Made by a program: the position numbers and the translations under genes. DNA of 64,000 nt from Flavobacterium sp. UMI-01 (lineage in GTDB: Bacteria; Bacteroidota; Bacteroidia; Flavobacteriales; Flavobacteriaceae): assembly GCF_019656315.1 (NCBI RefSeq), contig NZ_BPLU01000006.1:1-64000 (forward strand), in the 5' to 3' direction. Positions 1 to 64,000 of this stretch are shown one piece after another. The notes under the pieces were generated by a model. The model saw nothing but the letters and a program-made list of their open reading frames with translations, did not search any database and was not told the origin of the DNA. Each line of letters begins with the position of its first letter. Position 1 is the first letter of the stretch.

Positions 1-51
1 CATTGAATAGTCTTTTTGAGTTCGCTTTACATAACTAGAGATTTCTTTCAT
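1..51 (-). CDS. transposase OrfA fragment, IS3-like (N-terminus only)
   Basis: An ATG at 49-51 opens a frame that runs off the left edge, giving 17 residues that begin MKEISSYVKRTQKDYSM. This resembles the start of helix-turn-helix OrfA proteins of flavobacterial IS3-family elements (remembered pattern YVKRTQ.DYS), which bind the element ends and are completed by OrfB through frameshifting. Only the first residues are available, so the family call rests on this short match and on the adjacent IS-like end. Confidence 0.5.
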   Translation of the reverse strand, partial: MKEISSYVKRTQKDYSM

Positions 52-93
52 AACGATGTTTTTTTTTGTGTATCGTTATTTCAGGACGGGACA
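1..93 (-). mobile_element. end of an IS3-like insertion sequence (partial)
   Basis: On the minus strand the sequence from about position 93 starts TGTCCCGTCCTGA, a TG-ended tip of the kind found in IS3-family inverted repeats, and 42 bases later a transposase-like reading frame opens. The rest of the element lies outside the window. The boundary at 93 is inferred from the TG end only; the matching right end and target duplication cannot be seen. Confidence 0.45.
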
Positions 94-103
94 AGGTTCA
101 AAC

Positions 104-136
104 AAAAAAAGGCTGTCCAAATATGGACAGCCTTTT
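104..136 (-). terminator. Rho-independent terminator of atpDC
   Basis: A perfect 8-bp stem (GGCTGTCC / GGACAGCC, loop of 6) is followed on the minus strand by seven T. It sits 21 bases after the atpC stop. The other side also carries a short T-run, so it may work in both directions against the IS end. Confidence 0.85.
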
Positions 137-156
137 CAATATCTAAGATAATTATT

Positions 157-438
157 TTAGTCTGCTAAAACAATCACTTTATTATCCTTCATTTCAATTG
201 TTCCAGAAGTAATAGCTAAAGTATAATTTTGATCATTTACTTTCGTAAATAATCCTGCAGATTCTTTACTAAACTTAAAGCTTGGCGCTTTAATGCTAAT
301 TATTCCTTGTTGAAGTATCGAAACTATAGGCGCGTGATTATTTAAAATCTGAAAACTTCCATCAACACCCGGTACAGCTATTGAAGTTACTTCTCCTTTA
401 AACAAGGACGTCTCTGGTGATACTATTTCTAAAATCAT
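157..438 (-). CDS. atpC: F1Fo ATP synthase subunit epsilon
   Basis: Epsilon subunit of the F1 rotor stalk, sitting on gamma at the base of F1 in the cytoplasm. The 93 residues correspond to the N-terminal beta-sandwich (motifs MILEIVSPE, SIAVPGVDGSFQIL, NNHAPIVS). The usual family length is about 130-140 residues. The C-terminal two-helix domain, which inhibits ATP hydrolysis in other bacteria, is absent, as is common in Bacteroidota. It lies 77 bases after atpD on the same strand and ends at a strong terminator, so atpD-atpC form a two-gene unit separate from the other atp genes, which are not in the window. Confidence 0.95.
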   Translation of the reverse strand: MILEIVSPETSLFKGEVTSIAVPGVDGSFQILNNHAPIVSILQQGIISIKAPSFKFSKESAGLFTKVNDQNYTLAITSGTIEMKDNKVIVLAD

Positions 439-515
439 AATTTATAATTAAGGATTTTGGATTTGAGATTTGAGAATTAGAAATCCTAATTCTTATATCC
501 TTATTCCTAAATCAA

Positions 516-2030
<1,515 letters not shown>

Positions 2031-2110
2031 TTATGTATTTATTAAATAGCTAATTAGGTTTATGAATGCACCCAATCAAACTGTATTGACTGACTGCTTT
2101 TTTCAGAGTG

Positions 2111-2140
2111 CAAAGATAATTTTTTAAAACAAAAAATCAA
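2111..2140 (-). promoter_or_regulatory. promoter of atpDC
   Basis: The minus strand carries TTG (2138-2140), a 19-base spacer and TATCTTTG (2111-2118). This matches the Bacteroidota consensus of a -33 TTG box and a -7 TAnnTTTG box. It predicts a start site near 2104 and a leader of about 77 bases. Confidence 0.7.
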
Positions 2141-2212
2141 TAATTTTTTATATAAAAAAGTTGTTTTTTTTGACGAATCATTTACCACACCAGAAAATAC
2201 GAAGAATCCATT

Positions 2213-2252
2213 CAAAAAAACAAAACCATCTTATCGTTAAATAAGATGGTTT
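2213..2252 (-). terminator. terminator of the TonB receptor gene
   Basis: An 11-bp perfect stem (AAACCATCTTA / TAAGATGGTTT, loop of 8) is followed on the minus strand by a T-rich tract, 24 bases after the receptor stop codon. It also insulates the atpD promoter region. Confidence 0.85.
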
Positions 2253-2275
2253 AACATAACATTTCTACATAAAAA

Positions 2276-5155
2276 TCACGGTTTTAAAACAAATGAAGCA
2301 AATATTTGCCTACCAATTGCACCTGCTCCTAACACTTGATTGTATTCTTTCCCACCTATGTTAGCCGCACCTATTTTTATAATTGACTTAATCGAAGGCA
2401 GTTCATAATTCATTTGCGCATCGATAACCGTAGCCGATTCAATAACACCATCTACCATACTAGACTCCCATATATATTCACTATTCCATCTTCCGCTAAT
2501 ATTAAAGCCAAAGTTTTTAAACAACTTAGTATTGCCAATGGACATTTTAACTCTATGTTTTGGCGTATTAAAACTTGCTTCAAAACCTGGATCCTTCGAT
2601 TTATCAAAATCTAACTGCGCATAGTTATAATTAATACCTGCAACATAATCCCCAAATAGTTTTTTCGACAAACCGACACCCACACCCAATGAGCTAATTT
2701 CAACCTCAGTATTTGTATATAATTGGAAAACTCTAAAGTTTCCATTACCAATAGCATGTAAAGATTGAACCTCAGGATTAGTAGCATACGTTGGAGCTCC
2801 TGCTGTAAAATCAAATGTTTCACTAGCTTTACCATAATAAGGTGCTATAGCTGTTGTGTTACCAATAAAATCCTTATACATATTATAGTACACATTTAAA
2901 TCGATACTCATATCATTTATTTGAGAACGATAACCTATTTCAAATGCTTTCACTTGCTCTGGTTTCACATTATTCACATTTGTTTTTCTTAATAATGCAG
3001 CCGCTCCTGGTGTATTGGTAGGATTTGCTGCTGCGAAAGCTGCAAAAGCTCCAACAGACGCTGCTGTATAGGAATTTTGATACGCATTAACACCTGTTAT
3101 GGTGGTAGTTGCACCCCCAGCATACAACTGCCCTACCGCTGGAGAACCATTACTAACCGCTACTGTTTCAACATATCTTAATAAATTATCTGGCGCTGAA
3201 CCAATGAGTACCGCTGGACCAACATTAAACCCTATATATTGATCTTGTGTAGTTGGATTTCTAAAACCTGTTTGAAATGAAGCCCTTAAATTATGTTGTT
3301 TTTCATTACCAGCAGCATAGACAAAGGATACTCTTGGCGAAAAATTACCTTCAAAATTCTTAGATTTATCATAACGTAAAGAACCTGTAAATTTCAATCT
3401 ATCCTCAAGCAATTTTTTTTGCAATTGGGAATACACACCATACTCATCATAATTAATATTGCTATTCGCATCAGTATAAATCCTTCCTTGAGAATTTAAT
3501 TGATACAAGCGATAGGAACCTCCAATTTGAATTTCTCCAAATTTTACTATATCTTTTAAATTATAATTAGCATCTGAATGATAAACTTTGGAATTATCAA
3601 CTAATTTGGAACCCGTTAAAATATTAGGATCAGCAATTACTTTATCAAATGCTGTTTTAAAAGCAGCCGTACCCGGAACCAATCTACCCGTATCCGCAGC
3701 CGCGCGAGCAAGAGCAGCCGCTGCTGTTGGATTTTGATTAGTTGGCCCAAATAATCCAGCCATAGCTTGAGCATAGGCCCCCGCATATTGACCAAACCAA
3801 TTTTCATTAGACTTCCATGCCTTATTAACATTCCATGCTGTAAATTGCATATCATAGGATTCTCCTCCATCTTCAGTAGTCATATAACCTCTAACAAAAA
3901 AGTTTTTGCCTTTAAATTCTAACTTATGTTGCTGCATGAAAAAGTTATTCAAATAATACCTATTCCCACCTTGATAAACCGCATTACCTAAACCAAATTT
4001 GCTTTGCCAAATAATTTCTAACTTTTCATCTCCCATTGGTCTAAAATGAAGTGAGAAATCGACTTTAGTATTACTAGCTTTATTATCTGTCAAATCAGTT
4101 TCATTATATCCTGTTCTAGAAACATTCTCCCTGGGTAATAGCGCAGCAAGATTTGCTGGCAAAAGTGAATTAGCAACCAATGTTTGCCCTACATTGTAAA
4201 TATTGGTACTAACCTCATCACCATAAACATTTATACCGTCATAATTTTGATGACTCCTTGTCCTCCCCACTACTGTTTTGTCATCATAATTAGTCGCAAA
4301 CCAATCAGTACCTTCCATGTGCGTGAAATTAAATTTAGCAGCAAAATGTTTATCAAAAGCATGTGCCATTCTGATTCCAAAGTCATAATATCCATTTGTT
4401 CCCGCAGCTTTTTGACTGGTTTGACCATACTTTAAATAGGTAGAAATTCCTTGATGATGAAACGGACTTTTACTATTCATAAACATAATCCCATTAAAAG
4501 CATTTGCTCCATATAAAGCAGAAGAGGCACCCGGCAACAGCTCAACACTTTGCACATCAATTTCAGACACCCCAATCATATTCCCTAAAACAAAATTTAA
4601 TAACGGTGAAGAATTATCCATCCCATCGACTAACTGCATGAAACGAGTATTGGCTACAGTTGCAAAACCACGAGTATTAATTGATTTAAAAGTCAAACTA
4701 CTCGTATTCATTTGGACCTCTTTAAGATTTTCAAGGCCATCATAAAAAGACGGAGAGGCAGTTTTTTTGATATCCGAAATTCCCATTCTCTCGATAGTTA
4801 CTGGCGATTCAATAATTCGCTCTGGAGTTCTAGATGCAGAAATAACTATTTCGTTGAGTTTGGTTTCTTCACTTTTCAAAACAACAGCTACCTTTTCTTT
4901 ATTAGAACTTACAGTCAGTATCCTATTTTCAAAACCTACACTTGAAAATTCAACCGTCCAAGGCAAACTCTTGTTCGATTTGAGAATAAATTTTCCAGCT
5001 GCATCTGTAACAGTCCCCGAAGAATCCCCAAGGATCACAACATTAACACCAAAAAGAGGTTGATTAGCACTGTCAGTTACCACACCTGTAACTGAATTCT
5101 GAGCAAAACTAAGCCCGCTAAAAAACAATACAATAAATAGAAATCGCATTTGCAT
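2276..5155 (-). CDS. TonB-dependent outer-membrane receptor with carboxypeptidase-like domain
   Basis: Outer-membrane active transporter driven by TonB-ExbBD. The 959 residues start with a signal peptide (RFLFIVLFFSGLSFAQ). A carboxypeptidase-regulatory-like beta-sandwich follows (about 20-105, GVVTDSANQPLFGVNVVI), then a plug domain (about 110-225, EIVISASRTPERI to a YGANAFNG segment) and a large beta-barrel ending in an aromatic/hydrophobic strand (FASFVLKP). The substrate cannot be told from sequence: no SusD partner is adjacent and the gene stands alone between two terminators. It is not similar in layout to the SusC protein at 48517. The substrate could be an iron chelate, a vitamin or a peptide. 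Confidence 0.85.
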   Translation of the reverse strand: MQMRFLFIVLFFSGLSFAQNSVTGVVTDSANQPLFGVNVVILGDSSGTVTDAAGKFILKSNKSLPWTVEFSSVGFENRILTVSSNKEKVAVVLKSEETKLNEIVISASRTPERIIESPVTIERMGISDIKKTASPSFYDGLENLKEVQMNTSSLTFKSINTRGFATVANTRFMQLVDGMDNSSPLLNFVLGNMIGVSEIDVQSVELLPGASSALYGANAFNGIMFMNSKSPFHHQGISTYLKYGQTSQKAAGTNGYYDFGIRMAHAFDKHFAAKFNFTHMEGTDWFATNYDDKTVVGRTRSHQNYDGINVYGDEVSTNIYNVGQTLVANSLLPANLAALLPRENVSRTGYNETDLTDNKASNTKVDFSLHFRPMGDEKLEIIWQSKFGLGNAVYQGGNRYYLNNFFMQQHKLEFKGKNFFVRGYMTTEDGGESYDMQFTAWNVNKAWKSNENWFGQYAGAYAQAMAGLFGPTNQNPTAAAALARAAADTGRLVPGTAAFKTAFDKVIADPNILTGSKLVDNSKVYHSDANYNLKDIVKFGEIQIGGSYRLYQLNSQGRIYTDANSNINYDEYGVYSQLQKKLLEDRLKFTGSLRYDKSKNFEGNFSPRVSFVYAAGNEKQHNLRASFQTGFRNPTTQDQYIGFNVGPAVLIGSAPDNLLRYVETVAVSNGSPAVGQLYAGGATTTITGVNAYQNSYTAASVGAFAAFAAANPTNTPGAAALLRKTNVNNVKPEQVKAFEIGYRSQINDMSIDLNVYYNMYKDFIGNTTAIAPYYGKASETFDFTAGAPTYATNPEVQSLHAIGNGNFRVFQLYTNTEVEISSLGVGVGLSKKLFGDYVAGINYNYAQLDFDKSKDPGFEASFNTPKHRVKMSIGNTKLFKNFGFNISGRWNSEYIWESSMVDGVIESATVIDAQMNYELPSIKSIIKIGAANIGGKEYNQVLGAGAIGRQIFASFVLKP

Positions 5156-5379
5156 AGGTAGATTTTTAAGGATTATTAACTCTAATTTACGTTTTTTTTA
5201 ACTATTAACAAAAAACCCTTTAAAATTTCATCAAAATTAGCCTAAAAAACATCCTTAAAAATCAAGACTTTAGTTCATTTTTTTGAGATTAATTCAAAGA
5301 AAATCTCATAACCTTATTTTTTATATGCATGCATACAAAAGCAACCAACATATTCTATATTTTTCATAAAAATTAAAAT

Positions 5380-5414
5380 AAAAAAAAAGAGATTACCATA
5401 GTGGCAATCTCTTT
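5380..5414 (-). terminator. terminator of glmS
   Basis: The stem AGAGATT-(mismatch)-CC pairs with its complement around a 5-base loop. On the minus strand it is followed by a run of eight or more T, 23 bases after the glmS stop codon. Confidence 0.85.
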
Positions 5415-5436
5415 CACATTTTAATTCTCTTTATCG

Positions 5437-7281
5437 TTATTCAACCGTAACTGATTTTGCTAAATTTCGGGGTTGATCTACATTACATCCTCTTAATACC
5501 GCAATATGATAAGACAATAGTTGCAATGGAATAGTTGTAATCAATGGAGACAACGCATCTGATGTTTCTGGAATTTCAATCACATAATCAGCCAATTTTC
5601 GAACTTCAGTATCTCCTTTAGTTACAATTGCAATAATTCTACCACTTCTTGATTTGATCTCCTGAATATTACTTACAATTTTATCATAATGACCTTGAAT
5701 AGGTGCTACTACAATTACAGGCATTTCCTCATCAATTAAAGCAATTGGACCGTGCTTCATCTCGGCTGCAGGATATCCTTCTGCATGGATATAAGATATT
5801 TCTTTTAATTTCAATGCGCCTTCTAATGCCACTGGAAAATTATACCCTCGCCCAAGATACAAGCAATTTGAAACATCTTTGAAGGTTCCCGCAATTTCTT
5901 CAGCAATAGCATTAGTACCCAAAGCGTCATTTACTTTTTCAGGAATTAATTCTAATTCTAATAAATACCTATGAAAATCAGAGTAAGACAATGTTCCTTT
6001 AGCCTTGGCCAATCGAAGAGCAATCATCGTCAAAACAGTTATTTGTGTTGTAAAGGCCTTAGTTGAAGCCACTCCAATTTCAGGTCCCGCATGTGTATAA
6101 GCCCCAGCATGCGTTTCTCTTGAAATTGAAGACCCTACCACATTACACACTCCAAACACAAAAGCCCCAGCTTCTTTCGCTAGTTTTATAGCTGCCATGG
6201 TATCAGCTGTTTCTCCTGATTGTGAAATAGCGATAACCACATCATCACTATTGATAATTGGATTACGGTATCTGAATTCAGAAGCATATTCTACCTCAAC
6301 AGAGATACGCGCAAATTCTTCAAAAATATATTCAGCAACCAGTCCAGCATGCCAAGAAGTACCACAAGCAATAATAATTATTCGTTTTGCATTTAGAAAC
6401 TTCTCAATATTATCTTCTACACCAGCCATCTGGATTATTCCCTTATCAGCTAACAATCTTCCTCTGTAAGTGTCTTTAATAACACTCGGTTGTTCGTAGA
6501 TTTCTTTTAACATGAAATGCTCATAGCCTCCTTTTTCAATTTGCTCCAAATTCATTTGCAACTCCTGAATATAGGTATCTACTGGCGCATCGTTAGCAAT
6601 TTTACGTACTTTTAAAGGTTTGTCTTTTTTGATAATAGCAATTTCACCATCTTCTAAATAAACAGCATTTGCAGTATATTCAATAAAAGGAGATGCATCA
6701 GAAGCAATAAAATATTCTCCTTCACCCACCCCAATCGCTAAAGGACTTCCTAAACGTGCCGCAACAATTTCATCTGGCTTTTTCTTATCAAAAACAGCAA
6801 TAGCATAGGCGCCAACCACTTGGTTCAAAGCTACTTGCACCGCTTTCCCTAATTTTAAATTTTCATTTTTTTGAATTTCTTCAATCAAATTTACTAATAC
6901 TTCTGTATCCGTATCTGATTTAAAACTGTATCCCCTCTTAATCAACTCTTCTTTTAATGGAGCATAATTTTCAATAATTCCATTATGAATAATTACCAAT
7001 TCACCAGAGTTAGAAATATGTGGATGCGAATTTACATCATTAGGAACCCCATGTGTTGCCCAACGAGTATGCCCCATTCCAATAGAGCCTTTATTGCATT
7101 CTTTTTCGCTTTTAGCTTCAAGGTCAACAACTTTCCCTTTGGTCTTACATACCGAAATTGAATCACCATCATAAGTCATCACCCCAGCACTATCGTACCC
7201 TCTGTACTCTAATCGTTTTAATCCTTTGATGACTATCGGGTACGCTTCTCTATGACCTATATATCCAACAATTCCACACAT
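5437..7281 (-). CDS. glmS: glutamine--fructose-6-phosphate aminotransferase (isomerising)
   Basis: Makes glucosamine-6-phosphate from fructose-6-phosphate and glutamine, the entry step to peptidoglycan and LPS amino sugars, in the cytoplasm. The 614 residues begin MCGIVGYIG with the N-terminal nucleophile Cys2 of the class II glutamine amidotransferase domain (residues 1 to about 220; RWATHG and HNGIIENY visible). Two SIS domains follow (SQSGETADT near 350; EGALKLKEISYIHAEGY near 490) and the typical C-terminus NLAKSVTVE. It lies 8 bases after the DUF4270 gene, so the two are probably co-transcribed. No glmS ribozyme was seen upstream. Confidence 0.98.
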   Translation of the reverse strand: MCGIVGYIGHREAYPIVIKGLKRLEYRGYDSAGVMTYDGDSISVCKTKGKVVDLEAKSEKECNKGSIGMGHTRWATHGVPNDVNSHPHISNSGELVIIHNGIIENYAPLKEELIKRGYSFKSDTDTEVLVNLIEEIQKNENLKLGKAVQVALNQVVGAYAIAVFDKKKPDEIVAARLGSPLAIGVGEGEYFIASDASPFIEYTANAVYLEDGEIAIIKKDKPLKVRKIANDAPVDTYIQELQMNLEQIEKGGYEHFMLKEIYEQPSVIKDTYRGRLLADKGIIQMAGVEDNIEKFLNAKRIIIIACGTSWHAGLVAEYIFEEFARISVEVEYASEFRYRNPIINSDDVVIAISQSGETADTMAAIKLAKEAGAFVFGVCNVVGSSISRETHAGAYTHAGPEIGVASTKAFTTQITVLTMIALRLAKAKGTLSYSDFHRYLLELELIPEKVNDALGTNAIAEEIAGTFKDVSNCLYLGRGYNFPVALEGALKLKEISYIHAEGYPAAEMKHGPIALIDEEMPVIVVAPIQGHYDKIVSNIQEIKSRSGRIIAIVTKGDTEVRKLADYVIEIPETSDALSPLITTIPLQLLSYHIAVLRGCNVDQPRNLAKSVTVE

Positions 7282-7289
7282 ATATTTAA

Positions 7290-8852
7290 TTAATTAGGTT
7301 TTGTATAATAAATTTGTAATCTCAAACGCTTATCATAATTGGGATCTCCCAAAGGTATATTATTTCCAAATAAAATTATTCCCAACGGATTCATTACTGA
7401 AGCCTGAGGCGCTCGGGTAATTGTAGTTGTTGGAGTTTTTAATTTAGCATTCGTAATAGTATTAATATTCTCCGTCACTACTAATCCTAATTCAATATTC
7501 GTTGAATCTTTCTGAATCAAATTACGGATATGATTCGTGAGTCTAAACTTGTAATAACTATTACCCGAAGCATCTTTTGTCAATATCCCTCCATAAATGG
7601 TCTTTCCGTTTTTGATTGTAGTTCCTGATACGCCATCATAGTAATCAGTTATAGGTCTATGATTTGTAAAGTCATACAAGTACAAACGTTGTGGTCTATG
7701 ACTACTGGTCGAAGACTCATCGTCAACATAAAAAACCAAATTAGCTTCATTAACCAACCAACCGTTTCCTTTAATAGTAGCTAAATCTCCTTTATCAAAA
7801 AGTCTTAGTCTCGTCATAGCACCTTGACCTCCTTTAACATAAAGCCTACTATCGCCATTAGCAATTTTCGAATCCGAGGACTGAATAGCATTTGTATATG
7901 TTGGATTTAAATTGGATTGTTCTAACAAACTTACAGTATTGCCCGTTAAATTCAATACCATTGAATTATCAACTCTGGCTCCATCTTCACCCTCTTTATA
8001 TTTGATGGTAATCGTACCACCTGCAAAATTCAACATTGCCAAACTAGAAGTACTGCTTATTTTTTCAACTTGAAAATACAATCCTCTAAAATAATCTTTG
8101 AAAACATCATTGGAAGCCAACTTACCCAAAGCTACAGCATTTATAATATAGGTTTGAAAATAATCTACGTCCAAACTCAATTTCATACCTGGAACTGAAT
8201 AAGTAGTGGTAGATACTCCATCCGTCGTAGTTGTTACAGAATGTTGAGCATTGCTAAAGAAAAACTCGTCATTCTCATTACGATCTATGGTATTATTATT
8301 CAATCTATCCCCTATTTTTACTTGATTGAAAACATTGTTTTGATCAGTATAATATTTTTGAGGTTCTACAAAGCCCCCTATTGGATCGATGTTTCGCAAA
8401 TAATACCCAGAACGATAAACACTTAATTTCATCTTAGCATTGGCATCTCCATAGATTGAATCCAATACATAATTATTACCCCCTGCTGTATTGACTGTGG
8501 TTTGGGTTGCATCTACAAAATAAGGAATAGAAAGCTCCACACTTTCAACGACAGGATTAGTACCTAAAGTAGGATTGGGTGCCGCTAATGTTAATTGTGT
8601 TACAAAATTAGCTGTAGTAGTCCCAAAATCTGGGTCTTGATAAATCCCCAAAGGATTAACCGCCTGATTGTTGGATTGTATTGCTGTAATCTCTTGATTA
8701 TACGCTACTACATCCGAAGTATAATCATCAAAAACAAAATGACTTCCTCCTATTAAATTATCACCAATTGAATTATAATCTTTATCACAAGAATACAAAA
8801 AAACAACACAACATATTATAAGGACTTTCTTGAAAAAAGAATTATGGTACAT
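7290..8852 (-). CDS. DUF4270 lipoprotein
   Basis: Cell-surface or periplasmic lipoprotein of unknown function. The 520 residues have a lipoprotein signal (FFKKVLIICCVVFLYSC, lipobox Cys22) followed by the DKDYNSIGDNLIGG start that I recognise from DUF4270 proteins. The rest is rich in beta strands and polar loops. It sits between the GT5 gene and glmS, an order conserved in Flavobacteriia; the gap to glmS is 8 bases and to the GT5 gene 20. The setting suggests an envelope-related role, but this is inference. Confidence 0.8.
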   Translation of the reverse strand: MYHNSFFKKVLIICCVVFLYSCDKDYNSIGDNLIGGSHFVFDDYTSDVVAYNQEITAIQSNNQAVNPLGIYQDPDFGTTTANFVTQLTLAAPNPTLGTNPVVESVELSIPYFVDATQTTVNTAGGNNYVLDSIYGDANAKMKLSVYRSGYYLRNIDPIGGFVEPQKYYTDQNNVFNQVKIGDRLNNNTIDRNENDEFFFSNAQHSVTTTTDGVSTTTYSVPGMKLSLDVDYFQTYIINAVALGKLASNDVFKDYFRGLYFQVEKISSTSSLAMLNFAGGTITIKYKEGEDGARVDNSMVLNLTGNTVSLLEQSNLNPTYTNAIQSSDSKIANGDSRLYVKGGQGAMTRLRLFDKGDLATIKGNGWLVNEANLVFYVDDESSTSSHRPQRLYLYDFTNHRPITDYYDGVSGTTIKNGKTIYGGILTKDASGNSYYKFRLTNHIRNLIQKDSTNIELGLVVTENINTITNAKLKTPTTTITRAPQASVMNPLGIILFGNNIPLGDPNYDKRLRLQIYYTKPN

Positions 8853-8872
8853 ATTTGATAATAAGAGTTTAA

Positions 8873-9679
8873 TTATAGAATTTCATTATTATAAAAATTG
8901 CTATATGCTTCCGCAAATGCATCTTTGGGTACGAAAGGTAAAAAAGGTTTACCAGAAGACTCTATAAATTTTGTTAAACTTGAAGAAACATTTTCCGAGG
9001 CAATAATTACGCCGTCCGAATGTTTAACAGTAGCTTTTATAATATTTTCATAATCAGGTATTGTCAAATCAGCTACTGAATCTGCGGGCACACCGTCTAA
9101 TTGTACTTTGTTTACCATTTCAGCATCTAGTGTACCATCAAATGACTGCCCATATACTGAGGTTACAATTTTAGTTTCAGAAAACAACGCTTCATTTTTA
9201 TAAAAATGCTTCATGTAAATAGGAAGCATCGCTGCCATCCAACCGTGAACATGAATAATATCAGGAACCCAATTTAACTTTTTAACAGTTTCTACAACTC
9301 CTTTTGCAAAGAAAATAGCTCGTTCATCATTATCCGGATAGAGCACTCCTTCTTCATCAGCAAAAGTAGCCTTTCGTTTAAAATATTCATCATTGTCGAT
9401 AAAATAAACCTGAATTCTTTCCTTAGGAATAGAGGCGACTTTGATAATTAAAGGCATATCTAAATCATTGACTACCAAATTCATCCCCGAAAGCCTGATT
9501 ACCTCATGTAATTGATGTCTTCTCTCGTTAATATTTCCGTACCTTGGCATAAAAATTCTGATTTGTCCTCCCTGATCGTTTACCATCTTAGGGACATCGT
9601 ATGACATCAAAGAAACTTCATTTTCAGCAAGATAAGGCACCACTTCAGATGATACATATAATATCCTCTTGTCTTTCAT
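8873..9679 (-). CDS. glycogen/starch-synthase-like GT5 protein (single domain)
   Basis: The protein matches the N-terminal catalytic Rossmann domain of GT5 glycogen synthases: the start KRILYVSSEVVPY, then FMPRYGNINERRHQLHEVIRLSG, PDIIHVHGWMAAMLP and VTSVYGQSFDGTL. The ADP-glucose-binding C-terminal GT1 domain is absent: 268 residues against about 480 for a full enzyme. Many Flavobacteriia carry this short form in this place, so it is unlikely to be a fresh truncation. Glycogen-synthase activity is doubtful. I use the ATG at 9679; an in-frame TTG at 9706 would add nine residues. A TAATTTTG box on the minus strand (9718-9725) is a likely promoter, divergent from panC. Confidence 0.8.
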   Translation of the reverse strand: MKDKRILYVSSEVVPYLAENEVSLMSYDVPKMVNDQGGQIRIFMPRYGNINERRHQLHEVIRLSGMNLVVNDLDMPLIIKVASIPKERIQVYFIDNDEYFKRKATFADEEGVLYPDNDERAIFFAKGVVETVKKLNWVPDIIHVHGWMAAMLPIYMKHFYKNEALFSETKIVTSVYGQSFDGTLDAEMVNKVQLDGVPADSVADLTIPDYENIIKATVKHSDGVIIASENVSSSLTKFIESSGKPFLPFVPKDAFAEAYSNFYNNEIL

Positions 9680-9756
9680 ATTGTAATTTGCTTTATTTAT
9701 TGGCAATAAAAACCATGCAAAATTACAAAATTTTATGCAGTTATTAACTAAAATAT

Positions 9757-9764
9757 TATGTTTG
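9757..9764 (+). promoter_or_regulatory. -7 box of panCD
   Basis: TATGTTTG matches the TAnnTTTG consensus and lies 24 bases before the panC ATG at 9788. It contains the upstream ATG at 9758, which therefore should not be the start codon. The -33 box is weak. Confidence 0.5.
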
Positions 9765-9787
9765 CATTTAATTTTAATAAAATAGCC

Positions 9788-10636
9788 ATGCCTATTTTCT
9801 ACGAAAAAGTAGCTTTGAATACTTTTTTAAAGTCAGTCAAAAACCAAAATACCACTATTGGCTTCGTACCTACTATGGGCGCATTACACCAAGGTCACCT
9901 TTCTTTAATGCAACAATCGCTCAAAGAAAACAACCATACCGTAGTAAGCATATTTGTCAATCCTACTCAGTTCAATAATTCTGACGATCTTACTAAATAC
10001 CCTAGAACCCTAAGCCAAGACGTTGAAAAAATCCAGCAATTACACTCTGATATTATCATTTATGCCCCTTCAACTGAAGACATTTATGAAGGCCATGTTC
10101 ATGCAGAAAAATTTGATTTTGACGGACTCGAAAATCAAATGGAAGGCAAATTTCGTCCCGGGCATTTTGATGGTGTTGGCACAATAGTCAAACGATTATT
10201 TGAAATCATCACCCCTGACAAAGCCTATTTTGGAGAGAAAGATTTTCAACAATTACAAATTGTTAAGAAAATGACCCAAAAGAACAATCTCCCTGTTTCG
10301 ATAGTTGCATGTCCTATTTTTAGAGAACCTAACGGTTTAGCCATGAGTTCTCGAAATGAGCGTCTCACGCCGCAACAACGTCAAGAAGCTAGTCTTATCC
10401 ATCAAACACTTTTACAGGCCAAAGAACGCTTTAAAAACAAAAGTCTAATGGAAGCTAAAGAATGGGTAACTGCTGTATTCGCCACACACCCAACATTTGA
10501 ATTAGAATATTTTGAAATTGCTGACGAAGAAACACTTACACCATGCATTACGCCTCTGAAAGATAAAAATTATCGTGCATTTATAGCTGTTTTTGTTAAT
10601 AATATCCGATTGATTGATACAATTTCATTAAAATAA
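9788..10636 (+). CDS. panC: pantothenate synthetase
   Basis: Joins pantoate and beta-alanine with ATP to make pantothenate, the coenzyme A precursor; cytoplasmic. From the ATG at 9788 it has 282 residues, the usual family length. It shows the nucleotide-binding HIGH-like stretch GFVPTMGALHQGHLSL, SIFVNPTQF, GHFDGVGTIVKRLF, YFGEKDFQQL and the KMSKS-like AMSSRNERL. A longer frame from 9758 would add ten residues, but that ATG lies inside the putative -7 box. panD, which makes its beta-alanine substrate, follows after 14 bases. Confidence 0.96.
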   Translation: MPIFYEKVALNTFLKSVKNQNTTIGFVPTMGALHQGHLSLMQQSLKENNHTVVSIFVNPTQFNNSDDLTKYPRTLSQDVEKIQQLHSDIIIYAPSTEDIYEGHVHAEKFDFDGLENQMEGKFRPGHFDGVGTIVKRLFEIITPDKAYFGEKDFQQLQIVKKMTQKNNLPVSIVACPIFREPNGLAMSSRNERLTPQQRQEASLIHQTLLQAKERFKNKSLMEAKEWVTAVFATHPTFELEYFEIADEETLTPCITPLKDKNYRAFIAVFVNNIRLIDTISLK

Positions 10637-10650
10637 TTTAATTTTGCGCC

Positions 10651-11001
10651 ATGCAAATTCAAGTACTAAAATCAAAAATTCATCGTGTAAAAGTAACGGG
10701 AGCCGATTTAAATTACATTGGCAGTATTACCATCGATGAAGCGCTATTAGAAGCTTCTAACATTATTGAAGGCGAAAAAGTAGCCATTGTAAATATTAAT
10801 AACGGAGAACGTTTTGACACGTACGCCATCAAAGGCGAACGAAATTCAGGTGAAATAACTCTTAACGGGCCAGCCGCTCGAAAAGTTCAAAAAGACGATA
10901 TCATCATCATTATATCTTATGCTACATTGGACTTTGAAGAGGCCAAAACTTTCAAGCCTTGGATCATTTTCCCTAATGAAAAAGACAATTCGTTAACCTA
11001 A
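10651..11001 (+). CDS. panD: aspartate 1-decarboxylase
   Basis: Decarboxylates L-aspartate to beta-alanine for pantothenate synthesis. The 116-residue proenzyme self-cleaves between Gly24 and Ser25 in NYIGSITID, turning Ser25 into the pyruvoyl cofactor. The conserved [19 protein letters not shown] and [10 protein letters not shown] segments are present. It is co-transcribed with panC, and a terminator hairpin follows 19 bases after its stop. Confidence 0.97.
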
Positions 11002-11020
11002 TTAAAACAACAACAAATCT

Positions 11021-11066
11021 AAAGAGGAGCCTGTTTATTCCACAACAAGCTCCTCTTTGTATTTTA
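11021..11066 (+). terminator. terminator of panCD
   Basis: A perfect 10-bp stem (AAAGAGGAGC / GCTCCTCTTT) with an 18-base loop, followed by TTTGTATTTT. The loop is long for an intrinsic terminator, but the position fits. Confidence 0.65.
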
Positions 11067-11144
11067 CATCACCTTTGTGAACAAATAACTGTCCTACCAT
11101 CAATTAAATTACAATATAGAAAGCTTCTAATGGCATATTTATAT

Positions 11145-11152
11145 TATTTTTG
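11145..11152 (+). promoter_or_regulatory. -7 box of radA
   Basis: TATTTTTG fits the TAnnTTTG consensus and ends 28 bases before the radA start codon. No clear -33 TTG was found at the standard spacing. Confidence 0.45.
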
Positions 11153-11180
11153 AACACAACAAATGATTTAACAGAAAGCT

Positions 11181-12542
11181 ATGTCAAAAGTAAAAACAAC
11201 TTTTTTTTGTCAAAACTGCGGTACTCAATTTGCAAAATGGCAAGGTCAATGCAATTCTTGCAAAGAGTGGAACACCATAGCCGAAGAAATCATTCAAAAA
11301 CAAGAAAAGGTCGCTTGGAAAACCGAAAGTTCCCCAAACAATCGGGCATCCAAACCTTTAAAAATAAAAGAAATTGATTCGACGCAGGAAGTACGAATGA
11401 ATACTACTGACTCCGAATTAAATCGCGTTCTAGGAGGTGGATTAGTACCCGGCTCCTTGACTCTGTTGGGAGGCGAACCCGGCATTGGAAAAAGCACTTT
11501 ATTACTTCAAATTTCCCTAAAATTACCTTACAAAACCTTATATGTTTCTGGTGAAGAAAGCCAAAAACAAATCAAAATGCGAGCAGAACGCATCACGGAT
11601 GCTAGTGATAACTGCTACATACTTACAGAAACCAAAACTCAAAATATTTTCAAACAAATTGAAGCTATTGAACCTGAAATCGTTATTATCGATTCTATTC
11701 AAACCCTTCATACGGATTATATCGAATCCACCGCTGGCAGTATTTCACAAATTCGGGAAACCACTGCTGAACTCATCAAGTTTGCTAAAGAATCCAATAT
11801 TCCAGTGATCCTTATTGGTCACATTACCAAAGACGGAAACATTGCAGGTCCAAAAATCTTGGAACACATGGTTGATACCGTGCTTCAATTTGAAGGCGAT
11901 CGCAATCATGTGTATCGCATTTTGCGTTCGTTAAAAAACCGTTTTGGTTCTACAGCCGAAATTGGAATTTACGAAATGCTCGGCAGTGGCTTAAGAGAAG
12001 TATCCAACCCATCCGAAATATTAATTTCGCACAAAGACGAAGAATTATCAGGAACTGCTATTGCCACCACACTCGAAGGCATGCGCCCCTTGATGATTGA
12101 AATTCAATCCCTTGTTAGTACAGCAGTGTATGGCACACCGCAACGAAGCACTACAGGCTATAATGCCAAACGGTTGAACATGATTCTGGCCGTTCTGGAA
12201 AAAAGAGCTGGTTTTAGGCTTGGTGCCAAAGACGTATTCCTAAACGTAACAGGCGGTATCTCGGTTGATGATCCCGCTATTGATTTAGCAGTAGTAGCTG
12301 CGATTTTATCTTCTAACGAAGACATTCCTATTGACAAAGGGTTTTGTTTTGCAGGCGAGGTAGGCCTCTCTGGCGAAATACGACCAGTAAACCGTATTGA
12401 CCAAAGAATTCAAGAAGCTGAGAAATTAGGTTTTTCGACTATTTTTGTATCCAAATACAGTAAAGTAGCGCTGAAAAACACGGGAATCAAAATCCAAATG
12501 GTCGCCAAAATTGAAGATGTAGCCAGTATGTTATTTGGGTAG
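11181..12542 (+). CDS. radA: DNA repair protein RadA
   Basis: RecA-like ATPase and branch-migration helicase that processes recombination intermediates. The 453 residues show, in order, an N-terminal C4 zinc finger (Cys10, Cys13, Cys24, Cys27), the Walker A motif GEPGIGKS at about 98-105, a Walker B IVIIDSIQTL, and the family hallmark LKNRFGSTAEIG. A Lon-protease-like C-terminal domain (from about 290) contains FLNVTGGISVDDPAIDLAV. Monocistronic between the panCD terminator and the transposon at 12624. Confidence 0.97.
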   Translation: MSKVKTTFFCQNCGTQFAKWQGQCNSCKEWNTIAEEIIQKQEKVAWKTESSPNNRASKPLKIKEIDSTQEVRMNTTDSELNRVLGGGLVPGSLTLLGGEPGIGKSTLLLQISLKLPYKTLYVSGEESQKQIKMRAERITDASDNCYILTETKTQNIFKQIEAIEPEIVIIDSIQTLHTDYIESTAGSISQIRETTAELIKFAKESNIPVILIGHITKDGNIAGPKILEHMVDTVLQFEGDRNHVYRILRSLKNRFGSTAEIGIYEMLGSGLREVSNPSEILISHKDEELSGTAIATTLEGMRPLMIEIQSLVSTAVYGTPQRSTTGYNAKRLNMILAVLEKRAGFRLGAKDVFLNVTGGISVDDPAIDLAVVAAILSSNEDIPIDKGFCFAGEVGLSGEIRPVNRIDQRIQEAEKLGFSTIFVSKYSKVALKNTGIKIQMVAKIEDVASMLFG

Positions 12543-12712
12543 TAAAATCATTCGTTCTTTTTTTTCTTTTGAAAGGAAAGAAGCAAAAAAACTTCTTCCC
12601 CTTCGCAAGACTACTTTGTGTTCCCTGATGGCGCACATTTGTATTTTGTAACCACTAAAGTTAGCGCAGGTATTTACCTGTGCCCACAAAGATTGGAAAA
12701 CACAATATTACT

Positions 12713-13267
12713 TCAAAACAAATCTAATACAATTACATCTAAATCATTATCTAAACTAGCATAATTTCTAGCAGAGCTAAAATAATGATCTTCGGGCAAT
12801 GTTACAATTCTATCTTTCACAGGATTATTGTGGATATAATCTATTTTTTGACGTATAAATTTATTGCTATAAATATGTTCTGCATGATAGCCATTTTGCC
12901 ATACTTTTTAGTTTTGTTTATTTTTTAAATGTTCACATGACTTGCCAAAATATTCCAACATCCATTCTCTTCTGCTCTCCGGCTCTTCTACAATTATTTG
13001 TATGATTTTCTTAGAAGTAAATCGTTTAAAGTCTCGCATTACATCTGCCAAAATAAAACCCTCTGTTGCTTTGCAAAGTATGTGTATGTGACTGCTCATA
13101 ATGCAATAGGCATAAATTTCTAACCCTTTGTTTACTTGGCAATACTGCAAGGCTTTTATAATGTTATTTTTTTGATTTAACCTTGTAAATACATCTATCC
13201 AGCCTACTGTTGTTATAGTTACAAAATAGGCTTCATCTGCAATAGTTGCTTTGTACTTTGTTGACAT
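12713..13267 (-). pseudogene. REP-associated (Y1/TnpREP-like) transposase, interrupted by a stop codon
   Basis: The frame starts MSTKYKATIADEAYFVTITTVGW and shows the Y1 HUH-type features: the HxH motif in CIMSSHIHILCKA and, later, WQNGYHAEHIYSN and IDYIHNNPVKDRIV, ending YASLDNDLDVIVLDLF. An in-frame TAA at 12908-12910 splits it after EHLKNKQN. Reading through restores the whole C-terminal part in the same frame, and remembered relatives have a tyrosine codon there, so a single base change explains it. The true start is probably the ATG at 13267 rather than one seven codons upstream. Such enzymes mobilise REP hairpins in single-stranded form. Suppression of the stop is possible but unlikely. 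Confidence 0.8.
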
Positions 13268-13286
13268 TTTTAATTTAAAATTAAAC

Positions 13287-13322
13287 AAAAAAGTTGTAGC
13301 TTTTTACAACTACAACTTTTTT
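13287..13322. repeat. hairpin shared by both inverted-repeat elements
   Basis: A perfect 13-bp stem (AAAAAAGTTGTAG / CTACAACTTTTTT) with a 10-base loop lies 19 bases before the transposase start. The same hairpin recurs in the 235-bp element near 14650-14690. It could act as a transposition hairpin or a terminator. Confidence 0.7.
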
Positions 13323-13414
13323 TATTTAAAATATCTGCTCACTGTTGAGGGCACAGGCAAATGCCTGCGCTAACGAAGAACCTTTGTAGACAAGTTTGCG
13401 CCATCGGGCTAAAA

Positions 13415-14011
13415 TTAATTATCAATATCAATCTTTTTCCCACTATCATCTACAAAATAAGTAAACCTTTTACTATCTGAATATTTTACAGATATTTTAC
13501 AAGTTTTGTCGAATAACTTACTATAAAAGCCACTACTGTAATCTATTGATTCATTCGGCATTAAAACAACACAATCCCTGATTATATTTTCTATAATAAA
13601 ATCTTTATCGTTTTTGTATAAAGTATTTGAAGCAAAATTTTTATTATAAAGCTTATTGGCAAACTTGAGTTTTAAAGAATTTATTTTTTCTTGATTCTCT
13701 TTTTGCTCTTTGCAAAATATCGTATTTCTAATAATTGGTTTCACAAATGGCGTCCCAATTGTTGACGGTTTTTCCTCTTTGATAATAGACTTTCCTTTTA
13801 TCACTGTTACAACAATATTTTGCTTCGATAAATATATTGTATCTTGACTATTATTTGTTATTTCAAATTCCAAAGTAGGAAAATCAGAACGGTACACATC
13901 GCTTCTAAAGCCTAAATATGTTATTTTTATTTTATTATTCAATTGTTTGTCAATAAATGTATTACTCAATAAAAGCAAACTAAAAACGCCAACATAAAAA
14001 ACTTTTTTCAT
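13415..14011 (-). CDS. secreted protein of unknown function, putative immunity partner of the zinc-peptidase tip
   Basis: The 198 residues start with a signal peptide (KKVFYVGVFSLLLLSNTF) with no lipobox cysteine at the usual place, so a periplasmic protein is likely. The remainder (YLGFRSDVYRSDFPTLEFEITNNSQDTIYLSKQN) looks like a beta-sandwich. I do not recognise a family. The gene begins 11 bases after the Rhs tip at 14023 and ends 6 bases before the mobile element. In polymorphic toxin systems the gene right after a tip normally encodes its immunity protein. The assignment is by position only. Confidence 0.55.
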   Translation of the reverse strand: MKKVFYVGVFSLLLLSNTFIDKQLNNKIKITYLGFRSDVYRSDFPTLEFEITNNSQDTIYLSKQNIVVTVIKGKSIIKEEKPSTIGTPFVKPIIRNTIFCKEQKENQEKINSLKLKFANKLYNKNFASNTLYKNDKDFIIENIIRDCVVLMPNESIDYSSGFYSKLFDKTCKISVKYSDSKRFTYFVDDSGKKIDIDN

Positions 14012-14022
14012 AATATTTTGTT

Positions 14023-14547
14023 TTAAAATCCCGGTATATTTTGATAATTATAACTTTTTAGACCTTTTGTATAACCAGATTGATAACTTCTATATTGCTG
14101 AGTCATACTGCTGTCAAACTTGTTTTTTAATGAAAAATCAATTGAATATTGATATGCGGAAAATTCCGAATAAGAAGAATTATAATTACTTCCGAATTTC
14201 ATATGTTGATATGAATGTACAAATTCGTGTCCAATCGTACTTTCTAAAAACATTGATGGATAACTTGCAAAAGTATCTGAAATATAAATACTGTTTCCTC
14301 CTATTGTTACACCACCTACTGCTTGTTTTCCAACATATATTAATTCGTCTTTAGAATTGTATTTGGCAAGTCCGCCATCTGTTGCTATCCCTTTTTTAGG
14401 CATTTGACTGCCCCATTTAAGAGATTTTACATTATATTTAGTTTTATAATCTGCTCCAAATTTCTCTTTTGCATATGCGTCAAGATCTTGTTTTTCCTGC
14501 ATTTTATGCATTGCGTGATTCAGTCCACTAACTACCCGATGGCGCAC
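14023..14547 (-). CDS. displaced Rhs C-terminal tip with HExxH metallopeptidase motif
   Basis: A 174-codon frame from a GTG at 14547 that lies inside the terminal repeat of the adjacent element. Residues 5-14 read VVSGLNHAMH, the same joint as in the Rhs protein at 15464 (its residues 344-353), after which the sequences diverge. The variable part has HEFVH (107-111) and a downstream Glu in YSEFSAY (about 128), a zincin signature; no signal peptide is present. This is the toxin end of an Rhs protein without its core, a silent or orphan tip that could be expressed only after recombination with a full core, or from the internal ATG at 14511. A partner gene follows 11 bases downstream. Confidence 0.7.
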   Translation of the reverse strand: MRHRVVSGLNHAMHKMQEKQDLDAYAKEKFGADYKTKYNVKSLKWGSQMPKKGIATDGGLAKYNSKDELIYVGKQAVGGVTIGGNSIYISDTFASYPSMFLESTIGHEFVHSYQHMKFGSNYNSSYSEFSAYQYSIDFSLKNKFDSSMTQQYRSYQSGYTKGLKSYNYQNIPGF

Positions 14548-14769
14548 ACTTACATTACGTAACCACTAAAGTTAGCGCAGGCATTTACCTGTGCCCCCAA
14601 AGATTGACAAAACAAATATATAACTCTAGTTTTTTAACTTTAAAATTAAACAAAAAAGTTGTAGCTTTTTACAACTACAACTTTTTTTATTTAAAATGCT
14701 CACTGTTGCGGGCACAGGCAAATGCCTGCGCTAACGAAGAACCTTTGTAGACAAGTTTGCGCCATCGGG
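14535..14769 (-). mobile_element. 235-bp non-autonomous inverted-repeat element (MITE-like)
   Basis: It is bounded by a perfect 12-bp terminal inverted repeat, CCCGATGGCGCA (14535-14546) and TGCGCCATCGGG (14758-14769). A 26-bp inner inverted repeat with one mismatch lies at 14571-14596 and 14710-14735. A hairpin and about 120 bases of the right part are nearly identical to the 785-bp element at 12624 (one 4-base indel and scattered changes). It has no coding capacity. Its left end abuts the Rhs tip fragment and its right end lies 9 bases after the CPBP stop codon. It is most simply an internal-deletion derivative mobilised in trans. Confidence 0.75.
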
Positions 14770-14778
14770 GGTATGACT

Positions 14779-15453
14779 TTAGTTATTTTTATCATCTGAC
14801 TTCTTAAATAATAATTTAAACAAATAAATTATCACTAAAAAAACTATTATAATCGTTTTGACTTTAATTTTAGCTTCTGTATTAGAATAGCAGGCAATAA
14901 TGTGGGGTAATCCATAAATAAAAAAAAGATTACTTAATAAATGCACCATATAAGTATTTAATATTGATTTTGTTTTTATATATAAAAATGAAAGGGTTAT
15001 ACTTCCCAAAAAAGCAAAAATAAGATCAGCTCCTGAAAAATAATGTAATACTGTAAAACCTAAAGAAATAAAAATTACAGAAAACCATTTATTTTTAGTC
15101 GTTAAAAAATAACTTAACCAATAACCTCTAAAAATCACTTCCTCTGTAAAGGATTTCAAAAATATTGACATAATAAAATACAAATCAATATAACGAGTGT
15201 TTTCTACAGATCCTTTCGGAATAGCCAAATTGATTGTAATTGACAATAAAACTAATATTAAAAGAGAGTAAGAATTATTAATATTAGCTTTATAACAAAA
15301 CACTAGTTCTTTTCTTTTCTTTAATATCAATATTACAGCTAGCACAATATCAAACAATAGAGTAAATAGCCCTCTTAAAGAAAAGAAAAAATCAACAAAC
15401 CCTATTGCGATACAAATAATGATGTATAAACAAAACTTTAATTCTTTATTCAT
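14779..15453 (-). CDS. CPBP-family intramembrane metalloprotease, putative immunity protein of the Rhs tip
   Basis: The 224-residue integral membrane protein has six to eight hydrophobic segments and the CPBP/CAAX-protease signature: EExxxR in KSFTEEVIFRGYWLSYF, a histidine in FTVLHYFSG, and a final H-x3-N in VHLLSNLFF. Family members cleave prenylated or signal peptides inside the membrane, and several act as self-immunity proteins for bacteriocins. Here it starts 10 bases after the stop of the Rhs toxin tip, the standard place for an immunity gene. The immunity role is inference from position; a general membrane protease is the alternative. Confidence 0.75.
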   Translation of the reverse strand: MNKELKFCLYIIICIAIGFVDFFFSLRGLFTLLFDIVLAVILILKKRKELVFCYKANINNSYSLLILVLLSITINLAIPKGSVENTRYIDLYFIMSIFLKSFTEEVIFRGYWLSYFLTTKNKWFSVIFISLGFTVLHYFSGADLIFAFLGSITLSFLYIKTKSILNTYMVHLLSNLFFIYGLPHIIACYSNTEAKIKVKTIIIVFLVIIYLFKLLFKKSDDKNN

Positions 15454-15463
15454 TTTTCTTCAA

Positions 15464-17002
15464 TTAGTAATGTCTATGCTGCATAATATCAAATCTACTA
15501 GAGTGATACTGCACGCTTTGTTGATTATTGAACATCGAAGGTGTTTGAACAGTCGCTGGTTTTTGAAAATAATAACGTATTAAAGTTTCCTTACACTCCA
15601 TTATTCTTTGGTTTTGTTTGACTAAATAATTTGAATCTGGAGCATGTGCTGTCTGAGATGATAATAATTCACTTCCCAATCCCCATATTTTTCCAGCTCT
15701 AGGAGATAAATATTCAATAATTCTGCTTTGCACCTCTGAAGTTACTTGATCCTGTGCGTAATCTATAACCGTTTTATCATTTTCTATATATTTTGAACTT
15801 AATGCTTCTTTGCCACCCATAGCCACTCCTTTATGAGTCAATTCAAAAGGATTTGCATCTAAAAAGGATTTCACTTCTCTCCAATCATATCCATATTCAC
15901 TAGCAATTCTTTTTGCCAATTGTTTATTTGGATCCTCTATCTGATGCATTGCGTGATTCAGCCCACTAACAACCAAGCCTGTAACAGCCCCCTGCCAGAA
16001 ATTACCTCCTGTTAATCTAGCACCAACTCCTCCTGAAACCGTTCCAAAAGCAATCATTCCAGCTCCTGATTTTGCAAAACTACCTGCTCCATGGTAATTA
16101 CTTGTTGCTCCTCCTCCTTGCCAAGCACTGGAAGCAATACTACTCAATGCTCCCGCTGCAAAACCACTCCAGAACTTGCCTCCTGAAATAGCTGTCATGC
16201 CTCCTTGAAAAGTTCCATGTGCCAACGCTTGAAATGCAGCTTTAGAATAGAAATTCGTAAACATACTCTCAGCTCCACAACCTATACCATAAGTTACTGC
16301 CGCACTAGCTGCTCCTATAAACATAGATTTTACCAAACCTCCTACAGTAAATGGTACATCAGTCAGTAAGGCAGTCAAAGTATAAGTCGCGCCAGCAATT
16401 AATGTACCTATAATGATAGCCTCTACTAGTAACTCCCCACTAGGGTCAGTGTACATTAATGGGTTATTAAGAACGTAAGCGTAACGGTTGTAATTTTGGG
16501 TATTCTCTGGTTGCTGGATAAAATTATCCGGCATCAAGAACGAACGTAAAATAGGATCATACAAACGCCCATTCATGTGTATGAGTCCAACTTCAGCTAA
16601 ATGCTCATGACCGGTGTAGCCTCTATCCAATAACATCAGCCCTCCAGCTGTACCGTCAGTAGGCAAGGTTATAGCCGCTCCATTTTGCTGTAATTTAGCT
16701 AAATTCCCCCAAGCATCAAACAGTCTTCTTTCTATAGCCGCTCCAGTTTCGTCTGAAATGGCTATGATACTCCCCAAATAATCTCTGTGAAGATAATATT
16801 TTTTATCGACAACAGCCCCTGTGGCTATGGTTTTTATTTTCTCCACATACAAAGGCGCATCGTAGGCATCTCCGCCGATATAGGTTATAAACTCAACAGC
16901 TCTAGTGGTGCTATTATGTTTTATCTCCATACTACCATCGGCACTGTAGTATTTACGTAAGGGTCGTAATGATTTATCATTAGCGAGATTACCGTAGAAC
17001 AT
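15464..17002 (-). CDS. Rhs-core protein with C-terminal toxin tip, N-terminally truncated
   Basis: The 512 residues hold the end of an Rhs/YD-repeat shell: RPLRKYYSADGSMEIK, YYLHRDYLGSIIAISDETG, RRLFDAWGN, LDRGYTGHEHL, then the core-closing IHMNGRLYDPILRSFLMPDN and NRYAYVLNNPLMYTDPSGE (to residue 190). A glycine/alanine-rich linker runs to VVSGLNHAMH (344-353), then a 159-residue variable tip of no family I recognise. Rhs proteins usually exceed 1000 residues. The frame continues only seven codons upstream of the ATG (NHYGRST) to a TAA at 17024-17026, so the signal and most of the shell are missing. It is probably a remnant or a storage copy. A CPBP gene follows after 10 bases. Confidence 0.75.
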   Translation of the reverse strand: MFYGNLANDKSLRPLRKYYSADGSMEIKHNSTTRAVEFITYIGGDAYDAPLYVEKIKTIATGAVVDKKYYLHRDYLGSIIAISDETGAAIERRLFDAWGNLAKLQQNGAAITLPTDGTAGGLMLLDRGYTGHEHLAEVGLIHMNGRLYDPILRSFLMPDNFIQQPENTQNYNRYAYVLNNPLMYTDPSGELLVEAIIIGTLIAGATYTLTALLTDVPFTVGGLVKSMFIGAASAAVTYGIGCGAESMFTNFYSKAAFQALAHGTFQGGMTAISGGKFWSGFAAGALSSIASSAWQGGGATSNYHGAGSFAKSGAGMIAFGTVSGGVGARLTGGNFWQGAVTGLVVSGLNHAMHQIEDPNKQLAKRIASEYGYDWREVKSFLDANPFELTHKGVAMGGKEALSSKYIENDKTVIDYAQDQVTSEVQSRIIEYLSPRAGKIWGLGSELLSSQTAHAPDSNYLVKQNQRIMECKETLIRYYFQKPATVQTPSMFNNQQSVQYHSSRFDIMQHRHY

Positions 17003-17142
17003 TGTACTACGACCGTAGTGATTTTATTAACAGTAATATATGAGTAAACTATTTAATACAACTAAATAATTAATCTTCTCGCGAACACCTAATTACACAA
17101 AAAAGTTATTATTTTAGCTTACTGCAAAATATTAGCCCGTTC

Positions 17143-19128
17143 ATGAGAACACAAAAACAAAAGATTTTTTTATTTTTCAAAATAGCCACAGCTTTTATTA
17201 TTCTGGTTATCATAGGCCTTTTTAGTTTTAGAAATACCTTATTGGAACAACTCTTAACGCGTACGACTTCCAAAGCCAATTACCAATACGATTGCAATTT
17301 CACCATAAAAGAAGCCACTTTTGATGGATTGTCTAGTGTAAAATTTTCCAATGTCGTTTTAGCTCCCAAACATGCGGACACGCTATTCAAAATTCAAGAA
17401 ATAGAGACTACCATCAATTTTTGGAATTTGTTAGTAGGCGATCTTCAACTGGGTACGCTCAAAATAAACAATGGCTATGTTCAATTGACTCAAAAAGGAA
17501 AGATTAAAAACTTTGCCGCTTTTATAAAAAAAGACAGCACAGAAACCCTTAGCGACGAAAAACTAAATTATGCCTCTTTTGCCCACAAAACCATTTCAAA
17601 ACTTTTGAATCTGGTGCCTACTGATATGAATATCGAAAATTTAGTATTCAAGCTTGACGACAATGGAAAAAAGGCTAAAATTGACATCAAAAAACTGGTT
17701 CTTATTCGCAAAAATCTTGAAACAGCCATTCATGTACAAACCAATACTTTCTCGCAACGATGGAAAATCAAAGGATTGGCTGACCCAAGAAACAAACAAG
17801 CTGACCTACACTTTTTCAATATGGATGCAGGTCCCATAAGATTGCCTTATTTTGACGAACGTTACCATCTCGTTTCTACTTTTGACTCCATCAGACTCAA
17901 CATTGATAATATTAATAAAAGTAGTGGTGAATTTCATTTGGATGGTTTTGCGTCCATTAGCAATTTAAAAATCAATCATCCTAAAATAGCGCGTAAAGAT
18001 GTAATTATAAAAAAAGCTCGTTTTGACTATCGTTTTCTTTTAGGAGCCGATTTTATTTCGATAGACAGCAGCTCGACAGTTCAATTGAACAAAATAAAAC
18101 TACACCCTTATCTTTCCTATTCTACCGAAGAAGACACTTTGTATCGTCTTAAAGTTGTCCTCCCAAAAATGAAAGCCCAAGACTTCATCACTTCGCTTCC
18201 TGAAGGGCTATTTACCCATTTTGAAGGAATGGAAACTACGGGTTATTTTGATTATAAATTGAATTTTAAATTCAACAAAAACAAACCCAATCAACTTGTT
18301 TTTGACAGTAATATCAAAAAAGACAACCTGCGCATTCTCAAATACGGCGAAGCCAACCTTAGCAAAATCAATGGCGAATTCACCTATCGAGCCATAATCA
18401 ACGACGTACCGCAACGACCCATTTTTGTTGGCGCAGCTAATCCTTATTTCACTCCGCTGGATCAAATAGCTCCTTTTTTACAAAAATGTGTATTGACCTC
18501 AGAAGACCCTTCTTTTTTTAACCACCGAGGTTTTATCAATGAAGCATTTAGACAATCTATTGCCAAAAACATTAAAACCAAAAAATTTGCTCGTGGTGCC
18601 AGTACGATTAGCATGCAACTCGTAAAAAATGTATTCTTAACCAGAGAAAAAACATTGTCCAGAAAACTCGAAGAAATCTTGTTAGTGTATTTATTAGAAA
18701 ACAACCGAATTGCCTCCAAAGAACGCATGCTGGAAGTTTATTTTAATATTATCGAATGGGGTCCTGATGTGTACGGAATAGGCGAAGCTAGTGAGTATTA
18801 TTTTCAAAAAAAGCCAATTGACTTAACCTTAAACGAATGCTTATATTTGGCGCGAATTATTCCAAGTCCCAAGAAATTCATGTACCATTTCAACACCGAA
18901 GGCAATTTAAAAGATACTTCCAAAAAAGTGGCTGATTATATAACGAATATCATGATGAAAAGAGGGCTTTTGACTTTGGACGACACTATTTACAAATCGC
19001 AACCCGTAATCATTTCGGGTCGTGCGCGTTCGTTACTCAAAATCACGGTCAAGGATTCGACCAAAACCGACTCTTTATACATTCCTAAACTTGCTCCTAT
19101 GCCAGTTGTCCCTACACCAAAAAAATAA
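17143..19128 (+). CDS. AsmA-like / GT51 transglycosylase-domain envelope protein
   Basis: The 661-residue inner-membrane protein has one N-terminal transmembrane helix (about 10-28) and a long AsmA-like beta-rich region (about 40-420). A C-terminal GT51 peptidoglycan glycosyltransferase-type domain follows, with motifs EDPSFFNHRG (catalytic-type Glu454), GASTISMQLVKN (485-496), RKLEE and an ILExYLN-like MLEVYFNIIEWG. GT51 enzymes polymerise lipid II. No penicillin-binding transpeptidase domain follows, as in monofunctional MtgA, but the big AsmA-like domain between membrane and catalytic part is unusual. Monocistronic, with a terminator hairpin just after the stop. Confidence 0.8.
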   Translation: MRTQKQKIFLFFKIATAFIILVIIGLFSFRNTLLEQLLTRTTSKANYQYDCNFTIKEATFDGLSSVKFSNVVLAPKHADTLFKIQEIETTINFWNLLVGDLQLGTLKINNGYVQLTQKGKIKNFAAFIKKDSTETLSDEKLNYASFAHKTISKLLNLVPTDMNIENLVFKLDDNGKKAKIDIKKLVLIRKNLETAIHVQTNTFSQRWKIKGLADPRNKQADLHFFNMDAGPIRLPYFDERYHLVSTFDSIRLNIDNINKSSGEFHLDGFASISNLKINHPKIARKDVIIKKARFDYRFLLGADFISIDSSSTVQLNKIKLHPYLSYSTEEDTLYRLKVVLPKMKAQDFITSLPEGLFTHFEGMETTGYFDYKLNFKFNKNKPNQLVFDSNIKKDNLRILKYGEANLSKINGEFTYRAIINDVPQRPIFVGAANPYFTPLDQIAPFLQKCVLTSEDPSFFNHRGFINEAFRQSIAKNIKTKKFARGASTISMQLVKNVFLTREKTLSRKLEEILLVYLLENNRIASKERMLEVYFNIIEWGPDVYGIGEASEYYFQKKPIDLTLNECLYLARIIPSPKKFMYHFNTEGNLKDTSKKVADYITNIMMKRGLLTLDDTIYKSQPVIISGRARSLLKITVKDSTKTDSLYIPKLAPMPVVPTPKK

Positions 19129-19160
19129 CCGTTTCTAGAAAACTAAAAACGGCTATTTTT
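19127..19160 (+). terminator. terminator of the GT51 gene
   Basis: A CCGTTT / AAACGG stem with a 12-base loop overlaps the stop codon region and is followed by CTATTTTT. Confidence 0.6.
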
Positions 19161-19189
19161 AAAAGAAGTGATTTAAGTCCAAATTTAAA

Positions 19190-20236
19190 TTATGGAGCAG
19201 GATTAGGATACACCGCCTGAACCGCTTCAATTTCGCTCAAAATCTCATCCGAAAGTTTGATTCTAAAGGCTTCAATGTTTTCTGTTAATTGCGCCGTAGT
19301 CGTAGCCCCAATGATAGTACTCGTCACATATTGTTGTTGATTCACAAATGCCAACGCCAATTGAGTTAAAGTCAATCCGTGTTTGGTAGCAATGTCGTGG
19401 TATCTTAAAGTCGCTGCTTTACATTGCTCATTGTTGTAACGACTGTATTGTGGAAACAAATGCAATCTTGATTTAGAATGGTTTTTTGTCTCGTCCAAAT
19501 ATTTTCCAGTCAACACACCAAAACCTAAGGGAGAATAGGCTAATAAACCTATATTTTCTCGATGGCAAATCTCGGCTGAACCTACTTCAAACAAGCGATT
19601 CAATAAAGAATATGGATTTTGAACCGTAGCAATCTTTGGCAAATTAAACTGCTTGCTTTCTTCTAAATAGCGCATCAATCCCCAGGGATTTTCATTAGAA
19701 ACACCTATCGCTTTAATTTTTCCCGCTTTTATAAATCCATCCAATGTTTCCAAAACCTGATGAATATTATCTTCCCATGAATCAGAAGTGACTTTATACC
19801 CTCTTTGTCCAAAAAAATTGGTTTTTCGTTCTGGCCAATGCAATTGGTACAAATCGATATAATCTGTTTGCAAACGTTTTAAACTATTATCCAACGCATA
19901 ATGCAAACTCTTGGGCGAAAAATCTAATTTTTCACGCATGTACCCAAAATTTGGATTAGGACCCGCAATTTTGCTGGCCAGTACTATCTTGTCTCTTTTA
20001 CCTGTATTTTTAAACCAAGTTCCTATAATTTTCTCTGTACTTCCGTAAGTCTCTTTATGACTAGGAATAGAATACATCTCGGCAGTATCAAAAAAATTGA
20101 CCCCTTTTTCAAAAGCCAAATCCATTTGTGCATGCCCTTCAGCTTCTGTATTTTGTTGTCCAAAAGTCATTGTCCCTAGACATACTTCACTCACTTTACT
20201 GTCTAATTGAGGTAGTTTATTGTATTTCATTTTCAT
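19190..20236 (-). CDS. NADP(H)-dependent aldo/keto reductase, Tas-like
   Basis: A TIM-barrel oxidoreductase of the aldo-keto reductase superfamily that reduces aldehydes or ketones with NADPH in the cytoplasm. The 348 residues show the start LPQLDSKVSEVCLGTMTFGQQN, the catalytic Asp/Tyr in FFDTAEMYS, Lys in VLASKIAG, His in YQLHWPERKTNFFGQRGY, and the late cofactor loop IIGATTTAQL. The long LHWPERKTNFFG insertion is typical of Tas-like members. The start may be Met1 (20236) or Met3 (20230). A TACTTTTG box (20254-20261, minus) is a likely promoter. The substrate is unknown. Confidence 0.9.
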   Translation of the reverse strand: MKMKYNKLPQLDSKVSEVCLGTMTFGQQNTEAEGHAQMDLAFEKGVNFFDTAEMYSIPSHKETYGSTEKIIGTWFKNTGKRDKIVLASKIAGPNPNFGYMREKLDFSPKSLHYALDNSLKRLQTDYIDLYQLHWPERKTNFFGQRGYKVTSDSWEDNIHQVLETLDGFIKAGKIKAIGVSNENPWGLMRYLEESKQFNLPKIATVQNPYSLLNRLFEVGSAEICHRENIGLLAYSPLGFGVLTGKYLDETKNHSKSRLHLFPQYSRYNNEQCKAATLRYHDIATKHGLTLTQLALAFVNQQQYVTSTIIGATTTAQLTENIEAFRIKLSDEILSEIEAVQAVYPNPAP

Positions 20237-20264
20237 TTTTCGTTATAGCATCGCAAAAGTATCC

Positions 20265-20304
20265 AAAAAAGAAAAAAGGTTCAAAGAACAACTCTGAACC
20301 TTTT
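20265..20304 (-). terminator. terminator of the OmpA lipoprotein gene
   Basis: A 10-bp stem (AAAAGGTTCA / TGAACCTTTT) with a 10-base loop, followed on the minus strand by a T-rich tract, 22 bases after the stop. It overlaps the aldo-keto reductase promoter region. Confidence 0.75.
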
Positions 20305-20326
20305 CTTAAAATTTTGCACTCTTATT

Positions 20327-21268
20327 TTAGTCAATTTCATTCAACATTTTGGAAATTTCATCTAATCTTGGAGTCAAAATAATTTCAATACGTCGGTTTT
20401 TAGCTTTACCCTCAGCCGTTGCATTACTGGCCAATGGTGAAAATTCGCCTCGTCCTGCTGCGGTTAAGTTTTGTTTATTAATGGCTTTATTTTCGCTTAA
20501 AATAGCCACAATCGCAGTTGCTCTTTTGGTTGACAAATCCCAGTTATTCGCAATTGGCCCAGAAGCTAGATAAGGATCATCATCTGTATGCCCTTCAATC
20601 AAAACTGCAATTTCAGGATTTGCTCCCAACACTTTCCCTACTTCGACCACTGCTTTACGACCTTCAGTACCTACTGACCAACTTCCAGAACCAAAAAGTA
20701 ATTTATTTTCCATAGAAACATAAACTTTTCCGTTTTTTTGCTCTACAGTCAACCCTTTGCCTTCAAAACCATTTAAGGCATTAGATAACGTTTCTTTTAG
20801 CTTACGCATATTTTCCTCCTTAGCCGCAATCAATGATTCGAGTTCTTGCAAACGTTTCGCATTTTTATTCAAGCGTTCTTGCTCGATGGCCAATGCTTTG
20901 GATTTGGCATCCAGTTGAGAAAGCAACTCTCTATTTTTACTCATATTGGCTTGTAAGGCTTCATTACTGTTTTTTTCCAGTGCTTTATAAGAATCTTCTA
21001 AGTTTTTGAATTTATCATTCAGCGCTGCATTGGCCGCTTTGAGTTTCTCCCGTTCTGTTTTTATTTTATCCAATTCGCCTTTTAAGGCTTCTTGGTCTAA
21101 CTCTAGTTGGTTTTTACTTTTCAAAAGCGCTTCATTTTCATCTGAAAGCGTTCGGTTTTCTTTTTTCAAAGTAGCATATTTACTTTCTAAATCAGTATAT
21201 ATTTTTTTTGAAACACAAGAGCTAGACATTGCCACAAGCAACAATCCAATAGAAATTCTTTTTATCAT
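20327..21268 (-). CDS. OmpA-family peptidoglycan-binding lipoprotein
   Basis: An outer-membrane lipoprotein that anchors the envelope to peptidoglycan. The 313 residues have a lipoprotein signal (LLLVAMSSSCVS, Cys18) and a long charged coiled coil (about 20-165, heptads rich in K/E/L). A C-terminal OmpA-like domain (about 190-305) has the diaminopimelate-binding pattern EGHTDDDPY, NWDLSTKRA and the arginine in KNRRIEIILTP. A terminator follows. It lies 34 bases after xth on the same strand, so the two could share a transcript. Confidence 0.92.
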   Translation of the reverse strand: MIKRISIGLLLVAMSSSCVSKKIYTDLESKYATLKKENRTLSDENEALLKSKNQLELDQEALKGELDKIKTEREKLKAANAALNDKFKNLEDSYKALEKNSNEALQANMSKNRELLSQLDAKSKALAIEQERLNKNAKRLQELESLIAAKEENMRKLKETLSNALNGFEGKGLTVEQKNGKVYVSMENKLLFGSGSWSVGTEGRKAVVEVGKVLGANPEIAVLIEGHTDDDPYLASGPIANNWDLSTKRATAIVAILSENKAINKQNLTAAGRGEFSPLASNATAEGKAKNRRIEIILTPRLDEISKMLNEID

Positions 21269-21302
21269 TCAATTCAATTTTAAAAATTAATGTATTCGTT
21301 AA

Positions 21303-22067
21303 TTATTCAATTTCAACGACAATCGGGCAATGGTCTGAATGTTTGGCTTCGGGCAAAATAACAGCCCTTGCAATACGGTCTTTCATTGGCTCACTAACCA
21401 AACAATAATCAATGCGCCAGCCTTTATTATTTAATCTAGCCGTAGGAAATCTAGCCGTCCACCAAGTGTAATGATGAGGCTCTTTATTCAAAAAGCGAAA
21501 ACTATCAATAAAACCGTTCTTTAAAAACGCATCTAACCAAGCACGTTCCTCAGGCAAAAACCCTGAAACCGTTTTATTTCGAACAGGATCATGAATATCT
21601 ATCGCTTCATGACAAATATTATAATCGCCACAAATTACTAAATTAGGAATCTCTTTTTTCAAGTGAGTAATGTATTCTTGAAAATCATCCATATATTTAA
21701 ACTTATGTCCTAATCGCTCACTATTCGTCCCTGAAGGCAAGTACAAACTCATCACTGAAACCGTATCAAAATCTACCCTAAGGTTTCGACCTTCGAAGTC
21801 CATGTGCTCAATTCCCGTGCCATAAACAACATTATTAGGTTTTATTTTTGACAAAATAGCCACACCACTATAGCCTTTTTTGGTAGCAGGAAACCAATAA
21901 TGATAGGGATAACCCGCTGCCTCAAAGTCTTCAAGCGGCACTTGTTCAGGTGTTGCTTTAATTTCCTGAAAACAAATCACATCAGGATTTGCCTGTTGTA
22001 ACCAAGTAATGAGTCCTTTAGAAATTGCAGCTCTTATTCCATTAACATTATACGATATAATCTTCAT
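21303..22067 (-). CDS. xth: exodeoxyribonuclease III
   Basis: Apurinic/apyrimidinic endonuclease and 3'-5' exonuclease of base-excision repair, of the EEP (Mg-dependent) superfamily. The 254 residues carry the full active-site set: ISYNVNGIRA (Asn7), CFQEIKA (metal-binding Glu), GYSGVAILSK, the GDYNICHEAIDIHDP loop (Asp/Asn), and the C-terminal KHSDHCPIVVEIE (catalytic His). A TACTTTTG box on the minus strand (22091-22098) fits a -7 element 24 bases upstream of the start. Confidence 0.97.
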   Translation of the reverse strand: MKIISYNVNGIRAAISKGLITWLQQANPDVICFQEIKATPEQVPLEDFEAAGYPYHYWFPATKKGYSGVAILSKIKPNNVVYGTGIEHMDFEGRNLRVDFDTVSVMSLYLPSGTNSERLGHKFKYMDDFQEYITHLKKEIPNLVICGDYNICHEAIDIHDPVRNKTVSGFLPEERAWLDAFLKNGFIDSFRFLNKEPHHYTWWTARFPTARLNNKGWRIDYCLVSEPMKDRIARAVILPEAKHSDHCPIVVEIE

Positions 22068-22171
22068 AAACTTATTTTTTTTGTGTGATTCAAAAGTAGT
22101 AAAAAATAAAAAGGATACGCCTTAAAACCCAAAATAGAAAGTACTCATAGCCGAATAATGGAGTTTTTTTC

Positions 22172-22179
22172 TATCTTTG
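22172..22179 (+). promoter_or_regulatory. -7 box of the olsF-like gene
   Basis: TATCTTTG matches TAnnTTTG. It lies inside the longest open frame (which begins at 22158) and 26 bases before the ATG at 22206, so it supports the later start. Confidence 0.45.
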
Positions 22180-22205
22180 TTTTTCGCTCAAAAATAAAAA
22201 ATCAT

Positions 22206-24008
22206 ATGGGTCTAGTTACTGCCAAAGAAGTTGCAAAAGCTATCAATATTGAAAAATACGGGATTTTAGGAACTTTTTCAGGTTGGCTATTAATGAAAGT
22301 GCTAAAAATATCAACTTTAAATAAGGTTTATAATCGAAACAAACATTTAAGTGAAGTTGCCTTTTTAAATGGTGTTTTGGATGACCTCCAGATTAAGTTC
22401 GAAATTCCAGAAGATGACCTTAAACGCATCCCTAAAGACGGCCCTTATATTACCATCTCCAACCACCCGTTAGGAGGGATTGACGGTATCTTATTATTGA
22501 AATTAATGCTCGAAAGAGAACCAAATTTCAAGATCATAGCCAATTTTTTATTGCATCGTATTGAACCGCTTAAGCCTTATATCATGCCGGTTAATCCTTT
22601 TGAAAATCATAAGGATGCCAAATCTAGTGTAATAGGAATCAAAGAAACTTTACGTCATTTGAGCGACGGAAAACCACTTGGAATGTTTCCAGCAGGTGAA
22701 GTTTCAACCTATAAAGATGGCGAGTTGATGGTGGACAAACCATGGGAAGAAGGCGCTATGAAAGTCATTAGAAAAGCACAAGTACCTGTAGTACCTATTT
22801 ATTTCCATGCCAAAAACAGTCACCTTTTTTATATTTTATCCCGACTTAGTGACACTTTGCGAACGGCTAAATTGCCTTCTGAATTATTCAGTCAGAAAAA
22901 GCGTGTAATTAAGGTACGCATTGGCAAACCGATTTCAGTAAATGAACAAAATGAATACAAAACCCTTGAAACGTATTCGGAATTTTTAAGAAAAAAAACC
23001 TATATGCTGGCCAATCCTTTTGAAAAGGAAAGCAAATTAATCCCTACTCCAAGTTTAAAATTACCGAAGAGTCCCAAAGAAATTGCAACTCCGGCCAACA
23101 TTGACAATATAATCACCGAGGTAACGGCCTTGCGTACCACGGATTGCCGTTTGCTTCAAAGTAAAAACTATGAAGTGTTTTTTGCTGGAGCTGAAAGCAT
23201 CCCAAATATCCTTCATGAAATAGGACGATTAAGAGAAATAACCTTTAGAGAAGTTGGCGAAGGTACTAATGAGTCTATTGATTTAGACAAATTTGATCAA
23301 TACTACCATCATTTATTTTTGTGGGATGAAGATGCTAAAAAAATTGCCGGCGCTTACCGGATGGGGTTGGGCTCAGAAATTTTCAAAAATCACGGTATCG
23401 AAGGTTTTTATCTCAATGATTTGTTCCGTTTTGAACCTGAATTACACGATATGATGAGTAAAACCATCGAAATGGGACGTGCTTTTATCATCAAAGAATA
23501 CCAGCAAAAACCAATGCCTTTATTCCTATTGTGGAAAGGAATTATTCATACCACTTTGCGTTTCCCTGAACATAAGTTCTTGATGGGCGGTGTGAGTATT
23601 AGTAATCAATTTTCAGATTTTTCTAAATCGTTGATGATTCAATTTATGAAATCAAACTATTACGATCCCTATATTGCACAATACATTCATCCTAAAAAAG
23701 CGTATAAAGTAAAACTGAAAGATGCCGATAAGGATTTCATCTTTAACGAAACTGAAGCCGACTTGAATAAATTTGACAAAATCATTGACGAACTTGAACC
23801 TGGCGTATTGCGTTTGCCGGTATTAATCAAAAAATACATCAAACAAAATGCACGAGTGGTCGCTTTTAATGTGGATCCATTATTTAACAACGCTATTGAT
23901 GGCTTAATGTACATCCGAATTGAGGACATTCCCGAAAGCACCATGAAACCCGTAATGGAAGAATTTCAGGCCGAATTAGAGCGTAAGCTTACTGAAAAAG
24001 ATGAATAA
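22206..24008 (+). CDS. olsF: OlsF-like bifunctional acyltransferase (PlsC domain + GNAT-like domain)
   Basis: From the ATG at 22206 the protein has 600 residues. The N-terminal half is a PlsC/LPLAT acyltransferase with the HX4D catalytic motif in ISNHPLGGIDG (about residues 86-93) and the glycine motif FPAGEVSTYKDGEL. The C-terminal part (from about 310) is a hemolysin/OlsB-like acyl-ACP N-acyltransferase region (FAGAESIPNILHEIGRLREITFREVGEGT, DEDAKKIAGAYRMGLG, FYLNDLFRFEP, MGRAFI). This arrangement matches OlsF, which makes ornithine lipid in one polypeptide and has homologues in Flavobacterium. It should act at the inner face of the cytoplasmic membrane. A lysophospholipid acyltransferase role is the alternative. 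Confidence 0.8.
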   Translation: MGLVTAKEVAKAINIEKYGILGTFSGWLLMKVLKISTLNKVYNRNKHLSEVAFLNGVLDDLQIKFEIPEDDLKRIPKDGPYITISNHPLGGIDGILLLKLMLEREPNFKIIANFLLHRIEPLKPYIMPVNPFENHKDAKSSVIGIKETLRHLSDGKPLGMFPAGEVSTYKDGELMVDKPWEEGAMKVIRKAQVPVVPIYFHAKNSHLFYILSRLSDTLRTAKLPSELFSQKKRVIKVRIGKPISVNEQNEYKTLETYSEFLRKKTYMLANPFEKESKLIPTPSLKLPKSPKEIATPANIDNIITEVTALRTTDCRLLQSKNYEVFFAGAESIPNILHEIGRLREITFREVGEGTNESIDLDKFDQYYHHLFLWDEDAKKIAGAYRMGLGSEIFKNHGIEGFYLNDLFRFEPELHDMMSKTIEMGRAFIIKEYQQKPMPLFLLWKGIIHTTLRFPEHKFLMGGVSISNQFSDFSKSLMIQFMKSNYYDPYIAQYIHPKKAYKVKLKDADKDFIFNETEADLNKFDKIIDELEPGVLRLPVLIKKYIKQNARVVAFNVDPLFNNAIDGLMYIRIEDIPESTMKPVMEEFQAELERKLTEKDE

Positions 24009-24020
24009 TATTTTAGGTCA

Positions 24021-24062
24021 CTCAACAAAAAAGTCTCGAATTATCGAGACTTTTTTGTTGAG
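24021..24062 (+). terminator. bidirectional terminator after olsF, copy 1 of a repeated hairpin
   Basis: A perfect 19-bp stem (CTCAACAAAAAAGTCTCGA and its complement, loop ATTA) starts 12 bases after the stop codon. About 40 bases, including the loop, are also found at 32199-32237 downstream of an unrelated gene. Confidence 0.85.
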
Positions 24063-24130
24063 CATGAATATTTACTATACTGTATAAATTGAAAAATTGT
24101 GGTTTCGGTTTGCATTCATTCACTTCCTTT

Positions 24131-24499
24131 CTATACTTGCAGACAACTAACGGAGATAATCTTCCATTTTTCATCCTTTTTTTTCCACACACGATTATAC
24201 TTAAATTTCCCCTCGATTGGCGTTCCTAACATCATTCCTTTAGTGTCATAAGTAATAATGACGAGGACGCAATCATCAATCAAACTTATTTTCTCAATGT
24301 TAGGAATTAATTTTTCAACAATCATATGTCCCGCTCTATGAGAAGCTAAGTCCATGTGCTTATCGATAATATCTCCATTAGGCAAAATTCCCACTAAATC
24401 ATCATGTATTATTTCATCAAGGAATTTTAAGTCGCTATTTTTTATAGCTTCAATTAAATGGTACTCTAGTTTTTCAATTTCTAATCTTTCCATTGCCAT
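24131..24499 (-). CDS. DUF4440 / NTF2-like family protein
   Basis: The 122 residues fit the small cone-shaped NTF2-like fold: an N-terminal helix (LEIEKLEYHLIEAIKNSDLKFLDEIIHDDLVGILPNG) followed by strands and the closing YNRVWKKKDEKWKIISVSCLQV that is typical of DUF4440. No signal peptide is present, so it should be cytoplasmic. Members serve as ligand-binding or isomerase-like domains; the function here is unknown. The start may be Met3 (24493). It is separated from neighbours by more than 60 bases on each side. Confidence 0.75.
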   Translation of the reverse strand: MAMERLEIEKLEYHLIEAIKNSDLKFLDEIIHDDLVGILPNGDIIDKHMDLASHRAGHMIVEKLIPNIEKISLIDDCVLVIITYDTKGMMLGTPIEGKFKYNRVWKKKDEKWKIISVSCLQV

Positions 24500-24563
24500 A
24501 ACTGCAAATTTTATATTACAATTTTAAAAAAATAATCTACTAAAATTACAGGGGTTATAGCCC

Positions 24564-25094
24564 TCAATTTGGGGTGGTTTTGCCATATTCATCATAATAC
24601 CTTGGTAAAATAAATTCCCCATCTGTAACGGTTACAAATTCTGTCAAATAAACCTCCTCATACAAAACACCTTCAAATGTTCCTCTAATATAAGAATTTG
24701 TAACCTCAAGAATATTCAAATTAAAATTAGTACTATTATTAGCATTATAGGTACGAAATCCTTTTTTATTACTATCGTAAAATTGGAAAAACAATTGGTT
24801 CGACCCTTGATAACTTCCTGGTGTAATTTGTATTAAATCCGTAAGATTTCCACTAAAAAATGGATAAATATTGCTTAAAGAATTTCCAGAATACATGGCT
24901 ATCTCAAGTTTATTTGATTCCTTATATTGTAACGCTTGTGCGAGATAGGAAACTTTTATACTATTTCCGTTTACCTTAGCTTTAATGTAATACTCTGAGG
25001 TATTTTTGTTTTGATCCTCTTTGGAATCGCTGGTACAAGAGGACCAAACCATAGTGATAAAGACCATGACAAACAAAGACTTCACTTTCATCAT
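24564..25094 (-). CDS. lipoprotein of unknown function
   Basis: The 176 residues start with a lipoprotein signal (KSLFVMVFITMVWSSC, cysteine near residue 20) and an acidic/asparagine spacer. The following part (YYIKAKVNGNSIKVSYLAQALQYKESNKLEIAMYSG) looks like a small beta-rich domain of the kind often found in Bacteroidota lipoproteins. I do not recognise a named family with certainty. It lies 84 bases downstream of the beta-barrel gene at 25179 on the same strand and may belong to that transcript. Confidence 0.65.
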   Translation of the reverse strand: MMKVKSLFVMVFITMVWSSCTSDSKEDQNKNTSEYYIKAKVNGNSIKVSYLAQALQYKESNKLEIAMYSGNSLSNIYPFFSGNLTDLIQITPGSYQGSNQLFFQFYDSNKKGFRTYNANNSTNFNLNILEVTNSYIRGTFEGVLYEEVYLTEFVTVTDGEFILPRYYDEYGKTTPN

Positions 25095-25178
25095 ATTATG
25101 TTGATTTAGTATTTTTATTCCAACAACATCGTGTTGATTTTAACTACTTATTCCATGCAAGATTCTTACAGTATCTCA

Positions 25179-25667
25179 TTATAATTTATAAGTTACTCCA
25201 ATCTTCAAACCACTTGTAGCATTACCTCCATCCAATTCCATATTTACAGCTAATTGATCATTAAAAAAATATCTTCCTCCAATTTGCCCACCAACACCAA
25301 ATGGCTCATCATCAACAAAATAAGAGTTATCGTCTTTGATTTTCCAACTATAGTAATTTAAATTCAATCCTGCATATACGTCCCATTTTGATGGAATTTT
25401 CAACAACTCATTAAAATGATAATTACCATTTCCTTGAATTCCAAGAATGGTACTCGTAATTCCAAAGGTTTTATAGGACTGATAGGACGCTTGAACACCT
25501 ATTGTAAAATTGTTGTCTAAACCATAATCCGCCCCAAAATAGATTGGATTTCCCCAGCTAGAAGCGCCAAACCCTGCATTAAGTTGTATGTTATTTTTCT
25601 CTAAAGGAGCTTGACCTAATACTGAGGTAGCTATTAACAAACTAATCGATAATAATACGTTTTTCAT
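25179..25667 (-). CDS. outer-membrane beta-barrel protein (OmpW/OmpX-size)
   Basis: The 162 residues have a signal peptide (MKNVLLSISLLIATSVLGQ) followed by alternating amphipathic strands (NIQLNAGFGASSWGNPIYFGADYG, FTIGVQASYQSYKTFG, WDVYAGLNLNYYSWK, LAVNMELDGGNATSGLKIGVTYKL). This is the pattern of a small eight-stranded barrel of the porin/OMP b-brl class, ending in an aliphatic residue. It starts 15 bases after the lipoprotein gene at 25683, so the two are likely co-transcribed. The function is unknown; similar small barrels serve in adhesion or stress. Confidence 0.75.
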   Translation of the reverse strand: MKNVLLSISLLIATSVLGQAPLEKNNIQLNAGFGASSWGNPIYFGADYGLDNNFTIGVQASYQSYKTFGITSTILGIQGNGNYHFNELLKIPSKWDVYAGLNLNYYSWKIKDDNSYFVDDEPFGVGGQIGGRYFFNDQLAVNMELDGGNATSGLKIGVTYKL

Positions 25668-25682
25668 GTTTTAAAATTTAAG

Positions 25683-26075
25683 TTATTCAAATAAGTAAAC
25701 TAAAGCTCCTGTAGAGGATGTATTAGTTTGGGTTTTAACAAGGATTCCATTCACTAAAATATCCATTTTAACTGTAGCTGATTGATTAGCGCCATACCCT
25801 ACTGAAGCATCTTCGAATTTATTCACCTCTCTGGTGATTGTTTTAGAAAATGGCAATGTTTGATTATCCAAAGAGGTCATCCCTCCGGTTTCGTTCCTAT
25901 ATTGAACATTTGCAGTTACTGCAGTAGTACTTGTCAATTTATATTCAATAGATACTCTTTTGGGGTATTTTCCAGAATCATCATGATTATCATCATTATT
26001 ACAAGAAAAAAACAGGAATGTAATACAACCAAATGCTAGTATTTGATTAAAAAATTTTAAGCATTTATTTTTCAT
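25683..26075 (-). CDS. small lipoprotein, first gene of a two- or three-gene unit
   Basis: The 130 residues have a lipoprotein signal (ILAFGCITFLFFSCNNDDNHDD, lipobox FFSC) followed by an immunoglobulin-like strand pattern (VSIEYKLTSTTAVTANVQYRNETGG, SATVKMDILVNGILVKTQTNTSS). The family is not certain; MmpS-like accessory lipoproteins look similar. The promoter carries TAGATTTG (minus, 26102-26109) and, 23 bases further upstream, the palindrome TTAACTTAAGTTAA, which suggests control by a Crp/Fnr-type activator. A beta-barrel gene follows after 15 bases. Confidence 0.65.
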   Translation of the reverse strand: MKNKCLKFFNQILAFGCITFLFFSCNNDDNHDDSGKYPKRVSIEYKLTSTTAVTANVQYRNETGGMTSLDNQTLPFSKTITREVNKFEDASVGYGANQSATVKMDILVNGILVKTQTNTSSTGALVYLFE

Positions 26076-26101
26076 ATTTAAGAATTTATAAAATTAGAAT
26101 G

Positions 26102-26147
26102 CAAATCTATTTTGAAGTAAATCATTTACTAATTAACTTAAGTTAAT
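26102..26147 (-). promoter_or_regulatory. promoter with Crp/Fnr-type palindrome, gene 25683
   Basis: On the minus strand the perfect 16-bp palindrome ATTAACTTAAGTTAAT (26132-26147) precedes the -7 box TAGATTTG (26102-26109); the TTAAC-N4-GTTAA core ends 23 bases before that box. The centre falls near -42, the class II activator position. Outer arms ATCATTT / AAATGAT extend the symmetry. Confidence 0.55.
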
Positions 26148-26357
26148 AAATGATGGAATCGCATATTTAATTTTCATATTTATAGTGTTTTTTAAAATAG
26201 TGAAACTGCATAAACAATCATGACAAACACTATTTCTCCAATAAAACTATACGGTATTAATAAACAAGATTTAATTTAGAGTACAATTGAAAAAAAGGGC
26301 TAATGGTGGTATTTACCCAAATAACCCACGCTTGTATAATTAAACCCAAGTTCATAT

Positions 26358-27038
26358 TTACTCCTTTTTTGTATTGAATCTAATAGCATAACCTAATTGC
26401 AAATAGTAAGGTATTAAAGGAGGTGTCTTAAAATCTTGTGCAAATATTTTTCCAACTTTGAATGTTATGTCATGTTTTTTAAATGAATAACCAGATTGAA
26501 TTCCATAATAAAAATTACCTCCAGTTGATGGCTCATACCACCCATCTTTTACATCTGTAAAGTTTGATTTATACAAAGCTGAATGTGTAAAATTAGAAAC
26601 GATTGCTTTATCAAATCCAAATTCAGTAGCAATAAACCATTTGGGTTTATAATAGCCAATTGTAGTTGAAAAATCACTTCCAAAGTTCAAAATTCTAACA
26701 AAATCATTATTATAAACTCTAAAAACTCCATTAATTTTTAATCCAATATTTAAGTTTTTAAATTTTAAAATTCTAATTATCCCCCCAACCTTTGTTTTAA
26801 AATCATCAATTTTTTTTTCTCCAAAAGGAATTGCTATTTCGGTATTTAAAATAATGGGAGATTTTCCGTTATCTATTTTATGCCCATATCCAAAACTATA
26901 TATTGAACCATATTCGAGTCCTATACCTGTACTAATAGTATTATTCTGCTCTATATTTCCCCAATTTATAACTTGTGCATTACTTACAATAAATAAGAAT
27001 ATTAATATCAAAGTAGATTTTAATCTAAAATTTTTCAT
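26358..27038 (-). CDS. secreted/outer-membrane protein of unknown function
   Basis: From the ATG at 27038 the protein has 226 residues with a clean signal peptide (LKSTLILIFLFIVSNAQ) and alternating strand patterns (GYGHKIDNGKSPIILNTEIAIPFG, WFIATEFGFDKAIVSN, YYGIQSGYSFKKHDITFKVG) ending in YYLQLGYAIRFNTKKE. This suggests an outer-membrane beta-barrel. A longer frame from 27110 would put 24 residues before the signal peptide and overlap the hydrolase gene, so the later start is preferred. It begins 20 bases after the alpha/beta hydrolase stop and is likely in the same unit. Confidence 0.65.
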   Translation of the reverse strand: MKNFRLKSTLILIFLFIVSNAQVINWGNIEQNNTISTGIGLEYGSIYSFGYGHKIDNGKSPIILNTEIAIPFGEKKIDDFKTKVGGIIRILKFKNLNIGLKINGVFRVYNNDFVRILNFGSDFSTTIGYYKPKWFIATEFGFDKAIVSNFTHSALYKSNFTDVKDGWYEPSTGGNFYYGIQSGYSFKKHDITFKVGKIFAQDFKTPPLIPYYLQLGYAIRFNTKKE

Positions 27039-27058
27039 TTGTGTTTTTTGTGGATTAA

Positions 27059-28069
27059 TTATAGTGATTGGATGTATTGAATTATTCTTGGCATTGTTTG
27101 TTGTTGCCACACTTGCTGATTGCTTATTATTCCGTCATGCCCCACACCATTGATTCTATTTATTGTTACCGAACTAAATGAAGTGCCAATTTTATTTGCC
27201 CAACTAGTTGGATAGGCTCTATTTTTATCACTATAAAAGAAAAGAGTATTTGGAGTGAAATTTTGAAGATTTTCAGAAAAATCAGGGTTATAATTTTCTG
27301 CAATTTCAAAAAGGGTTGTTATGATAACACCTCCTGAACGCCAGAAACTACTTGGTTTAGTATTATCTTCATCAGTTATGTCATTTTTTGAAGCCAATAA
27401 ATTAAGTTTATAATCTAATATTTCATGGTCATTTTTATTCCCTGTTAAAAACTGATCCATATAAGCTGCATCATTAGATAACTCACTCCATAATTTAAAA
27501 GACCGTGATTTTTCAACATAATATTTAATATCATTCCATTTTAAACCACCCGGTTCACAAACAACTAACCCATTAATTAAATTTGGATAGCTACCTGCAA
27601 AACCAGAAGCTAAAATACCGCCCCAAGAGTGACCTAAAAGAACTACTTTTTGAGTAGGACTCGTCTTGTAGTGTTCAATAACGCCTCTTAGTTCGATGTA
27701 TAAATCACTAATAGCTTCAATCCCCCTATCTAAATAAACATGATCAGCTAATCTTTGAGATAAACCTGAACCTCTTTGATCATAAAAAACCACATAATAT
27801 CCCTGATCAGCAAGTTCTTTACAGTTTAATAAATACCGATAGTCTCCACCGGGACCACCGTGAACAACTACTACCATCGTGTGTGATGGATTTCCAAAGG
27901 CTTCTGAGTGTAGTTTTACACCATTTACAGTAATTTGAGACAGAGAACTATCTTCAAGTACAGTTTTAGGAACTAAATTACCAGGTTCATTTATTAATCG
28001 CTCCTCTGAACATGAAGAAAACATAAAAAATAAAATGGTCATTAAAAATGATTGAATAATCTTTTGCAT
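27059..28069 (-). CDS. alpha/beta-hydrolase lipoprotein (proline iminopeptidase-like, S33)
   Basis: From the ATG at 28069 the protein has 336 residues: a lipoprotein signal (FLMTILFFMFSSCSEE), then an alpha/beta-hydrolase fold. It has the oxyanion motif HGGPGGD, FYDQRGSGLS, the nucleophile elbow GHSWGG, and the late catalytic histidine in GVGHDGII. The HGGPG and DQRGxGxS pair is typical of peptidase family S33 (proline iminopeptidases and epoxide-hydrolase-like proteins). It should act in the periplasm or at the cell surface; the substrate is unknown. The upstream frame extension to 28105 lacks a signal and is not preferred. The beta-barrel gene at 26358 follows. Confidence 0.82.
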   Translation of the reverse strand: MQKIIQSFLMTILFFMFSSCSEERLINEPGNLVPKTVLEDSSLSQITVNGVKLHSEAFGNPSHTMVVVVHGGPGGDYRYLLNCKELADQGYYVVFYDQRGSGLSQRLADHVYLDRGIEAISDLYIELRGVIEHYKTSPTQKVVLLGHSWGGILASGFAGSYPNLINGLVVCEPGGLKWNDIKYYVEKSRSFKLWSELSNDAAYMDQFLTGNKNDHEILDYKLNLLASKNDITDEDNTKPSSFWRSGGVIITTLFEIAENYNPDFSENLQNFTPNTLFFYSDKNRAYPTSWANKIGTSFSSVTINRINGVGHDGIISNQQVWQQQTMPRIIQYIQSL

Positions 28070-28179
28070 AATATATTTTTTATGCAAATAAAACTCAATT
28101 ACCACACACGAATCGTCTCAAAAGACAAAGTGGGACTAATTTTAAATCATTGTTTTTGTGATAGTTACCATATAGTTAT

Positions 28180-29265
28180 TTAAAAACTATATTTTCCTTC
28201 TTGAAGTTGTTTTAAATATTCTGAAGGTGTTATACCTTTCATCATTTTAAAATTTCTATTAAAAGTAGATTTAGAATTAAATCCACAATCCAGAGCGATA
28301 GCGAGTAATGTTAGTTTTTTATTATCTCCATTTTCAATCAATGAACAAAATTCTTCCACTCTTAAATGATTAATGTATTCGTAAAAAGTCTTATTTTCTA
28401 ATGAATTAATTACCTGAGAAAGATGATTTGAAGAAACATTTAATTTTTCTGCAAGTTGTTCTAAATTTATCTCAGCATCTTTAAATAATTTTTCATGGGT
28501 CATTAACAAATTCATTTCTTTTTGAATTTTGAGTGCCACTTGTTCCACCAATGTTGATTTTTCATATTTTATTATGTCTGGGGTAGAATCTTCAATTTGA
28601 AAATTGTTTTGACTAAAGATGCCAACTTGTTTGATTCCAAAATATCCAATGAAAATTATAAAAACAGTTACAGAATAATATATTAATGCATCGTTACCAA
28701 AGATGACAACAAAAAAGATAATTGTCATTCCTAATATTAAATACCTTAGCCAGTAAAGATTGATTTTTTCAATGGATGAAAACTCATTTTTCAGCAAAAT
28801 TGAATATTCTTTTAGCCTATTGAGGGATAGTACTGTATAGATGAATGCTGATATATAAATAGCGAGAAGATTAATATTCATTTCAAATTCATATCCAACA
28901 CCATTTCTTTTAAATATTTCAATTTTTGTAAAAGAAGGTAAAATATAAAAAGTTGAAAACATGGATACTGATAATACAAAAGGAGCAAAATGAATTAGAT
29001 GTATTAGTTGCAACTTTTGTTTAAAAGTTAAGGCCCTTACATATAAATAAAGAAAAGGCCAGTAAAGTAGAGGCATTGGAAAAATCCACCCCATAATTAA
29101 GGGATTTTGAAAAATAGTTCCTTTCTCTTGAAAACTGTAAAGAAATAAATTTATTGCTACAGCAATCAACCAAACTACTAAAATCCAATCGGCTTGTGTT
29201 TTTTTTGTTTTACTTATTAAAATAATTGACAAAAATATTGAGATAACAATACCTATAAATAACAT
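28180..29265 (-). CDS. AraC-family regulator with a membrane-embedded N-terminal half
   Basis: The 361 residues have about seven hydrophobic helices in the first 215 (IGIVISIFLSIILIS, WILVVWLIAVAINLFLY, and others). A C-terminal AraC/XylS double helix-turn-helix follows (about 260-355: INLEQLAEKLNVSSNHLSQVINSLENK and LTLLAIALDCGFNSKSTFNRNFKMMKGITPSEYLK). This 7TM-AraC type is common in Bacteroidota and is thought to link a membrane signal to transcription. It lies 110 bases upstream of the hydrolase gene on the same strand, which makes that unit a plausible target. The ligand is unknown. Confidence 0.85.
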   Translation of the reverse strand: MLFIGIVISIFLSIILISKTKKTQADWILVVWLIAVAINLFLYSFQEKGTIFQNPLIMGWIFPMPLLYWPFLYLYVRALTFKQKLQLIHLIHFAPFVLSVSMFSTFYILPSFTKIEIFKRNGVGYEFEMNINLLAIYISAFIYTVLSLNRLKEYSILLKNEFSSIEKINLYWLRYLILGMTIIFFVVIFGNDALIYYSVTVFIIFIGYFGIKQVGIFSQNNFQIEDSTPDIIKYEKSTLVEQVALKIQKEMNLLMTHEKLFKDAEINLEQLAEKLNVSSNHLSQVINSLENKTFYEYINHLRVEEFCSLIENGDNKKLTLLAIALDCGFNSKSTFNRNFKMMKGITPSEYLKQLQEGKYSF

Positions 29266-29430
29266 TAAATTGTTTTTTAAAACTTTATAAAAGTATTTAA
29301 AAAAAAGCTATAGTTTAATTGTAATCCTCTTGTTAAAGTAATCTTTAAAATAACTTCATTTGAATTGCATTTTAACTATAGCTCTTTTACATTTTTCATA
29401 CACGTTCTATTTGCTAATTAACATTCATTA

Positions 29431-29880
29431 TTAACCAATTTTAGAATTATATTTTTCATTTCGTTTCCAATCAAATGCATTAAAAATAATAAGACTAAGG
29501 AGAACCACTTCTACAAATGCGCCGAAAAACATGTGAATCCAAGACTCTCCTGCTAGATTAAACAATGTATAGGGGATATAAATGATAGCTATACCAATAT
29601 TTAAACAACGATTTATTTTAACTGGCAAAATAGCCGATAAAGCAATCATAATTGCTGGAATGGTAACCGAGACTAGCGCAATCAACAGAAACACTTGTGT
29701 AATATCAAAAACAAACACCCTTGCTTTTAAAATATTTGCCAATGTATTAGGCATATATAAGTGAAAGTAATCAATATAAATATAGAGAAACATAAAACTC
29801 GTCCACAAGGTTGCAAGCTTTAATTTCACCTTAATTTCACTGTGTTGAAGTTCCATTTGTTGTGTTGTTTGTGTATCCAT
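29431..29880 (-). CDS. DUF6326-type integral membrane protein
   Basis: From the ATG at 29880 the protein has 149 residues, with four hydrophobic helices (ATLWTSFMFLYIYIDYF, FLLIALVSVTIPAIMIAL, CLNIGIAIIYIPYTLFNLAG, FFGAFVEVVLLSLIIF) after a short polar start (MDTQTTQQMELQHSE). I recognise it as close to the DUF6326 group; the function is unknown. A longer frame from 29952 overlaps the preceding gene by 62 bases and adds a sequence unlike a membrane-protein start. It begins 10 bases after the gene at 29891, so it is likely co-transcribed. Confidence 0.7.
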   Translation of the reverse strand: MDTQTTQQMELQHSEIKVKLKLATLWTSFMFLYIYIDYFHLYMPNTLANILKARVFVFDITQVFLLIALVSVTIPAIMIALSAILPVKINRCLNIGIAIIYIPYTLFNLAGESWIHMFFGAFVEVVLLSLIIFNAFDWKRNEKYNSKIG

Positions 29881-29890
29881 AAATGAGCGA

Positions 29891-30523
29891 TTAAAAATTA
29901 TATCCGAAATGAAATCCTGGTTCTCCAAAAACAAATTTTGACCATTTATCATCTAACTGCTTGAAACCATCAGGTAATGTTGTGTGATATATACGGTGTG
30001 TTATTGCTATGGAGGGTTGAATAAAAAACCTGTCTTTTAAAAGTTTGATATGATACCCCAAGCGATACGTATTGAAAATCTGAAAACCATTGTCAATTTT
30101 TATATCTTCGACATTCCTAATATCTTGCAAAGAAGGCATTACATTGAGTTCTGCATATAAGCCTTTGCATAAAAATCGTTGGTAAGCAACAGATATACCA
30201 TACTCTCGAATATATCCTGGAAATTCTTCTTCTGGTTTTCCGTATGATTTGTTTAAAAAAGGATGAATACCATTAGGCCAAGCGTATTTCCAAGTTTTAG
30301 GTTCTAAGGTAATGACCTCTTTTTCTGTAATACGGTACCCTACATTGACTTGAACAAAATCAGGTGGATTTGTAGTAGCCAAATTACCCAATAAAAACAA
30401 AGTACTTCCTACGAACCAACGTTTATATGTACTAGTACTGTCATTTTTGGCATATTGCGCCTTAAGTGGGAGTGCACTTAGTAGTACAATAGCAACACTT
30501 ATAAATAAAATTTTCTTTTGCAT
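29891..30523 (-). CDS. secreted protein, tandem paralogue B (beta-barrel-like)
   Basis: The 210 residues have a signal peptide (KILFISVAIVLLSALPLKAQ) and a body closely matching the neighbour at 30639: FVGSTLFLLGNLATTNPPDFVQVNVGYRITEKEVITLEPK, then W.NGI, YQRFLCKGLYAELN and a C-terminal FGEPGFHFGYNF. The strand pattern and aromatic C-terminus suggest an outer-membrane barrel. Its promoter has TAATTTTG (minus, 30552-30559) and a TTCACC-type palindrome 23 bases upstream, the same layout as its paralogue, so a duplication included the control region. The function is unknown. Confidence 0.7.
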   Translation of the reverse strand: MQKKILFISVAIVLLSALPLKAQYAKNDSTSTYKRWFVGSTLFLLGNLATTNPPDFVQVNVGYRITEKEVITLEPKTWKYAWPNGIHPFLNKSYGKPEEEFPGYIREYGISVAYQRFLCKGLYAELNVMPSLQDIRNVEDIKIDNGFQIFNTYRLGYHIKLLKDRFFIQPSIAITHRIYHTTLPDGFKQLDDKWSKFVFGEPGFHFGYNF

Positions 30524-30551
30524 ATCTTTTTTATATTGTTAAATGATATAG

Positions 30552-30596
30552 CAAAATTAGATGGGCTGCAAGCTAAAAATCGTTCACCAAAGTTAA
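30552..30596 (-). promoter_or_regulatory. promoter with Crp/Fnr-type palindrome, gene 29891
   Basis: The minus-strand palindrome TTAACTTTGGTGAA (30583-30596) is followed after 23 bases by the -7 box TAATTTTG (30552-30559). The layout is the same as upstream of the genes at 30639 and 25683. Confidence 0.55.
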
Positions 30597-30638
30597 GAAA
30601 GAATTCCCTCCATAATTCTAGCAGTTACTAATACTCTA

Positions 30639-31259
30639 TTAAAAATTAAATCCAAAATGAAGGCCTGGTTGAATGAAATAATTAGGCCATTTTTTTTCGA
30701 CAGCTTTAAAAGATTCTGGGACATTCGTTCGCACAGGCCAATAACTGCATCCAATAGCTGGTTCAAAAAAGAACCGATTTTTAAAAAACTTAAACTGATA
30801 ACCTAAATGGAAGTTCATATATAAGGTATATCCATTGCCTATTTTAATATTATCCATATTCTTATATTTTTCAAACGCATTCAACGCATAAAGGGAAGTA
30901 TAAACGCCTTTCCACCAAAAACGTTGGTAGCCTATTGTAGGTGCCAATATGCGTGCATGACCTGGGTAATTTTCGCCACTGGCATCAAATGAAGAGGAGC
31001 CAAAAGGAATACCTATTGGCCAGGAATAAATAGAGCGTTTGAATTCAATTGAAATAACATCTTTTGGGGTTATCCTATAACCAAAATTTAATTGTACATA
31101 TTCAGGATTATTTACTCTAGAAAAATTCCCCAACATAAAAAGTGAACTTCCAATAAAAAACTTCTTAGAAATACTGTCTTTTGGAATTGATTGAGCTAGG
31201 AGTTGATGAGTACTGACAATAATAAGTACAAAACTGATAAATAGTAATTTCTTTTGCAT
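30639..31259 (-). CDS. secreted protein, tandem paralogue A (beta-barrel-like)
   Basis: The 206 residues have a signal peptide (KLLFISFVLIIVSTHQLLAQ) and a body with the same landmarks as its downstream paralogue: FFIGSSLFMLGNFSRVNNPEYVQLNFGYRITPKDVISIEF, IGYQRFWWKGVYTSLYA, FHLGYQFKFFKNRFFFEPAIG and FIQPGLHFGFNF. The aromatic C-terminus fits an outer-membrane barrel. It lies just downstream of the Crp/Fnr gene at 31341, and its promoter carries a matching palindrome. The function is unknown. Confidence 0.7.
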   Translation of the reverse strand: MQKKLLFISFVLIIVSTHQLLAQSIPKDSISKKFFIGSSLFMLGNFSRVNNPEYVQLNFGYRITPKDVISIEFKRSIYSWPIGIPFGSSSFDASGENYPGHARILAPTIGYQRFWWKGVYTSLYALNAFEKYKNMDNIKIGNGYTLYMNFHLGYQFKFFKNRFFFEPAIGCSYWPVRTNVPESFKAVEKKWPNYFIQPGLHFGFNF

Positions 31260-31285
31260 ATCTTTTTCTTTTACTGATTGATACA

Positions 31286-31330
31286 GTAAAAGTAGATAGG
31301 CTACTATATAATGTCATTCACCTAAGTTAA
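31286..31330 (-). promoter_or_regulatory. promoter with Crp/Fnr-type palindrome, gene 30639
   Basis: The minus-strand palindrome TTAACTTAGGTGAA (31317-31330) is followed after about 22 bases by a TACTTTTA box resembling the -7 element. It lies between the Crp/Fnr gene and its presumed target. Confidence 0.5.
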
Positions 31331-31340
31331 GTAATAAATA

Positions 31341-31922
31341 TTACTCTTTACTTTTATCTAAAATTCTTGCCCTTAACCTGCTCAAAGATTGTGGCTTTAT
31401 ACCTAGATAACTTGCTAATTGGTGTTGAGGAATACGTTGTATAAGATCGGGTCTTTTTTGTAGTAAATTAAGGTAGCGTTGTTCAGGAGAAGAAGTCTTG
31501 TATTCATCAAAGTCCATTTGTTGTTTGGCCAATAATTCTTCTGATAATTTTCTACACATTATTTCAAACTTTGGAAACTTAGTGTTTACTTCTACTTCCA
31601 TATCTTTGTTTGAAATCGTAAGTATTGTATCTTCTGTACAACTTACAAAATATTCCGAAGGCGTTTTACTTATTACACAAGGAGGTGTCAAAGCTTCCAT
31701 TTCAGTGTAAAAAGCAGTTGTTTTTTCTTCACCATCTAAAACATAATAAGTACGAATACAACCCTTTAGAACAAAATAACTTTCTTGGGATTTTTGTCCT
31801 TCTTTTAATAGCGTTGTCCCTTTTTTTAAGGAGTGAAATATATCTAATGAAACTATGATTTCCTTTTCATCTTCAGTCAGAGAAATGTATTTTGATATAA
31901 AGTTAAATAGTAAATCTTGCAC
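31341..31922 (-). CDS. Crp/Fnr-family transcriptional regulator
   Basis: The 193 residues start with a cyclic-nucleotide-binding-like beta-roll (about 20-115: LKKGTTLLKEGQKSQESYFVLKGCIRTYYVLDGEEKT) and a dimer helix. A C-terminal HTH follows (RYLNLLQKRPDLIQRIPQHQLASYLGIKPQSLSRLRARI). No cysteine cluster for an iron-sulfur centre is seen, and the residues that bind cAMP in E. coli Crp are not obviously kept. The first in-frame start is a GTG at 31922; a stop lies five codons further up. The likely targets are the neighbouring promoters with TTAAC-N4-GTTAA-type sites. Confidence 0.85.
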   Translation of the reverse strand: MQDLLFNFISKYISLTEDEKEIIVSLDIFHSLKKGTTLLKEGQKSQESYFVLKGCIRTYYVLDGEEKTTAFYTEMEALTPPCVISKTPSEYFVSCTEDTILTISNKDMEVEVNTKFPKFEIMCRKLSEELLAKQQMDFDEYKTSSPEQRYLNLLQKRPDLIQRIPQHQLASYLGIKPQSLSRLRARILDKSKE

Positions 31923-32201
31923 TTTTATATGGGGTTATGGTTGATATTACATTTTTCTTCTACTGTACTCTGAGAATGCTTTAACCATGCTAAGCAAAGC
32001 ATTATGCAAAAAACCAAGCTCATTTTGCACAAAAGTAAGAAAAAAACAATGTCAAAATTAGCCTGAGAATTCTTTTAAATAGATTTATTTTTTTAATCGT
32101 CTCGAAAACAAAGAGCTGAATCCTTTCATATAACTTTTTAAAAATAGCCCTTTCAAAAGGTATCACTTGATATAAAAGTAGAAGAATAATCTAAGTCGCT
32201 C
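31923..32201. other. non-coding spacer upstream of the Crp/Fnr gene
   Basis: About 280 bases, AT-rich, with no frame that looks coding. It must hold the Crp/Fnr promoter, but no clear TAnnTTTG box was found. The sequence just before 32202 matches, over a few bases, the left flank of the hairpin at 24021. Confidence 0.4.
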
Positions 32202-32237
32202 AACAAAAAAGTCTCGAATTATCGAGACTTTTTTGTT
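32202..32237 (-). terminator. terminator after the TM2 gene, copy 2 of a repeated hairpin
   Basis: A 16-bp perfect stem (AACAAAAAAGTCTCGA and its complement, loop ATTA) touches the TM2 stop codon. It is the same sequence as the terminator at 24021. Confidence 0.85.
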
Positions 32238-32519
32238 TTAAAACCATTTTCTTTTATGTACTTGATAGGTTTTAAAAAATTCACTATCTGATTTGGACAA
32301 ATAAACAATTCCTTCAATTATTCCTAAAAAACCCGTTAGGATTCCCATAGTAGCAATACTCATAATAAGCCACAAAATTCCTTCTTTAGTATAACCCAAA
32401 AGAAATTTATGAACTCCAAAAGGAGCTAAAACAATAGCTAATAAACCTGCTGCTAATCGCTTGCTATCTTCTTCATGATGGTGAGCTTCATTCCAATGTA
32501 CATGTCTTGAATTTTCCAT
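32238..32519 (-). CDS. TM2-domain membrane protein
   Basis: The 93 residues have a polar start with several histidines (HVHWNEAHHHEED), then two transmembrane helices joined by a short turn: RLAAGLLAIVLAPFGVHKFLLGYTKEGILWLI and MGILTGFLGIIEGIVYLSKSD. The G-x-H-K-F-x-L-G-Y pattern between the helices is the TM2 signature. The function of bacterial TM2 proteins is poorly known. Monocistronic, with a strong terminator directly at its stop codon. Confidence 0.88.
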   Translation of the reverse strand: MENSRHVHWNEAHHHEEDSKRLAAGLLAIVLAPFGVHKFLLGYTKEGILWLIMSIATMGILTGFLGIIEGIVYLSKSDSEFFKTYQVHKRKWF

Positions 32520-32646
32520 GATTACGTAAATTTAGGCTATTAAACATTTCCTAAATTTACAAAAAAAATCACAATACTCCCATACAATAACCTGATTACA
32601 AACACCATACAATTCAAACAACCTTATTTACAGCAGTACAAAAGTA

Positions 32647-33600
32647 CTATAAAAGGTATTTTAATTTTATCTTATCCACAATGACCTGCGCCAAACGCTT
32701 ATGACTTTCAAAGGTCCATCCTGCTACATGAGGGCTTAAAATTACATTAGGAGCGTTTAATAAATACTGAAAAGCCTCAGGAGTTTCATTTTCTTGAAAA
32801 AGAGTTTCAAAAGATGATTTTTCATATTCTAAAACATCTAATCCTGCTCCTAATACTTTTCCAGATTGCAAGGCTGCAGCCAAATCGGCAGTTACAATGT
32901 TTTTGCCTCGCGAGGTATTGATAATCCATAAAGGTTTAGCAAATGCATTTATAAAAGTTTCATTCACCATCTTATCGGTCTCAGGAGTCCAAGGAATGTG
33001 CAAACTCACCACATCAACTTTTTGTTGGAATTCGGTTAACGAAACTTGTTTGGCATTGTCATCCCCTACATTTTCTTGGATATCATAACACAAAACCTCA
33101 ACATCAAAACCACGCAGTTTTTTAGCAAATGATTTTCCCATATTGCCATAGCCAATGATTCCGACGGTTTTCCCATCGAGTTCGTGACCGCGATTGGACT
33201 CACGATTCCAGTGACCTGCACGAATTTCTCTATCGGCTTGGTTTAAATTATTGAACAATGACAAAATCATTCCAAGAGTATGCTCTCCAACCGCATTACG
33301 ATTCCCTTCAGGCGCAGCGATAAGTGTAATATTTTTAGATTCCGCATAATCACAATCAATACTTTCCAATCCTGCGCCTACTCTGGCAATAAATTGCAGA
33401 TTAACAGCCTTGTTCAAAAATGTTTTGTCAATCTTAAAACGACTGCGTATCACAATCCCTTGATAATCCTGAATCTTGGCTTCAATTTCTTCTTTAGATG
33501 ACGTAAAATCTTCGTGATTGGTGAACCCCGCTGCTTGCAATTGCTCCATCATGATGGGATTATTGCTATCTATATGGAGAATCTTTATTTTATCTAACAT
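32647..33600 (-). CDS. D-2-hydroxyacid dehydrogenase (SerA-like)
   Basis: An NAD-dependent oxidoreductase of the D-isomer-specific 2-hydroxyacid dehydrogenase family. The 317 residues show the catalytic-domain start, RVGAGLESIDCDYA, the Rossmann motif GIIGYGNMGKSFA, HIPWTPETDKMV, the catalytic Arg in INTSRGKNI, Asp/Glu in AGLDVLEYE, and His in LSPHVAG. It lacks the ACT domain of long SerA. Phosphoglycerate dehydrogenase is possible, but serC is not adjacent, so the substrate stays open. Confidence 0.88.
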   Translation of the reverse strand: MLDKIKILHIDSNNPIMMEQLQAAGFTNHEDFTSSKEEIEAKIQDYQGIVIRSRFKIDKTFLNKAVNLQFIARVGAGLESIDCDYAESKNITLIAAPEGNRNAVGEHTLGMILSLFNNLNQADREIRAGHWNRESNRGHELDGKTVGIIGYGNMGKSFAKKLRGFDVEVLCYDIQENVGDDNAKQVSLTEFQQKVDVVSLHIPWTPETDKMVNETFINAFAKPLWIINTSRGKNIVTADLAAALQSGKVLGAGLDVLEYEKSSFETLFQENETPEAFQYLLNAPNVILSPHVAGWTFESHKRLAQVIVDKIKLKYLL

Positions 33601-33687
33601 ATTATTTTATTTAAACATGAAGCCTATTTTTAAAAACCATTTAAGAAATATAAGAACAAATAAGCATTGTGGTGAATACCTCATTAT

Positions 33688-33757
33688 TAAACACATAAGT
33701 CATATAAGAGTTTTTTAAGCATTACAACTTATACCTTCTTATATGACTTATATGTTT
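33688..33757. repeat. 20-bp inverted repeat between proC and the dehydrogenase gene
   Basis: The arm AAACACATAAGTCATATAAG (33689-33708) pairs with 33738-33757 with one mismatch, around a 29-base loop. T/A-rich flanks could make it a terminator for proC, or a member of a dispersed AAGTCATATAAG repeat family. Confidence 0.55.
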
Positions 33758-33782
33758 AAAAAAACTTTGTGTTTATAGCTAC

Positions 33783-34562
33783 TTAATTTCCTTTAATTTT
33801 TTTCAAAGCTGCTTTGATTCCGCGTATTAATGAAGAACTAAAACCATGAGATTCCATTTCACTCAACCCTGCAATGGTACAGCCTTGTGGAGTAGTCACA
33901 CGGTCGATTAATTGCTCAGGGTGAATTTGTTCTTCCATTAGCATTTCGGCAGCCCCTTTTACTGTTTGTGCAGAGATTGCTAAAGCTGTTTTCCAGTCGA
34001 AACCAATCTCGATACCCGCTTGCATCGAAGCACGCATATAACGCAAGGCAAAAGCCGTTCCACTTGCTGCTAATACCGTAGCTGCATCCATTAATTTTTC
34101 GTCTATCACAGGAGCAGTTCCAAGTCCTTCAAACAAGGTCACTACTTTTTGTCCTTGAGCAACATTGTCCTCTTGGAAAGTGATACAGGTTGCTGAAGCA
34201 CCAAATTGTGCTGCGATATTAGGCATGATTCGGATTGCTTGGTGGTTGCTTCCTATTTTATTTTGCAAGGTTTCAATTGACAATCCACTCACCGCCGAGG
34301 CTATAGTTTTATTTGAAATTACAGGAAGGATTTCGGCCAAAACCGTATCTACTTGGTAAGGTTTAATCGTTAAAATAATGACATCAGCCTCTTGAATTTG
34401 ATGTTTGTTATCTGATGAAACCGTAATCCCTAAACCTTCAAGGTGTTTGATGTTAGCCACGTTGCGTCTGGTGACAGTGACTTGATTTCCCTGGGTGAAT
34501 TTAGCAATTCCTACAGCAACTGAAACACCAAGGTTTCCCCCTCCTATAATGTGTATTTTCAT
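33783..34562 (-). CDS. proC: pyrroline-5-carboxylate reductase
   Basis: The last step of proline synthesis: reduces 1-pyrroline-5-carboxylate with NAD(P)H. The 259 residues have the N-terminal dinucleotide motif IIGGGNLGVSVA, VILTIKPYQVD, SAVSGLSIETLQ, RIMPNIAAQFG, and the conserved C-terminal substrate stretch DRVTTPQGCTIAGLSEMESHGF. The family is normally 260-280 residues. Monocistronic; the neighbours are not proline genes. Confidence 0.93.
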   Translation of the reverse strand: MKIHIIGGGNLGVSVAVGIAKFTQGNQVTVTRRNVANIKHLEGLGITVSSDNKHQIQEADVIILTIKPYQVDTVLAEILPVISNKTIASAVSGLSIETLQNKIGSNHQAIRIMPNIAAQFGASATCITFQEDNVAQGQKVVTLFEGLGTAPVIDEKLMDAATVLAASGTAFALRYMRASMQAGIEIGFDWKTALAISAQTVKGAAEMLMEEQIHPEQLIDRVTTPQGCTIAGLSEMESHGFSSSLIRGIKAALKKIKGN

Positions 34563-34646
34563 ATTTATTGAATAATTAAAATAGTGTATGATTTTCTAAA
34601 AAAGAGCTTATAAAGCTTTTGATTTTCTGAATTTGTTAGAATGAAT

Positions 34647-35999
34647 TTAAAAACCTAAAATCAATTTGGCTATTGAAAAATAGATTAAAATTCCGCAAAT
34701 ATCGTTACTTGTTGTGATAAAAGGTCCCGTTGCCAAAGCAGGGTCAATCCCAAATTTATCTAGCAACAACGGAATAAATGTCCCTATCAACGAAGCAATA
34801 ATAATCACTGAAATTAAAGCACAACAAATAACAAATCCTATTATCACGGGCTCATCTAATATAAAATAACTCCCTAAAAACAAGATGGTCGCCAGAATAG
34901 AACCACTCAATAAACTCTGTGAAATTTCTTTTATTAATCGGTTGAATAAAGAGCCACTCAAAGTGTCGTTAGCCAAACCTTGTACAATAATCGCTGAAGA
35001 TTGCACCCCTACATTTCCAGCCATTGCGGCAATTAGCGGTGTAAAGAAAAACAATTTACCATGTTCCGCCATAGCTCCTTCAAATAATCCTAAGACTCTC
35101 ACGGTAATGAACCCTCCTAATAGGGCTAAAACCAACCAAGGCAAACGCGCTTTGGTCAATTCCAGAATACTGTCATCGGCCTCAACGTCTTGTGAGATAC
35201 CCGCTGCTAATTGGTAATCTTTATCAGCCTCTTCACGAATAACATCAATGATATCATCGATGGTAATACGTCCTACCAATCGACCCATGGCATCAATTAC
35301 GGGAATGGCCTCCAAATCGTATTTTTGCATAATACGTGCCACCTCTACATCTTCGGCATCGACACTTACTGAGGTTACATTTTTGATATAAACTTCTGAA
35401 ATTTGGGCTTTGGTCGATGATGTCAATAAGTCTTTTAGTGACAAACGTCCTTTTAATCGGTTCTCATCATCTACCACATAAATGGAATGAACACGGGAAA
35501 CATTCTCGGCTTGCGCTCGCATTTCTTTCACACAAGTAAGTACATTCCAGTTTTCATTGACTTTTACCAATTCTTTTCCCATCAACCCCCCAGCAGTGTC
35601 TTCAGGATAACGCAATAAGTCGATGATGTCTTTGGCGTGTTCTAAATCTTCTAATTCGGAGATTACCTCTTCTTTTTTAGACTGAGATAATTCGGCGATG
35701 ATATCCGCAGCATCATCGGTATCCAACTCGTCCAGCTCTTCAGCAATTTCTTTGGCCGAAAGGCGGTTTAATATATTTTCACGCAAATCATCTTCTAATT
35801 CCAGAAGAATCTCTGCGGTTTTTTCAGAATCTAAAACCTTAAAAATATAGGTTGCCTCATCAAAATCAAGTTCGTCTAATACCTCGGCAATATCAGCATG
35901 GTGCATGTCATTTAACAAAGACTCTAGTTCTCTGTCATTTTTATTTGCAATGTGCTGTTCTAGCTCGTGTATTAATTCTTTACTGATTTTGAATTCCAT
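34647..35999 (-). CDS. mgtE: magnesium transporter MgtE
   Basis: A homodimeric Mg2+ channel in the inner membrane. From the ATG at 35999 the protein has 450 residues. It has an acidic N domain (about 1-130, helical repeats such as [19 protein letters not shown]), two CBS domains (about 130-255, [11 protein letters not shown] and [26 protein letters not shown]) and five transmembrane helices (from about 283). The pore motif is in [18 protein letters not shown] and the C-terminal motif in [18 protein letters not shown]. It overlaps the end of rsmA by about 20 bases, so the two genes are translationally coupled. Confidence 0.95.
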
Positions 36000-36768
36000 C
36001 GGCTTCAATTTTTTGAGTCAATTTGATAAATTGGTCAACGCTTAATTGTTCAGGGCGAAGATTAAAAACCTCTTGCTCTCTCAATTCGTCGGACAAATTT
36101 AGGGTTTTTAAACTGTTGCGCAAAGTCTTTCGGCGTTGTTGAAAAGCAGTTTTAACGACCGTAAAAAACAATTTTTCGCTGCAAGGCAAACTAAAATCTT
36201 CTTTACGTCGCAAACGCAACACACCTGATTTTACTTTTGGAGGCGGATTGAATACATTTTCGTCCACTGTAAATAGGTATTCGGCATCATAGAATGCTTG
36301 AGCCAAAACAGATAAGATTCCGTAGGACTTGCTTCCTTCTTTCTCACAAATACGTTCTGCCACCTCTTTTTGGAACATTCCTGAAAATTCAGGGATTTGT
36401 GCTTTGTATTCCAACATTCGAAAAACAATTTGCGTCGAAATATTGTATGGGAAATTACCTACTATTGCGAATTGTTTTCCAGCGAAAATTTCGTTGACAT
36501 CGTATTTCAAAAAATCCTTCGAAATGATTTTACCCTCTAATTTAGGATAATTCACCCCTAAATATTCCACAGATTCGGTATCAATTTCGACTACGTAGGT
36601 AGTAACAGGTTTCTCTAACATGTATTTGGTCAACACCCCCATCCCTGGCCCAATCTCCAACACGTCCTCATATCCTTCTAAACTCAAGGTGTCAGCAATG
36701 TCTTTTGCGATGCTTTCATCCTTTAAGAAATGCTGTCCGAGGTGTTTTTTTGCTTTTACTTTTTCCAT
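35980..36768 (-). CDS. rsmA: 16S rRNA (A1518/A1519-N6)-dimethyltransferase
   Basis: Dimethylates two adjacent adenosines in helix 45 of 16S rRNA, a late ribosome-assembly step. The 262 residues carry [15 protein letters not shown], the SAM-binding motif [12 protein letters not shown], the catalytic NLPY-like NFPYNIS, and [14 protein letters not shown]. The C-terminal helical domain is present ([12 protein letters not shown]). The start ATG at 36768 gives the usual [13 protein letters not shown]-terminus. Its 3' end overlaps mgtE. Confidence 0.97.
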
Positions 36769-36862
36769 GTTTTTTATAAGGTTCTAAGTTACTAAGTCAC
36801 TTAGATACTAAGTTTTTATTCTCTGAAATCTGATCACTGATTACTAAAACTAACTACTATTA

Positions 36863-37174
36863 TTAATGCTCTGAAATCACCTGTAACTCCGTACGGAAAG
36901 TGAGCATTTTGTCCCCAAACAGTTTTTGTCCTTCGGCTTGTAATGTTGCAGCATCTTCGAGATAATACCTTTCTAAGGTTTCTTTGCTATCGGTAGTATA
37001 TTGTGTAGAATAAGTCACTCCACCCATCTCTTCTTCAACCAAGACTCGAACCAGTTTGGCAGAAACAAACTTCCCAGTAGCAATCATCTCAGGAATGTGT
37101 TTGTGTTGCATCCAAATCATCCATTTGTCGTGCACGCTCTCGTGTATGTTTGTGGTTACGTTGTATATTATCAT
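36863..37174 (-). CDS. DUF4286 family protein
   Basis: The 103 residues match the small ferredoxin-like DUF4286 group: IIYNVTTNIHESVHDKWMIWMQHKHIPEMIATGKF, VTYSTQYTTDSKETLERYY and KMLTFRTELQVI. It is cytoplasmic, of unknown function. It is often found near rsmA in Flavobacteriia, as here (94 bases upstream), which suggests but does not prove a link to translation. Confidence 0.85.
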   Translation of the reverse strand: MIIYNVTTNIHESVHDKWMIWMQHKHIPEMIATGKFVSAKLVRVLVEEEMGGVTYSTQYTTDSKETLERYYLEDAATLQAEGQKLFGDKMLTFRTELQVISEH

Positions 37175-37188
37175 GTTTTCTTTTTTTT

Positions 37189-37245
37189 GTCACACTGAGC
37201 TTGTCGAAGTGTTTTCAATTTGTCTTCGACAAGCTCAGACTGACA
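37189..37245. repeat. REP-like hairpin CTGAGCTTGTCGAAG
   Basis: CTGAGCTTGTCGAAG (37195-37209) and its complement (37224-37238) form a 15-bp perfect stem, with TGTCA / TGACA outer arms. From memory this sequence is dispersed in many flavobacterial genomes between genes, REP-like. It also lies between the stop of the TPR gene and the DUF4286 start, so it could end transcription. Confidence 0.65.
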
Positions 37246-37252
37246 TTTGTTC

Positions 37253-39031
37253 TTACAAATTTTTATCCCCTCTCAAAGTCCTGAAATTCCTTCGTGCTTC
37301 TACAAAGTAAATACTATCTTGATGGTTAAAGAGTATTTTTTCATAGAGTGGCTGCGCCTTTTCGGTATCTTTTAATTTTTTATTATAAATCTCAGCCGAA
37401 AAATAGAGTGCTTCATCTATGTATATTCCGTCACTGTGATGATCCATCATATTTTGATATTGGCTTAAAGCCAAAGTATAATCACCTAATTTTTCGTATG
37501 TTTTCCCTAAACGCAACAGCGTTACTGCTTCGATTTCCTCTCCTTTGAACTTCTTTAGAATCGCTTGAAACTGGGCAATTGCTTCTTCATTTCTATTTTG
37601 ATACAATAGGTAATCTCCTTTAGCAAATTCTTTTAAAGCCGTTTGAGTCGAATCAGCCACGGTATTGTCATTGATTAATAGAAAATATTCTAGTGCATCA
37701 TTAGCAATCAACTGCGTACTGGCTGATTTTAATTCTTTGAACTGTTTTAAGGCCCAAGGAAAATCCGCTTTAAAATAACTCGTTTTGGCTGCTTTTAAAC
37801 TGGCCTCATGCGCTACGGCATCATTCTTTAAATCCAATTCGATTTGGGAATAATACAACAAGGCTTGATTGAATTTTTCTTCAAAAAGCAAAATATCAGC
37901 CAATTCCATTTTGACCTGTGCTTTTTGATAGTCGTTCAATTGCAATTCGAGCGCTTTTTTGATAATCGCTCGAGCTTGCTCTGGTTTTTTCAAATTAAAA
38001 GCCACAAAATGTGCTTGAATCAGTTGCAAAGATAAGCTAAAAGGACTGATTTCATATTGTTTGAGCAGGGCTTCGATTTCAGTATTAATCGCTACAAAAT
38101 CATTTGGAGTAGCTTTGTCAATTTTCATTTGCAACAAATACGAATGGGCTTGAATCAACAATTCCAAATCTTTGGTATTTTCTAAAACGAAATCTAAAAT
38201 CATCTTCGCCGTTTCGGAATCGTCTTCTTCAATACTCAGTTGAGCCAAATTTACTATTGCAGACAAGGATTCAGGGTTGCGTCTGTAAATGGCCTTTTCC
38301 TGAACAAATGCTTTTGAAAATTCTTTTGATTGCACGTAAAACCAGCTCAAATAGTGGTTCCAAAACACCTCTTGATTTTTTTGGACTCTGATAATCAAAG
38401 CTTTTTTCAACAAATCACTAAAACTAGAATCTCCCTCATTAGTCATGTAACGGGACATTTGGTTTTGAATCAAAATAGAATTTTGAGGATTGAGAATAGC
38501 TTCCTCAAGGAAAGTATCAATCATTTTTTCCATATTGCCTAGCTGTCCATAAAGCAAGCCTTTTTGATAATTAAAATTCAAATTAGGCATTTTTATTTCA
38601 GCGGTTTCATAGGCTTTAAGTGCGTAATCTAGCAAAACTTTTTTTTCAAATGATTGAGCCACCGAATAAACTTCGTAGGGATTGCTGTTGATTTTATCAA
38701 TGGCTTCGTTATAATAATCTTTAGCCTTGGTCTCGTTCTTTTGTAATTGAAAATTGTACCCTAATTCGACCAAAAGACTCGCTTGCTTGTATTGTGATAG
38801 TCGCTGTGAAATGGCTTTATCTGCCAGTTCAAACTGTTGTAATTGTTGGTAACAATCAATGGTACGAAGAAAATACTGTTGGTTTTGAGGTACCGAGGTC
38901 AACAGTTCCTCATAACTGATTTTGGCTTTTTCAAAATCGCCTTTATCGTAGTAATACTGTGCGAGTTGTTCGTTTTGCGAAAACACGAAAACTGAGAATA
39001 ATAAAACAATATGTAAAATTAGATGTTTCAT
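37253..39031 (-). CDS. tetratricopeptide-repeat protein, exported
   Basis: The 592 residues start with a signal peptide (LILHIVLLFSVFVFSQ) and are then almost entirely helical TPR-like repeats: LAQYYYDKGDFEKAKISYEELL near the start, and EEAIAQFQAILKKFKGEEIEAVTLLRLGKTYEKLGDYTLALSQYQNMM near the end. Such periplasmic or outer-membrane TPR proteins act as scaffolds for complexes. The C-terminal repeats resemble the YbgF/BamD type. The specific partner is unknown. Confidence 0.85.
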   Translation of the reverse strand: MKHLILHIVLLFSVFVFSQNEQLAQYYYDKGDFEKAKISYEELLTSVPQNQQYFLRTIDCYQQLQQFELADKAISQRLSQYKQASLLVELGYNFQLQKNETKAKDYYNEAIDKINSNPYEVYSVAQSFEKKVLLDYALKAYETAEIKMPNLNFNYQKGLLYGQLGNMEKMIDTFLEEAILNPQNSILIQNQMSRYMTNEGDSSFSDLLKKALIIRVQKNQEVFWNHYLSWFYVQSKEFSKAFVQEKAIYRRNPESLSAIVNLAQLSIEEDDSETAKMILDFVLENTKDLELLIQAHSYLLQMKIDKATPNDFVAINTEIEALLKQYEISPFSLSLQLIQAHFVAFNLKKPEQARAIIKKALELQLNDYQKAQVKMELADILLFEEKFNQALLYYSQIELDLKNDAVAHEASLKAAKTSYFKADFPWALKQFKELKSASTQLIANDALEYFLLINDNTVADSTQTALKEFAKGDYLLYQNRNEEAIAQFQAILKKFKGEEIEAVTLLRLGKTYEKLGDYTLALSQYQNMMDHHSDGIYIDEALYFSAEIYNKKLKDTEKAQPLYEKILFNHQDSIYFVEARRNFRTLRGDKNL

Positions 39032-39174
39032 TTTGAAAGTGTTCAGTTGTCCGTTTTTGAGTGTTCAGCACAGTAAACAAAAGTATTCCTTGTTTCGTTT
39101 TTTTGTATTCAGTTTACAACTATTTTAAATCGAATGATGTGCAAACTGAATACTAAAAAACAGAATATTATTCA

Positions 39175-40446
39175 CTAATTAATTATATCAAACCCGCAAT
39201 AAGGTCGTAATACTTCAGGAATAACGATTCCTTCTGGTGTTTGATAATTTTCTATAATTCCTGCTAAAACTCTTGGTAATGCCAATGAGCTTCCGTTAAG
39301 GGTATGTGCTAATTGGTTTTTGCCATCTTTGTCTTTAAAACGCAATTTCAAACGATTGGCTTGAAAAGTCTCAAAGTTAGAAACTGATGAAATTTCCAAC
39401 CAACGGTCTTGTGCAGTTGAAAACACCTCAAAATCATAGGTTAATGCCGAGGTAAATCCCATATCACCACCACACAAACGCAAGATTCGGTACGGTAATT
39501 TTAATTCGTTCAAAATATCTTTCACGTGCTCTACCATTCCGTCCAAAGCTTCATACGATTTTTCAGGATGTTCAATACGTACAATTTCTACTTTATCAAA
39601 TTGGTGCAAACGATTCAAACCACGTACATGAGCACCGTAAGATCCTGCCTCACGACGAAAACAAGGTGTATAAGCTGTCATCATAACAGGCAACTCTGTC
39701 TCATTTAAAATCACATCACGAAACAAGTTGGTCACTGGCACTTCGGCCGTAGGAATCAAATACAAATCATCGACTGTAGCATGGTACATTTGTCCCTCTT
39801 TATCTGGTAACTGTCCTGTTCCATAACCTGAGGCTTCGTTTACCAAATGAGGCACTTGTACTTCATTATATCCAGCAGCGGTATTTTTATCCAAAAAATA
39901 ATTGATTAAAGCACGCTGTAAACGCGCTCCTTTTCCTTTGTAAACAGGGAATCCCGCACCAGTAATTTTATTTCCTAATTCAAAATCGATGATGTCGTAT
40001 TTTTTTACCAAATCCCAATGTGGTTGCGCACCTTCGTGCAATACGGGTACCTCGCCTGCTTCAAACACATTTAGGTTTTCTTCAGGAGTTTTCCCTTCAG
40101 GAACGATATCCGCAGGAAGATTAGGCAACGTATATAATTTTTCAGTTAATTCAGAGGCTAAACTTTCAGCTTTTTCAGCCAATTCTTTACTTTTCTCTTT
40201 TAAAAAAACTGTTTTTTCTTTTAAAATAGCGGCCTTTTCTTTTTCACCATTTTTCATCAATCCCCCTATGTCTTTTGACAATTTATTAGACTCAGCCAAT
40301 ACATTATCCAATTCCACTTGGGAAGCACGACGCTTTTCATCTAAAATGACAATTGCTTCCACTACTTCTTTAGCATCGATATTCCTTTTGGCTAAAGCTT
40401 GAATAACTTTTTCCTGATTTTCTCTAATAAATGTAATTTGTAACAT
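39175..40446 (-). CDS. serS: seryl-tRNA synthetase
   Basis: Charges tRNA-Ser with serine (class II aaRS). The 423 residues have the N-terminal coiled-coil arm (about 30-105, charged K/E heptads) that binds the long variable arm. The class II motifs are motif 2 (TPCFRREAGSYG with RGLNRLHQFDKVEIVRIEHPE) and motif 3 (LNGSSLALPRVLAGIIENYQ). The C-terminus IVIPEVLRPYCGFD is typical. Monocistronic. Confidence 0.98.
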   Translation of the reverse strand: MLQITFIRENQEKVIQALAKRNIDAKEVVEAIVILDEKRRASQVELDNVLAESNKLSKDIGGLMKNGEKEKAAILKEKTVFLKEKSKELAEKAESLASELTEKLYTLPNLPADIVPEGKTPEENLNVFEAGEVPVLHEGAQPHWDLVKKYDIIDFELGNKITGAGFPVYKGKGARLQRALINYFLDKNTAAGYNEVQVPHLVNEASGYGTGQLPDKEGQMYHATVDDLYLIPTAEVPVTNLFRDVILNETELPVMMTAYTPCFRREAGSYGAHVRGLNRLHQFDKVEIVRIEHPEKSYEALDGMVEHVKDILNELKLPYRILRLCGGDMGFTSALTYDFEVFSTAQDRWLEISSVSNFETFQANRLKLRFKDKDGKNQLAHTLNGSSLALPRVLAGIIENYQTPEGIVIPEVLRPYCGFDIIN

Positions 40447-40555
40447 AGTTTGATTTTTATAACCCTAGTTGTTTTTTTCAATAAAGTACGCAAATTTAAG
40501 GAAATGTTTCATATAAAGTGGAGAATATTACAAACTTAAACTAGGTATAAAACTA

Positions 40556-40585
40556 AAAAAGACCGCCTCAATAGACGGTCTTCAA
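40556..40585 (-). terminator. terminator of the T9SS protein gene
   Basis: An AAGACCG / CGGTCTT stem around a 10-base loop, followed on the minus strand by six T, 33 bases after the stop codon. It closes the alginate locus on its left side. Confidence 0.7.
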
Positions 40586-40614
40586 TAGTATGGAATAGAA
40601 AATGTGTTTCTAAA

Positions 40615-41853
40615 TTATTCGATAACAATTTTTCTTGTGCTTGTTTTTCCAGCCTCAGTGATTTTCAAAACATACACTCCTTTAATAAGAGCGGAAACAT
40701 TTACATAACCAGCAGTAACTTCTTCTGCTAAAACTTGTTTTCCTAATATGTCGTAAATCGCTACTGATTTTGATTCAGCACTATTTGAACTAATGAACAA
40801 TTTACCTTCTTTAACTGGATTTGGATAAATTTTCAATCCTTCAATTTCGTTTTTTGTAACACTTAAAGGAACTCCTTTTTTAACTCTTAAATTATCTAAT
40901 AGAAAAGCATTTCCCGCATTACAGTTATAATACATCATCATATTAACATTAGTAATACTTGTATGAGTTGTATTAATAACAGTTGCTGGTGTAGCATTCG
41001 TAAAAGGCACAACAGGAGTATACTCTAAATAAGGATCTCTCTGAGCTGTAGTACCCTCTTTTCTTACTTTCATAGACCAAGTATCATCTACTGGATTATA
41101 ATCTACAATCACCGATACTCCATTTGAGGAACTAGCAACTACGCCACTTACTTTAGACAAGACAGTAAATGTCCCAGTACTAAGTCCTCCTGTAAAGTAA
41201 CCCAAATAAACAGAATTAGTAGCGTCAACATCATCACCAGCCATTATTACAGCATAACCATTTGCATTTGTATCCGTTGAAATAGATGAATTATTTGCCA
41301 TATTAGTGGCTAAAATTACTCCTCCACAATGACCTGCTCCAGGAGTAAAAGCTGTTGCCAAATTTGTTAACTTAGTACTTCTATTTATACGAAATCCAAA
41401 TGACCAAGTAATTACCGCATTATTATTCGTTAAGATTGGATTAAAACCAGTACCCAAATTACTCAATGATATTGACGCTGTTGATGTACCTCTTAAAGTT
41501 GTAGGAGTTGTTTGAGAGCTTCCCATTATAGAGAAAAATGTATTATATGATTCTGGATTACCGCCACTTGCAGCAGTATAATTAACACTACGTCCACTTG
41601 CAATGGTAGCATGAGTTTTTGTCCAACCACCACTAGGTGTACTTGCTGTTGGCAACACAGTAAACAATCCAGTGATTGTGCGTCCTGACGCAAAACCTGT
41701 CACAGTACCATCGGTTTCACCAGAAAAATGTGTTAATTCAGTAGCGCCAATAAAAGTAGCTGGATCAAAAAATTCTTCAAAAAGTGTTGTTTGCCCAAAA
41801 GAGCTCACTGAAACAAAAGCCATAGCTGCTAATAAAAGTAATTTTCTTTTCAT
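40615..41853 (-). CDS. T9SS-secreted protein of unknown function in the alginate regulon
   Basis: The 412 residues have a signal peptide (KRKLLLLAAMAFVSVSSFGQ), a long beta-rich body without a family I recognise, and a type 9 secretion sorting domain (from about 335: GLKIYPNPVKEGKLFISS, VAIYDILGKQVLAEEV, GVYVLKITEAGKTSTRKIVIE). It should be on the cell surface or outside. The body has a laminin-G/jelly-roll flavour (ITWSFGFRINRST, DTWSMKVRKEG, NAFLLDNLRVKKG), as in glycan-binding modules. Its promoter carries the same 13-bp-phased operator as the alginate lyase genes, so it is probably induced by alginate: a binding protein, or a lyase of a new family. Confidence 0.7.
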   Translation of the reverse strand: MKRKLLLLAAMAFVSVSSFGQTTLFEEFFDPATFIGATELTHFSGETDGTVTGFASGRTITGLFTVLPTASTPSGGWTKTHATIASGRSVNYTAASGGNPESYNTFFSIMGSSQTTPTTLRGTSTASISLSNLGTGFNPILTNNNAVITWSFGFRINRSTKLTNLATAFTPGAGHCGGVILATNMANNSSISTDTNANGYAVIMAGDDVDATNSVYLGYFTGGLSTGTFTVLSKVSGVVASSSNGVSVIVDYNPVDDTWSMKVRKEGTTAQRDPYLEYTPVVPFTNATPATVINTTHTSITNVNMMMYYNCNAGNAFLLDNLRVKKGVPLSVTKNEIEGLKIYPNPVKEGKLFISSNSAESKSVAIYDILGKQVLAEEVTAGYVNVSALIKGVYVLKITEAGKTSTRKIVIE

Positions 41854-41887
41854 AATGTTAAAAATTTAAAAATTAGTTTGTTTTGAA

Positions 41888-41952
41888 TTGATATTCCAAA
41901 CTGGATAACCAGTTTGGAATACCAAATATAAATAATATTTTCTGTTCTACAA
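41888..41952 (-). promoter_or_regulatory. promoter and operator of the T9SS protein gene
   Basis: Operator units TTGA-N4-CCAA (41888-41899), CTGG-N4-CCAG (41901-41912) and TTGG-N4-CCAA (41914-41925) repeat every 13 bases. The last overlaps the minus-strand -7 box TATATTTG (41923-41930), and a -33 TTG lies at 41950-41952, exactly 19 bases away. Binding would block RNA polymerase. Confidence 0.75.
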
Positions 41953-42038
41953 TACACCACCCTTAAAAAATTAGTTTTCAAGTAGATAATTGCTCAAAAA
42001 ACAATCCAAATACTACATAAGTAGAGTCGATTCAGGTA

Positions 42039-44822
42039 TTAATTATTGATTACAAGTCGTTTTGTACCTACGATGTTATTTTTATCATTTACTATTTTCA
42101 CTAAGTAAATGCCTTTGCGTAAAGCACTAACATCCAAGGCATAGTGGTTGTTATTATAATTTTGAAGTTGTTTTTCTAATACTTGTTTACCGTCCATACT
42201 GTAAATCACGGCATGACTAGCATTAGTCAATACAGAAGCATATAAGTTCAAGGTATTTGAAACTGGATTAGGGTAGACCATAAAAACAGTATCCAATTTG
42301 TTCTTTGACACCGATAACGGAGTTGCTATACCATAAAATTCAATCTCTGAAATAGTCGTAAAACTCGATGTGTTATTTCCTTTTCCTGTAATTTTCACAT
42401 AACGTGTAAGATTAGAGAATTGATAGGTTGCAAAGGTCGTAGCTCCTGCAGCAGCACTCTGAATGGCTACTGGAGTGGTATAATTTGTTCCATCTGTCGA
42501 AAATTGAATATCATAAAAATACCATTTGGTAGAAGACCCCGTAGTAGCTAGTTTTATAGATTCTAATGTGTAAGTACTTCCTAAATCATAAATAATAATC
42601 CCTCCGTCAGCATTATCAGACCATCTGGTACTGGTGTCTTTATCCAACGTATTGGTTGCAATATTAGGTGATTGCGTTTTATCAGCAGACACCGTTACAG
42701 GCGCACCTGCTGCTCCTGAATTTATCAACACTGCTCCTGATGGAGCTCCTTGCTGTGTAATTGTTAAAGTGACTGGTGCCATGCCACTTCCGGTCACCGT
42801 AAGTGTTCCCGTTCTTGCGGAAGTAGAAGAATTTGCTGCTGCTGTAATGGAAATAGTTCCATTATTTACCCCTGAATTTGTATTGATGCTTAACCAAGTT
42901 GTATTATCTACACTTGCAGTCCAAGATACATTTGAGGTAACGGTTGTATTTTTTGTTTCTCCAGCTGAAACCAAATGGGCAACAGAAGACAATGACAATG
43001 TAGGCCCAACTTGTGTAATTGTCAGGGTCACTGGATCTATTCCTGCACCTGTAACAGTCAATAAACCTGTTCTACTCGCGCCTGAATTATTAGCTTTAGC
43101 GGTTACGGTAATCACACCATTGTTAGAACCAGAATTGGTATCAATACTTAACCAACTTGGACTATCAACACTAGCTGTCCAGGCTACGTTTGAAGTAACC
43201 GTGGTAGTTTTAGACTCACCTCCAATTGTATAACTGGCAATTGGCGATAAGGCGAGAGGAATATCTTCATAAGCCAAGGGCCCCACTGTTGCCTCTGTCA
43301 TGGGTCTATAACGTACAGAGCCTAAACTGTAATGATCCGCACCCGGGTTGCTTGGCTCCGGTCTGGTTTGTCCATCGGCATCTTCTGAAATGGAAATTGT
43401 TGACCCATTAGCATATAAAGGAGTACTAGCTGTAGATCTCCAGGTACCATCCGTATTATTATAAACTAAATTTGGATTTTCATTGGTAACCTGATTTGTA
43501 CTTGACAATGTAGTCACTGTTCCTCCACTAATCAATGTAGCCGTTCCAGTAGGATACATTAAATTATTAGACCAAGTGATGGCACTGCCTTGATCTTTAC
43601 CGTCCACAATTTTCACCAAACTATTTCGGTTACTTGTAACCAGGTTATTTGCGATGGTAATTTGGCTCACCGCTTTTGTGTAATTGTTATTATTTGTAAA
43701 CCCTATTTCAATCCCTTGGTCATTGTTTACCAATGTATTGTAAGCAATCACCACTCGTTCTGGTCTGTAATGTTTGGTCAAATCAGAACTTTGCCCTTCA
43801 ATGGCATCACCTTGTGTCAATGTAATGGGCGCATCCCATTTGGTTCCATTAAGTCCTTCAAAATAATTATTAATGATAACATGGTCAGTACCATAAATAC
43901 GCATTCCACCAGTATATAATGTAGCCCCATCAGGTGAAGTACTTATGGGCTTGTTATTGCCAAAGAAATAATTCCCCTCCGCTCTATTGCGATTCCCGTG
44001 TCTAAAAGACAATGTTCCATAACTCCCTTTAAATGTATTGTGACGAATGATATTATCACTTGATTTAACAGAAACAATTTCAGGATCACCATCACAATTT
44101 TCAAATAAATTGTATTCTACTGTTGTAAATCCACTGGATTTAGACATAGCACTCCAACCCACACGAATCGATTCTTGTTCGTTTACCGCTCTTGGGCTAT
44201 TGTCTTTAAAATGGTTATGATCGATAAGATCGTATTGCGACTGTACTTTAGAATTAGTCCCATCAACGGTGATGTAATGTCCTGGGGTATTTTTGTCTTT
44301 AAAAATATTATGGTCAATTCTATTGTGATGACTCAAAAATTGATATGGTTCAACAGTGTCATCCCAAACACCTCCTATAAAAACCCATTTAATCGAACTA
44401 GTGGTGGTCAACTTAAATGTATTACGAGTAACTCTAATATTATTACTTCCTTCTAACTTGACGATGGTACTATTTCCAGTACAATTAAAATTAAATCCTT
44501 CTAAGGTGATATAGGATGATTTTTTAAAAGAAAAATAAGAATCACCGGTAAAAGTCACACCTCCTACGGACTGAGGCTTAATGATAATCGGTTTGTCGCT
44601 AGTAGCGGTTGCTGAAGTGGTGGTTACTTTAAAACTGTTATACGTTCCATCTTTTATAATAAAAGTCCCCCCAGTGGTTGCTGCAGCATTTATCGCCGTT
44701 TGTAAGGTCGAAGCAGAAGTATAAAGTGTTTGGGCTTCGATAACATTTAAAAATAAAAGACTCACTAGCAATACCAACGTACGCAATATTTTGCCTTTAA
44801 AAAAAGTAATTTTTTTCATCAT
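42039..44822 (-). CDS. PL6 alginate lyase with BACON, CBM32-like and T9SS domains
   Basis: Beta-eliminating alginate lyase. From the ATG at 44822 the protein has 927 residues. It has a signal peptide (LVLLVSLLFLNVIEAQ) and a parallel beta-helix of the PL6/chondroitinase-B type (about 30-480), with the Lys in EIVSVKSSDNI (about 253) and Arg in LSFRHGNRNRAEG (about 274) that act in catalysis in this family. Two BACON modules follow (WTASVDSPSWLSI, WTASVDNTTWLSI; about 530-700), then an F5/8C (CBM32)-like module (about 710-840, STRWSDNADGG) and a sorting domain ending GIYLVKIVN. It is secreted by T9SS. A frame from a TTG at 44855 starts inside the operator and is rejected. Confidence 0.9.
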   Translation of the reverse strand: MMKKITFFKGKILRTLVLLVSLLFLNVIEAQTLYTSASTLQTAINAAATTGGTFIIKDGTYNSFKVTTTSATATSDKPIIIKPQSVGGVTFTGDSYFSFKKSSYITLEGFNFNCTGNSTIVKLEGSNNIRVTRNTFKLTTTSSIKWVFIGGVWDDTVEPYQFLSHHNRIDHNIFKDKNTPGHYITVDGTNSKVQSQYDLIDHNHFKDNSPRAVNEQESIRVGWSAMSKSSGFTTVEYNLFENCDGDPEIVSVKSSDNIIRHNTFKGSYGTLSFRHGNRNRAEGNYFFGNNKPISTSPDGATLYTGGMRIYGTDHVIINNYFEGLNGTKWDAPITLTQGDAIEGQSSDLTKHYRPERVVIAYNTLVNNDQGIEIGFTNNNNYTKAVSQITIANNLVTSNRNSLVKIVDGKDQGSAITWSNNLMYPTGTATLISGGTVTTLSSTNQVTNENPNLVYNNTDGTWRSTASTPLYANGSTISISEDADGQTRPEPSNPGADHYSLGSVRYRPMTEATVGPLAYEDIPLALSPIASYTIGGESKTTTVTSNVAWTASVDSPSWLSIDTNSGSNNGVITVTAKANNSGASRTGLLTVTGAGIDPVTLTITQVGPTLSLSSVAHLVSAGETKNTTVTSNVSWTASVDNTTWLSINTNSGVNNGTISITAAANSSTSARTGTLTVTGSGMAPVTLTITQQGAPSGAVLINSGAAGAPVTVSADKTQSPNIATNTLDKDTSTRWSDNADGGIIIYDLGSTYTLESIKLATTGSSTKWYFYDIQFSTDGTNYTTPVAIQSAAAGATTFATYQFSNLTRYVKITGKGNNTSSFTTISEIEFYGIATPLSVSKNKLDTVFMVYPNPVSNTLNLYASVLTNASHAVIYSMDGKQVLEKQLQNYNNNHYALDVSALRKGIYLVKIVNDKNNIVGTKRLVINN

Positions 44823-44847
44823 TAAATCATTTTGGTTAGTTAATTTA

Positions 44848-44890
44848 TTGGGCAACCATATTGGTTTTCCAATCTAAAAAACCAAATATA
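44848..44890 (-). promoter_or_regulatory. promoter and three-unit operator of the PL6 gene
   Basis: Three 12-bp units, TTGG-GCAA-CCAT (44848-44859), TTGG-TTTT-CCAA (44861-44872) and CTAA-AAAA-CCAA (44874-44885), repeat every 13 bases. The last overlaps the minus-strand -7 box TATATTTG (44883-44890). Confidence 0.75.
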
Positions 44891-44962
44891 AAAATAAAAA
44901 TGGTATTTAAAATACTTTATAACTTAAAAAAGCACTGGTAACGAACACGTTAAAGAAAAATA

Positions 44963-45003
44963 AAAAAATGCCCAACTGACATCATTGTCAATTGGGCATT
45001 TTA
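44963..45003 (-). terminator. terminator of the bicupin gene
   Basis: A stem AAATGCCCAA with its complement, extended by an inner TGACA/TGTCA pair, precedes seven T on the minus strand, about 78 bases after the stop codon. Confidence 0.8.
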
Positions 45004-45080
45004 AAGGAATAAAAAGTCAATAGCTGTTTTCAAATAGTTCAAAAACTATTTTTATTCTATATCCTTAAAAATTGGTTTAT

Positions 45081-45908
45081 TTACTTTTTGTCTTCTTTTA
45101 CGTTGTGTGTTTTTAGCCATTCTTCCCCTTTTTTATCTAAAAAGAAATCCATCCAAACATAGTACAGGACGCTATCCTTTTCAACTGATACAGAATGACT
45201 TGAACCTAATGGAATATGCAAAACGGAATACTGAGGAAAATGCACTTTGGCACTATCAGCGTAAACCACACAATCATTATTTGTAAGTCCTAAAAATAAT
45301 TGTTCCAGCATAGGGTGTTCATGAGCACCTACTTTATCAGGCCCTTTTGTCTGCACGGTTCCCATGGCAATTCTTGGAATAATTTTGTTTGGCAAAATTG
45401 TTCGGCTTACGGTATTTGGGCTTTTAATGGGTTCTGTGTAAGGTTTGCAATCCGTAAATTTGGCATAATACACTTTTTGAGTATTTTCTTTAGGAAACTC
45501 TTTTAAATCTATCAGGTCTTGAGCAGTCAACTTACTTGATATTTTCAAGTAGTGAATGGTATCATTTTTAGCAGAAGTAAAAGCAATCTTTTTTACGATA
45601 TTTGGCAAAAAAATGGTCTCAGGAACGATTTCATAATTTTTATTTTCAGCTACTATATTCCCTTTTCCTTTTACAAATAAATAAACTGTTTTATAACCTG
45701 GCTTAGCCACATCAACCAACGCTTTTTCACCCGTGATAGCCATGTGTTCCACTAGAATGCCTTTTATTTCATTATTTATAATGGATTTTGAATACTGTGG
45801 TGTATTTTTATTCCAATGCATGTTCAAATTCTCGATTGGAATTTCTTGGGCTTGTACGGAAATGGCACCTGCGTAAAAAGCCAACAATGTTATAATTGTT
45901 TTTTTCAT
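45081..45908 (-). CDS. secreted two-domain cupin protein in the alginate locus
   Basis: The 275 residues have a signal peptide (ITLLAFYAGAISVQAQ) and two cupin-like halves. In the second the metal-ligand pattern is visible: AHEHPMLEQLFLG (His, His, Glu) and, 35 residues on, PLGSSHSV (His). The first half lacks a clear histidine set. One-domain cupins of the KdgF type convert unsaturated uronates to the linear ketoaldose; this protein would do something related in the periplasm, but that is inference. No 13-bp operator was found upstream. It lies between the PL6 gene and a GntR gene. Confidence 0.65.
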   Translation of the reverse strand: MKKTIITLLAFYAGAISVQAQEIPIENLNMHWNKNTPQYSKSIINNEIKGILVEHMAITGEKALVDVAKPGYKTVYLFVKGKGNIVAENKNYEIVPETIFLPNIVKKIAFTSAKNDTIHYLKISSKLTAQDLIDLKEFPKENTQKVYYAKFTDCKPYTEPIKSPNTVSRTILPNKIIPRIAMGTVQTKGPDKVGAHEHPMLEQLFLGLTNNDCVVYADSAKVHFPQYSVLHIPLGSSHSVSVEKDSVLYYVWMDFFLDKKGEEWLKTHNVKEDKK

Positions 45909-46056
45909 TTTGATTAATTTATTAATAGAAAGTATTTTTAAAAACGTAAATATTTTCAGTTTTTAGAGATTATTTGAAACCCTTAAGTCGGTTTCGAAAT
46001 AACCACAAAAAAGATTTGTTTGCAAAAACGACTTTGTTTTAGAACTTGAGTCAATC

Positions 46057-46731
46057 TTAATTGGAACAAAACTCCACGAGCATTTTAAAATGATTTTCCA
46101 TACTGCGCACAGCTAGTTCTACATCTTGATTTTTTATAGCTTCGAATATAGCTTCATGTCTTTGAATTTCAGACAAATATTCTTCGTCATTACACACACG
46201 ATTATTTTCAAAAACCGATATTATTTTAGGTGTAATTTGCAACATCAATGCATTCATCGTCATGTTGCCACTGGCTCTTGTTATGGCAAGATGAAACAAC
46301 AAATCTTCTTGTAAAGCATCTTGTTTGTTTATCATTTTGTTTTTGAAATCATTCAATGCTTTTTCAATGGACTCCAAATCCTGTTCAGTTCTTCTTGCTG
46401 CGGCTAAACCAGCAGCTTTGGATTCCAACAATATTCGGGTTTCCACCAGCGATTTAAAATCCTGATCTCTCAATTTCAAAATATCTTCAATAATACCATT
46501 CAGCGCTGTTTGACCAATCGTTGCGATAAATGTTCCAGATTGCGGAATTGATTTTACCAACTCATAAAATTCAAGTTTTTTAATCGCCTCATTGATATTT
46601 CGCCTACTTACTTTAAATCTTTCAGACAATACCCTTTCCGAAGGCAACTTGTCGCCAGGTTCTAAATTTTTCTGAATGATTAAATCTCTAATTTTAGAGA
46701 TAATTAAATTTTGTATCTCGTAATTATCCAT
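46057..46731 (-). CDS. FadR-subfamily GntR regulator, paralogue 1 (altered recognition helix)
   Basis: The 224 residues have a winged HTH (about 5-75: KIRDLIIQKNLEPGDKLPSERVLSERFKVSRRNINEAIKKLEF) and an FCD ligand domain (about 85-220, helices with LLFHLAI, RHEAIFEAI and ENHFKML histidines that normally bind a metal). It is a clear paralogue of the regulator at 56529. The usual SRxxVREA helix reads SRRNINEA, so the arginine that in FadR contacts operator guanine is Asn47. It may bind a different site or work as a partner. No 13-bp operator was found at its own promoter. Confidence 0.85.
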   Translation of the reverse strand: MDNYEIQNLIISKIRDLIIQKNLEPGDKLPSERVLSERFKVSRRNINEAIKKLEFYELVKSIPQSGTFIATIGQTALNGIIEDILKLRDQDFKSLVETRILLESKAAGLAAARRTEQDLESIEKALNDFKNKMINKQDALQEDLLFHLAITRASGNMTMNALMLQITPKIISVFENNRVCNDEEYLSEIQRHEAIFEAIKNQDVELAVRSMENHFKMLVEFCSN

Positions 46732-46863
46732 CGTATTGCAAGCTTATCAAATTGTATTGAACACTCCATTTCTTCTCCAGAGATAAAGTCTTAGCGTTGG
46801 TTTTACAACAAGAAAAGACGTAGTTTTTGCTACACCTCTATATTCTGAAAAACAGAAAAGGGT

Positions 46864-46889
46864 TACTGGTTTGACAAAACAAACCAGTA
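46864..46889 (-). terminator. terminator of susCD
   Basis: A 10-bp stem (TACTGGTTTG / CAAACCAGTA, loop of 6) lies 57 bases after the susD stop codon and is followed on the minus strand by AACCCTTTTC. It superficially resembles the operator, but it has a continuous stem and no -7 box. Confidence 0.6.
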
Positions 46890-46945
46890 CTATCCTTTTG
46901 CTGACTCAAAAAAAAAATTAAATCGGTTATCAAACCCTCTTTTCT

Positions 46946-48493
46946 TTAGTATCCTGTATTTTGTGGTAACAAATTAGGATTTCTTACAAGCTCGTTAGCA
47001 GGCAAAGGGAACAGATAATTTCTAGAAGCTAGATAACCTGCTTTGGTTCCTTCTAAACCAGAAGTACCAAATACATTATAAGGAGCTTCAGCCATTTTTC
47101 TTCTTGCAATATCGTACCATCTTGAAAACTCAAAAGCCAATTCCCATTTGCGATCTTCTAAAACAGTCATTCTAAAATTATCTTTTGATAATCCAGAAAC
47201 ATTCGCCGGAAATGCACTTGGTGTACTCCCCGCAGCACCTGCTCTAGCTCTAGCTCTGACACGATTCAACCAGGTTTCAGCATCTCCTGTTTGTCCTACT
47301 TCATTAGCTGCTTCAGCACCTATTAGTAATACTTCGGCATAACGCATCATCAAATAATTACTTTTAGTTGTTCTACCATTACCATCTGCTGCTGGACCTG
47401 CTTTACGGGTATATTTTGCAATATGAGGTCTGTTATCACCCGCCGCAAAATAGGTTGTAAAGGTTTGATAAGGCTGTCTTACACCTTTAAAAACTCCGGT
47501 GGCATCAAAGCTCACCGCTTTTCTGTAATCCAAATTATTCCAAGAATTATAAACATTTAATGAAGGCACTAATACAGACCAACCACCGCCATAACCGTAT
47601 TGCTCATCAGCTCTAATACCTGTAAATGCCGCCAAATAATCCCTTCCTTGATCGCCATCAGATGAACCAATAAAATCAATTACAAAAATGGGTTCTTTTG
47701 AAGCATCAACTTTTGAATAATCAAATAAGTTTTGGAAATCAGCCTCTAATCCTAGGTTGTAAATGGACTCTTTAGAAACGATATCTTTTACCTCGTCATA
47801 CGCTTTTTGATAATTAGCACTATCATATTGCCCCATTGTCAAGTAAACCGAAGCCAAGAAGGAACTTGCAGCCGACTTAGCTGGCAGTGCTCTGGACGTT
47901 TGTGTATTAGGCAACCATTCTTTAGCAAATTGCAAGTCGGCTATAATTTTAGCATATACTTCTGCAACAGGTGTTTTACCTATTTTACCCGCTGCTTGTA
48001 CATCAGTCACTGGAGCATCTAAATAAGGAATTGCACCAAATTGTCTCACTAAATGGAAATATACAAAAGCACGAACAAAGTAAGCTTGCGCCACTACTTT
48101 ATTCTTTTCAGCTGCATCCGCTTGCACATACGATGCCCCTGCTATAGCCTCATTTGCAGCACCAATGATTTGGTAACATTTTGGCCAATAAACTGCAATA
48201 TTCGCGTTATCTGCTTGCACATTAACATTACTAAACTGAACACGTTCAGGATTAGTAACATTTGGATTTAAATCAACCATATCACTCGCTAACATCAAGG
48301 ACATTGACAATTCTCTTGACATAAAATAGCGGTGGGTCATGTGTCCATAAGCTCCATTAATAGCCAACTGAACTTTATCTAAAGACGTAAAATACGTAGC
48401 AGGAGTTAACAATCCTACTGGTTTTTCTTCTAATTCTGAGCATCCCATAATTGAAAGTACAATCAATAGGGACAAATATTTAAATTTTTTCAT
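46946..48493 (-). CDS. SusD/RagB-family outer-membrane lipoprotein (alginate oligosaccharide binding)
   Basis: A surface lipoprotein that captures oligosaccharide over its SusC partner. The 515 residues have a lipobox (LLIVLSIMGCSELEEKP), the SusD N-terminal pattern LLTPATYFTSLDKVQLAINGAYGHM, the TPR-like AYFVRAFVYFHLVRQFGAIPYLDAPV, and the C-terminal RYAEVLLIGAEAANE with WLNRVRARAR and FPLPANELVRNPNLLPQN. It starts 23 bases after susC. The glycan is taken to be alginate from the neighbouring lyases. Confidence 0.93.
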   Translation of the reverse strand: MKKFKYLSLLIVLSIMGCSELEEKPVGLLTPATYFTSLDKVQLAINGAYGHMTHRYFMSRELSMSLMLASDMVDLNPNVTNPERVQFSNVNVQADNANIAVYWPKCYQIIGAANEAIAGASYVQADAAEKNKVVAQAYFVRAFVYFHLVRQFGAIPYLDAPVTDVQAAGKIGKTPVAEVYAKIIADLQFAKEWLPNTQTSRALPAKSAASSFLASVYLTMGQYDSANYQKAYDEVKDIVSKESIYNLGLEADFQNLFDYSKVDASKEPIFVIDFIGSSDGDQGRDYLAAFTGIRADEQYGYGGGWSVLVPSLNVYNSWNNLDYRKAVSFDATGVFKGVRQPYQTFTTYFAAGDNRPHIAKYTRKAGPAADGNGRTTKSNYLMMRYAEVLLIGAEAANEVGQTGDAETWLNRVRARARAGAAGSTPSAFPANVSGLSKDNFRMTVLEDRKWELAFEFSRWYDIARRKMAEAPYNVFGTSGLEGTKAGYLASRNYLFPLPANELVRNPNLLPQNTGY

Positions 48494-48516
48494 CTTCTAT
48501 TTTTTTTAATTATTTA

Positions 48517-51500
48517 TTAAAACTTTAAACTAAGGCTAAAATTCACTGATCTAACTGTTGGGAAATTTCCAAAATCAAATCCTTTAGTGGTATTAGCAGT
48601 TCCTGTATTTCCTCCACCTGAACCAAAGTAACTTACTTCAGGGTCTAAGCCAGAATACTTAGTAAAAGTTAACAAATTTTGTGCGCTAATGGTAAATCTA
48701 AGACTCTCTACACCCAACCTATCAATTACAGTGGAAGGGAAATTATACCCTAATGCAATGTTTTTTAGTCGAATGTAACTTCCGTCCTCTACAAATCGAG
48801 ATGAAATTTCTCTTCTATCCGCTACTACACGAGGAATATCTGTGTTGGTATTGGTAGGCGTCCAAGCATTTAGCACCTCTTTAAGTGCATTTGAATTACC
48901 TCTATACAATTGTGCTTTTGTAAGATTAAAAACATCACCACCATAAGAACCTTGGAAAAAGATATTCAAATCAAAGTTTTTATAGGTGAAATTATTTGTA
49001 ATCCCCATGTTCCAATCTGGATTAGGGTCACCAATTAATTTTCGGTCTCCAGTAGTAATCACACCTGAACCATCTACATCCAAGAATAAAGGATCACCCG
49101 CTTGACGTGTTGCAGCGGCAGCCGTAGTAGCAGTTCCTGTAGGCAAAGTTCCTCCTTGATAAACCCCCATGTATTCTAATCCATAGAAAACACCAGCCGC
49201 TTCTCCTTCTCTCAAAATATGCGTTCCTGATTGATTACTGAAATAACCCGGTGCCGCATTTTGAATTACATCAATCCCTCCAATTAATTTTTTTACTTCA
49301 TTTTTATTTGTGGACCAATTGAAATCAGTTGTCCATCTAAAATTCTCATTGGTAATATTTCTGGTATTTAATGAAATTTCGAAACCTTTATTATTAATTT
49401 CTCCAATATTTCTAATACTTGCTAAGGTTACAAAACCTAAATATTCAGATTGACTTTGGTCAGCCAAAAGAAGGTCTTTTGTATCAATATTATAGTAATC
49501 TAACGAAAGAGATATTTTATTGTTTAGCAATCCTAAATCAATACCAAAATTGGTTTGATAAGAAGACTCCCATTTTAAATTGTCATTGGCAGCTTGATTA
49601 GGAACAACAGTTCCTACTACCTGATTATTAATACCGGTATAAACGGTGGTTAAACTTGCCAAAGATTGGTATGGAGAAATCGCTTGATTACCCGTTACAC
49701 CATAACTAGCTCTTACTTTTAAATTTGAAATCGTCTCGCTATCTTTTAAGAAATCTTCATTCGAAATTTTCCATCCCAAAGCACCTGATGGGAAAATCGC
49801 ATATTTATGATTTTTAGCAAAGTTGGACGCCCCGTCTCTTCTTAATGTAGCCGTTAAAAGGTATTTATCATTGTAATCATAATTTAATCTTCCAAATTGT
49901 GATTCAATTTCTTGCTCCGTGAATGAAGAGGTAGGCAACACTGTTACGGCACTACCCGCTAAATTATAGTATGAAAAACTATCATCAACAAATTTTTGAG
50001 CTCCAGCAGAAAATCGTTCTGAAGTTGTTTTTTGATAAGAGTAACCTGCTAATAAATTCAAAGTTCCTTTGCCTATTTCTTTGTTGTAGGTAAGGTAACT
50101 TTCACTCAATACATCCGTTTTCTTAAGATTAGAGATACTCGCTTTTCCTCCTGTACCTCTACCAGCGGTAACCAATAAGGTTGATGGTCTAAAAGTTCCG
50201 AAAGTTTCATTAGTTGTACTAAAACCAAACGTAGTTTTAAAAGTTAGGTTTTTGATAATGTCATAATTGGCATATAAATTCGATCTATTAATATCCGTTT
50301 TCGTGTTATTTACTGCTTCAGTAGCAATTGCATACGGATTATCTACCTCATCTCCAGTAGCATCTGTTGTATTCAAACCCGTAACAGGATCTTTGACACC
50401 AAAATCGGGTCTAAATCTAAACATTAACGAAATAACATCATCACCACCTCCGTTAGCTGTTAAACCTGTAGATTGTGTAGGCACTCCATTTTTAGTTCCT
50501 CGACTGCTGAAAAGATTAAAACCTAATTTTAATTTATCGGTCACTTGTGCGTCAATATTGGATAAAAAAGTTAATCTTTCAAAATCAGAGTTGATAACAA
50601 TACCCTCTTGTTTAAAATAATTTGCTGAGGCATAAAAATTAATTTTATCGCTTCCTCCAGAAAATGAAAATTGATGATTTTGTGTGCTACCCGTTCTATA
50701 TAATAAATCTTGCCAATCAGTATCTGCTGTTCCTGCAACAAAACTTGGATTGGTTATTTTTTTATACGCAATAAATTCTTCGGCGTTTAATAAATCAAGT
50801 CTGTTAGATGTATTTTGCAGTGAATAATTAGTATTCATTTCAACGGTTAATTTCCCAACTCTACCTTTTTTAGTCGTTACCATAACTACCCCGTTAGAAC
50901 CTCTAGAACCATAAATTGCGGTGGCAGATGCATCTTTTAAAACCTCAATCGATTGTATATCGCTTGCTTGTGGCATTGTTGCTCCCACAAAACCATCTAC
51001 AACAATTAGTGGATCACTCGCCGCATTGATAGAAGTATTCCCTCTTACTTTAATACTGATAGGTGCACCAGGCTCCCCACCATTATTAGACTGAACCACA
51101 ACACCAGCTGCACGGCCTTGTAGCGCTTGAGTAGCATCGGCTAATGGAAACGCATTTATTTCATCTGCTTTTACTGAAGACACTGCACCAGTAATATCAC
51201 TCTTTTTTCGAGCACCATACCCTACAATAACTACTTCTTCTAGTTGTTTTTCACTTTCCACCAATACTACGTTGAGTTTCTTTTGATTGGTAATTTTTAT
51301 AGATTGAGTAATATATCCTATATATGAAAACTGAAGTACATCTCCGCTTTTAACATTCAGTTTAAAATTCCCATCGAAATCAGTAGCGGTGCCATTCGTG
51401 GAATTAGCAACAATAATATTAGCACCAGGAATAGGCATTTTACTGCCATCTGATACTGTTCCGGATAATACATATCCCTCTTGAGCAAATAATGTGATAT

Positions 51501-51546
51501 TGAAAATCAATATCAACATTATGGATAATTTAGTTTTTAAATTCAT
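48517..51546 (-). CDS. SusC/RagA-family TonB-linked transporter (alginate oligosaccharide import)
   Basis: An outer-membrane TonB-dependent importer. The 1009 residues show a signal peptide, a carboxypeptidase-like domain (about 25-105, YVLSGTVSDGSKMPIPGANIIV), the TonB-box region VVIVGYGARKKSDITGAVSSV, and a plug with the SusC signature DPLIVVDGFVG and IEVLKDASATAIYGSRGSNGVVMVTTKKG. A C-terminal 22-strand-type barrel ends VNFSLSLKF. It forms an operon with the susD gene downstream. Its leader is long (about 145 bases from the predicted start site) and the promoter carries the 13-bp-phased operator. Confidence 0.95.
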   Translation of the reverse strand: MNLKTKLSIMLILIFNITLFAQEGYVLSGTVSDGSKMPIPGANIIVANSTNGTATDFDGNFKLNVKSGDVLQFSYIGYITQSIKITNQKKLNVVLVESEKQLEEVVIVGYGARKKSDITGAVSSVKADEINAFPLADATQALQGRAAGVVVQSNNGGEPGAPISIKVRGNTSINAASDPLIVVDGFVGATMPQASDIQSIEVLKDASATAIYGSRGSNGVVMVTTKKGRVGKLTVEMNTNYSLQNTSNRLDLLNAEEFIAYKKITNPSFVAGTADTDWQDLLYRTGSTQNHQFSFSGGSDKINFYASANYFKQEGIVINSDFERLTFLSNIDAQVTDKLKLGFNLFSSRGTKNGVPTQSTGLTANGGGDDVISLMFRFRPDFGVKDPVTGLNTTDATGDEVDNPYAIATEAVNNTKTDINRSNLYANYDIIKNLTFKTTFGFSTTNETFGTFRPSTLLVTAGRGTGGKASISNLKKTDVLSESYLTYNKEIGKGTLNLLAGYSYQKTTSERFSAGAQKFVDDSFSYYNLAGSAVTVLPTSSFTEQEIESQFGRLNYDYNDKYLLTATLRRDGASNFAKNHKYAIFPSGALGWKISNEDFLKDSETISNLKVRASYGVTGNQAISPYQSLASLTTVYTGINNQVVGTVVPNQAANDNLKWESSYQTNFGIDLGLLNNKISLSLDYYNIDTKDLLLADQSQSEYLGFVTLASIRNIGEINNKGFEISLNTRNITNENFRWTTDFNWSTNKNEVKKLIGGIDVIQNAAPGYFSNQSGTHILREGEAAGVFYGLEYMGVYQGGTLPTGTATTAAAATRQAGDPLFLDVDGSGVITTGDRKLIGDPNPDWNMGITNNFTYKNFDLNIFFQGSYGGDVFNLTKAQLYRGNSNALKEVLNAWTPTNTNTDIPRVVADRREISSRFVEDGSYIRLKNIALGYNFPSTVIDRLGVESLRFTISAQNLLTFTKYSGLDPEVSYFGSGGGNTGTANTTKGFDFGNFPTVRSVNFSLSLKF

Positions 51547-52120
51547 AATTAAATCTGGTTAGTAATTAAATGTGTTAATTGAGGATGAAACAATGGTGTG
51601 AAATGTATTTTACTTTACATTTTTTAAAATTTATGATTAATAAAAAAAAGTGGAAAGTCAATCTGAAATTTTAGTTTGGTTTTCCAATCTGGTTTTCCAA
51701 ATGTAATTATTATTTTTTTGTTAAAAAAGATTTTTATAAGTTTTCTTCAAAAAAAGTTTAATTAACAGAGACAAATACCTAAAAAAAGCACTAAAAAATA
51801 TACTTAATGCAAAAAAATATTAAAAATTGCCAATCTTTAAAAAACACCTATGCATGCAGTACCGACAAGGGTTAACAAAATTTTTAGAAATAAAAAGAAT
51901 AATATTCTTATAAAAAATGTAGGTAAGGAGTTAAAACAAAAAATAGTTATAAACCAATTTTAATTTTTCATTAATATGATAGGGCTAGAACTTACTAATT
52001 GAACTGGGAATAGTTCTATGGAATTTGAAAATCATAAAAAGTCTAACGAATAAAACTTAGCTTTGAAATGTAGTATAGCCAGCGCAAGTTCTAGAAGGCA
52101 AACCCATTTCAAGTTAATGC
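51547..52120. other. spacer between eda and susC
   Basis: About 570 bases, strongly AT-rich, with no coding frame. The left 160 bases are the susC leader and promoter, including the operator at 51676-51705. The rest shows no further repeat, RNA or gene that I can support. Confidence 0.6.
51676..51705 (-). promoter_or_regulatory. promoter and operator of susCD
   Basis: Units TTGG-TTTT-CCAA (51676-51687) and CTGG-TTTT-CCAA (51689-51700) have a 13-base period and overlap the minus-strand -7 box TACATTTG (51698-51705). Confidence 0.75.
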
Positions 52121-52161
52121 AAAAAAAATCCCAATTTACACATTGATGTAAATTGGGATTT
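52121..52161 (-). terminator. terminator of kdgK-eda
   Basis: A perfect 15-bp stem (AAATCCCAATTTACA and its complement, loop of 6), followed on the minus strand by T-rich sequence, 37 bases after the eda stop codon. Confidence 0.9.
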
Positions 52162-52198
52162 AAAAATTAAATAGAGCTAAAATAAATACTTACGCTAT

Positions 52199-52867
52199 TT
52201 ATTGTTTTAACTCTTTAATGATATCAATACATTCTTTTGTTAACGATTGAATTTTATTTAGGTCAAAATTACCATCTGATTCTGGCTTGATTAATTTAGA
52301 CCCCATACCTACGCATACTGCTCCAGCTTTAATCCATTCAGTCAAACTTTCTTTGGTAGGTGACACTCCACCTGTAGGCATAATCGTTGTCCAAGGTTGA
52401 GGCCCTTTAATACCATTGATAAAGGCCGGTCCATATAATTCACCAGGGAATAATTTAACTACTTCACAACCCATTTCTTCGGCTCTTGCAATTTCAGTCA
52501 AGGAACCACAACCTGGTGACCACATTACCTTACGACGGTTACACACAATTGCGATATCTTCTCTAAATACAGGCGTAACAATAAAGTTAGCCCCTAATTG
52601 CATGTACAAAGAAGCTGCCGCTGCATCTGTTACAGAACCAACTCCTAAAATCATTCCTGGAAGCTCAGCTACTGCATATTTCACTAAGGCTGCAAAAATT
52701 TCATGAGCAAAATCTCCTCTGCTAGTAAATTCTAGCAAACGAGCCCCTCCATCATAACAAGCCTTCAATACTTTTTTACTTACTTCTACATCTTTATGAT
52801 AAAACAACGGTACAAGACCTGTTTCTTTCATCACTTGTGCTACTTCTATTCTTGAAAATTGAGCCAT
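52199..52867 (-). CDS. eda: KDPG/KHG aldolase
   Basis: Splits 2-keto-3-deoxy-6-phosphogluconate to pyruvate and glyceraldehyde-3-phosphate, the last step of the alginate (and Entner-Doudoroff) route. The 222-residue class I aldolase has LVPLFYHKDVEVSKKVL, the catalytic Glu in LLEFTSRGDF, GVGSVTDAAAA, NFIVTPVF, and the Schiff-base Lys in EVVKLFPGELYGPAFINGIKGPQP, then MPTGGVSPT. It starts 11 bases after kdgK and ends at a strong terminator. Confidence 0.95.
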   Translation of the reverse strand: MAQFSRIEVAQVMKETGLVPLFYHKDVEVSKKVLKACYDGGARLLEFTSRGDFAHEIFAALVKYAVAELPGMILGVGSVTDAAAASLYMQLGANFIVTPVFREDIAIVCNRRKVMWSPGCGSLTEIARAEEMGCEVVKLFPGELYGPAFINGIKGPQPWTTIMPTGGVSPTKESLTEWIKAGAVCVGMGSKLIKPESDGNFDLNKIQSLTKECIDIIKELKQ

Positions 52868-52878
52868 ATTTTATTATT

Positions 52879-53901
52879 TTATCTTGAAACTTTTCCTGAA
52901 AAATCACCTGATAGCAATTTTTCAATTTCTGGTTTGGTTACTAAGTTATAATCTCCTGAGATGGTGTGTTTCAAACAGCAAGCCGCAACAGCAAAGTTTA
53001 AGGCTCTTTGATTATCCAATGGCTCTTCATTTAAACCATAAATCAATCCTCCCATAAAGGCATCCCCACTACCTACTCGATCCACTACTGGCGTTACCTC
53101 TTGAACGGCGGCATTGTATATTTTTTTACCATCATACATTACCCCACCAATTCTTTGATGAGAAGCACTTACTGAATAACGTAACGTAGTAGCTACGTAC
53201 TTCATTTCAGGGCATAATTGAAAAATCTTATCATATAAAGAAGGTAATATTTCTCCTTTTGTATAATCTGGATCTACTTTATCTAAACCTAACATAAAGT
53301 AAGCGGTATCTATATCACCTAAAATTACATTACTGTATTTAAGCATTTCTGGCATTACCTCTTTAGGTTGTTTTCCATAATTCCAAAGTTTAGCACGGTA
53401 ATTTAAATCGGTTGAGATTGTCAAACCCATTTCGTGCGCCACTTGAATGGCTTCCATACAAGCTTCAGCGGCGTTTTCAGAAAGTGCTGGCGTAATTCCA
53501 CTCCAGTGAAACCAAGTAGCGCCTTTAAGAACTTCTTTCCAATTGATTTCGCCTTTTTGCAATGTTGCCATAGAACTATTGGCTCTGTCATAGATAACAT
53601 TACTAGCTCGGGTACTTGTTCCTGTTTCTAAGAAATAAATTCCTAATCTATCTCCTCCAAACAAAACATTTTCGCAACCAACATCTAGTTTACGCATTTC
53701 TTTCAAAGCACTAATTCCCAATTCATTATTAGGGATTTTAGTTACATATTCAGCATTCATACCATAATTTACTAATGATACTGCTACATTGAATTCACCT
53801 CCACCATACGTAGCTTTGAACGATTCTGCTTGAGAAAAGCGCAAATGTCTTTCTGTTGACAAACGGAGTAAAATTTCACCAAAAGTGACTACTTTTTTCA
53901 T
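52879..53901 (-). CDS. kdgK: 2-keto-3-deoxygluconate kinase
   Basis: Phosphorylates KDG to KDPG with ATP. The 340-residue PfkB/ribokinase-family protein has GGGEFNVAVSLVNYGM near the start, STDLNYRAKLWN, and the late signature with catalytic Asp in DRVGSGDAFMGGLIYG. I use the ATG at 53901; a GTG at 53928 would add nine residues. It forms a two-gene operon with eda. No 13-bp operator is found upstream, and a terminator-like hairpin lies 58 bases before the start. Confidence 0.93.
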   Translation of the reverse strand: MKKVVTFGEILLRLSTERHLRFSQAESFKATYGGGEFNVAVSLVNYGMNAEYVTKIPNNELGISALKEMRKLDVGCENVLFGGDRLGIYFLETGTSTRASNVIYDRANSSMATLQKGEINWKEVLKGATWFHWSGITPALSENAAEACMEAIQVAHEMGLTISTDLNYRAKLWNYGKQPKEVMPEMLKYSNVILGDIDTAYFMLGLDKVDPDYTKGEILPSLYDKIFQLCPEMKYVATTLRYSVSASHQRIGGVMYDGKKIYNAAVQEVTPVVDRVGSGDAFMGGLIYGLNEEPLDNQRALNFAVAACCLKHTISGDYNLVTKPEIEKLLSGDFSGKVSR

Positions 53902-53952
53902 CTTATTTAATTCCAAATTGATTAACACTATTTTAGCTTAGCTAAATAAATA

Positions 53953-53986
53953 TAAAAAAACCTTCAATCGTTTTCGAAAGAAGGTT
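53953..53986 (-). terminator. terminator-like hairpin upstream of kdgK
   Basis: An AACCTTC / GAAGGTT stem with a 14-base loop, followed on the minus strand by seven T. It is 287 bases after the SDR stop and only 58 bases before the kdgK ATG, so it either ends the MFS-SDR transcript or acts as an attenuator. Confidence 0.7.
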
Positions 53987-54272
53987 CAAAAGTAACTTTT
54001 TTAAATGTAAATCAGATTATTTTTTTATCAAAAGCCAATCTTCACTTACTATTTACATCGCTTTTTAGTGATTCATAACAAACTACAAAAGGTAAAAAAA
54101 CACCTGAAACGTTATTATTAAAGCGTCTTATCCTTTTTTAAAATTCTTAACGTATAACATTCACACAAATTCAGTCTTTTGTGAAATCAGTATTGTTACT
54201 CATTATAAGTTTAATCAAGGACAAAAAAGGCGTCTTAGTTTATAGTCTTTCTACAATCATTAAAAAAACAAC
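53987..54272. other. spacer between the SDR gene and kdgK
   Basis: About 290 bases without a coding frame and without an operator unit of the alginate type. Nothing else was seen in it. Confidence 0.5.
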
Positions 54273-55037
54273 TTATATTCCTAAAGCTTGACCTCCACCA
54301 ATTTGGATTGTTTCAGCAGTTATGAATGAAGCATCGTTACTTACTAAGAAAGCAATTACACCCGCAACTTCTTCTGGCTCACCTAATCTACCTAATAAAA
54401 CACTGCTTTTCCAAGATGCAAAAACTTCAGGTTTTGTAGCTTTAATTTGAGCGTGGAAAGGCGTATCAATAGTACCTGGAGATACTGCATTAACTCTAAT
54501 TCCGTACTCAGCTAAATCTTTAGCCAAAGCTCTTGTGATGGATTGAACACCACCTTTAGATGTAGCATAAATACCTGCTCCTGGTCCTGCACCATTCCAT
54601 GCTGCATTTGAAGTATAGTTGATGATAGAAGCATTTTCACCTTTTTTAAGAAATGGTATAGCAGCTCTTGAAGCAAAGAATACTGAATCAAGATTCAAAG
54701 CCATAACAAATTTATATTCTGCAGTGGTCATTTCTTCAAATCTAGCTCTGATACCAATACCACCTGCATTGTTTACAAGAACATCAATTTTTCCGTATTT
54801 TTCACCAATTTTAGTAATATTAGCTGTTGTTTCTTCATCATTAGTAACATCAAATCCATAATATTCAGCTTTGATTCCTTCAGCAGCTAGTTCAGCAACG
54901 CGTTCAGCTCCTTTTTGATCTTCGATACCATTTAAGATTACGGTATATCCGTCTTTACCCAATCTTTGCGCTACAGCAAAACCTATTCCACCTGTGGCTC
55001 CAGTAATTACTGCAACTTTTTCATTTAAATTACCCAT
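54273..55037 (-). CDS. SDR oxidoreductase, likely DEH reductase
   Basis: A short-chain dehydrogenase of 254 residues: the cofactor motif TGATGGIG, NNAGG, the catalytic Ser/Tyr/Lys in NYTSNAAWNG and YATSKGG, and the end FITAETIQIGGGQALGI. In alginate loci the SDR reduces 4-deoxy-L-erythro-5-hexoseulose uronate (DEH) to KDG with NAD(P)H, and this gene lies 51 bases after the hexuronate-type MFS gene and upstream of kdgK. The exact substrate is inferred from context; glucose dehydrogenases look similar. Confidence 0.85.
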   Translation of the reverse strand: MGNLNEKVAVITGATGGIGFAVAQRLGKDGYTVILNGIEDQKGAERVAELAAEGIKAEYYGFDVTNDEETTANITKIGEKYGKIDVLVNNAGGIGIRARFEEMTTAEYKFVMALNLDSVFFASRAAIPFLKKGENASIINYTSNAAWNGAGPGAGIYATSKGGVQSITRALAKDLAEYGIRVNAVSPGTIDTPFHAQIKATKPEVFASWKSSVLLGRLGEPEEVAGVIAFLVSNDASFITAETIQIGGGQALGI

Positions 55038-55088
55038 CTTTATTCTAAATTAATTATTTACTACTTTATTTTAAAAACTCTATTTTAC

Positions 55089-56357
55089 TTATTTGATAAC
55101 TGGTTCTATTTTTCGAATAAAAAACATGATTGACAAAATTGTCAACGGTGCTAATACAGCTATAATGATAAACGCTGGGGTATAAGAAACCGTCGTAATT
55201 TGAGGAATTAACCAGTTCATTATAATTACTGAAAATGTCCCAATAGCACCAGCCAATCCAGCTAAAGTTCCTACAGAAGGCCCTTTGAATAAATCACTTG
55301 ATATGGTTTGTAAATTTCCAATAGCAAATTGAAAACCAAAAAGAACCAAAGAAACAATGTATATAAACGACATCGCATTGCTACCGTCAATCAAAAATAT
55401 GATTCCTAACAATCCCATTAATATCAGGGCACAACCAATACCTATCGTGATTTTTCTTGCCGCATCAACTGATTTTGTTTCAATTAATTTTCCACAATAC
55501 CAGCCACCAATTATACTACCAGCCATACCTCCTAGGTAAGAAATCCAAATAGTAGAACCAATTTCTTTTACACCAAATCCAAATTTATCGTGTAGATACA
55601 AAGGCATCCAACCCACAAACAACCACCAAATAGGCTCTATAAAGAAACTCCCCACAAGTACCCCCCAAGACTGTTTGAATTTTAAAATATTCATCACACT
55701 CAATCCTTTTTCTTTAGTAGGAGTACTATCAGTAGCTTTACTACTGGCAACAATTAGATTCAATTCCTCCTCAGTAATCCAAGGATGTTTGTCTGGAGTG
55801 GCTTTGTTAATAAACAACCACGGAATAACCCATAAAACACCCACAGCACCAATTATTATATAAGTCATTCTCCAACCAAATTGCGCATATAAAAACGCAA
55901 TTAACACTGGTGCAATTACACTTCCTAAAGAAGCTCCTGCATTAAAAATACCTTGAGCAATCGCTCTTTGCTTAATAGGAAACCATTCACCATTACTCTT
56001 TACAGCACCAGGCCAGTTTCCTGCTTCTCCTAACCCTAACAATCCTCTAAACAAAGTCAATGAGAATAATCCTTTGGCAAAAGCATGAAAAATAGACGCT
56101 ACAGACCACACTACAATGGATACTGTAAAACCCAATCGGGTACCGATAATATCATATAATTTACCCGACAAAAACTTACCCGCCGCATACGTAATCATAA
56201 AAATATTAAGCATGATAGCATAATCCGCCTCATCCATCCCCAAATCTTTTCCCATTTCGGGCCACATGATTCCAAAAGCAGTTCGATCAATATAATTAAT
56301 CACCGTTGCGAGACAGATTAACGTAATAATCCACCATCTTAAACCTTTTACTTTCAT
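55089..56357 (-). CDS. MFS transporter, hexuronate (ExuT-like) family
   Basis: An inner-membrane proton-linked carrier of 422 residues with 12 predicted helices. It has the ExuT/ACS-type landmarks WWIITLICLATVINYIDRTAFGIMWPEM, LFRGLLGLGEAGNWPGAVKSNGEWFP and AQGIFNAGASLGSVIAPVL. Anion:cation-symporter family members bring in uronates. In this locus it would carry DEH or unsaturated uronate from the periplasm to the cytoplasmic SDR encoded next to it. No alginate-type operator lies upstream. Confidence 0.9.
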   Translation of the reverse strand: MKVKGLRWWIITLICLATVINYIDRTAFGIMWPEMGKDLGMDEADYAIMLNIFMITYAAGKFLSGKLYDIIGTRLGFTVSIVVWSVASIFHAFAKGLFSLTLFRGLLGLGEAGNWPGAVKSNGEWFPIKQRAIAQGIFNAGASLGSVIAPVLIAFLYAQFGWRMTYIIIGAVGVLWVIPWLFINKATPDKHPWITEEELNLIVASSKATDSTPTKEKGLSVMNILKFKQSWGVLVGSFFIEPIWWLFVGWMPLYLHDKFGFGVKEIGSTIWISYLGGMAGSIIGGWYCGKLIETKSVDAARKITIGIGCALILMGLLGIIFLIDGSNAMSFIYIVSLVLFGFQFAIGNLQTISSDLFKGPSVGTLAGLAGAIGTFSVIIMNWLIPQITTVSYTPAFIIIAVLAPLTILSIMFFIRKIEPVIK

Positions 56358-56528
56358 AATATTATCTGTTTATTACACCTTTTATTTCCTAATAAAAAAA
56401 GCCAAAGAATCCCTTGTACCTATTATTAATGGATTAGGCAAATTGTATTAAATTTTAAAAAAAAATGATTTAGAGTTTAAAAACGTATCCCCAGAAAGTG
56501 TTTGATTTTAAACCTTTAATCTTTGTAC

Positions 56529-57254
56529 TTACTCTTCTGTATTGTCTGAACTATTATAGCAATATTCATATAATGCTTTGAAATGTTCTTTCATTTTTTG
56601 TTTAGCCAATTGTGGATCCTGAGCAACAATCGCATTGTAAACTTCAGTATGTTCTTTAATTCTTTCTACACCTTCATTCCCATTTTTATCACACACATGG
56701 TATCTTTCAAAATTGGTCAAAATCTCAGGAGTGATAATCAACATCAAGTTGTTGATTGTGCTATTACCACTTGCTTTTGCAATAGCTAGATGAAATATCA
56801 AATCTTCTTGAACAGCATCTTCTCCTAAATTCACCTTAGCAGCATACGCATCTAATGCTTGCTTAATGTTTACCAAATCTTCTTCTGTTCTTCTAGTAGC
56901 AGCCAAACGAACTGTTTTTAATTCAATTAAAATTCTGGTTTCTACTAATGATTTAAAATCGGATGTTCCTAATCTCAAAATATCGTCTATTATGCCGTTG
57001 ATAGCTATTTTCCCAATATTAGCCACGAAAGTACCGCTTTGAGGTATTGATTTCAATATACCGTAAAACTCCAATTTCTGGATTGCTTCACGCACACTAC
57101 TTCTGCTCACTTCAAATTTTTCAGACAGCATACGCTCAGACGGAAGCTTGTCTTGTGGCTCTAAATTTTTATAGTTAATATAATCTCTAATCTTAGCTAT
57201 AATTGCATTTAGCGACTCTTTATTATCTTTTCTGGTAATTACTTCTAACTTCAT
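56529..57254 (-). CDS. FadR-subfamily GntR regulator, paralogue 2 (candidate alginate repressor)
   Basis: The 241 residues have a winged HTH (about 15-80) with the regular recognition helix SRSSVREAIQKLEF (Arg55 present) and an FCD domain (about 95-235) with the metal-site histidines LIFHLAI, KEHTEVYNAI and KEHFKAL. Its own promoter carries a unit CTGG-TTAA-CCAG and a half-degenerate second unit 13 bases away, so it is likely autoregulated. It is the best candidate for the protein that binds the operator found at the lyase and susCD promoters, with KDG or DEH as inducer. A GntR repressor of alginate genes (AusR) is known from Zobellia, as I recall. Confidence 0.85.
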   Translation of the reverse strand: MKLEVITRKDNKESLNAIIAKIRDYINYKNLEPQDKLPSERMLSEKFEVSRSSVREAIQKLEFYGILKSIPQSGTFVANIGKIAINGIIDDILRLGTSDFKSLVETRILIELKTVRLAATRRTEEDLVNIKQALDAYAAKVNLGEDAVQEDLIFHLAIAKASGNSTINNLMLIITPEILTNFERYHVCDKNGNEGVERIKEHTEVYNAIVAQDPQLAKQKMKEHFKALYEYCYNSSDNTEE

Positions 57255-57277
57255 ACTTATTATTTTAATTAAAACTT

Positions 57278-57302
57278 CTGGTTAACCAGATTGGTTGATA
57301 AA
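57278..57302 (-). promoter_or_regulatory. operator of the GntR gene (paralogue 2)
   Basis: The unit CTGG-TTAA-CCAG (57278-57289) is followed at a 13-base period by TTGG-TTGA-TAAA (57291-57302), whose right half is degenerate. It starts 24 bases before the ATG. No standard -7 box overlaps it. Confidence 0.6.
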
Positions 57303-57366
57303 ATTATAAAAAAAAACAACACGAAAATAAAAAAGAACACTTTAAAACAGATTAGCTAAACCGTTA

Positions 57367-58233
57367 CTAATGAGTAACTTGTAAAGAATATATTTTTACC
57401 TTTGCAAAGGTCCCTGGTGTTTTAGATTGAAAATAATTCCCTGCTTTGAAATAATTTTCGAATATCCCCCATTTTTTCATGTGAATATCATCGTAAACCA
57501 ATGATTCTGTATCATTTAAAATCACTTCCATTCGCCCATCCGAAACTTTCACTTCTAGAGTAAACCTTGTGTTTAAATCGATTTTCTCTTTAAAATTTCG
57601 ACCTTCATCATCACCCCAAGCATGTTCTGAAAGCATTTCTTTATAAGGCGCGTTCAAATCTTTAAGTACTTTTGTTTTCACACGAATTTTTCCTTTATCC
57701 CAATACACTTTCAAAATAGGCGGTGCATTGTTGTCTTTTTGACCAATTAAATCACGTTGTTCATCCGTTAATACACCGTGAATTTGCGCAATAATAACGC
57801 GGCTGTATTTGCCATCTGGCTCTTTTGATATGTCGTCAATAGCATACGTACCTCTCATTTTACCGCCTTTTGCAAATGTCCAGTTGACCTTATTGCTACC
57901 AGTTTCCATTGTCTCTCTTAGCTCAGAACGAGAATAATGCGTATTAGCCGTGGTCACTCCCGAAGGAAAGGCATAAAAAACAACAGACTTGTCTTTTGGG
58001 TCATCGTACATGTACTTGGATGCGATTTTATCCTCAGCATAATTTAGTATTTCAGGATACCCTAAAGAGTATGGCTTACCTGGTTTATCTGGATTCTCCT
58101 CAGGCACAGTAACCGTCCAATGAGACCAATCAATTTTAGCAGTTTTGCTTTTTGATTTTTTATCCTGTGCATTACTAATTGTAGCAGTTGCTAGAACCGT
58201 TAGTAATAAGATTTTTGAAAATTGTATGTTCAT
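57367..58233 (-). CDS. PL7 alginate lyase
   Basis: An endolytic alginate lyase, beta-jelly-roll fold. The 288 residues have a signal peptide (LLLTVLATATISNAQ) and all three family motifs: RSELRE (102-107), QIH (150-152) and YFKAGNYFQ (261-269). QIH, rather than QVH, usually goes with activity on G-rich or mixed blocks. No carbohydrate-binding or sorting domain is present and no lipobox cysteine was seen, so a periplasmic or type-I-signal-exported enzyme is likely. Its promoter has the shared operator. Confidence 0.95.
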   Translation of the reverse strand: MNIQFSKILLLTVLATATISNAQDKKSKSKTAKIDWSHWTVTVPEENPDKPGKPYSLGYPEILNYAEDKIASKYMYDDPKDKSVVFYAFPSGVTTANTHYSRSELRETMETGSNKVNWTFAKGGKMRGTYAIDDISKEPDGKYSRVIIAQIHGVLTDEQRDLIGQKDNNAPPILKVYWDKGKIRVKTKVLKDLNAPYKEMLSEHAWGDDEGRNFKEKIDLNTRFTLEVKVSDGRMEVILNDTESLVYDDIHMKKWGIFENYFKAGNYFQSKTPGTFAKVKIYSLQVTH

Positions 58234-58294
58234 TTCAATACTGTATTAAAACCTAATAAATCTAAAAATGTACTTGCTTTATTATTCTACCACT

Positions 58295-58324
58295 TTGGTA
58301 AACCAATTTGGAGAACCAAATATA
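58295..58324 (-). promoter_or_regulatory. promoter and operator of the PL7 gene
   Basis: Units TTGG-TAAA-CCAA (58295-58306) and TTGG-AGAA-CCAA (58308-58319) have a 13-base period and overlap the minus-strand -7 box TATATTTG (58317-58324). Confidence 0.8.
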
Positions 58325-58472
58325 GAAACTAATTTCAATTAAAAAAAGTAAAATGCCATTTATTTTATAAATCCAGGCTAAATAATCGTTAAATCCTACA
58401 TTTTATAGGGGCAACATGCTAAATTTTGAATTTTTTTTTAAAATAAAAGAACTGAAAATCAAAAATATACAT

Positions 58473-58513
58473 AAAAAAACCGCAACACATCATTTAAAAT
58501 GCATTGCGGTTTT
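58473..58513 (-). terminator. terminator of the PL17-kdgF operon
   Basis: A 10-bp stem (AAAACCGCAA / TTGCGGTTTT) with an inner partly paired loop, followed on the minus strand by a T-rich tract, 21 bases after the kdgF stop. Confidence 0.8.
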
Positions 58514-58534
58514 TAAAATCTATTTATAAAACTA

Positions 58535-58894
58535 CTAGTAGTGTTCTTTATTCATAAAATCTTCACGAATTGGACTAAAAACATCTATCAAAACTCCATC
58601 AGCTAAACATACAGCTCCATGTAATACGTGAGGCGGAATATAAAAACAATCTCCTCCTTTTAATACTTTTTTGTCATCACCAATGGTTACTTCAAATTCG
58701 CCACTTACTACATAAGTTACTTGTGCATGGTAGTGCTCATGTAAAGGTCCAATACTTCCTTTTTTAAAATCAACGTTCACAAGCATGATAGTATCATCAT
58801 AACCCATGATTTTACGTTTTACACCATCACCTACCACTTCCCATTCCATTTCGTCTCCGATTAAAAACTCTTTACTTGCTCCAAAACTTTGCAT
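58535..58894 (-). CDS. kdgF: KdgF-type cupin (unsaturated uronate linearisation)
   Basis: A 119-residue single-domain cupin with the metal-binding set HEHYHAQVTYVVSGEFEV (His, His, Gln) and PPHVLHGAVCLADG (His). KdgF proteins convert 4,5-unsaturated monouronates, released by oligo-alginate or pectate lyases, to the linear ketoaldose DEH/DKI. No signal peptide is visible, so it should be cytoplasmic. It lies 10 bases after the PL17 gene in one operon, which fits this step. Confidence 0.88.
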   Translation of the reverse strand: MQSFGASKEFLIGDEMEWEVVGDGVKRKIMGYDDTIMLVNVDFKKGSIGPLHEHYHAQVTYVVSGEFEVTIGDDKKVLKGGDCFYIPPHVLHGAVCLADGVLIDVFSPIREDFMNKEHY

Positions 58895-58904
58895 AACGAT
58901 CTAT

Positions 58905-61169
58905 TTATTTAATTAATGTATTATAATGTACTCCTACCCATGAGTAGGTTTTTCCTTTTATTTCTAAAGTATGTTTTTGTGTTGCCGAATTATTCGAAGT
59001 GGACAAAACAAACAATGCCTTCACACCTTCTTTATTTTGTACGGATACCCCAACATAATTAGCATCCTCATATACTAGTTCCAAATTTGTAATCGCACTA
59101 AAAGCATTAACTGCATTTTCTGTAACAGGACTATAACTACCATGTGTTTCAATTGCGTTTACAAATGTGGCTTTTTGACTGTTCTTTTTTCGAATGATTA
59201 ACCCCGCATCTCTACGCAAATTAAAATTGGGGTCATTTGCTCCTAATCGCACTAACAACAACTCATCATTTGCCTGAGTCGCCGAGGTCAATGTATAAAA
59301 ACTACCATTATGCAACCAAGAAAATTTGGTATTTGCCTCCGTAGCTTTCCCTGCTCCTTCTTTCCATAAATGCTGGTACCCATTCGCTTTACCCAATGAT
59401 TCTAGCGTAGCAGGAGTATCATATTTAAAATTTGTAGTCATTATTTGCCCAAAGTAATAAAAAGGCAAATCATATTGATTAGCTGATTTAGAATCCAATT
59501 GAAAAATATCCAATAAAATTGGTTTTTCAAAACCTTCAGTTTCCCATAAAACCATCGTACGATGCATTTGGGTTCCTGGATAAGCATTGCCTTCTGTAGC
59601 ACTTATCAATTGAACTTTGGGATTGGCTACATCATAACAATATTTTTTAGATGAAAATTGATTTCCTGTTTCAAAATCACCTTTAAAATGTGAGGTTTCA
59701 TTCTGCACAATGGTATTATGTGCGATGGTTTGTTTGGCCCAAGTAGCATTTTCTTTTAAATAATTTCCCCCTCCTTTTTGTTCAATATTAACAAATCGTG
59801 CCAAACCATAATCTTGCAGAATCTCATCCCCATTATTGTAATAGGAAAAAGATAGTTTATCAAAATGTCCGTGACTGGAACCTTGGGAAGCGTATTTCAT
59901 TACCAAACTCAATTCGCTATTTTTCACTTTATTACGAATAATAGCCACACCCCCTTGTTCTCCATCGGGTCCGTCAGATAAATTGATTGATTTTTTAACA
60001 AATGGTTTTGCTAATTTGTTTTTGATACCCAAAGCGACCGCCATTCCTGAATTATCTAATTGAACACGTCCTTGTTTTTCAGCTATAGACAACAATGAAG
60101 CATCTTTTCCGCCATACAAATAAGCGATATCAACAGCAGAAACTAATTCTCTTGAATAATAAGACATCCCTTTTTGACCGTCATTCAGCGGGAAAAACTC
60201 TCCCTCCGCATTCGTAAGATTCAATAAAGCATAAACGGCTTTAATTAAGATTCCGTTCTTATATTCAAATATTTTTAATTCTGGCTTCGTATTTTGTAAA
60301 GCTTCAGCAAAAACCATAAAGGGATACATGGCATATCTTTGGTAATATGGCCCTTCATTATAATAACCATCAGGTGAAAAAGGCTCATCGACATTAGCTA
60401 AAAACCCTGTTTTTTGACCTTCTTTTTTAATCAAGCCACCATCATTATCTTTCATTCCTGGCGTCAAACCGTCTTCTTTTAAACCGTTCATTGCACGATC
60501 TAATAATTCTGCATCGTCCATCACCAAAGCAATCATTCCCACTGCAACATTCCCCCAAGTACTGTGATTATGCACTCTATTGAAATATTGTGGAGAACCT
60601 ATCGAAATAAAATCGGCAAAAGGCTTAAACAAATCTTTTTCGATGATGGCACGGTCTTTTGCACCAATAAAATCATACACACAATCGTAAGCCTGACTCA
60701 TATACACTAACCAATTGGCATCATTTAATGCCTGCCAAAACAATTTACCACGAGCATAAGAACGCTCTTGCGGATGCAAAGGCAAAGTAGGATATAATTT
60801 TGTATAAGCCATAAGCATTTCCTTAACATAATTTCCGTACTTTTTATCCCCTGTAATCTGAAACAAGGCACCTGCTTTTTGAGCAATCAAGAAATTCTTT
60901 TTATGACGTTCATGAGTATAACCTCCTGAAAAATCTTTAGGTAATGGCACATCAATCTTTAAAAGCATTTCGGCATCCACTTCTTTTTTTACCTCAACCA
61001 ATGAAGCATCAAACAAAGGCACTTTTCCCAACTGACTTCTGATTTCCTGAACCCCTTTTTTAGTCATGATTAGTCTTGGATGCCCTTGAGCAAGGACACT
61101 TTGCCCCATCACTAGAACCATCGCTAATACTATAATGGCAAATGCTTTTGTTTTATAAAAATATATCAT
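58905..61169 (-). CDS. PL17 oligoalginate lyase (exolytic), periplasmic
   Basis: The 754 residues have a signal peptide (AIIVLAMVLVMGQSVLAQ), then an (alpha/alpha) toroid (about 30-350) with the catalytic pair Asn201-His202 in FNRVHNHSTWGN and a Tyr-rich DGYYNEGPYYQRYA (about 267-280). A heparinase II/III-like beta-sheet C-terminal half (about 390-750) follows, with QGSSHGHFDKLSFSYYNNG. This is the layout of PL17 enzymes, which release unsaturated uronate from oligomer ends. It is the first gene of an operon with kdgF, and the promoter carries the shared operator. Confidence 0.93.
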   Translation of the reverse strand: MIYFYKTKAFAIIVLAMVLVMGQSVLAQGHPRLIMTKKGVQEIRSQLGKVPLFDASLVEVKKEVDAEMLLKIDVPLPKDFSGGYTHERHKKNFLIAQKAGALFQITGDKKYGNYVKEMLMAYTKLYPTLPLHPQERSYARGKLFWQALNDANWLVYMSQAYDCVYDFIGAKDRAIIEKDLFKPFADFISIGSPQYFNRVHNHSTWGNVAVGMIALVMDDAELLDRAMNGLKEDGLTPGMKDNDGGLIKKEGQKTGFLANVDEPFSPDGYYNEGPYYQRYAMYPFMVFAEALQNTKPELKIFEYKNGILIKAVYALLNLTNAEGEFFPLNDGQKGMSYYSRELVSAVDIAYLYGGKDASLLSIAEKQGRVQLDNSGMAVALGIKNKLAKPFVKKSINLSDGPDGEQGGVAIIRNKVKNSELSLVMKYASQGSSHGHFDKLSFSYYNNGDEILQDYGLARFVNIEQKGGGNYLKENATWAKQTIAHNTIVQNETSHFKGDFETGNQFSSKKYCYDVANPKVQLISATEGNAYPGTQMHRTMVLWETEGFEKPILLDIFQLDSKSANQYDLPFYYFGQIMTTNFKYDTPATLESLGKANGYQHLWKEGAGKATEANTKFSWLHNGSFYTLTSATQANDELLLVRLGANDPNFNLRRDAGLIIRKKNSQKATFVNAIETHGSYSPVTENAVNAFSAITNLELVYEDANYVGVSVQNKEGVKALFVLSTSNNSATQKHTLEIKGKTYSWVGVHYNTLIK

Positions 61170-61528
61170 ATTCTAGGCTATTTCTGCTAATTAATCAAAC
61201 TGGTTTTCCAATTTGGTTTTCCAAATATATCGTTTATTTTACAATTGAAAAATAAAAGTAACTATTTTAGCATTATTTAATACAAATTCTAAAAAAATTC
61301 TGATAATTGATAAAGATTTTTTAATATAAACAATAAAATTTTAGAAACAACCTAAAAACGAATGTGTTATTTACATAACTTTACTCCTTTTGACAAAGAC
61401 AATTAACCGCACAAGGTGCATTTTTAGGAATGCTCTTAATTTTATACTCTATACCAAAATTACTTCCTATATGCCAACTGATTATCGTTTTCTAACAAAG
61501 TGTGACATCCAAAATTTAGTTCGCAACT
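61170..61528. other. divergent spacer between the PL17 and DUF1800 genes
   Basis: About 360 AT-rich bases. The left part has the PL17 operator and promoter (61200-61229). On the plus side no clear TAnnTTTG box is found before the DUF1800 start, and no coding frame or RNA was seen. Confidence 0.55.
61200..61229 (-). promoter_or_regulatory. promoter and operator of the PL17-kdgF operon
   Basis: Units CTGG-TTTT-CCAA (61200-61211) and TTGG-TTTT-CCAA (61213-61224) have a 13-base period and overlap the minus-strand -7 box TATATTTG (61222-61229). Confidence 0.8.
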
Positions 61529-63346
61529 ATGGCAAAAACATTAAACCGTCGAAAACTTTTTAATTTAGTTTTAAAGAGTTTCAAATCTAGCCTTATCAAA
61601 GGCGATCCTCTATTTGAAAAATATTCTCGTAAGACATTTAATGGTCGAAAATATCAAAACGCCACCAATTTCAACAATAACTTAACTGCAAGAGTTGCTC
61701 CAGTTAATAGCGGTTTAGAGGTTTATTCAGGTAACTGGAGCAAAGCGGAAGCCTTACATCTATTAAAACGAACAGGTTTTGGATATAAAAAATCCGACCT
61801 TGACAACTTGACCAATAAGAGCATGGCGGAAGCAGTCAATACGGTTTTAATGGTTGACCTTACTGCTCCTTCTCCTCCTGTTAATTCATACAACAATACC
61901 TCGCCAGACGAAAACAATCTTCCATACGGTGCCGATTGGACTAATGACGCATTACCTTCTGGAACAAGTACCACCAACTCTAGAAGAATCGATTCCTTAA
62001 GACAGTGGCTTTTTGGGCTGGTATGTAACCAAGACATCACCATCAAGGAAAAAATGACTTTGTTTTGGTACCATTTCATTCCCGTAGATTTTGAAACGGT
62101 TCGTGTCGCTCCTTTTTCGCATGCAGGAACAAATTCTTGTCGAATACTCTACACCTACATGAAAATGTTTCGAGATAATCCCACTGGAAATTTCAAATCG
62201 TTAATCCGAACCATGGCCACCCATCCTGCCATGATGTACTATTTAAACAATCAAGCCAATACTAAAACCTCACCGGACGAAAATTTTGCTCGTGAAATAA
62301 TGGAATTATTTACGTTAGGCAAAGACCCACTCAGTCAATACACCGAAGCGGATGTTGTACAAGCGGCTAAAATATTGAGCGGTTGGCGAGTTCAAAATTT
62401 AAACACAATTGCTCCTGTTACCAATTTTGACAATAGCTATCACGACACGAGTAACAAACAATTTTCGGCTTTCTTCAACAACACCATAATCAACAATAAT
62501 GGCGCTGCTGAACTCGACGCTTTCATTGACATGATTTTTTCAAAATCACAAGTGGTTTCAGAATACATCTGCCGAAGACTCTACCGTTTTTTTGTTTATT
62601 ACGATATTGATGCGACCATTGAATCAACTATCATCACGCCACTCGCACAAACATTTGTAGCCCATAATTGGAATATCTTACCTGTTTTAGACCAATTATT
62701 CAAAAGCCAACATTTTTACGACATGGCCAATAGGGGCGTTTATATTAAATCACCTTTTGATTTGGTTGTGGGTAGTTTACGTACTTTCAACCTCAACTAT
62801 ACTATAACTGACCCTACCAACTATGAAGCCCAATACAAAGTATGGAATTATTTTAACAACACCATCTTGACAGGACTTGAGCAAACGATGGGAAAAGTTC
62901 CAAATGTTTCTGGTTGGGTAGCTTTTTACCAAAACCCATCCTTTCACGAATATTGGATTAATTCCAGTACCACTCAAAAAAGGTTTGATTTCTTGAACAG
63001 AATATTCAATGGTTATAACCTATCCTATAATGGCCTAACAACCCGCATCGAAGTGGACTTAATCGCCTTTATCCAACAATTTGATTCAGCTACCTGTTCT
63101 GACCCCGATTTATTGGTCAACGAATGTGTTGCGTACTTACTACCAATTGATTTAAGCAGTACTCAAAAAAATCTAATAAAAACCCAGTCACTACTTTCGA
63201 ATCAAACGAATAACAGTTACTGGACCACCGCTTGGTCGCTCTACCTGAACGACACTTCGAATACCACTAATAAAAACAGTGTCAAATCAAGGTTAAAAAC
63301 ATTATTAGTAACCCTTACACAACTAGCCGAATATCAATTAATGTAA
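61529..63346 (+). CDS. DUF1800 domain protein
   Basis: The 605 residues show DUF1800 landmarks: WSKAEALHLLKRTGFGYKKSDLDNL, ITIKEKMTLFWYHFIPVDFE, MMYYLNNQANTKTSPDENFAREIMELFTLG, TEADVVQAAKILSGWRV, and YICRRLYRFFVYYDID. The function is unknown; members nearly always pair with a DUF1501 gene, as here (11 bases apart). No typical signal peptide is seen at the start (MAKTLNRRKLFNLVLKSFK), unlike its partner. Confidence 0.88.
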   Translation: MAKTLNRRKLFNLVLKSFKSSLIKGDPLFEKYSRKTFNGRKYQNATNFNNNLTARVAPVNSGLEVYSGNWSKAEALHLLKRTGFGYKKSDLDNLTNKSMAEAVNTVLMVDLTAPSPPVNSYNNTSPDENNLPYGADWTNDALPSGTSTTNSRRIDSLRQWLFGLVCNQDITIKEKMTLFWYHFIPVDFETVRVAPFSHAGTNSCRILYTYMKMFRDNPTGNFKSLIRTMATHPAMMYYLNNQANTKTSPDENFAREIMELFTLGKDPLSQYTEADVVQAAKILSGWRVQNLNTIAPVTNFDNSYHDTSNKQFSAFFNNTIINNNGAAELDAFIDMIFSKSQVVSEYICRRLYRFFVYYDIDATIESTIITPLAQTFVAHNWNILPVLDQLFKSQHFYDMANRGVYIKSPFDLVVGSLRTFNLNYTITDPTNYEAQYKVWNYFNNTILTGLEQTMGKVPNVSGWVAFYQNPSFHEYWINSSTTQKRFDFLNRIFNGYNLSYNGLTTRIEVDLIAFIQQFDSATCSDPDLLVNECVAYLLPIDLSSTQKNLIKTQSLLSNQTNNSYWTTAWSLYLNDTSNTTNKNSVKSRLKTLLVTLTQLAEYQLM

Positions 63347-63357
63347 TTTCGAATGTG

Positions 63358-64000
63358 ATGAAAAGAAGAAGTTTTTTAAAAACAAGTGCTATAGCAACTG
63401 TTCCTTTAGCGCTAAATGGTATTCCGGTAATGGCGTCTTCCAACATAGAAAGCAATGCATTGGATGTACTGGCTAATGCGGCAGTGAATTGTGGAAAAAT
63501 ATTAGTTATTATCCAAATGAATGGAGGTAACGATGGCTTAAATACCGTGTTCCCATTGGACAAATGGACGAATCTAAATAATGCTCGCTCCAATATTTTG
63601 ATGTCTCAATCAGCTGTTTTACCCTTAGCAAATAATAGCACGACTGGACTACATCCTGGAATGGTAGAAATGAAAAACTTGTATGACAACGGAAAATTAA
63701 TGATTATCCAAGGCGTATCCTATCCTAATCCTAGTTTTAGCCATTTTAGAGCGACGGATATTTGGTTCACAGCATCCAACAGCAATCAAGACTTAGACAG
63801 TGGGTGGCTGGGTCGCTCCTTAGATAAAATTTATCCTAATTTTCCAACGGGATACCCTAACAATGATATGCCTGACCCGTTAGCCATCCAGATTGGTTCT
63901 ACTTTACCGTTTTCCTTACAAGGGCCAAACATCAATATGGGATACAATGCGCCCGACCCAAATACACTTTTGAATGTAATCAACCAAATTACAGACCCCG
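63358..64000 (+). CDS. DUF1501 domain protein (partial, cut by window end)
   Basis: 214 complete codons are visible. The start MKRRSFLKTSAIATVPLAL looks like a Tat-type or Sec signal (RRSFLK). The DUF1501 pattern follows: ILVIIQMNGGNDGLNTVFPL, LHPGMVEMKNLYDNGKLMIIQGVSYPNPSFSHFRATDIW and SGWLGRSLD. These proteins are related to sulfatase/alkaline-phosphatase-like folds and are exported. It is likely co-transcribed and functionally paired with the DUF1800 gene. Confidence 0.88.
   Translation, partial: MKRRSFLKTSAIATVPLALNGIPVMASSNIESNALDVLANAAVNCGKILVIIQMNGGNDGLNTVFPLDKWTNLNNARSNILMSQSAVLPLANNSTTGLHPGMVEMKNLYDNGKLMIIQGVSYPNPSFSHFRATDIWFTASNSNQDLDSGWLGRSLDKIYPNFPTGYPNNDMPDPLAIQIGSTLPFSLQGPNINMGYNAPDPNTLLNVINQITDP

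Follow-up and report, generated by a model that had tools for sequence, protein, structure and literature searches.

The DNA analyzed here (the window) is a 64-kb stretch of the Flavobacterium sp. UMI-01 genome in which alginate lyase genes lie together with a susCD pair and two GntR-type regulator genes. Short repeated palindromes, which we treat as putative operators, are found between these genes. The features are as follows.

40615 to 41853, minus strand: 412-aa protein with a T9SS sorting domain (Pfam PF18962)
41888 to 41925, minus strand: putative triple operator of the T9SS-sorted protein gene (units at 41888, 41901 and 41914; matrix score 40.0 for 41901-41930)
41923 to 41930, minus strand: -7 box TATATTTG, its TTG common to the proximal unit (sequence)
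42039 to 44855, minus strand: PL6-type (chondroitinase B family) lyase with a T9SS domain (Pfam PF14592)
44848 to 44885, minus strand: putative lower-quality triple operator before the PL6 lyase gene (1, 0 and 2 mismatches; matrix score 15.6 for 44861-44890)
44883 to 44890, minus strand: -7 box TATATTTG of the PL6 operator (sequence)
46057 to 46731, minus strand: GntR1, FadR-type paralogue with an altered recognition helix, VSRRNINEAIKKLE (domains, alignment)
46946 to 48493, minus strand: SusD
48517 to 51546, minus strand: SusC (TonB-dependent receptor)
51676 to 51700, minus strand: putative double operator before susCD (matrix score 36.1)
51698 to 51705, minus strand: -7 box TACATTTG of the susCD operator (sequence)
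52199 to 52867, minus strand: KDPG aldolase (FlAld)
52879 to 53928, minus strand: KDG kinase (FlKin)
54273 to 55037, minus strand: SDR, DEH reductase (FlRed)
55089 to 56357, minus strand: MFS sugar permease
56529 to 57254, minus strand: GntR2, predicted AusR orthologue and probable binder (domains, alignment, co-occurrence)
57278 to 57302, minus strand: putative weak operator before GntR2 (matrix score 8.5)
57367 to 58233, minus strand: PL7 alginate lyase (FlAlyA)
58295 to 58319, minus strand: putative double operator before PL7 (matrix score 33.7)
58317 to 58324, minus strand: -7 box TATATTTG of the PL7 operator (sequence)
58535 to 58894, minus strand: KdgF-like cupin
58905 to 61169, minus strand: PL17 oligoalginate lyase (FlAlyB)
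61200 to 61224, minus strand: putative double operator before PL17-kdgF (matrix score 43.4)
61222 to 61229, minus strand: -7 box TATATTTG of the PL17-kdgF operator (sequence)

A pattern search of the window found 12-bp units of the form YTGG-N4-CCAR, repeated at a step of exactly 13 bp, at six places, and all six operators of a preliminary description of this DNA were recovered with their 13-base period. When up to 2 mismatches were allowed, the 25-base tandem pattern matched the window 8 times, compared with a mean of 0.15 expected from 100 dinucleotide shuffles (largest count, 2). Exact double units are found at 41901/41914, 51676/51689, 58295/58308 and 61200/61213. The unit at 41888 has 1 mismatch, the triple before the PL6 gene consists of units at 44848 (1 mismatch), 44861 (exact) and 44874 (2 mismatches), and the operator at 57278 has one exact unit followed by one with 2 mismatches. 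A -7 box sharing TTGG with the proximal unit had been described at five operators; indeed, the TTTGG/TAnnTTTG overlap is exact at five of the six, with boxes ending at 41930, 44890, 51705, 58324 and 61229 on the minus strand, and the matrix scan found no in-register -7 box at the 57278 operator. Each of the six operators lies upstream of the gene assigned to it. For the operator at 44848 this holds if the PL6 gene starts at the ATG at 44822, which appears likelier than the TTG at 44855 that is listed as its start.

A scan of the 4.02-Mb genome for the tandem motif, which had been proposed earlier as a check, showed enrichment, with 24 matches at up to 2 mismatches (overlapping matches within triples being counted separately) versus 6 for the reversed pattern. 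Exact tandem sites number 7 in the genome, 4 of them in the window. When the spacing between exact units was left free (0 to 30 bases), the genome yielded these same 7 sites, all at step 13, plus a single pair at step 24. A position matrix was also run on the window and 15 loci (14 of the UMI-01 genome and 1 of the genome G002). Five further strong sites lie outside the window, one of them between fldet and flalex. The earlier claim of a regulon of six promoters was therefore right about the six window sites and an undercount of the whole, and a second alginate PUL is predicted to belong to the regulon as well, as are several single genes outside the window.

The genes for FlRed, FlKin, FlAld and FlDeg showed no operator of their own in the matrix scan of the window and the 15 loci. 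These four are alginate-induced (PMC8563752). The UMI-01 alginate lyases and five DEHU enzymes increase on alginate, and the FlDet protein was detected on alginate only, its regulation being called unclear in the 2021 paper (PMC8563752). Among 12 candidate alginate lyase genes, 2 have a loose operator only and 3 have no recognizable operator in the stretch examined; of 10 PF05426 rows, this count leaves out the seven weak ones, which lie at C37:557078-611109.

The same units recur in the loci of 79 relatives, where 388 exact units were found, versus 47, 69 and 12 for three control palindromes. In these loci, 118 pairs of exact units are 13 bp apart (66 of the 79 loci) and 28 are 26 bp apart (27 loci), and no pair was found at any other step up to 60 bp, 12 and 14 bp included. 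The three control palindromes gave no pairs up to 60 bp in the 79 loci. The arrays are also fixed to the promoter: TAnnT adjoins the outer TTGG in a fixed register in 86 of 89 tandem arrays, versus 5 of 180 single units. Since 175 of the 180 single units do not adjoin a -7 box, a lone exact unit is weak evidence of an operator. The control palindrome counts indicate that some single exact units are background. A TTG lies 18 to 20 bases upstream of the TA in 41 of 87 arrays, 31 of them at 19, and between 5 and 49 every other single distance is represented by at most 7 arrays.

The linker base between units is A or T in 116 of 117 cases, in loci of 65% A+T. Within the unit, T occupies position 5 in 71% and A position 8 in 79%, both being bases left free in the unit definition, and the commonest form is TTGGT-N2-ACCAA. 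There are 69 distinct sequences among the 88 arrays, and in four Zobellia loci the array has three units at the 13-bp step and is fused to a -7 box. The nearest recognized gene within 1500 nt (BLAST) is susC-like for 60 of the 88 arrays, a lyase for 15, a regulator for 6, a permease for 4 and susD-like for 1.

We then compared these sites with the distribution of AusR, the alginate repressor known from Zobellia, which is present in 13 of 60 family genomes (E ≤ 1e-30). The exact composite of array and -7 box occurs in all 13 genomes with AusR and in none of the 47 without it. Its reversed control occurs in none of the 60, and a one-mismatch composite occurs in 2 of the 47 AusR-less genomes. The preliminary description had proposed a FadR-type GntR repressor at alginate genes, a claim well supported by this co-occurrence and by the gene context, in which 86 of 88 arrays have a susC/susD-like, lyase, regulator or permease gene nearest. 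Among the free-spacing matches listed for the 60 genomes (98 places, both strands of a place counted as one), the AusR-containing genomes have 54 pairs at 13, 6 at 26 and 6 other, versus 0 at 13 or 26 and 32 other in the AusR-less genomes. A second spacing at step 24 or 39 was rejected, since the listed places are mostly in AusR-less genomes (8 of 12 and 5 of 6, respectively). Stretches like those with step 24 or 39 turn up in more than one genome, which is what coding DNA would be expected to show. No AusR homologue (E ≤ 1e-30) was found in 24 congeners or in 15 other members of the order, so that GntR1 had no orthologue for comparison in either set; the presence of AusR is patchy, since four other Flavobacterium loci (L035, L044, L046 and L079) have a homologue.

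The UMI-01 genome encodes three close AusR-type copies, GntR1, GntR2 and GntR3, each with the PF00392 (GntR) and PF07729 (FCD) domains of the FadR-subfamily architecture. GntR3 sits in the second alginate locus, in the gene row behind the operator C72:411. GntR2 (56529-57254) is located among the alginate genes and has 63% identity to the three Zobellia homologues compared (Z. galactanivorans itself not among them) and 69 to 81% identity to five other relatives, with a closely similar recognition helix; on gene order and alignment, we assign it as the probable AusR orthologue. GntR1 and GntR3 differ from GntR2 in the recognition helix. At the position of FadR R49, GntR2 and all 79 relatives have Arg. 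These relatives were collected with two peptide patterns, one demanding N or R at this position; the 17 relatives without the N-or-R pattern still have Arg. The residue is N in GntR1 and H in GntR3. We considered whether this loss of Arg means a loss of base recognition and rejected it, since the FadR contact table gives R49 as a backbone contact. For the same reason we suggest only that DNA binding by GntR1 and GntR3 is altered and possibly weaker. The earlier description had named two GntR proteins as regulators; both are FadR-type, but they are not equal, and GntR2 is the likely binder.

These observations suggest, with a probability of about 0.9, that the arrays are operators of AusR, the FadR-type GntR repressor encoded at 56529-57254, and that it acts by covering the start site. 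Each 12-bp unit would bind one AusR dimer, and the two or three units, at a fixed step of 13 bp, would begin inside the -7 box of the promoter. If this box lies at -12 to -5, as mapped in F. psychrophilum, the units would extend from about -7 to +5, +7 to +18 and +20 to +31; AusR dimers bound there would therefore sit over both the -7 box and the start site, and transcription would be blocked. That a bound protein would cover the start site had been proposed before, and the fusion of the -7 box to the proximal unit at five of six operators supports it. Breakdown of alginate would supply an intermediate, such as KDG or DEH, that releases AusR. The quality of the array may set the tightness of control, strong before the lyase and susCD genes and weak before the repressor gene.

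On the other hand, GntR1 (46057-46731) or GntR3 may bind the sites wholly or partly, with GntR2 as a minor or heterodimer partner. The genome has three close copies, GntR1 lies behind susCD with its operator and GntR3 behind C72:411, and both paralogues have Arg at the positions of the G-reading FadR residues R35 and R45. However, 11 of the 13 AusR-containing genomes have a single copy (E ≤ 1e-30), G002 having two and UMI-01 three, while all 13 have the exact element, and the Arg kept in GntR2 and its relatives at the R49 equivalent is gone from both paralogues. We consider this explanation unlikely.

The palindromes could also belong to the promoter itself, as an element that a sigma factor or global regulator recognizes at strong PUL promoters, with no specificity for alginate. 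In favor of this, most arrays precede susC-like genes, many show a TTG at the usual -33 position, and the -7 box is overlapped by the proximal unit. AusR-less family genomes use the same -7 box. Yet the exact composite is absent from all 47 of them, and the second and third units fall downstream of the inferred start site, where sigma factors are not known to touch DNA in this way; this is the least probable of the alternatives, and we give it very little weight. Hardly more probable is that a 13-bp tandem repeat was recently copied and that this, instead of protein geometry, gave rise to the step. Slippage makes tandem repeats easily, and the units in some triples are near-identical, but units within arrays vary in the N4 core and at Y and R, as the number of distinct arrays illustrates, and many genera share the TGG, the CCA and the step, with no 12- or 14-bp pair in the 79 loci.

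The earlier idea that adjacent dimers touch at a set angle would fit the exclusive 13-bp step. Somewhat short of even odds, and thus tentatively, we picture two or three AusR dimers in a rigid spiral, with a turn of about 86 degrees and a distance of 44 angstroms between neighbors (arithmetic for 13 bp of B-DNA) and with cooperative direct contacts that would do without an N-terminal extension like that of NanR. The first dimer would be centered near the start site, and one half of the site it reads would be supplied by part of the -7 box, so that promoter and operator could not evolve apart. Through the fldet-flalex array, the oxidative DEHU pathway would depend strictly on alginate.

The exact composite and the regulator, always found together across the 60 genomes, provide an exact sequence rule for alginate control in Flavobacteriaceae. 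A probable regulator is named among the three UMI-01 copies and the regulon is widened. The fldet-flalex site is a candidate answer to the published question of FlDet regulation (PMC8563752), and the exclusive 13-bp step makes dimer contact simple to probe by changing the spacing.

In Zobellia galactanivorans, AusR is described in papers citing the original work as a GntR-family repressor in the alginate PUL that targets most alginate-utilization genes (PMC7874173, PMC8286568, PMC8073546). According to these citing papers, it binds promoters through single, double or triple operator copies and is released by metabolites. The UMI-01 promoters likewise have putative multicopy operators, seen as doubles and triples both in the window and in the relatives. 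In contrast to the Zobellia system as these papers present it, UMI-01 has three regulator copies, a second alginate PUL and the fldet-flalex site. In the literature consulted, we met no statement of the 13-bp step; the primary paper (Dudek et al. 2020, NAR 48:7786) may hold one.

Among FadR-subfamily sites, TTGGT-N2-ACCAA matches UxuR/GntR sites, in which a 2-nt gap separates the TKGT and ACMA boxes, as given in the parts of the survey consulted (PMC4494728). Unlike the sites in those parts, the units of the UMI-01 type are mostly arranged in tandem, 13 bp apart, and joined to a -7 box of the flavobacterial type, and the portion of the survey table consulted contains no Bacteroidetes FadR-subfamily regulator (PMC4494728). 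The composition of the unit agrees with FadR-subfamily palindromes, which have 2 or 3 nt between GT and AC.

The E. coli protein NanR is a FadR-type repressor. Its (GGTATA)3 operator, as far as the source sections consulted describe it, is also short, repeated and strictly spaced and holds several dimers (PMC8012715), an occupancy that is predicted for the arrays here. According to the same sections, NanR reads direct repeats and cooperates via a 32-residue N-terminal extension (PMC8012715). In UMI-01, on the other hand, full palindromes instead of direct repeats recur. The alignment pairs residue 21 of GntR2 with residue 39 of NanR, which leaves GntR2 about 18 residues shorter on the N-terminal side, so that GntR2 has no comparably long extension. 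AusR-type control itself is already described in Zobellia; added to that system here are a strict spacing rule and extra targets, the fldet-flalex site included.

The preliminary description had placed six tandem operators in the window, built from 12-bp units (YTGG-N4-CCAR) at a 13-bp step, and all six were present where it had put them. It had also assigned five of them an overlap with the promoter -7 box, and an exact TAnnTTTG was indeed overlapped in five of the six, the 57278 operator being without an in-register box. When up to two mismatches were allowed, the tandem 25-mer was matched 8 times in the window versus 0.15 expected, and 8 matches were reached in none of 100 shuffles. Across all 76 contigs of the genome (4.02 Mb), of which C6 holds the window at positions 1-64000, the same pattern gave 24 matches versus 6 for the backwards control, so some of the looser matches are chance. 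Seven tandems were exact: 41901, 51676, 58295, 61200 and 115048 on the window's contig (C6), C19:315528 and C72:411. Leaving the gap between exact units free from 0 to 30 bases added a single pair in the whole genome, with a step of 24.

The spacing in relatives was analyzed in 79 loci (1.52 Mb, many flavobacterial genera) around homologues of GntR1, the window's regulator at 46057-46731, taken from the best 80 matches listed. These loci contained 388 exact units, at least one in every locus, while matches to the three palindromes used as controls numbered 47, 69 and 12. Unit pairs up to 60 bp apart were found at steps of 13 bp (118 pairs in 66 loci) and 26 bp (28 pairs in 27 loci), counts which, like those of arrays, are not independent events because the loci share descent; no pair at any other step up to 60 bp, and no pair of the control palindromes, was found in the 79 loci. 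Among 269 runs with 60 nucleotides on either side, 180 were single, 61 double and 28 triple. A degenerate partner with one or two mismatches accompanied 31 of the 180 single units at -13 and 6 at +13, and among the other offsets between 7 and 40 none had more than 8; some of the single exact units without such a partner must be background. The linker base between units was A or T in 116 of 117 cases, in DNA of 65% A+T. A third unit (at most one mismatch) came next in 42 of the 88 composite arrays, and a fourth in 1; the 88 arrays had 69 distinct sequences.

In the same loci, TAnnT stood immediately ahead of an outer TTGG in 86 of 89 tandem arrays versus 5 of 180 single exact units. Measured from the -7 box, units of the tandem arrays started at 5, 18 and 31 bases (88, 90 and 31 cases), with at most 3 at every other offset. 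A TTG lay 18 to 20 bases 5' of the box TA in 41 of 87 arrays (exactly 19 in 31), a distance similar to that in the published flavobacterial promoter consensus. TAnnTTTG is reported at -12 to -5 in F. psychrophilum (PMC9723704). With the box at that position, the units would lie at about -7 to +5, +7 to +18 and +20 to +31, and the first dimer would cover the start site, a spacing and position which suggest a steric block. For each of the 88 arrays we took the closest recognised gene up to 1500 nt behind it: this was susC-like in 60, a lyase in 15 (one of them 1325 nt off), the regulator in 6, a permease in 4 and susD-like in 1; one further array had a T9SS protein almost 1 kb off, and one had nothing. 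Arrays ahead of susC-like genes often lay 180 to 330 bases from the match start, leaving a long leader.

We scored sites with a matrix of 30 positions trained on 63 distinct sites from relatives only, with a cutoff of 8. The window sites scored 43.4 (61200), 40.0 (41901), 36.1 (51676), 33.7 (58295), 15.6 (44861) and 8.5 (57278), and no score of 4 or more occurred in 20 mononucleotide-shuffled windows. The matrix recovered all six proposed window sites, but six promoters are too few, as five more matrix-level sites lie outside the window.

Matrix-level sites outside the window
C6:115043-115072 (exact tandem at 115048), score 43.9: PL6 lyase gene and divergent RraA-like gene; array between fldet (minus strand) and flalex (plus strand), -7 box facing flalex
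C19:315523 (exact tandem at 315528), score 37.6: BD-FAE-type esterase gene, ATG 11 bases past the array, then T9SS protein gene
C72:157844, score 26.1: heparinase II/III-type gene
C72:406 (exact tandem at 411), score 24.5: PL7 lyase gene at the head of a second alginate gene row (C72:1-15347: PL7, 6PGD-like, PL6, SusC, SusD, GntR3, SDR, MFS)
C37:23073, score 17.3: PF05426 alginate lyase gene

The listed heparinase II/III-type frame starts ahead of its array, so the true start must be further in. In the stretch C19:315523-317567, a strong operator stands ahead of the esterase gene and the T9SS-sorted protein gene that follows it, with no obvious alginate gene. The second alginate gene row has a single exact operator at its head and does not share a contig with the published cluster. 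Looser tandems (one or two mismatches, below the cutoff) stand ahead of two more susC genes (C10:40388 and C19:244952) and of a PL7-like gene (C26:69021). With seven weak PF05426 matches set aside, there were 12 candidate alginate lyase genes (5 PL7, 4 PL6, 3 PF05426). For seven of the 12, a matrix-level site lay either at the promoter of the gene itself or before the first gene of its row; two had a looser site only, and three (C66:118207, C37:100293 and C6:82055) had no recognisable operator in the fetched stretches. These three are candidates for basal, unrepressed lyases, similar to AlyA7, the basal 'sentry' lyase described in Zobellia (PMC8286568).

The RraA-like protein on the window's contig has 237 residues, and its N-terminus is the 19 residues published for FlDet. 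FlDet is reported to be strictly alginate-dependent in PMC8563752, which calls its regulation unclear and asks for further work on fldet, fldeg and flalex. The fldet ATG is about 50 bases from the array, which is flanked by candidate 7-of-8 -7 boxes for fldet, TATATTTA between array and gene and TATCTTTA beyond. The exact operator between fldet and flalex (within C6:114282-117487) may explain the alginate dependence of FlDet. The matrix found no site for fldeg in the fetched stretch and no site of their own for FlRed, FlKin and FlAld, whose genes lie behind the weak 57278 site. The published blots fit a pairing of strong arrays with tight control and of weak or absent arrays with basal expression; this correlation covers five genes. 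In Flagellimonas flava, an array lies between an RraA homologue and a PL7 gene, as at fldet. Three loci had an RraA homologue, and in the two others no array lay within 400 bases of the homologue's start.

The gene order of the window is that of the alginolytic cluster in PMC4306948, namely FlAlyB (PL17), KdgF, FlAlyA (PL7), GntR-like, permease, FlRed, KDG kinase, KDPG aldolase, SusC, SusD and GntR-like, and domain matches agree. Two promoters with a -33/-7 consensus, P1 and P2, and two operons were predicted there. The KDG kinase and KDPG aldolase genes may have the separate promoter P2, and the operator positions suggest separate promoters also ahead of FlAlyA, the GntR gene and susC.

In 60 family genomes, one per genus, a homologue (E <= 1e-30) of GntR2 (56529-57254), the probable orthologue of the Zobellia alginate repressor AusR, was found in 13. 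The exact composite TANNTTTGG-N4-CCAR-N-YTGG-N4-CCAR (no mismatch) occurred in 13 of 13 genomes with the homologue and 0 of 47 without it, a split with a chance of about 2 in 10^13 for independent genomes, an assumption that holds here only in part. A one-mismatch match occurred in 2 of the 47, and the backwards control had none in the 60 genomes. Among 98 free-spacing pairs listed, genomes with the homologue had 54 at 13, 6 at 26 and 6 elsewhere, versus 0, 0 and 32 in genomes without it.

The genome has three copies of the AusR-type regulator. The helix of GntR2 is VSRSSVREAIQKLEFYG, with small changes across the 79 listed relatives; that of GntR1 is VSRRNINEAIKKLE and that of GntR3 (C72 row, L107:11745-12470) is VSRRSIHAAILKLE. 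In FadR, R35 and R45 read G and R49 is a backbone contact. In the alignment matched to FadR, the three copies and every one of the 79 listed relatives had Arg at the R35 and R45 equivalents. The R49 equivalent was Arg in GntR2 and in 79 of 79 relatives, which were found with two peptide patterns, one requiring N or R at this position (17 relatives came without that pattern); GntR1 has N there and GntR3 has H. Binding tests had been proposed for both GntR proteins of the window; since only GntR2 keeps this Arg, GntR2 is the likeliest binder, and binding by GntR1 and GntR3 may be weaker or of a different kind. GntR1, encoded directly after susCD, could modulate GntR2 as a partner. In another family genome (G002), a second regulator copy has an array about 45 bases 5' of its gene.

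Four Zobellia loci carry the same -7-fused array of three units, two exact and then one with a single mismatch. Together with a paper citing Dudek et al., which describes operators of AusR in single, double or triple copies, this places the operators in a kind already known. The unit agrees with the form of the FadR-subfamily consensus that has a 2-nt gap. The spacing and position of the units further suggest a cooperative contact between dimers, for which NanR is the nearest mechanistic parallel: three NanR dimers are reported to bind a repeat operator cooperatively via a 32-residue N-terminal extension. GntR2 is without most of such an extension, so that dimer contacts, if present, would need to differ from those of NanR.
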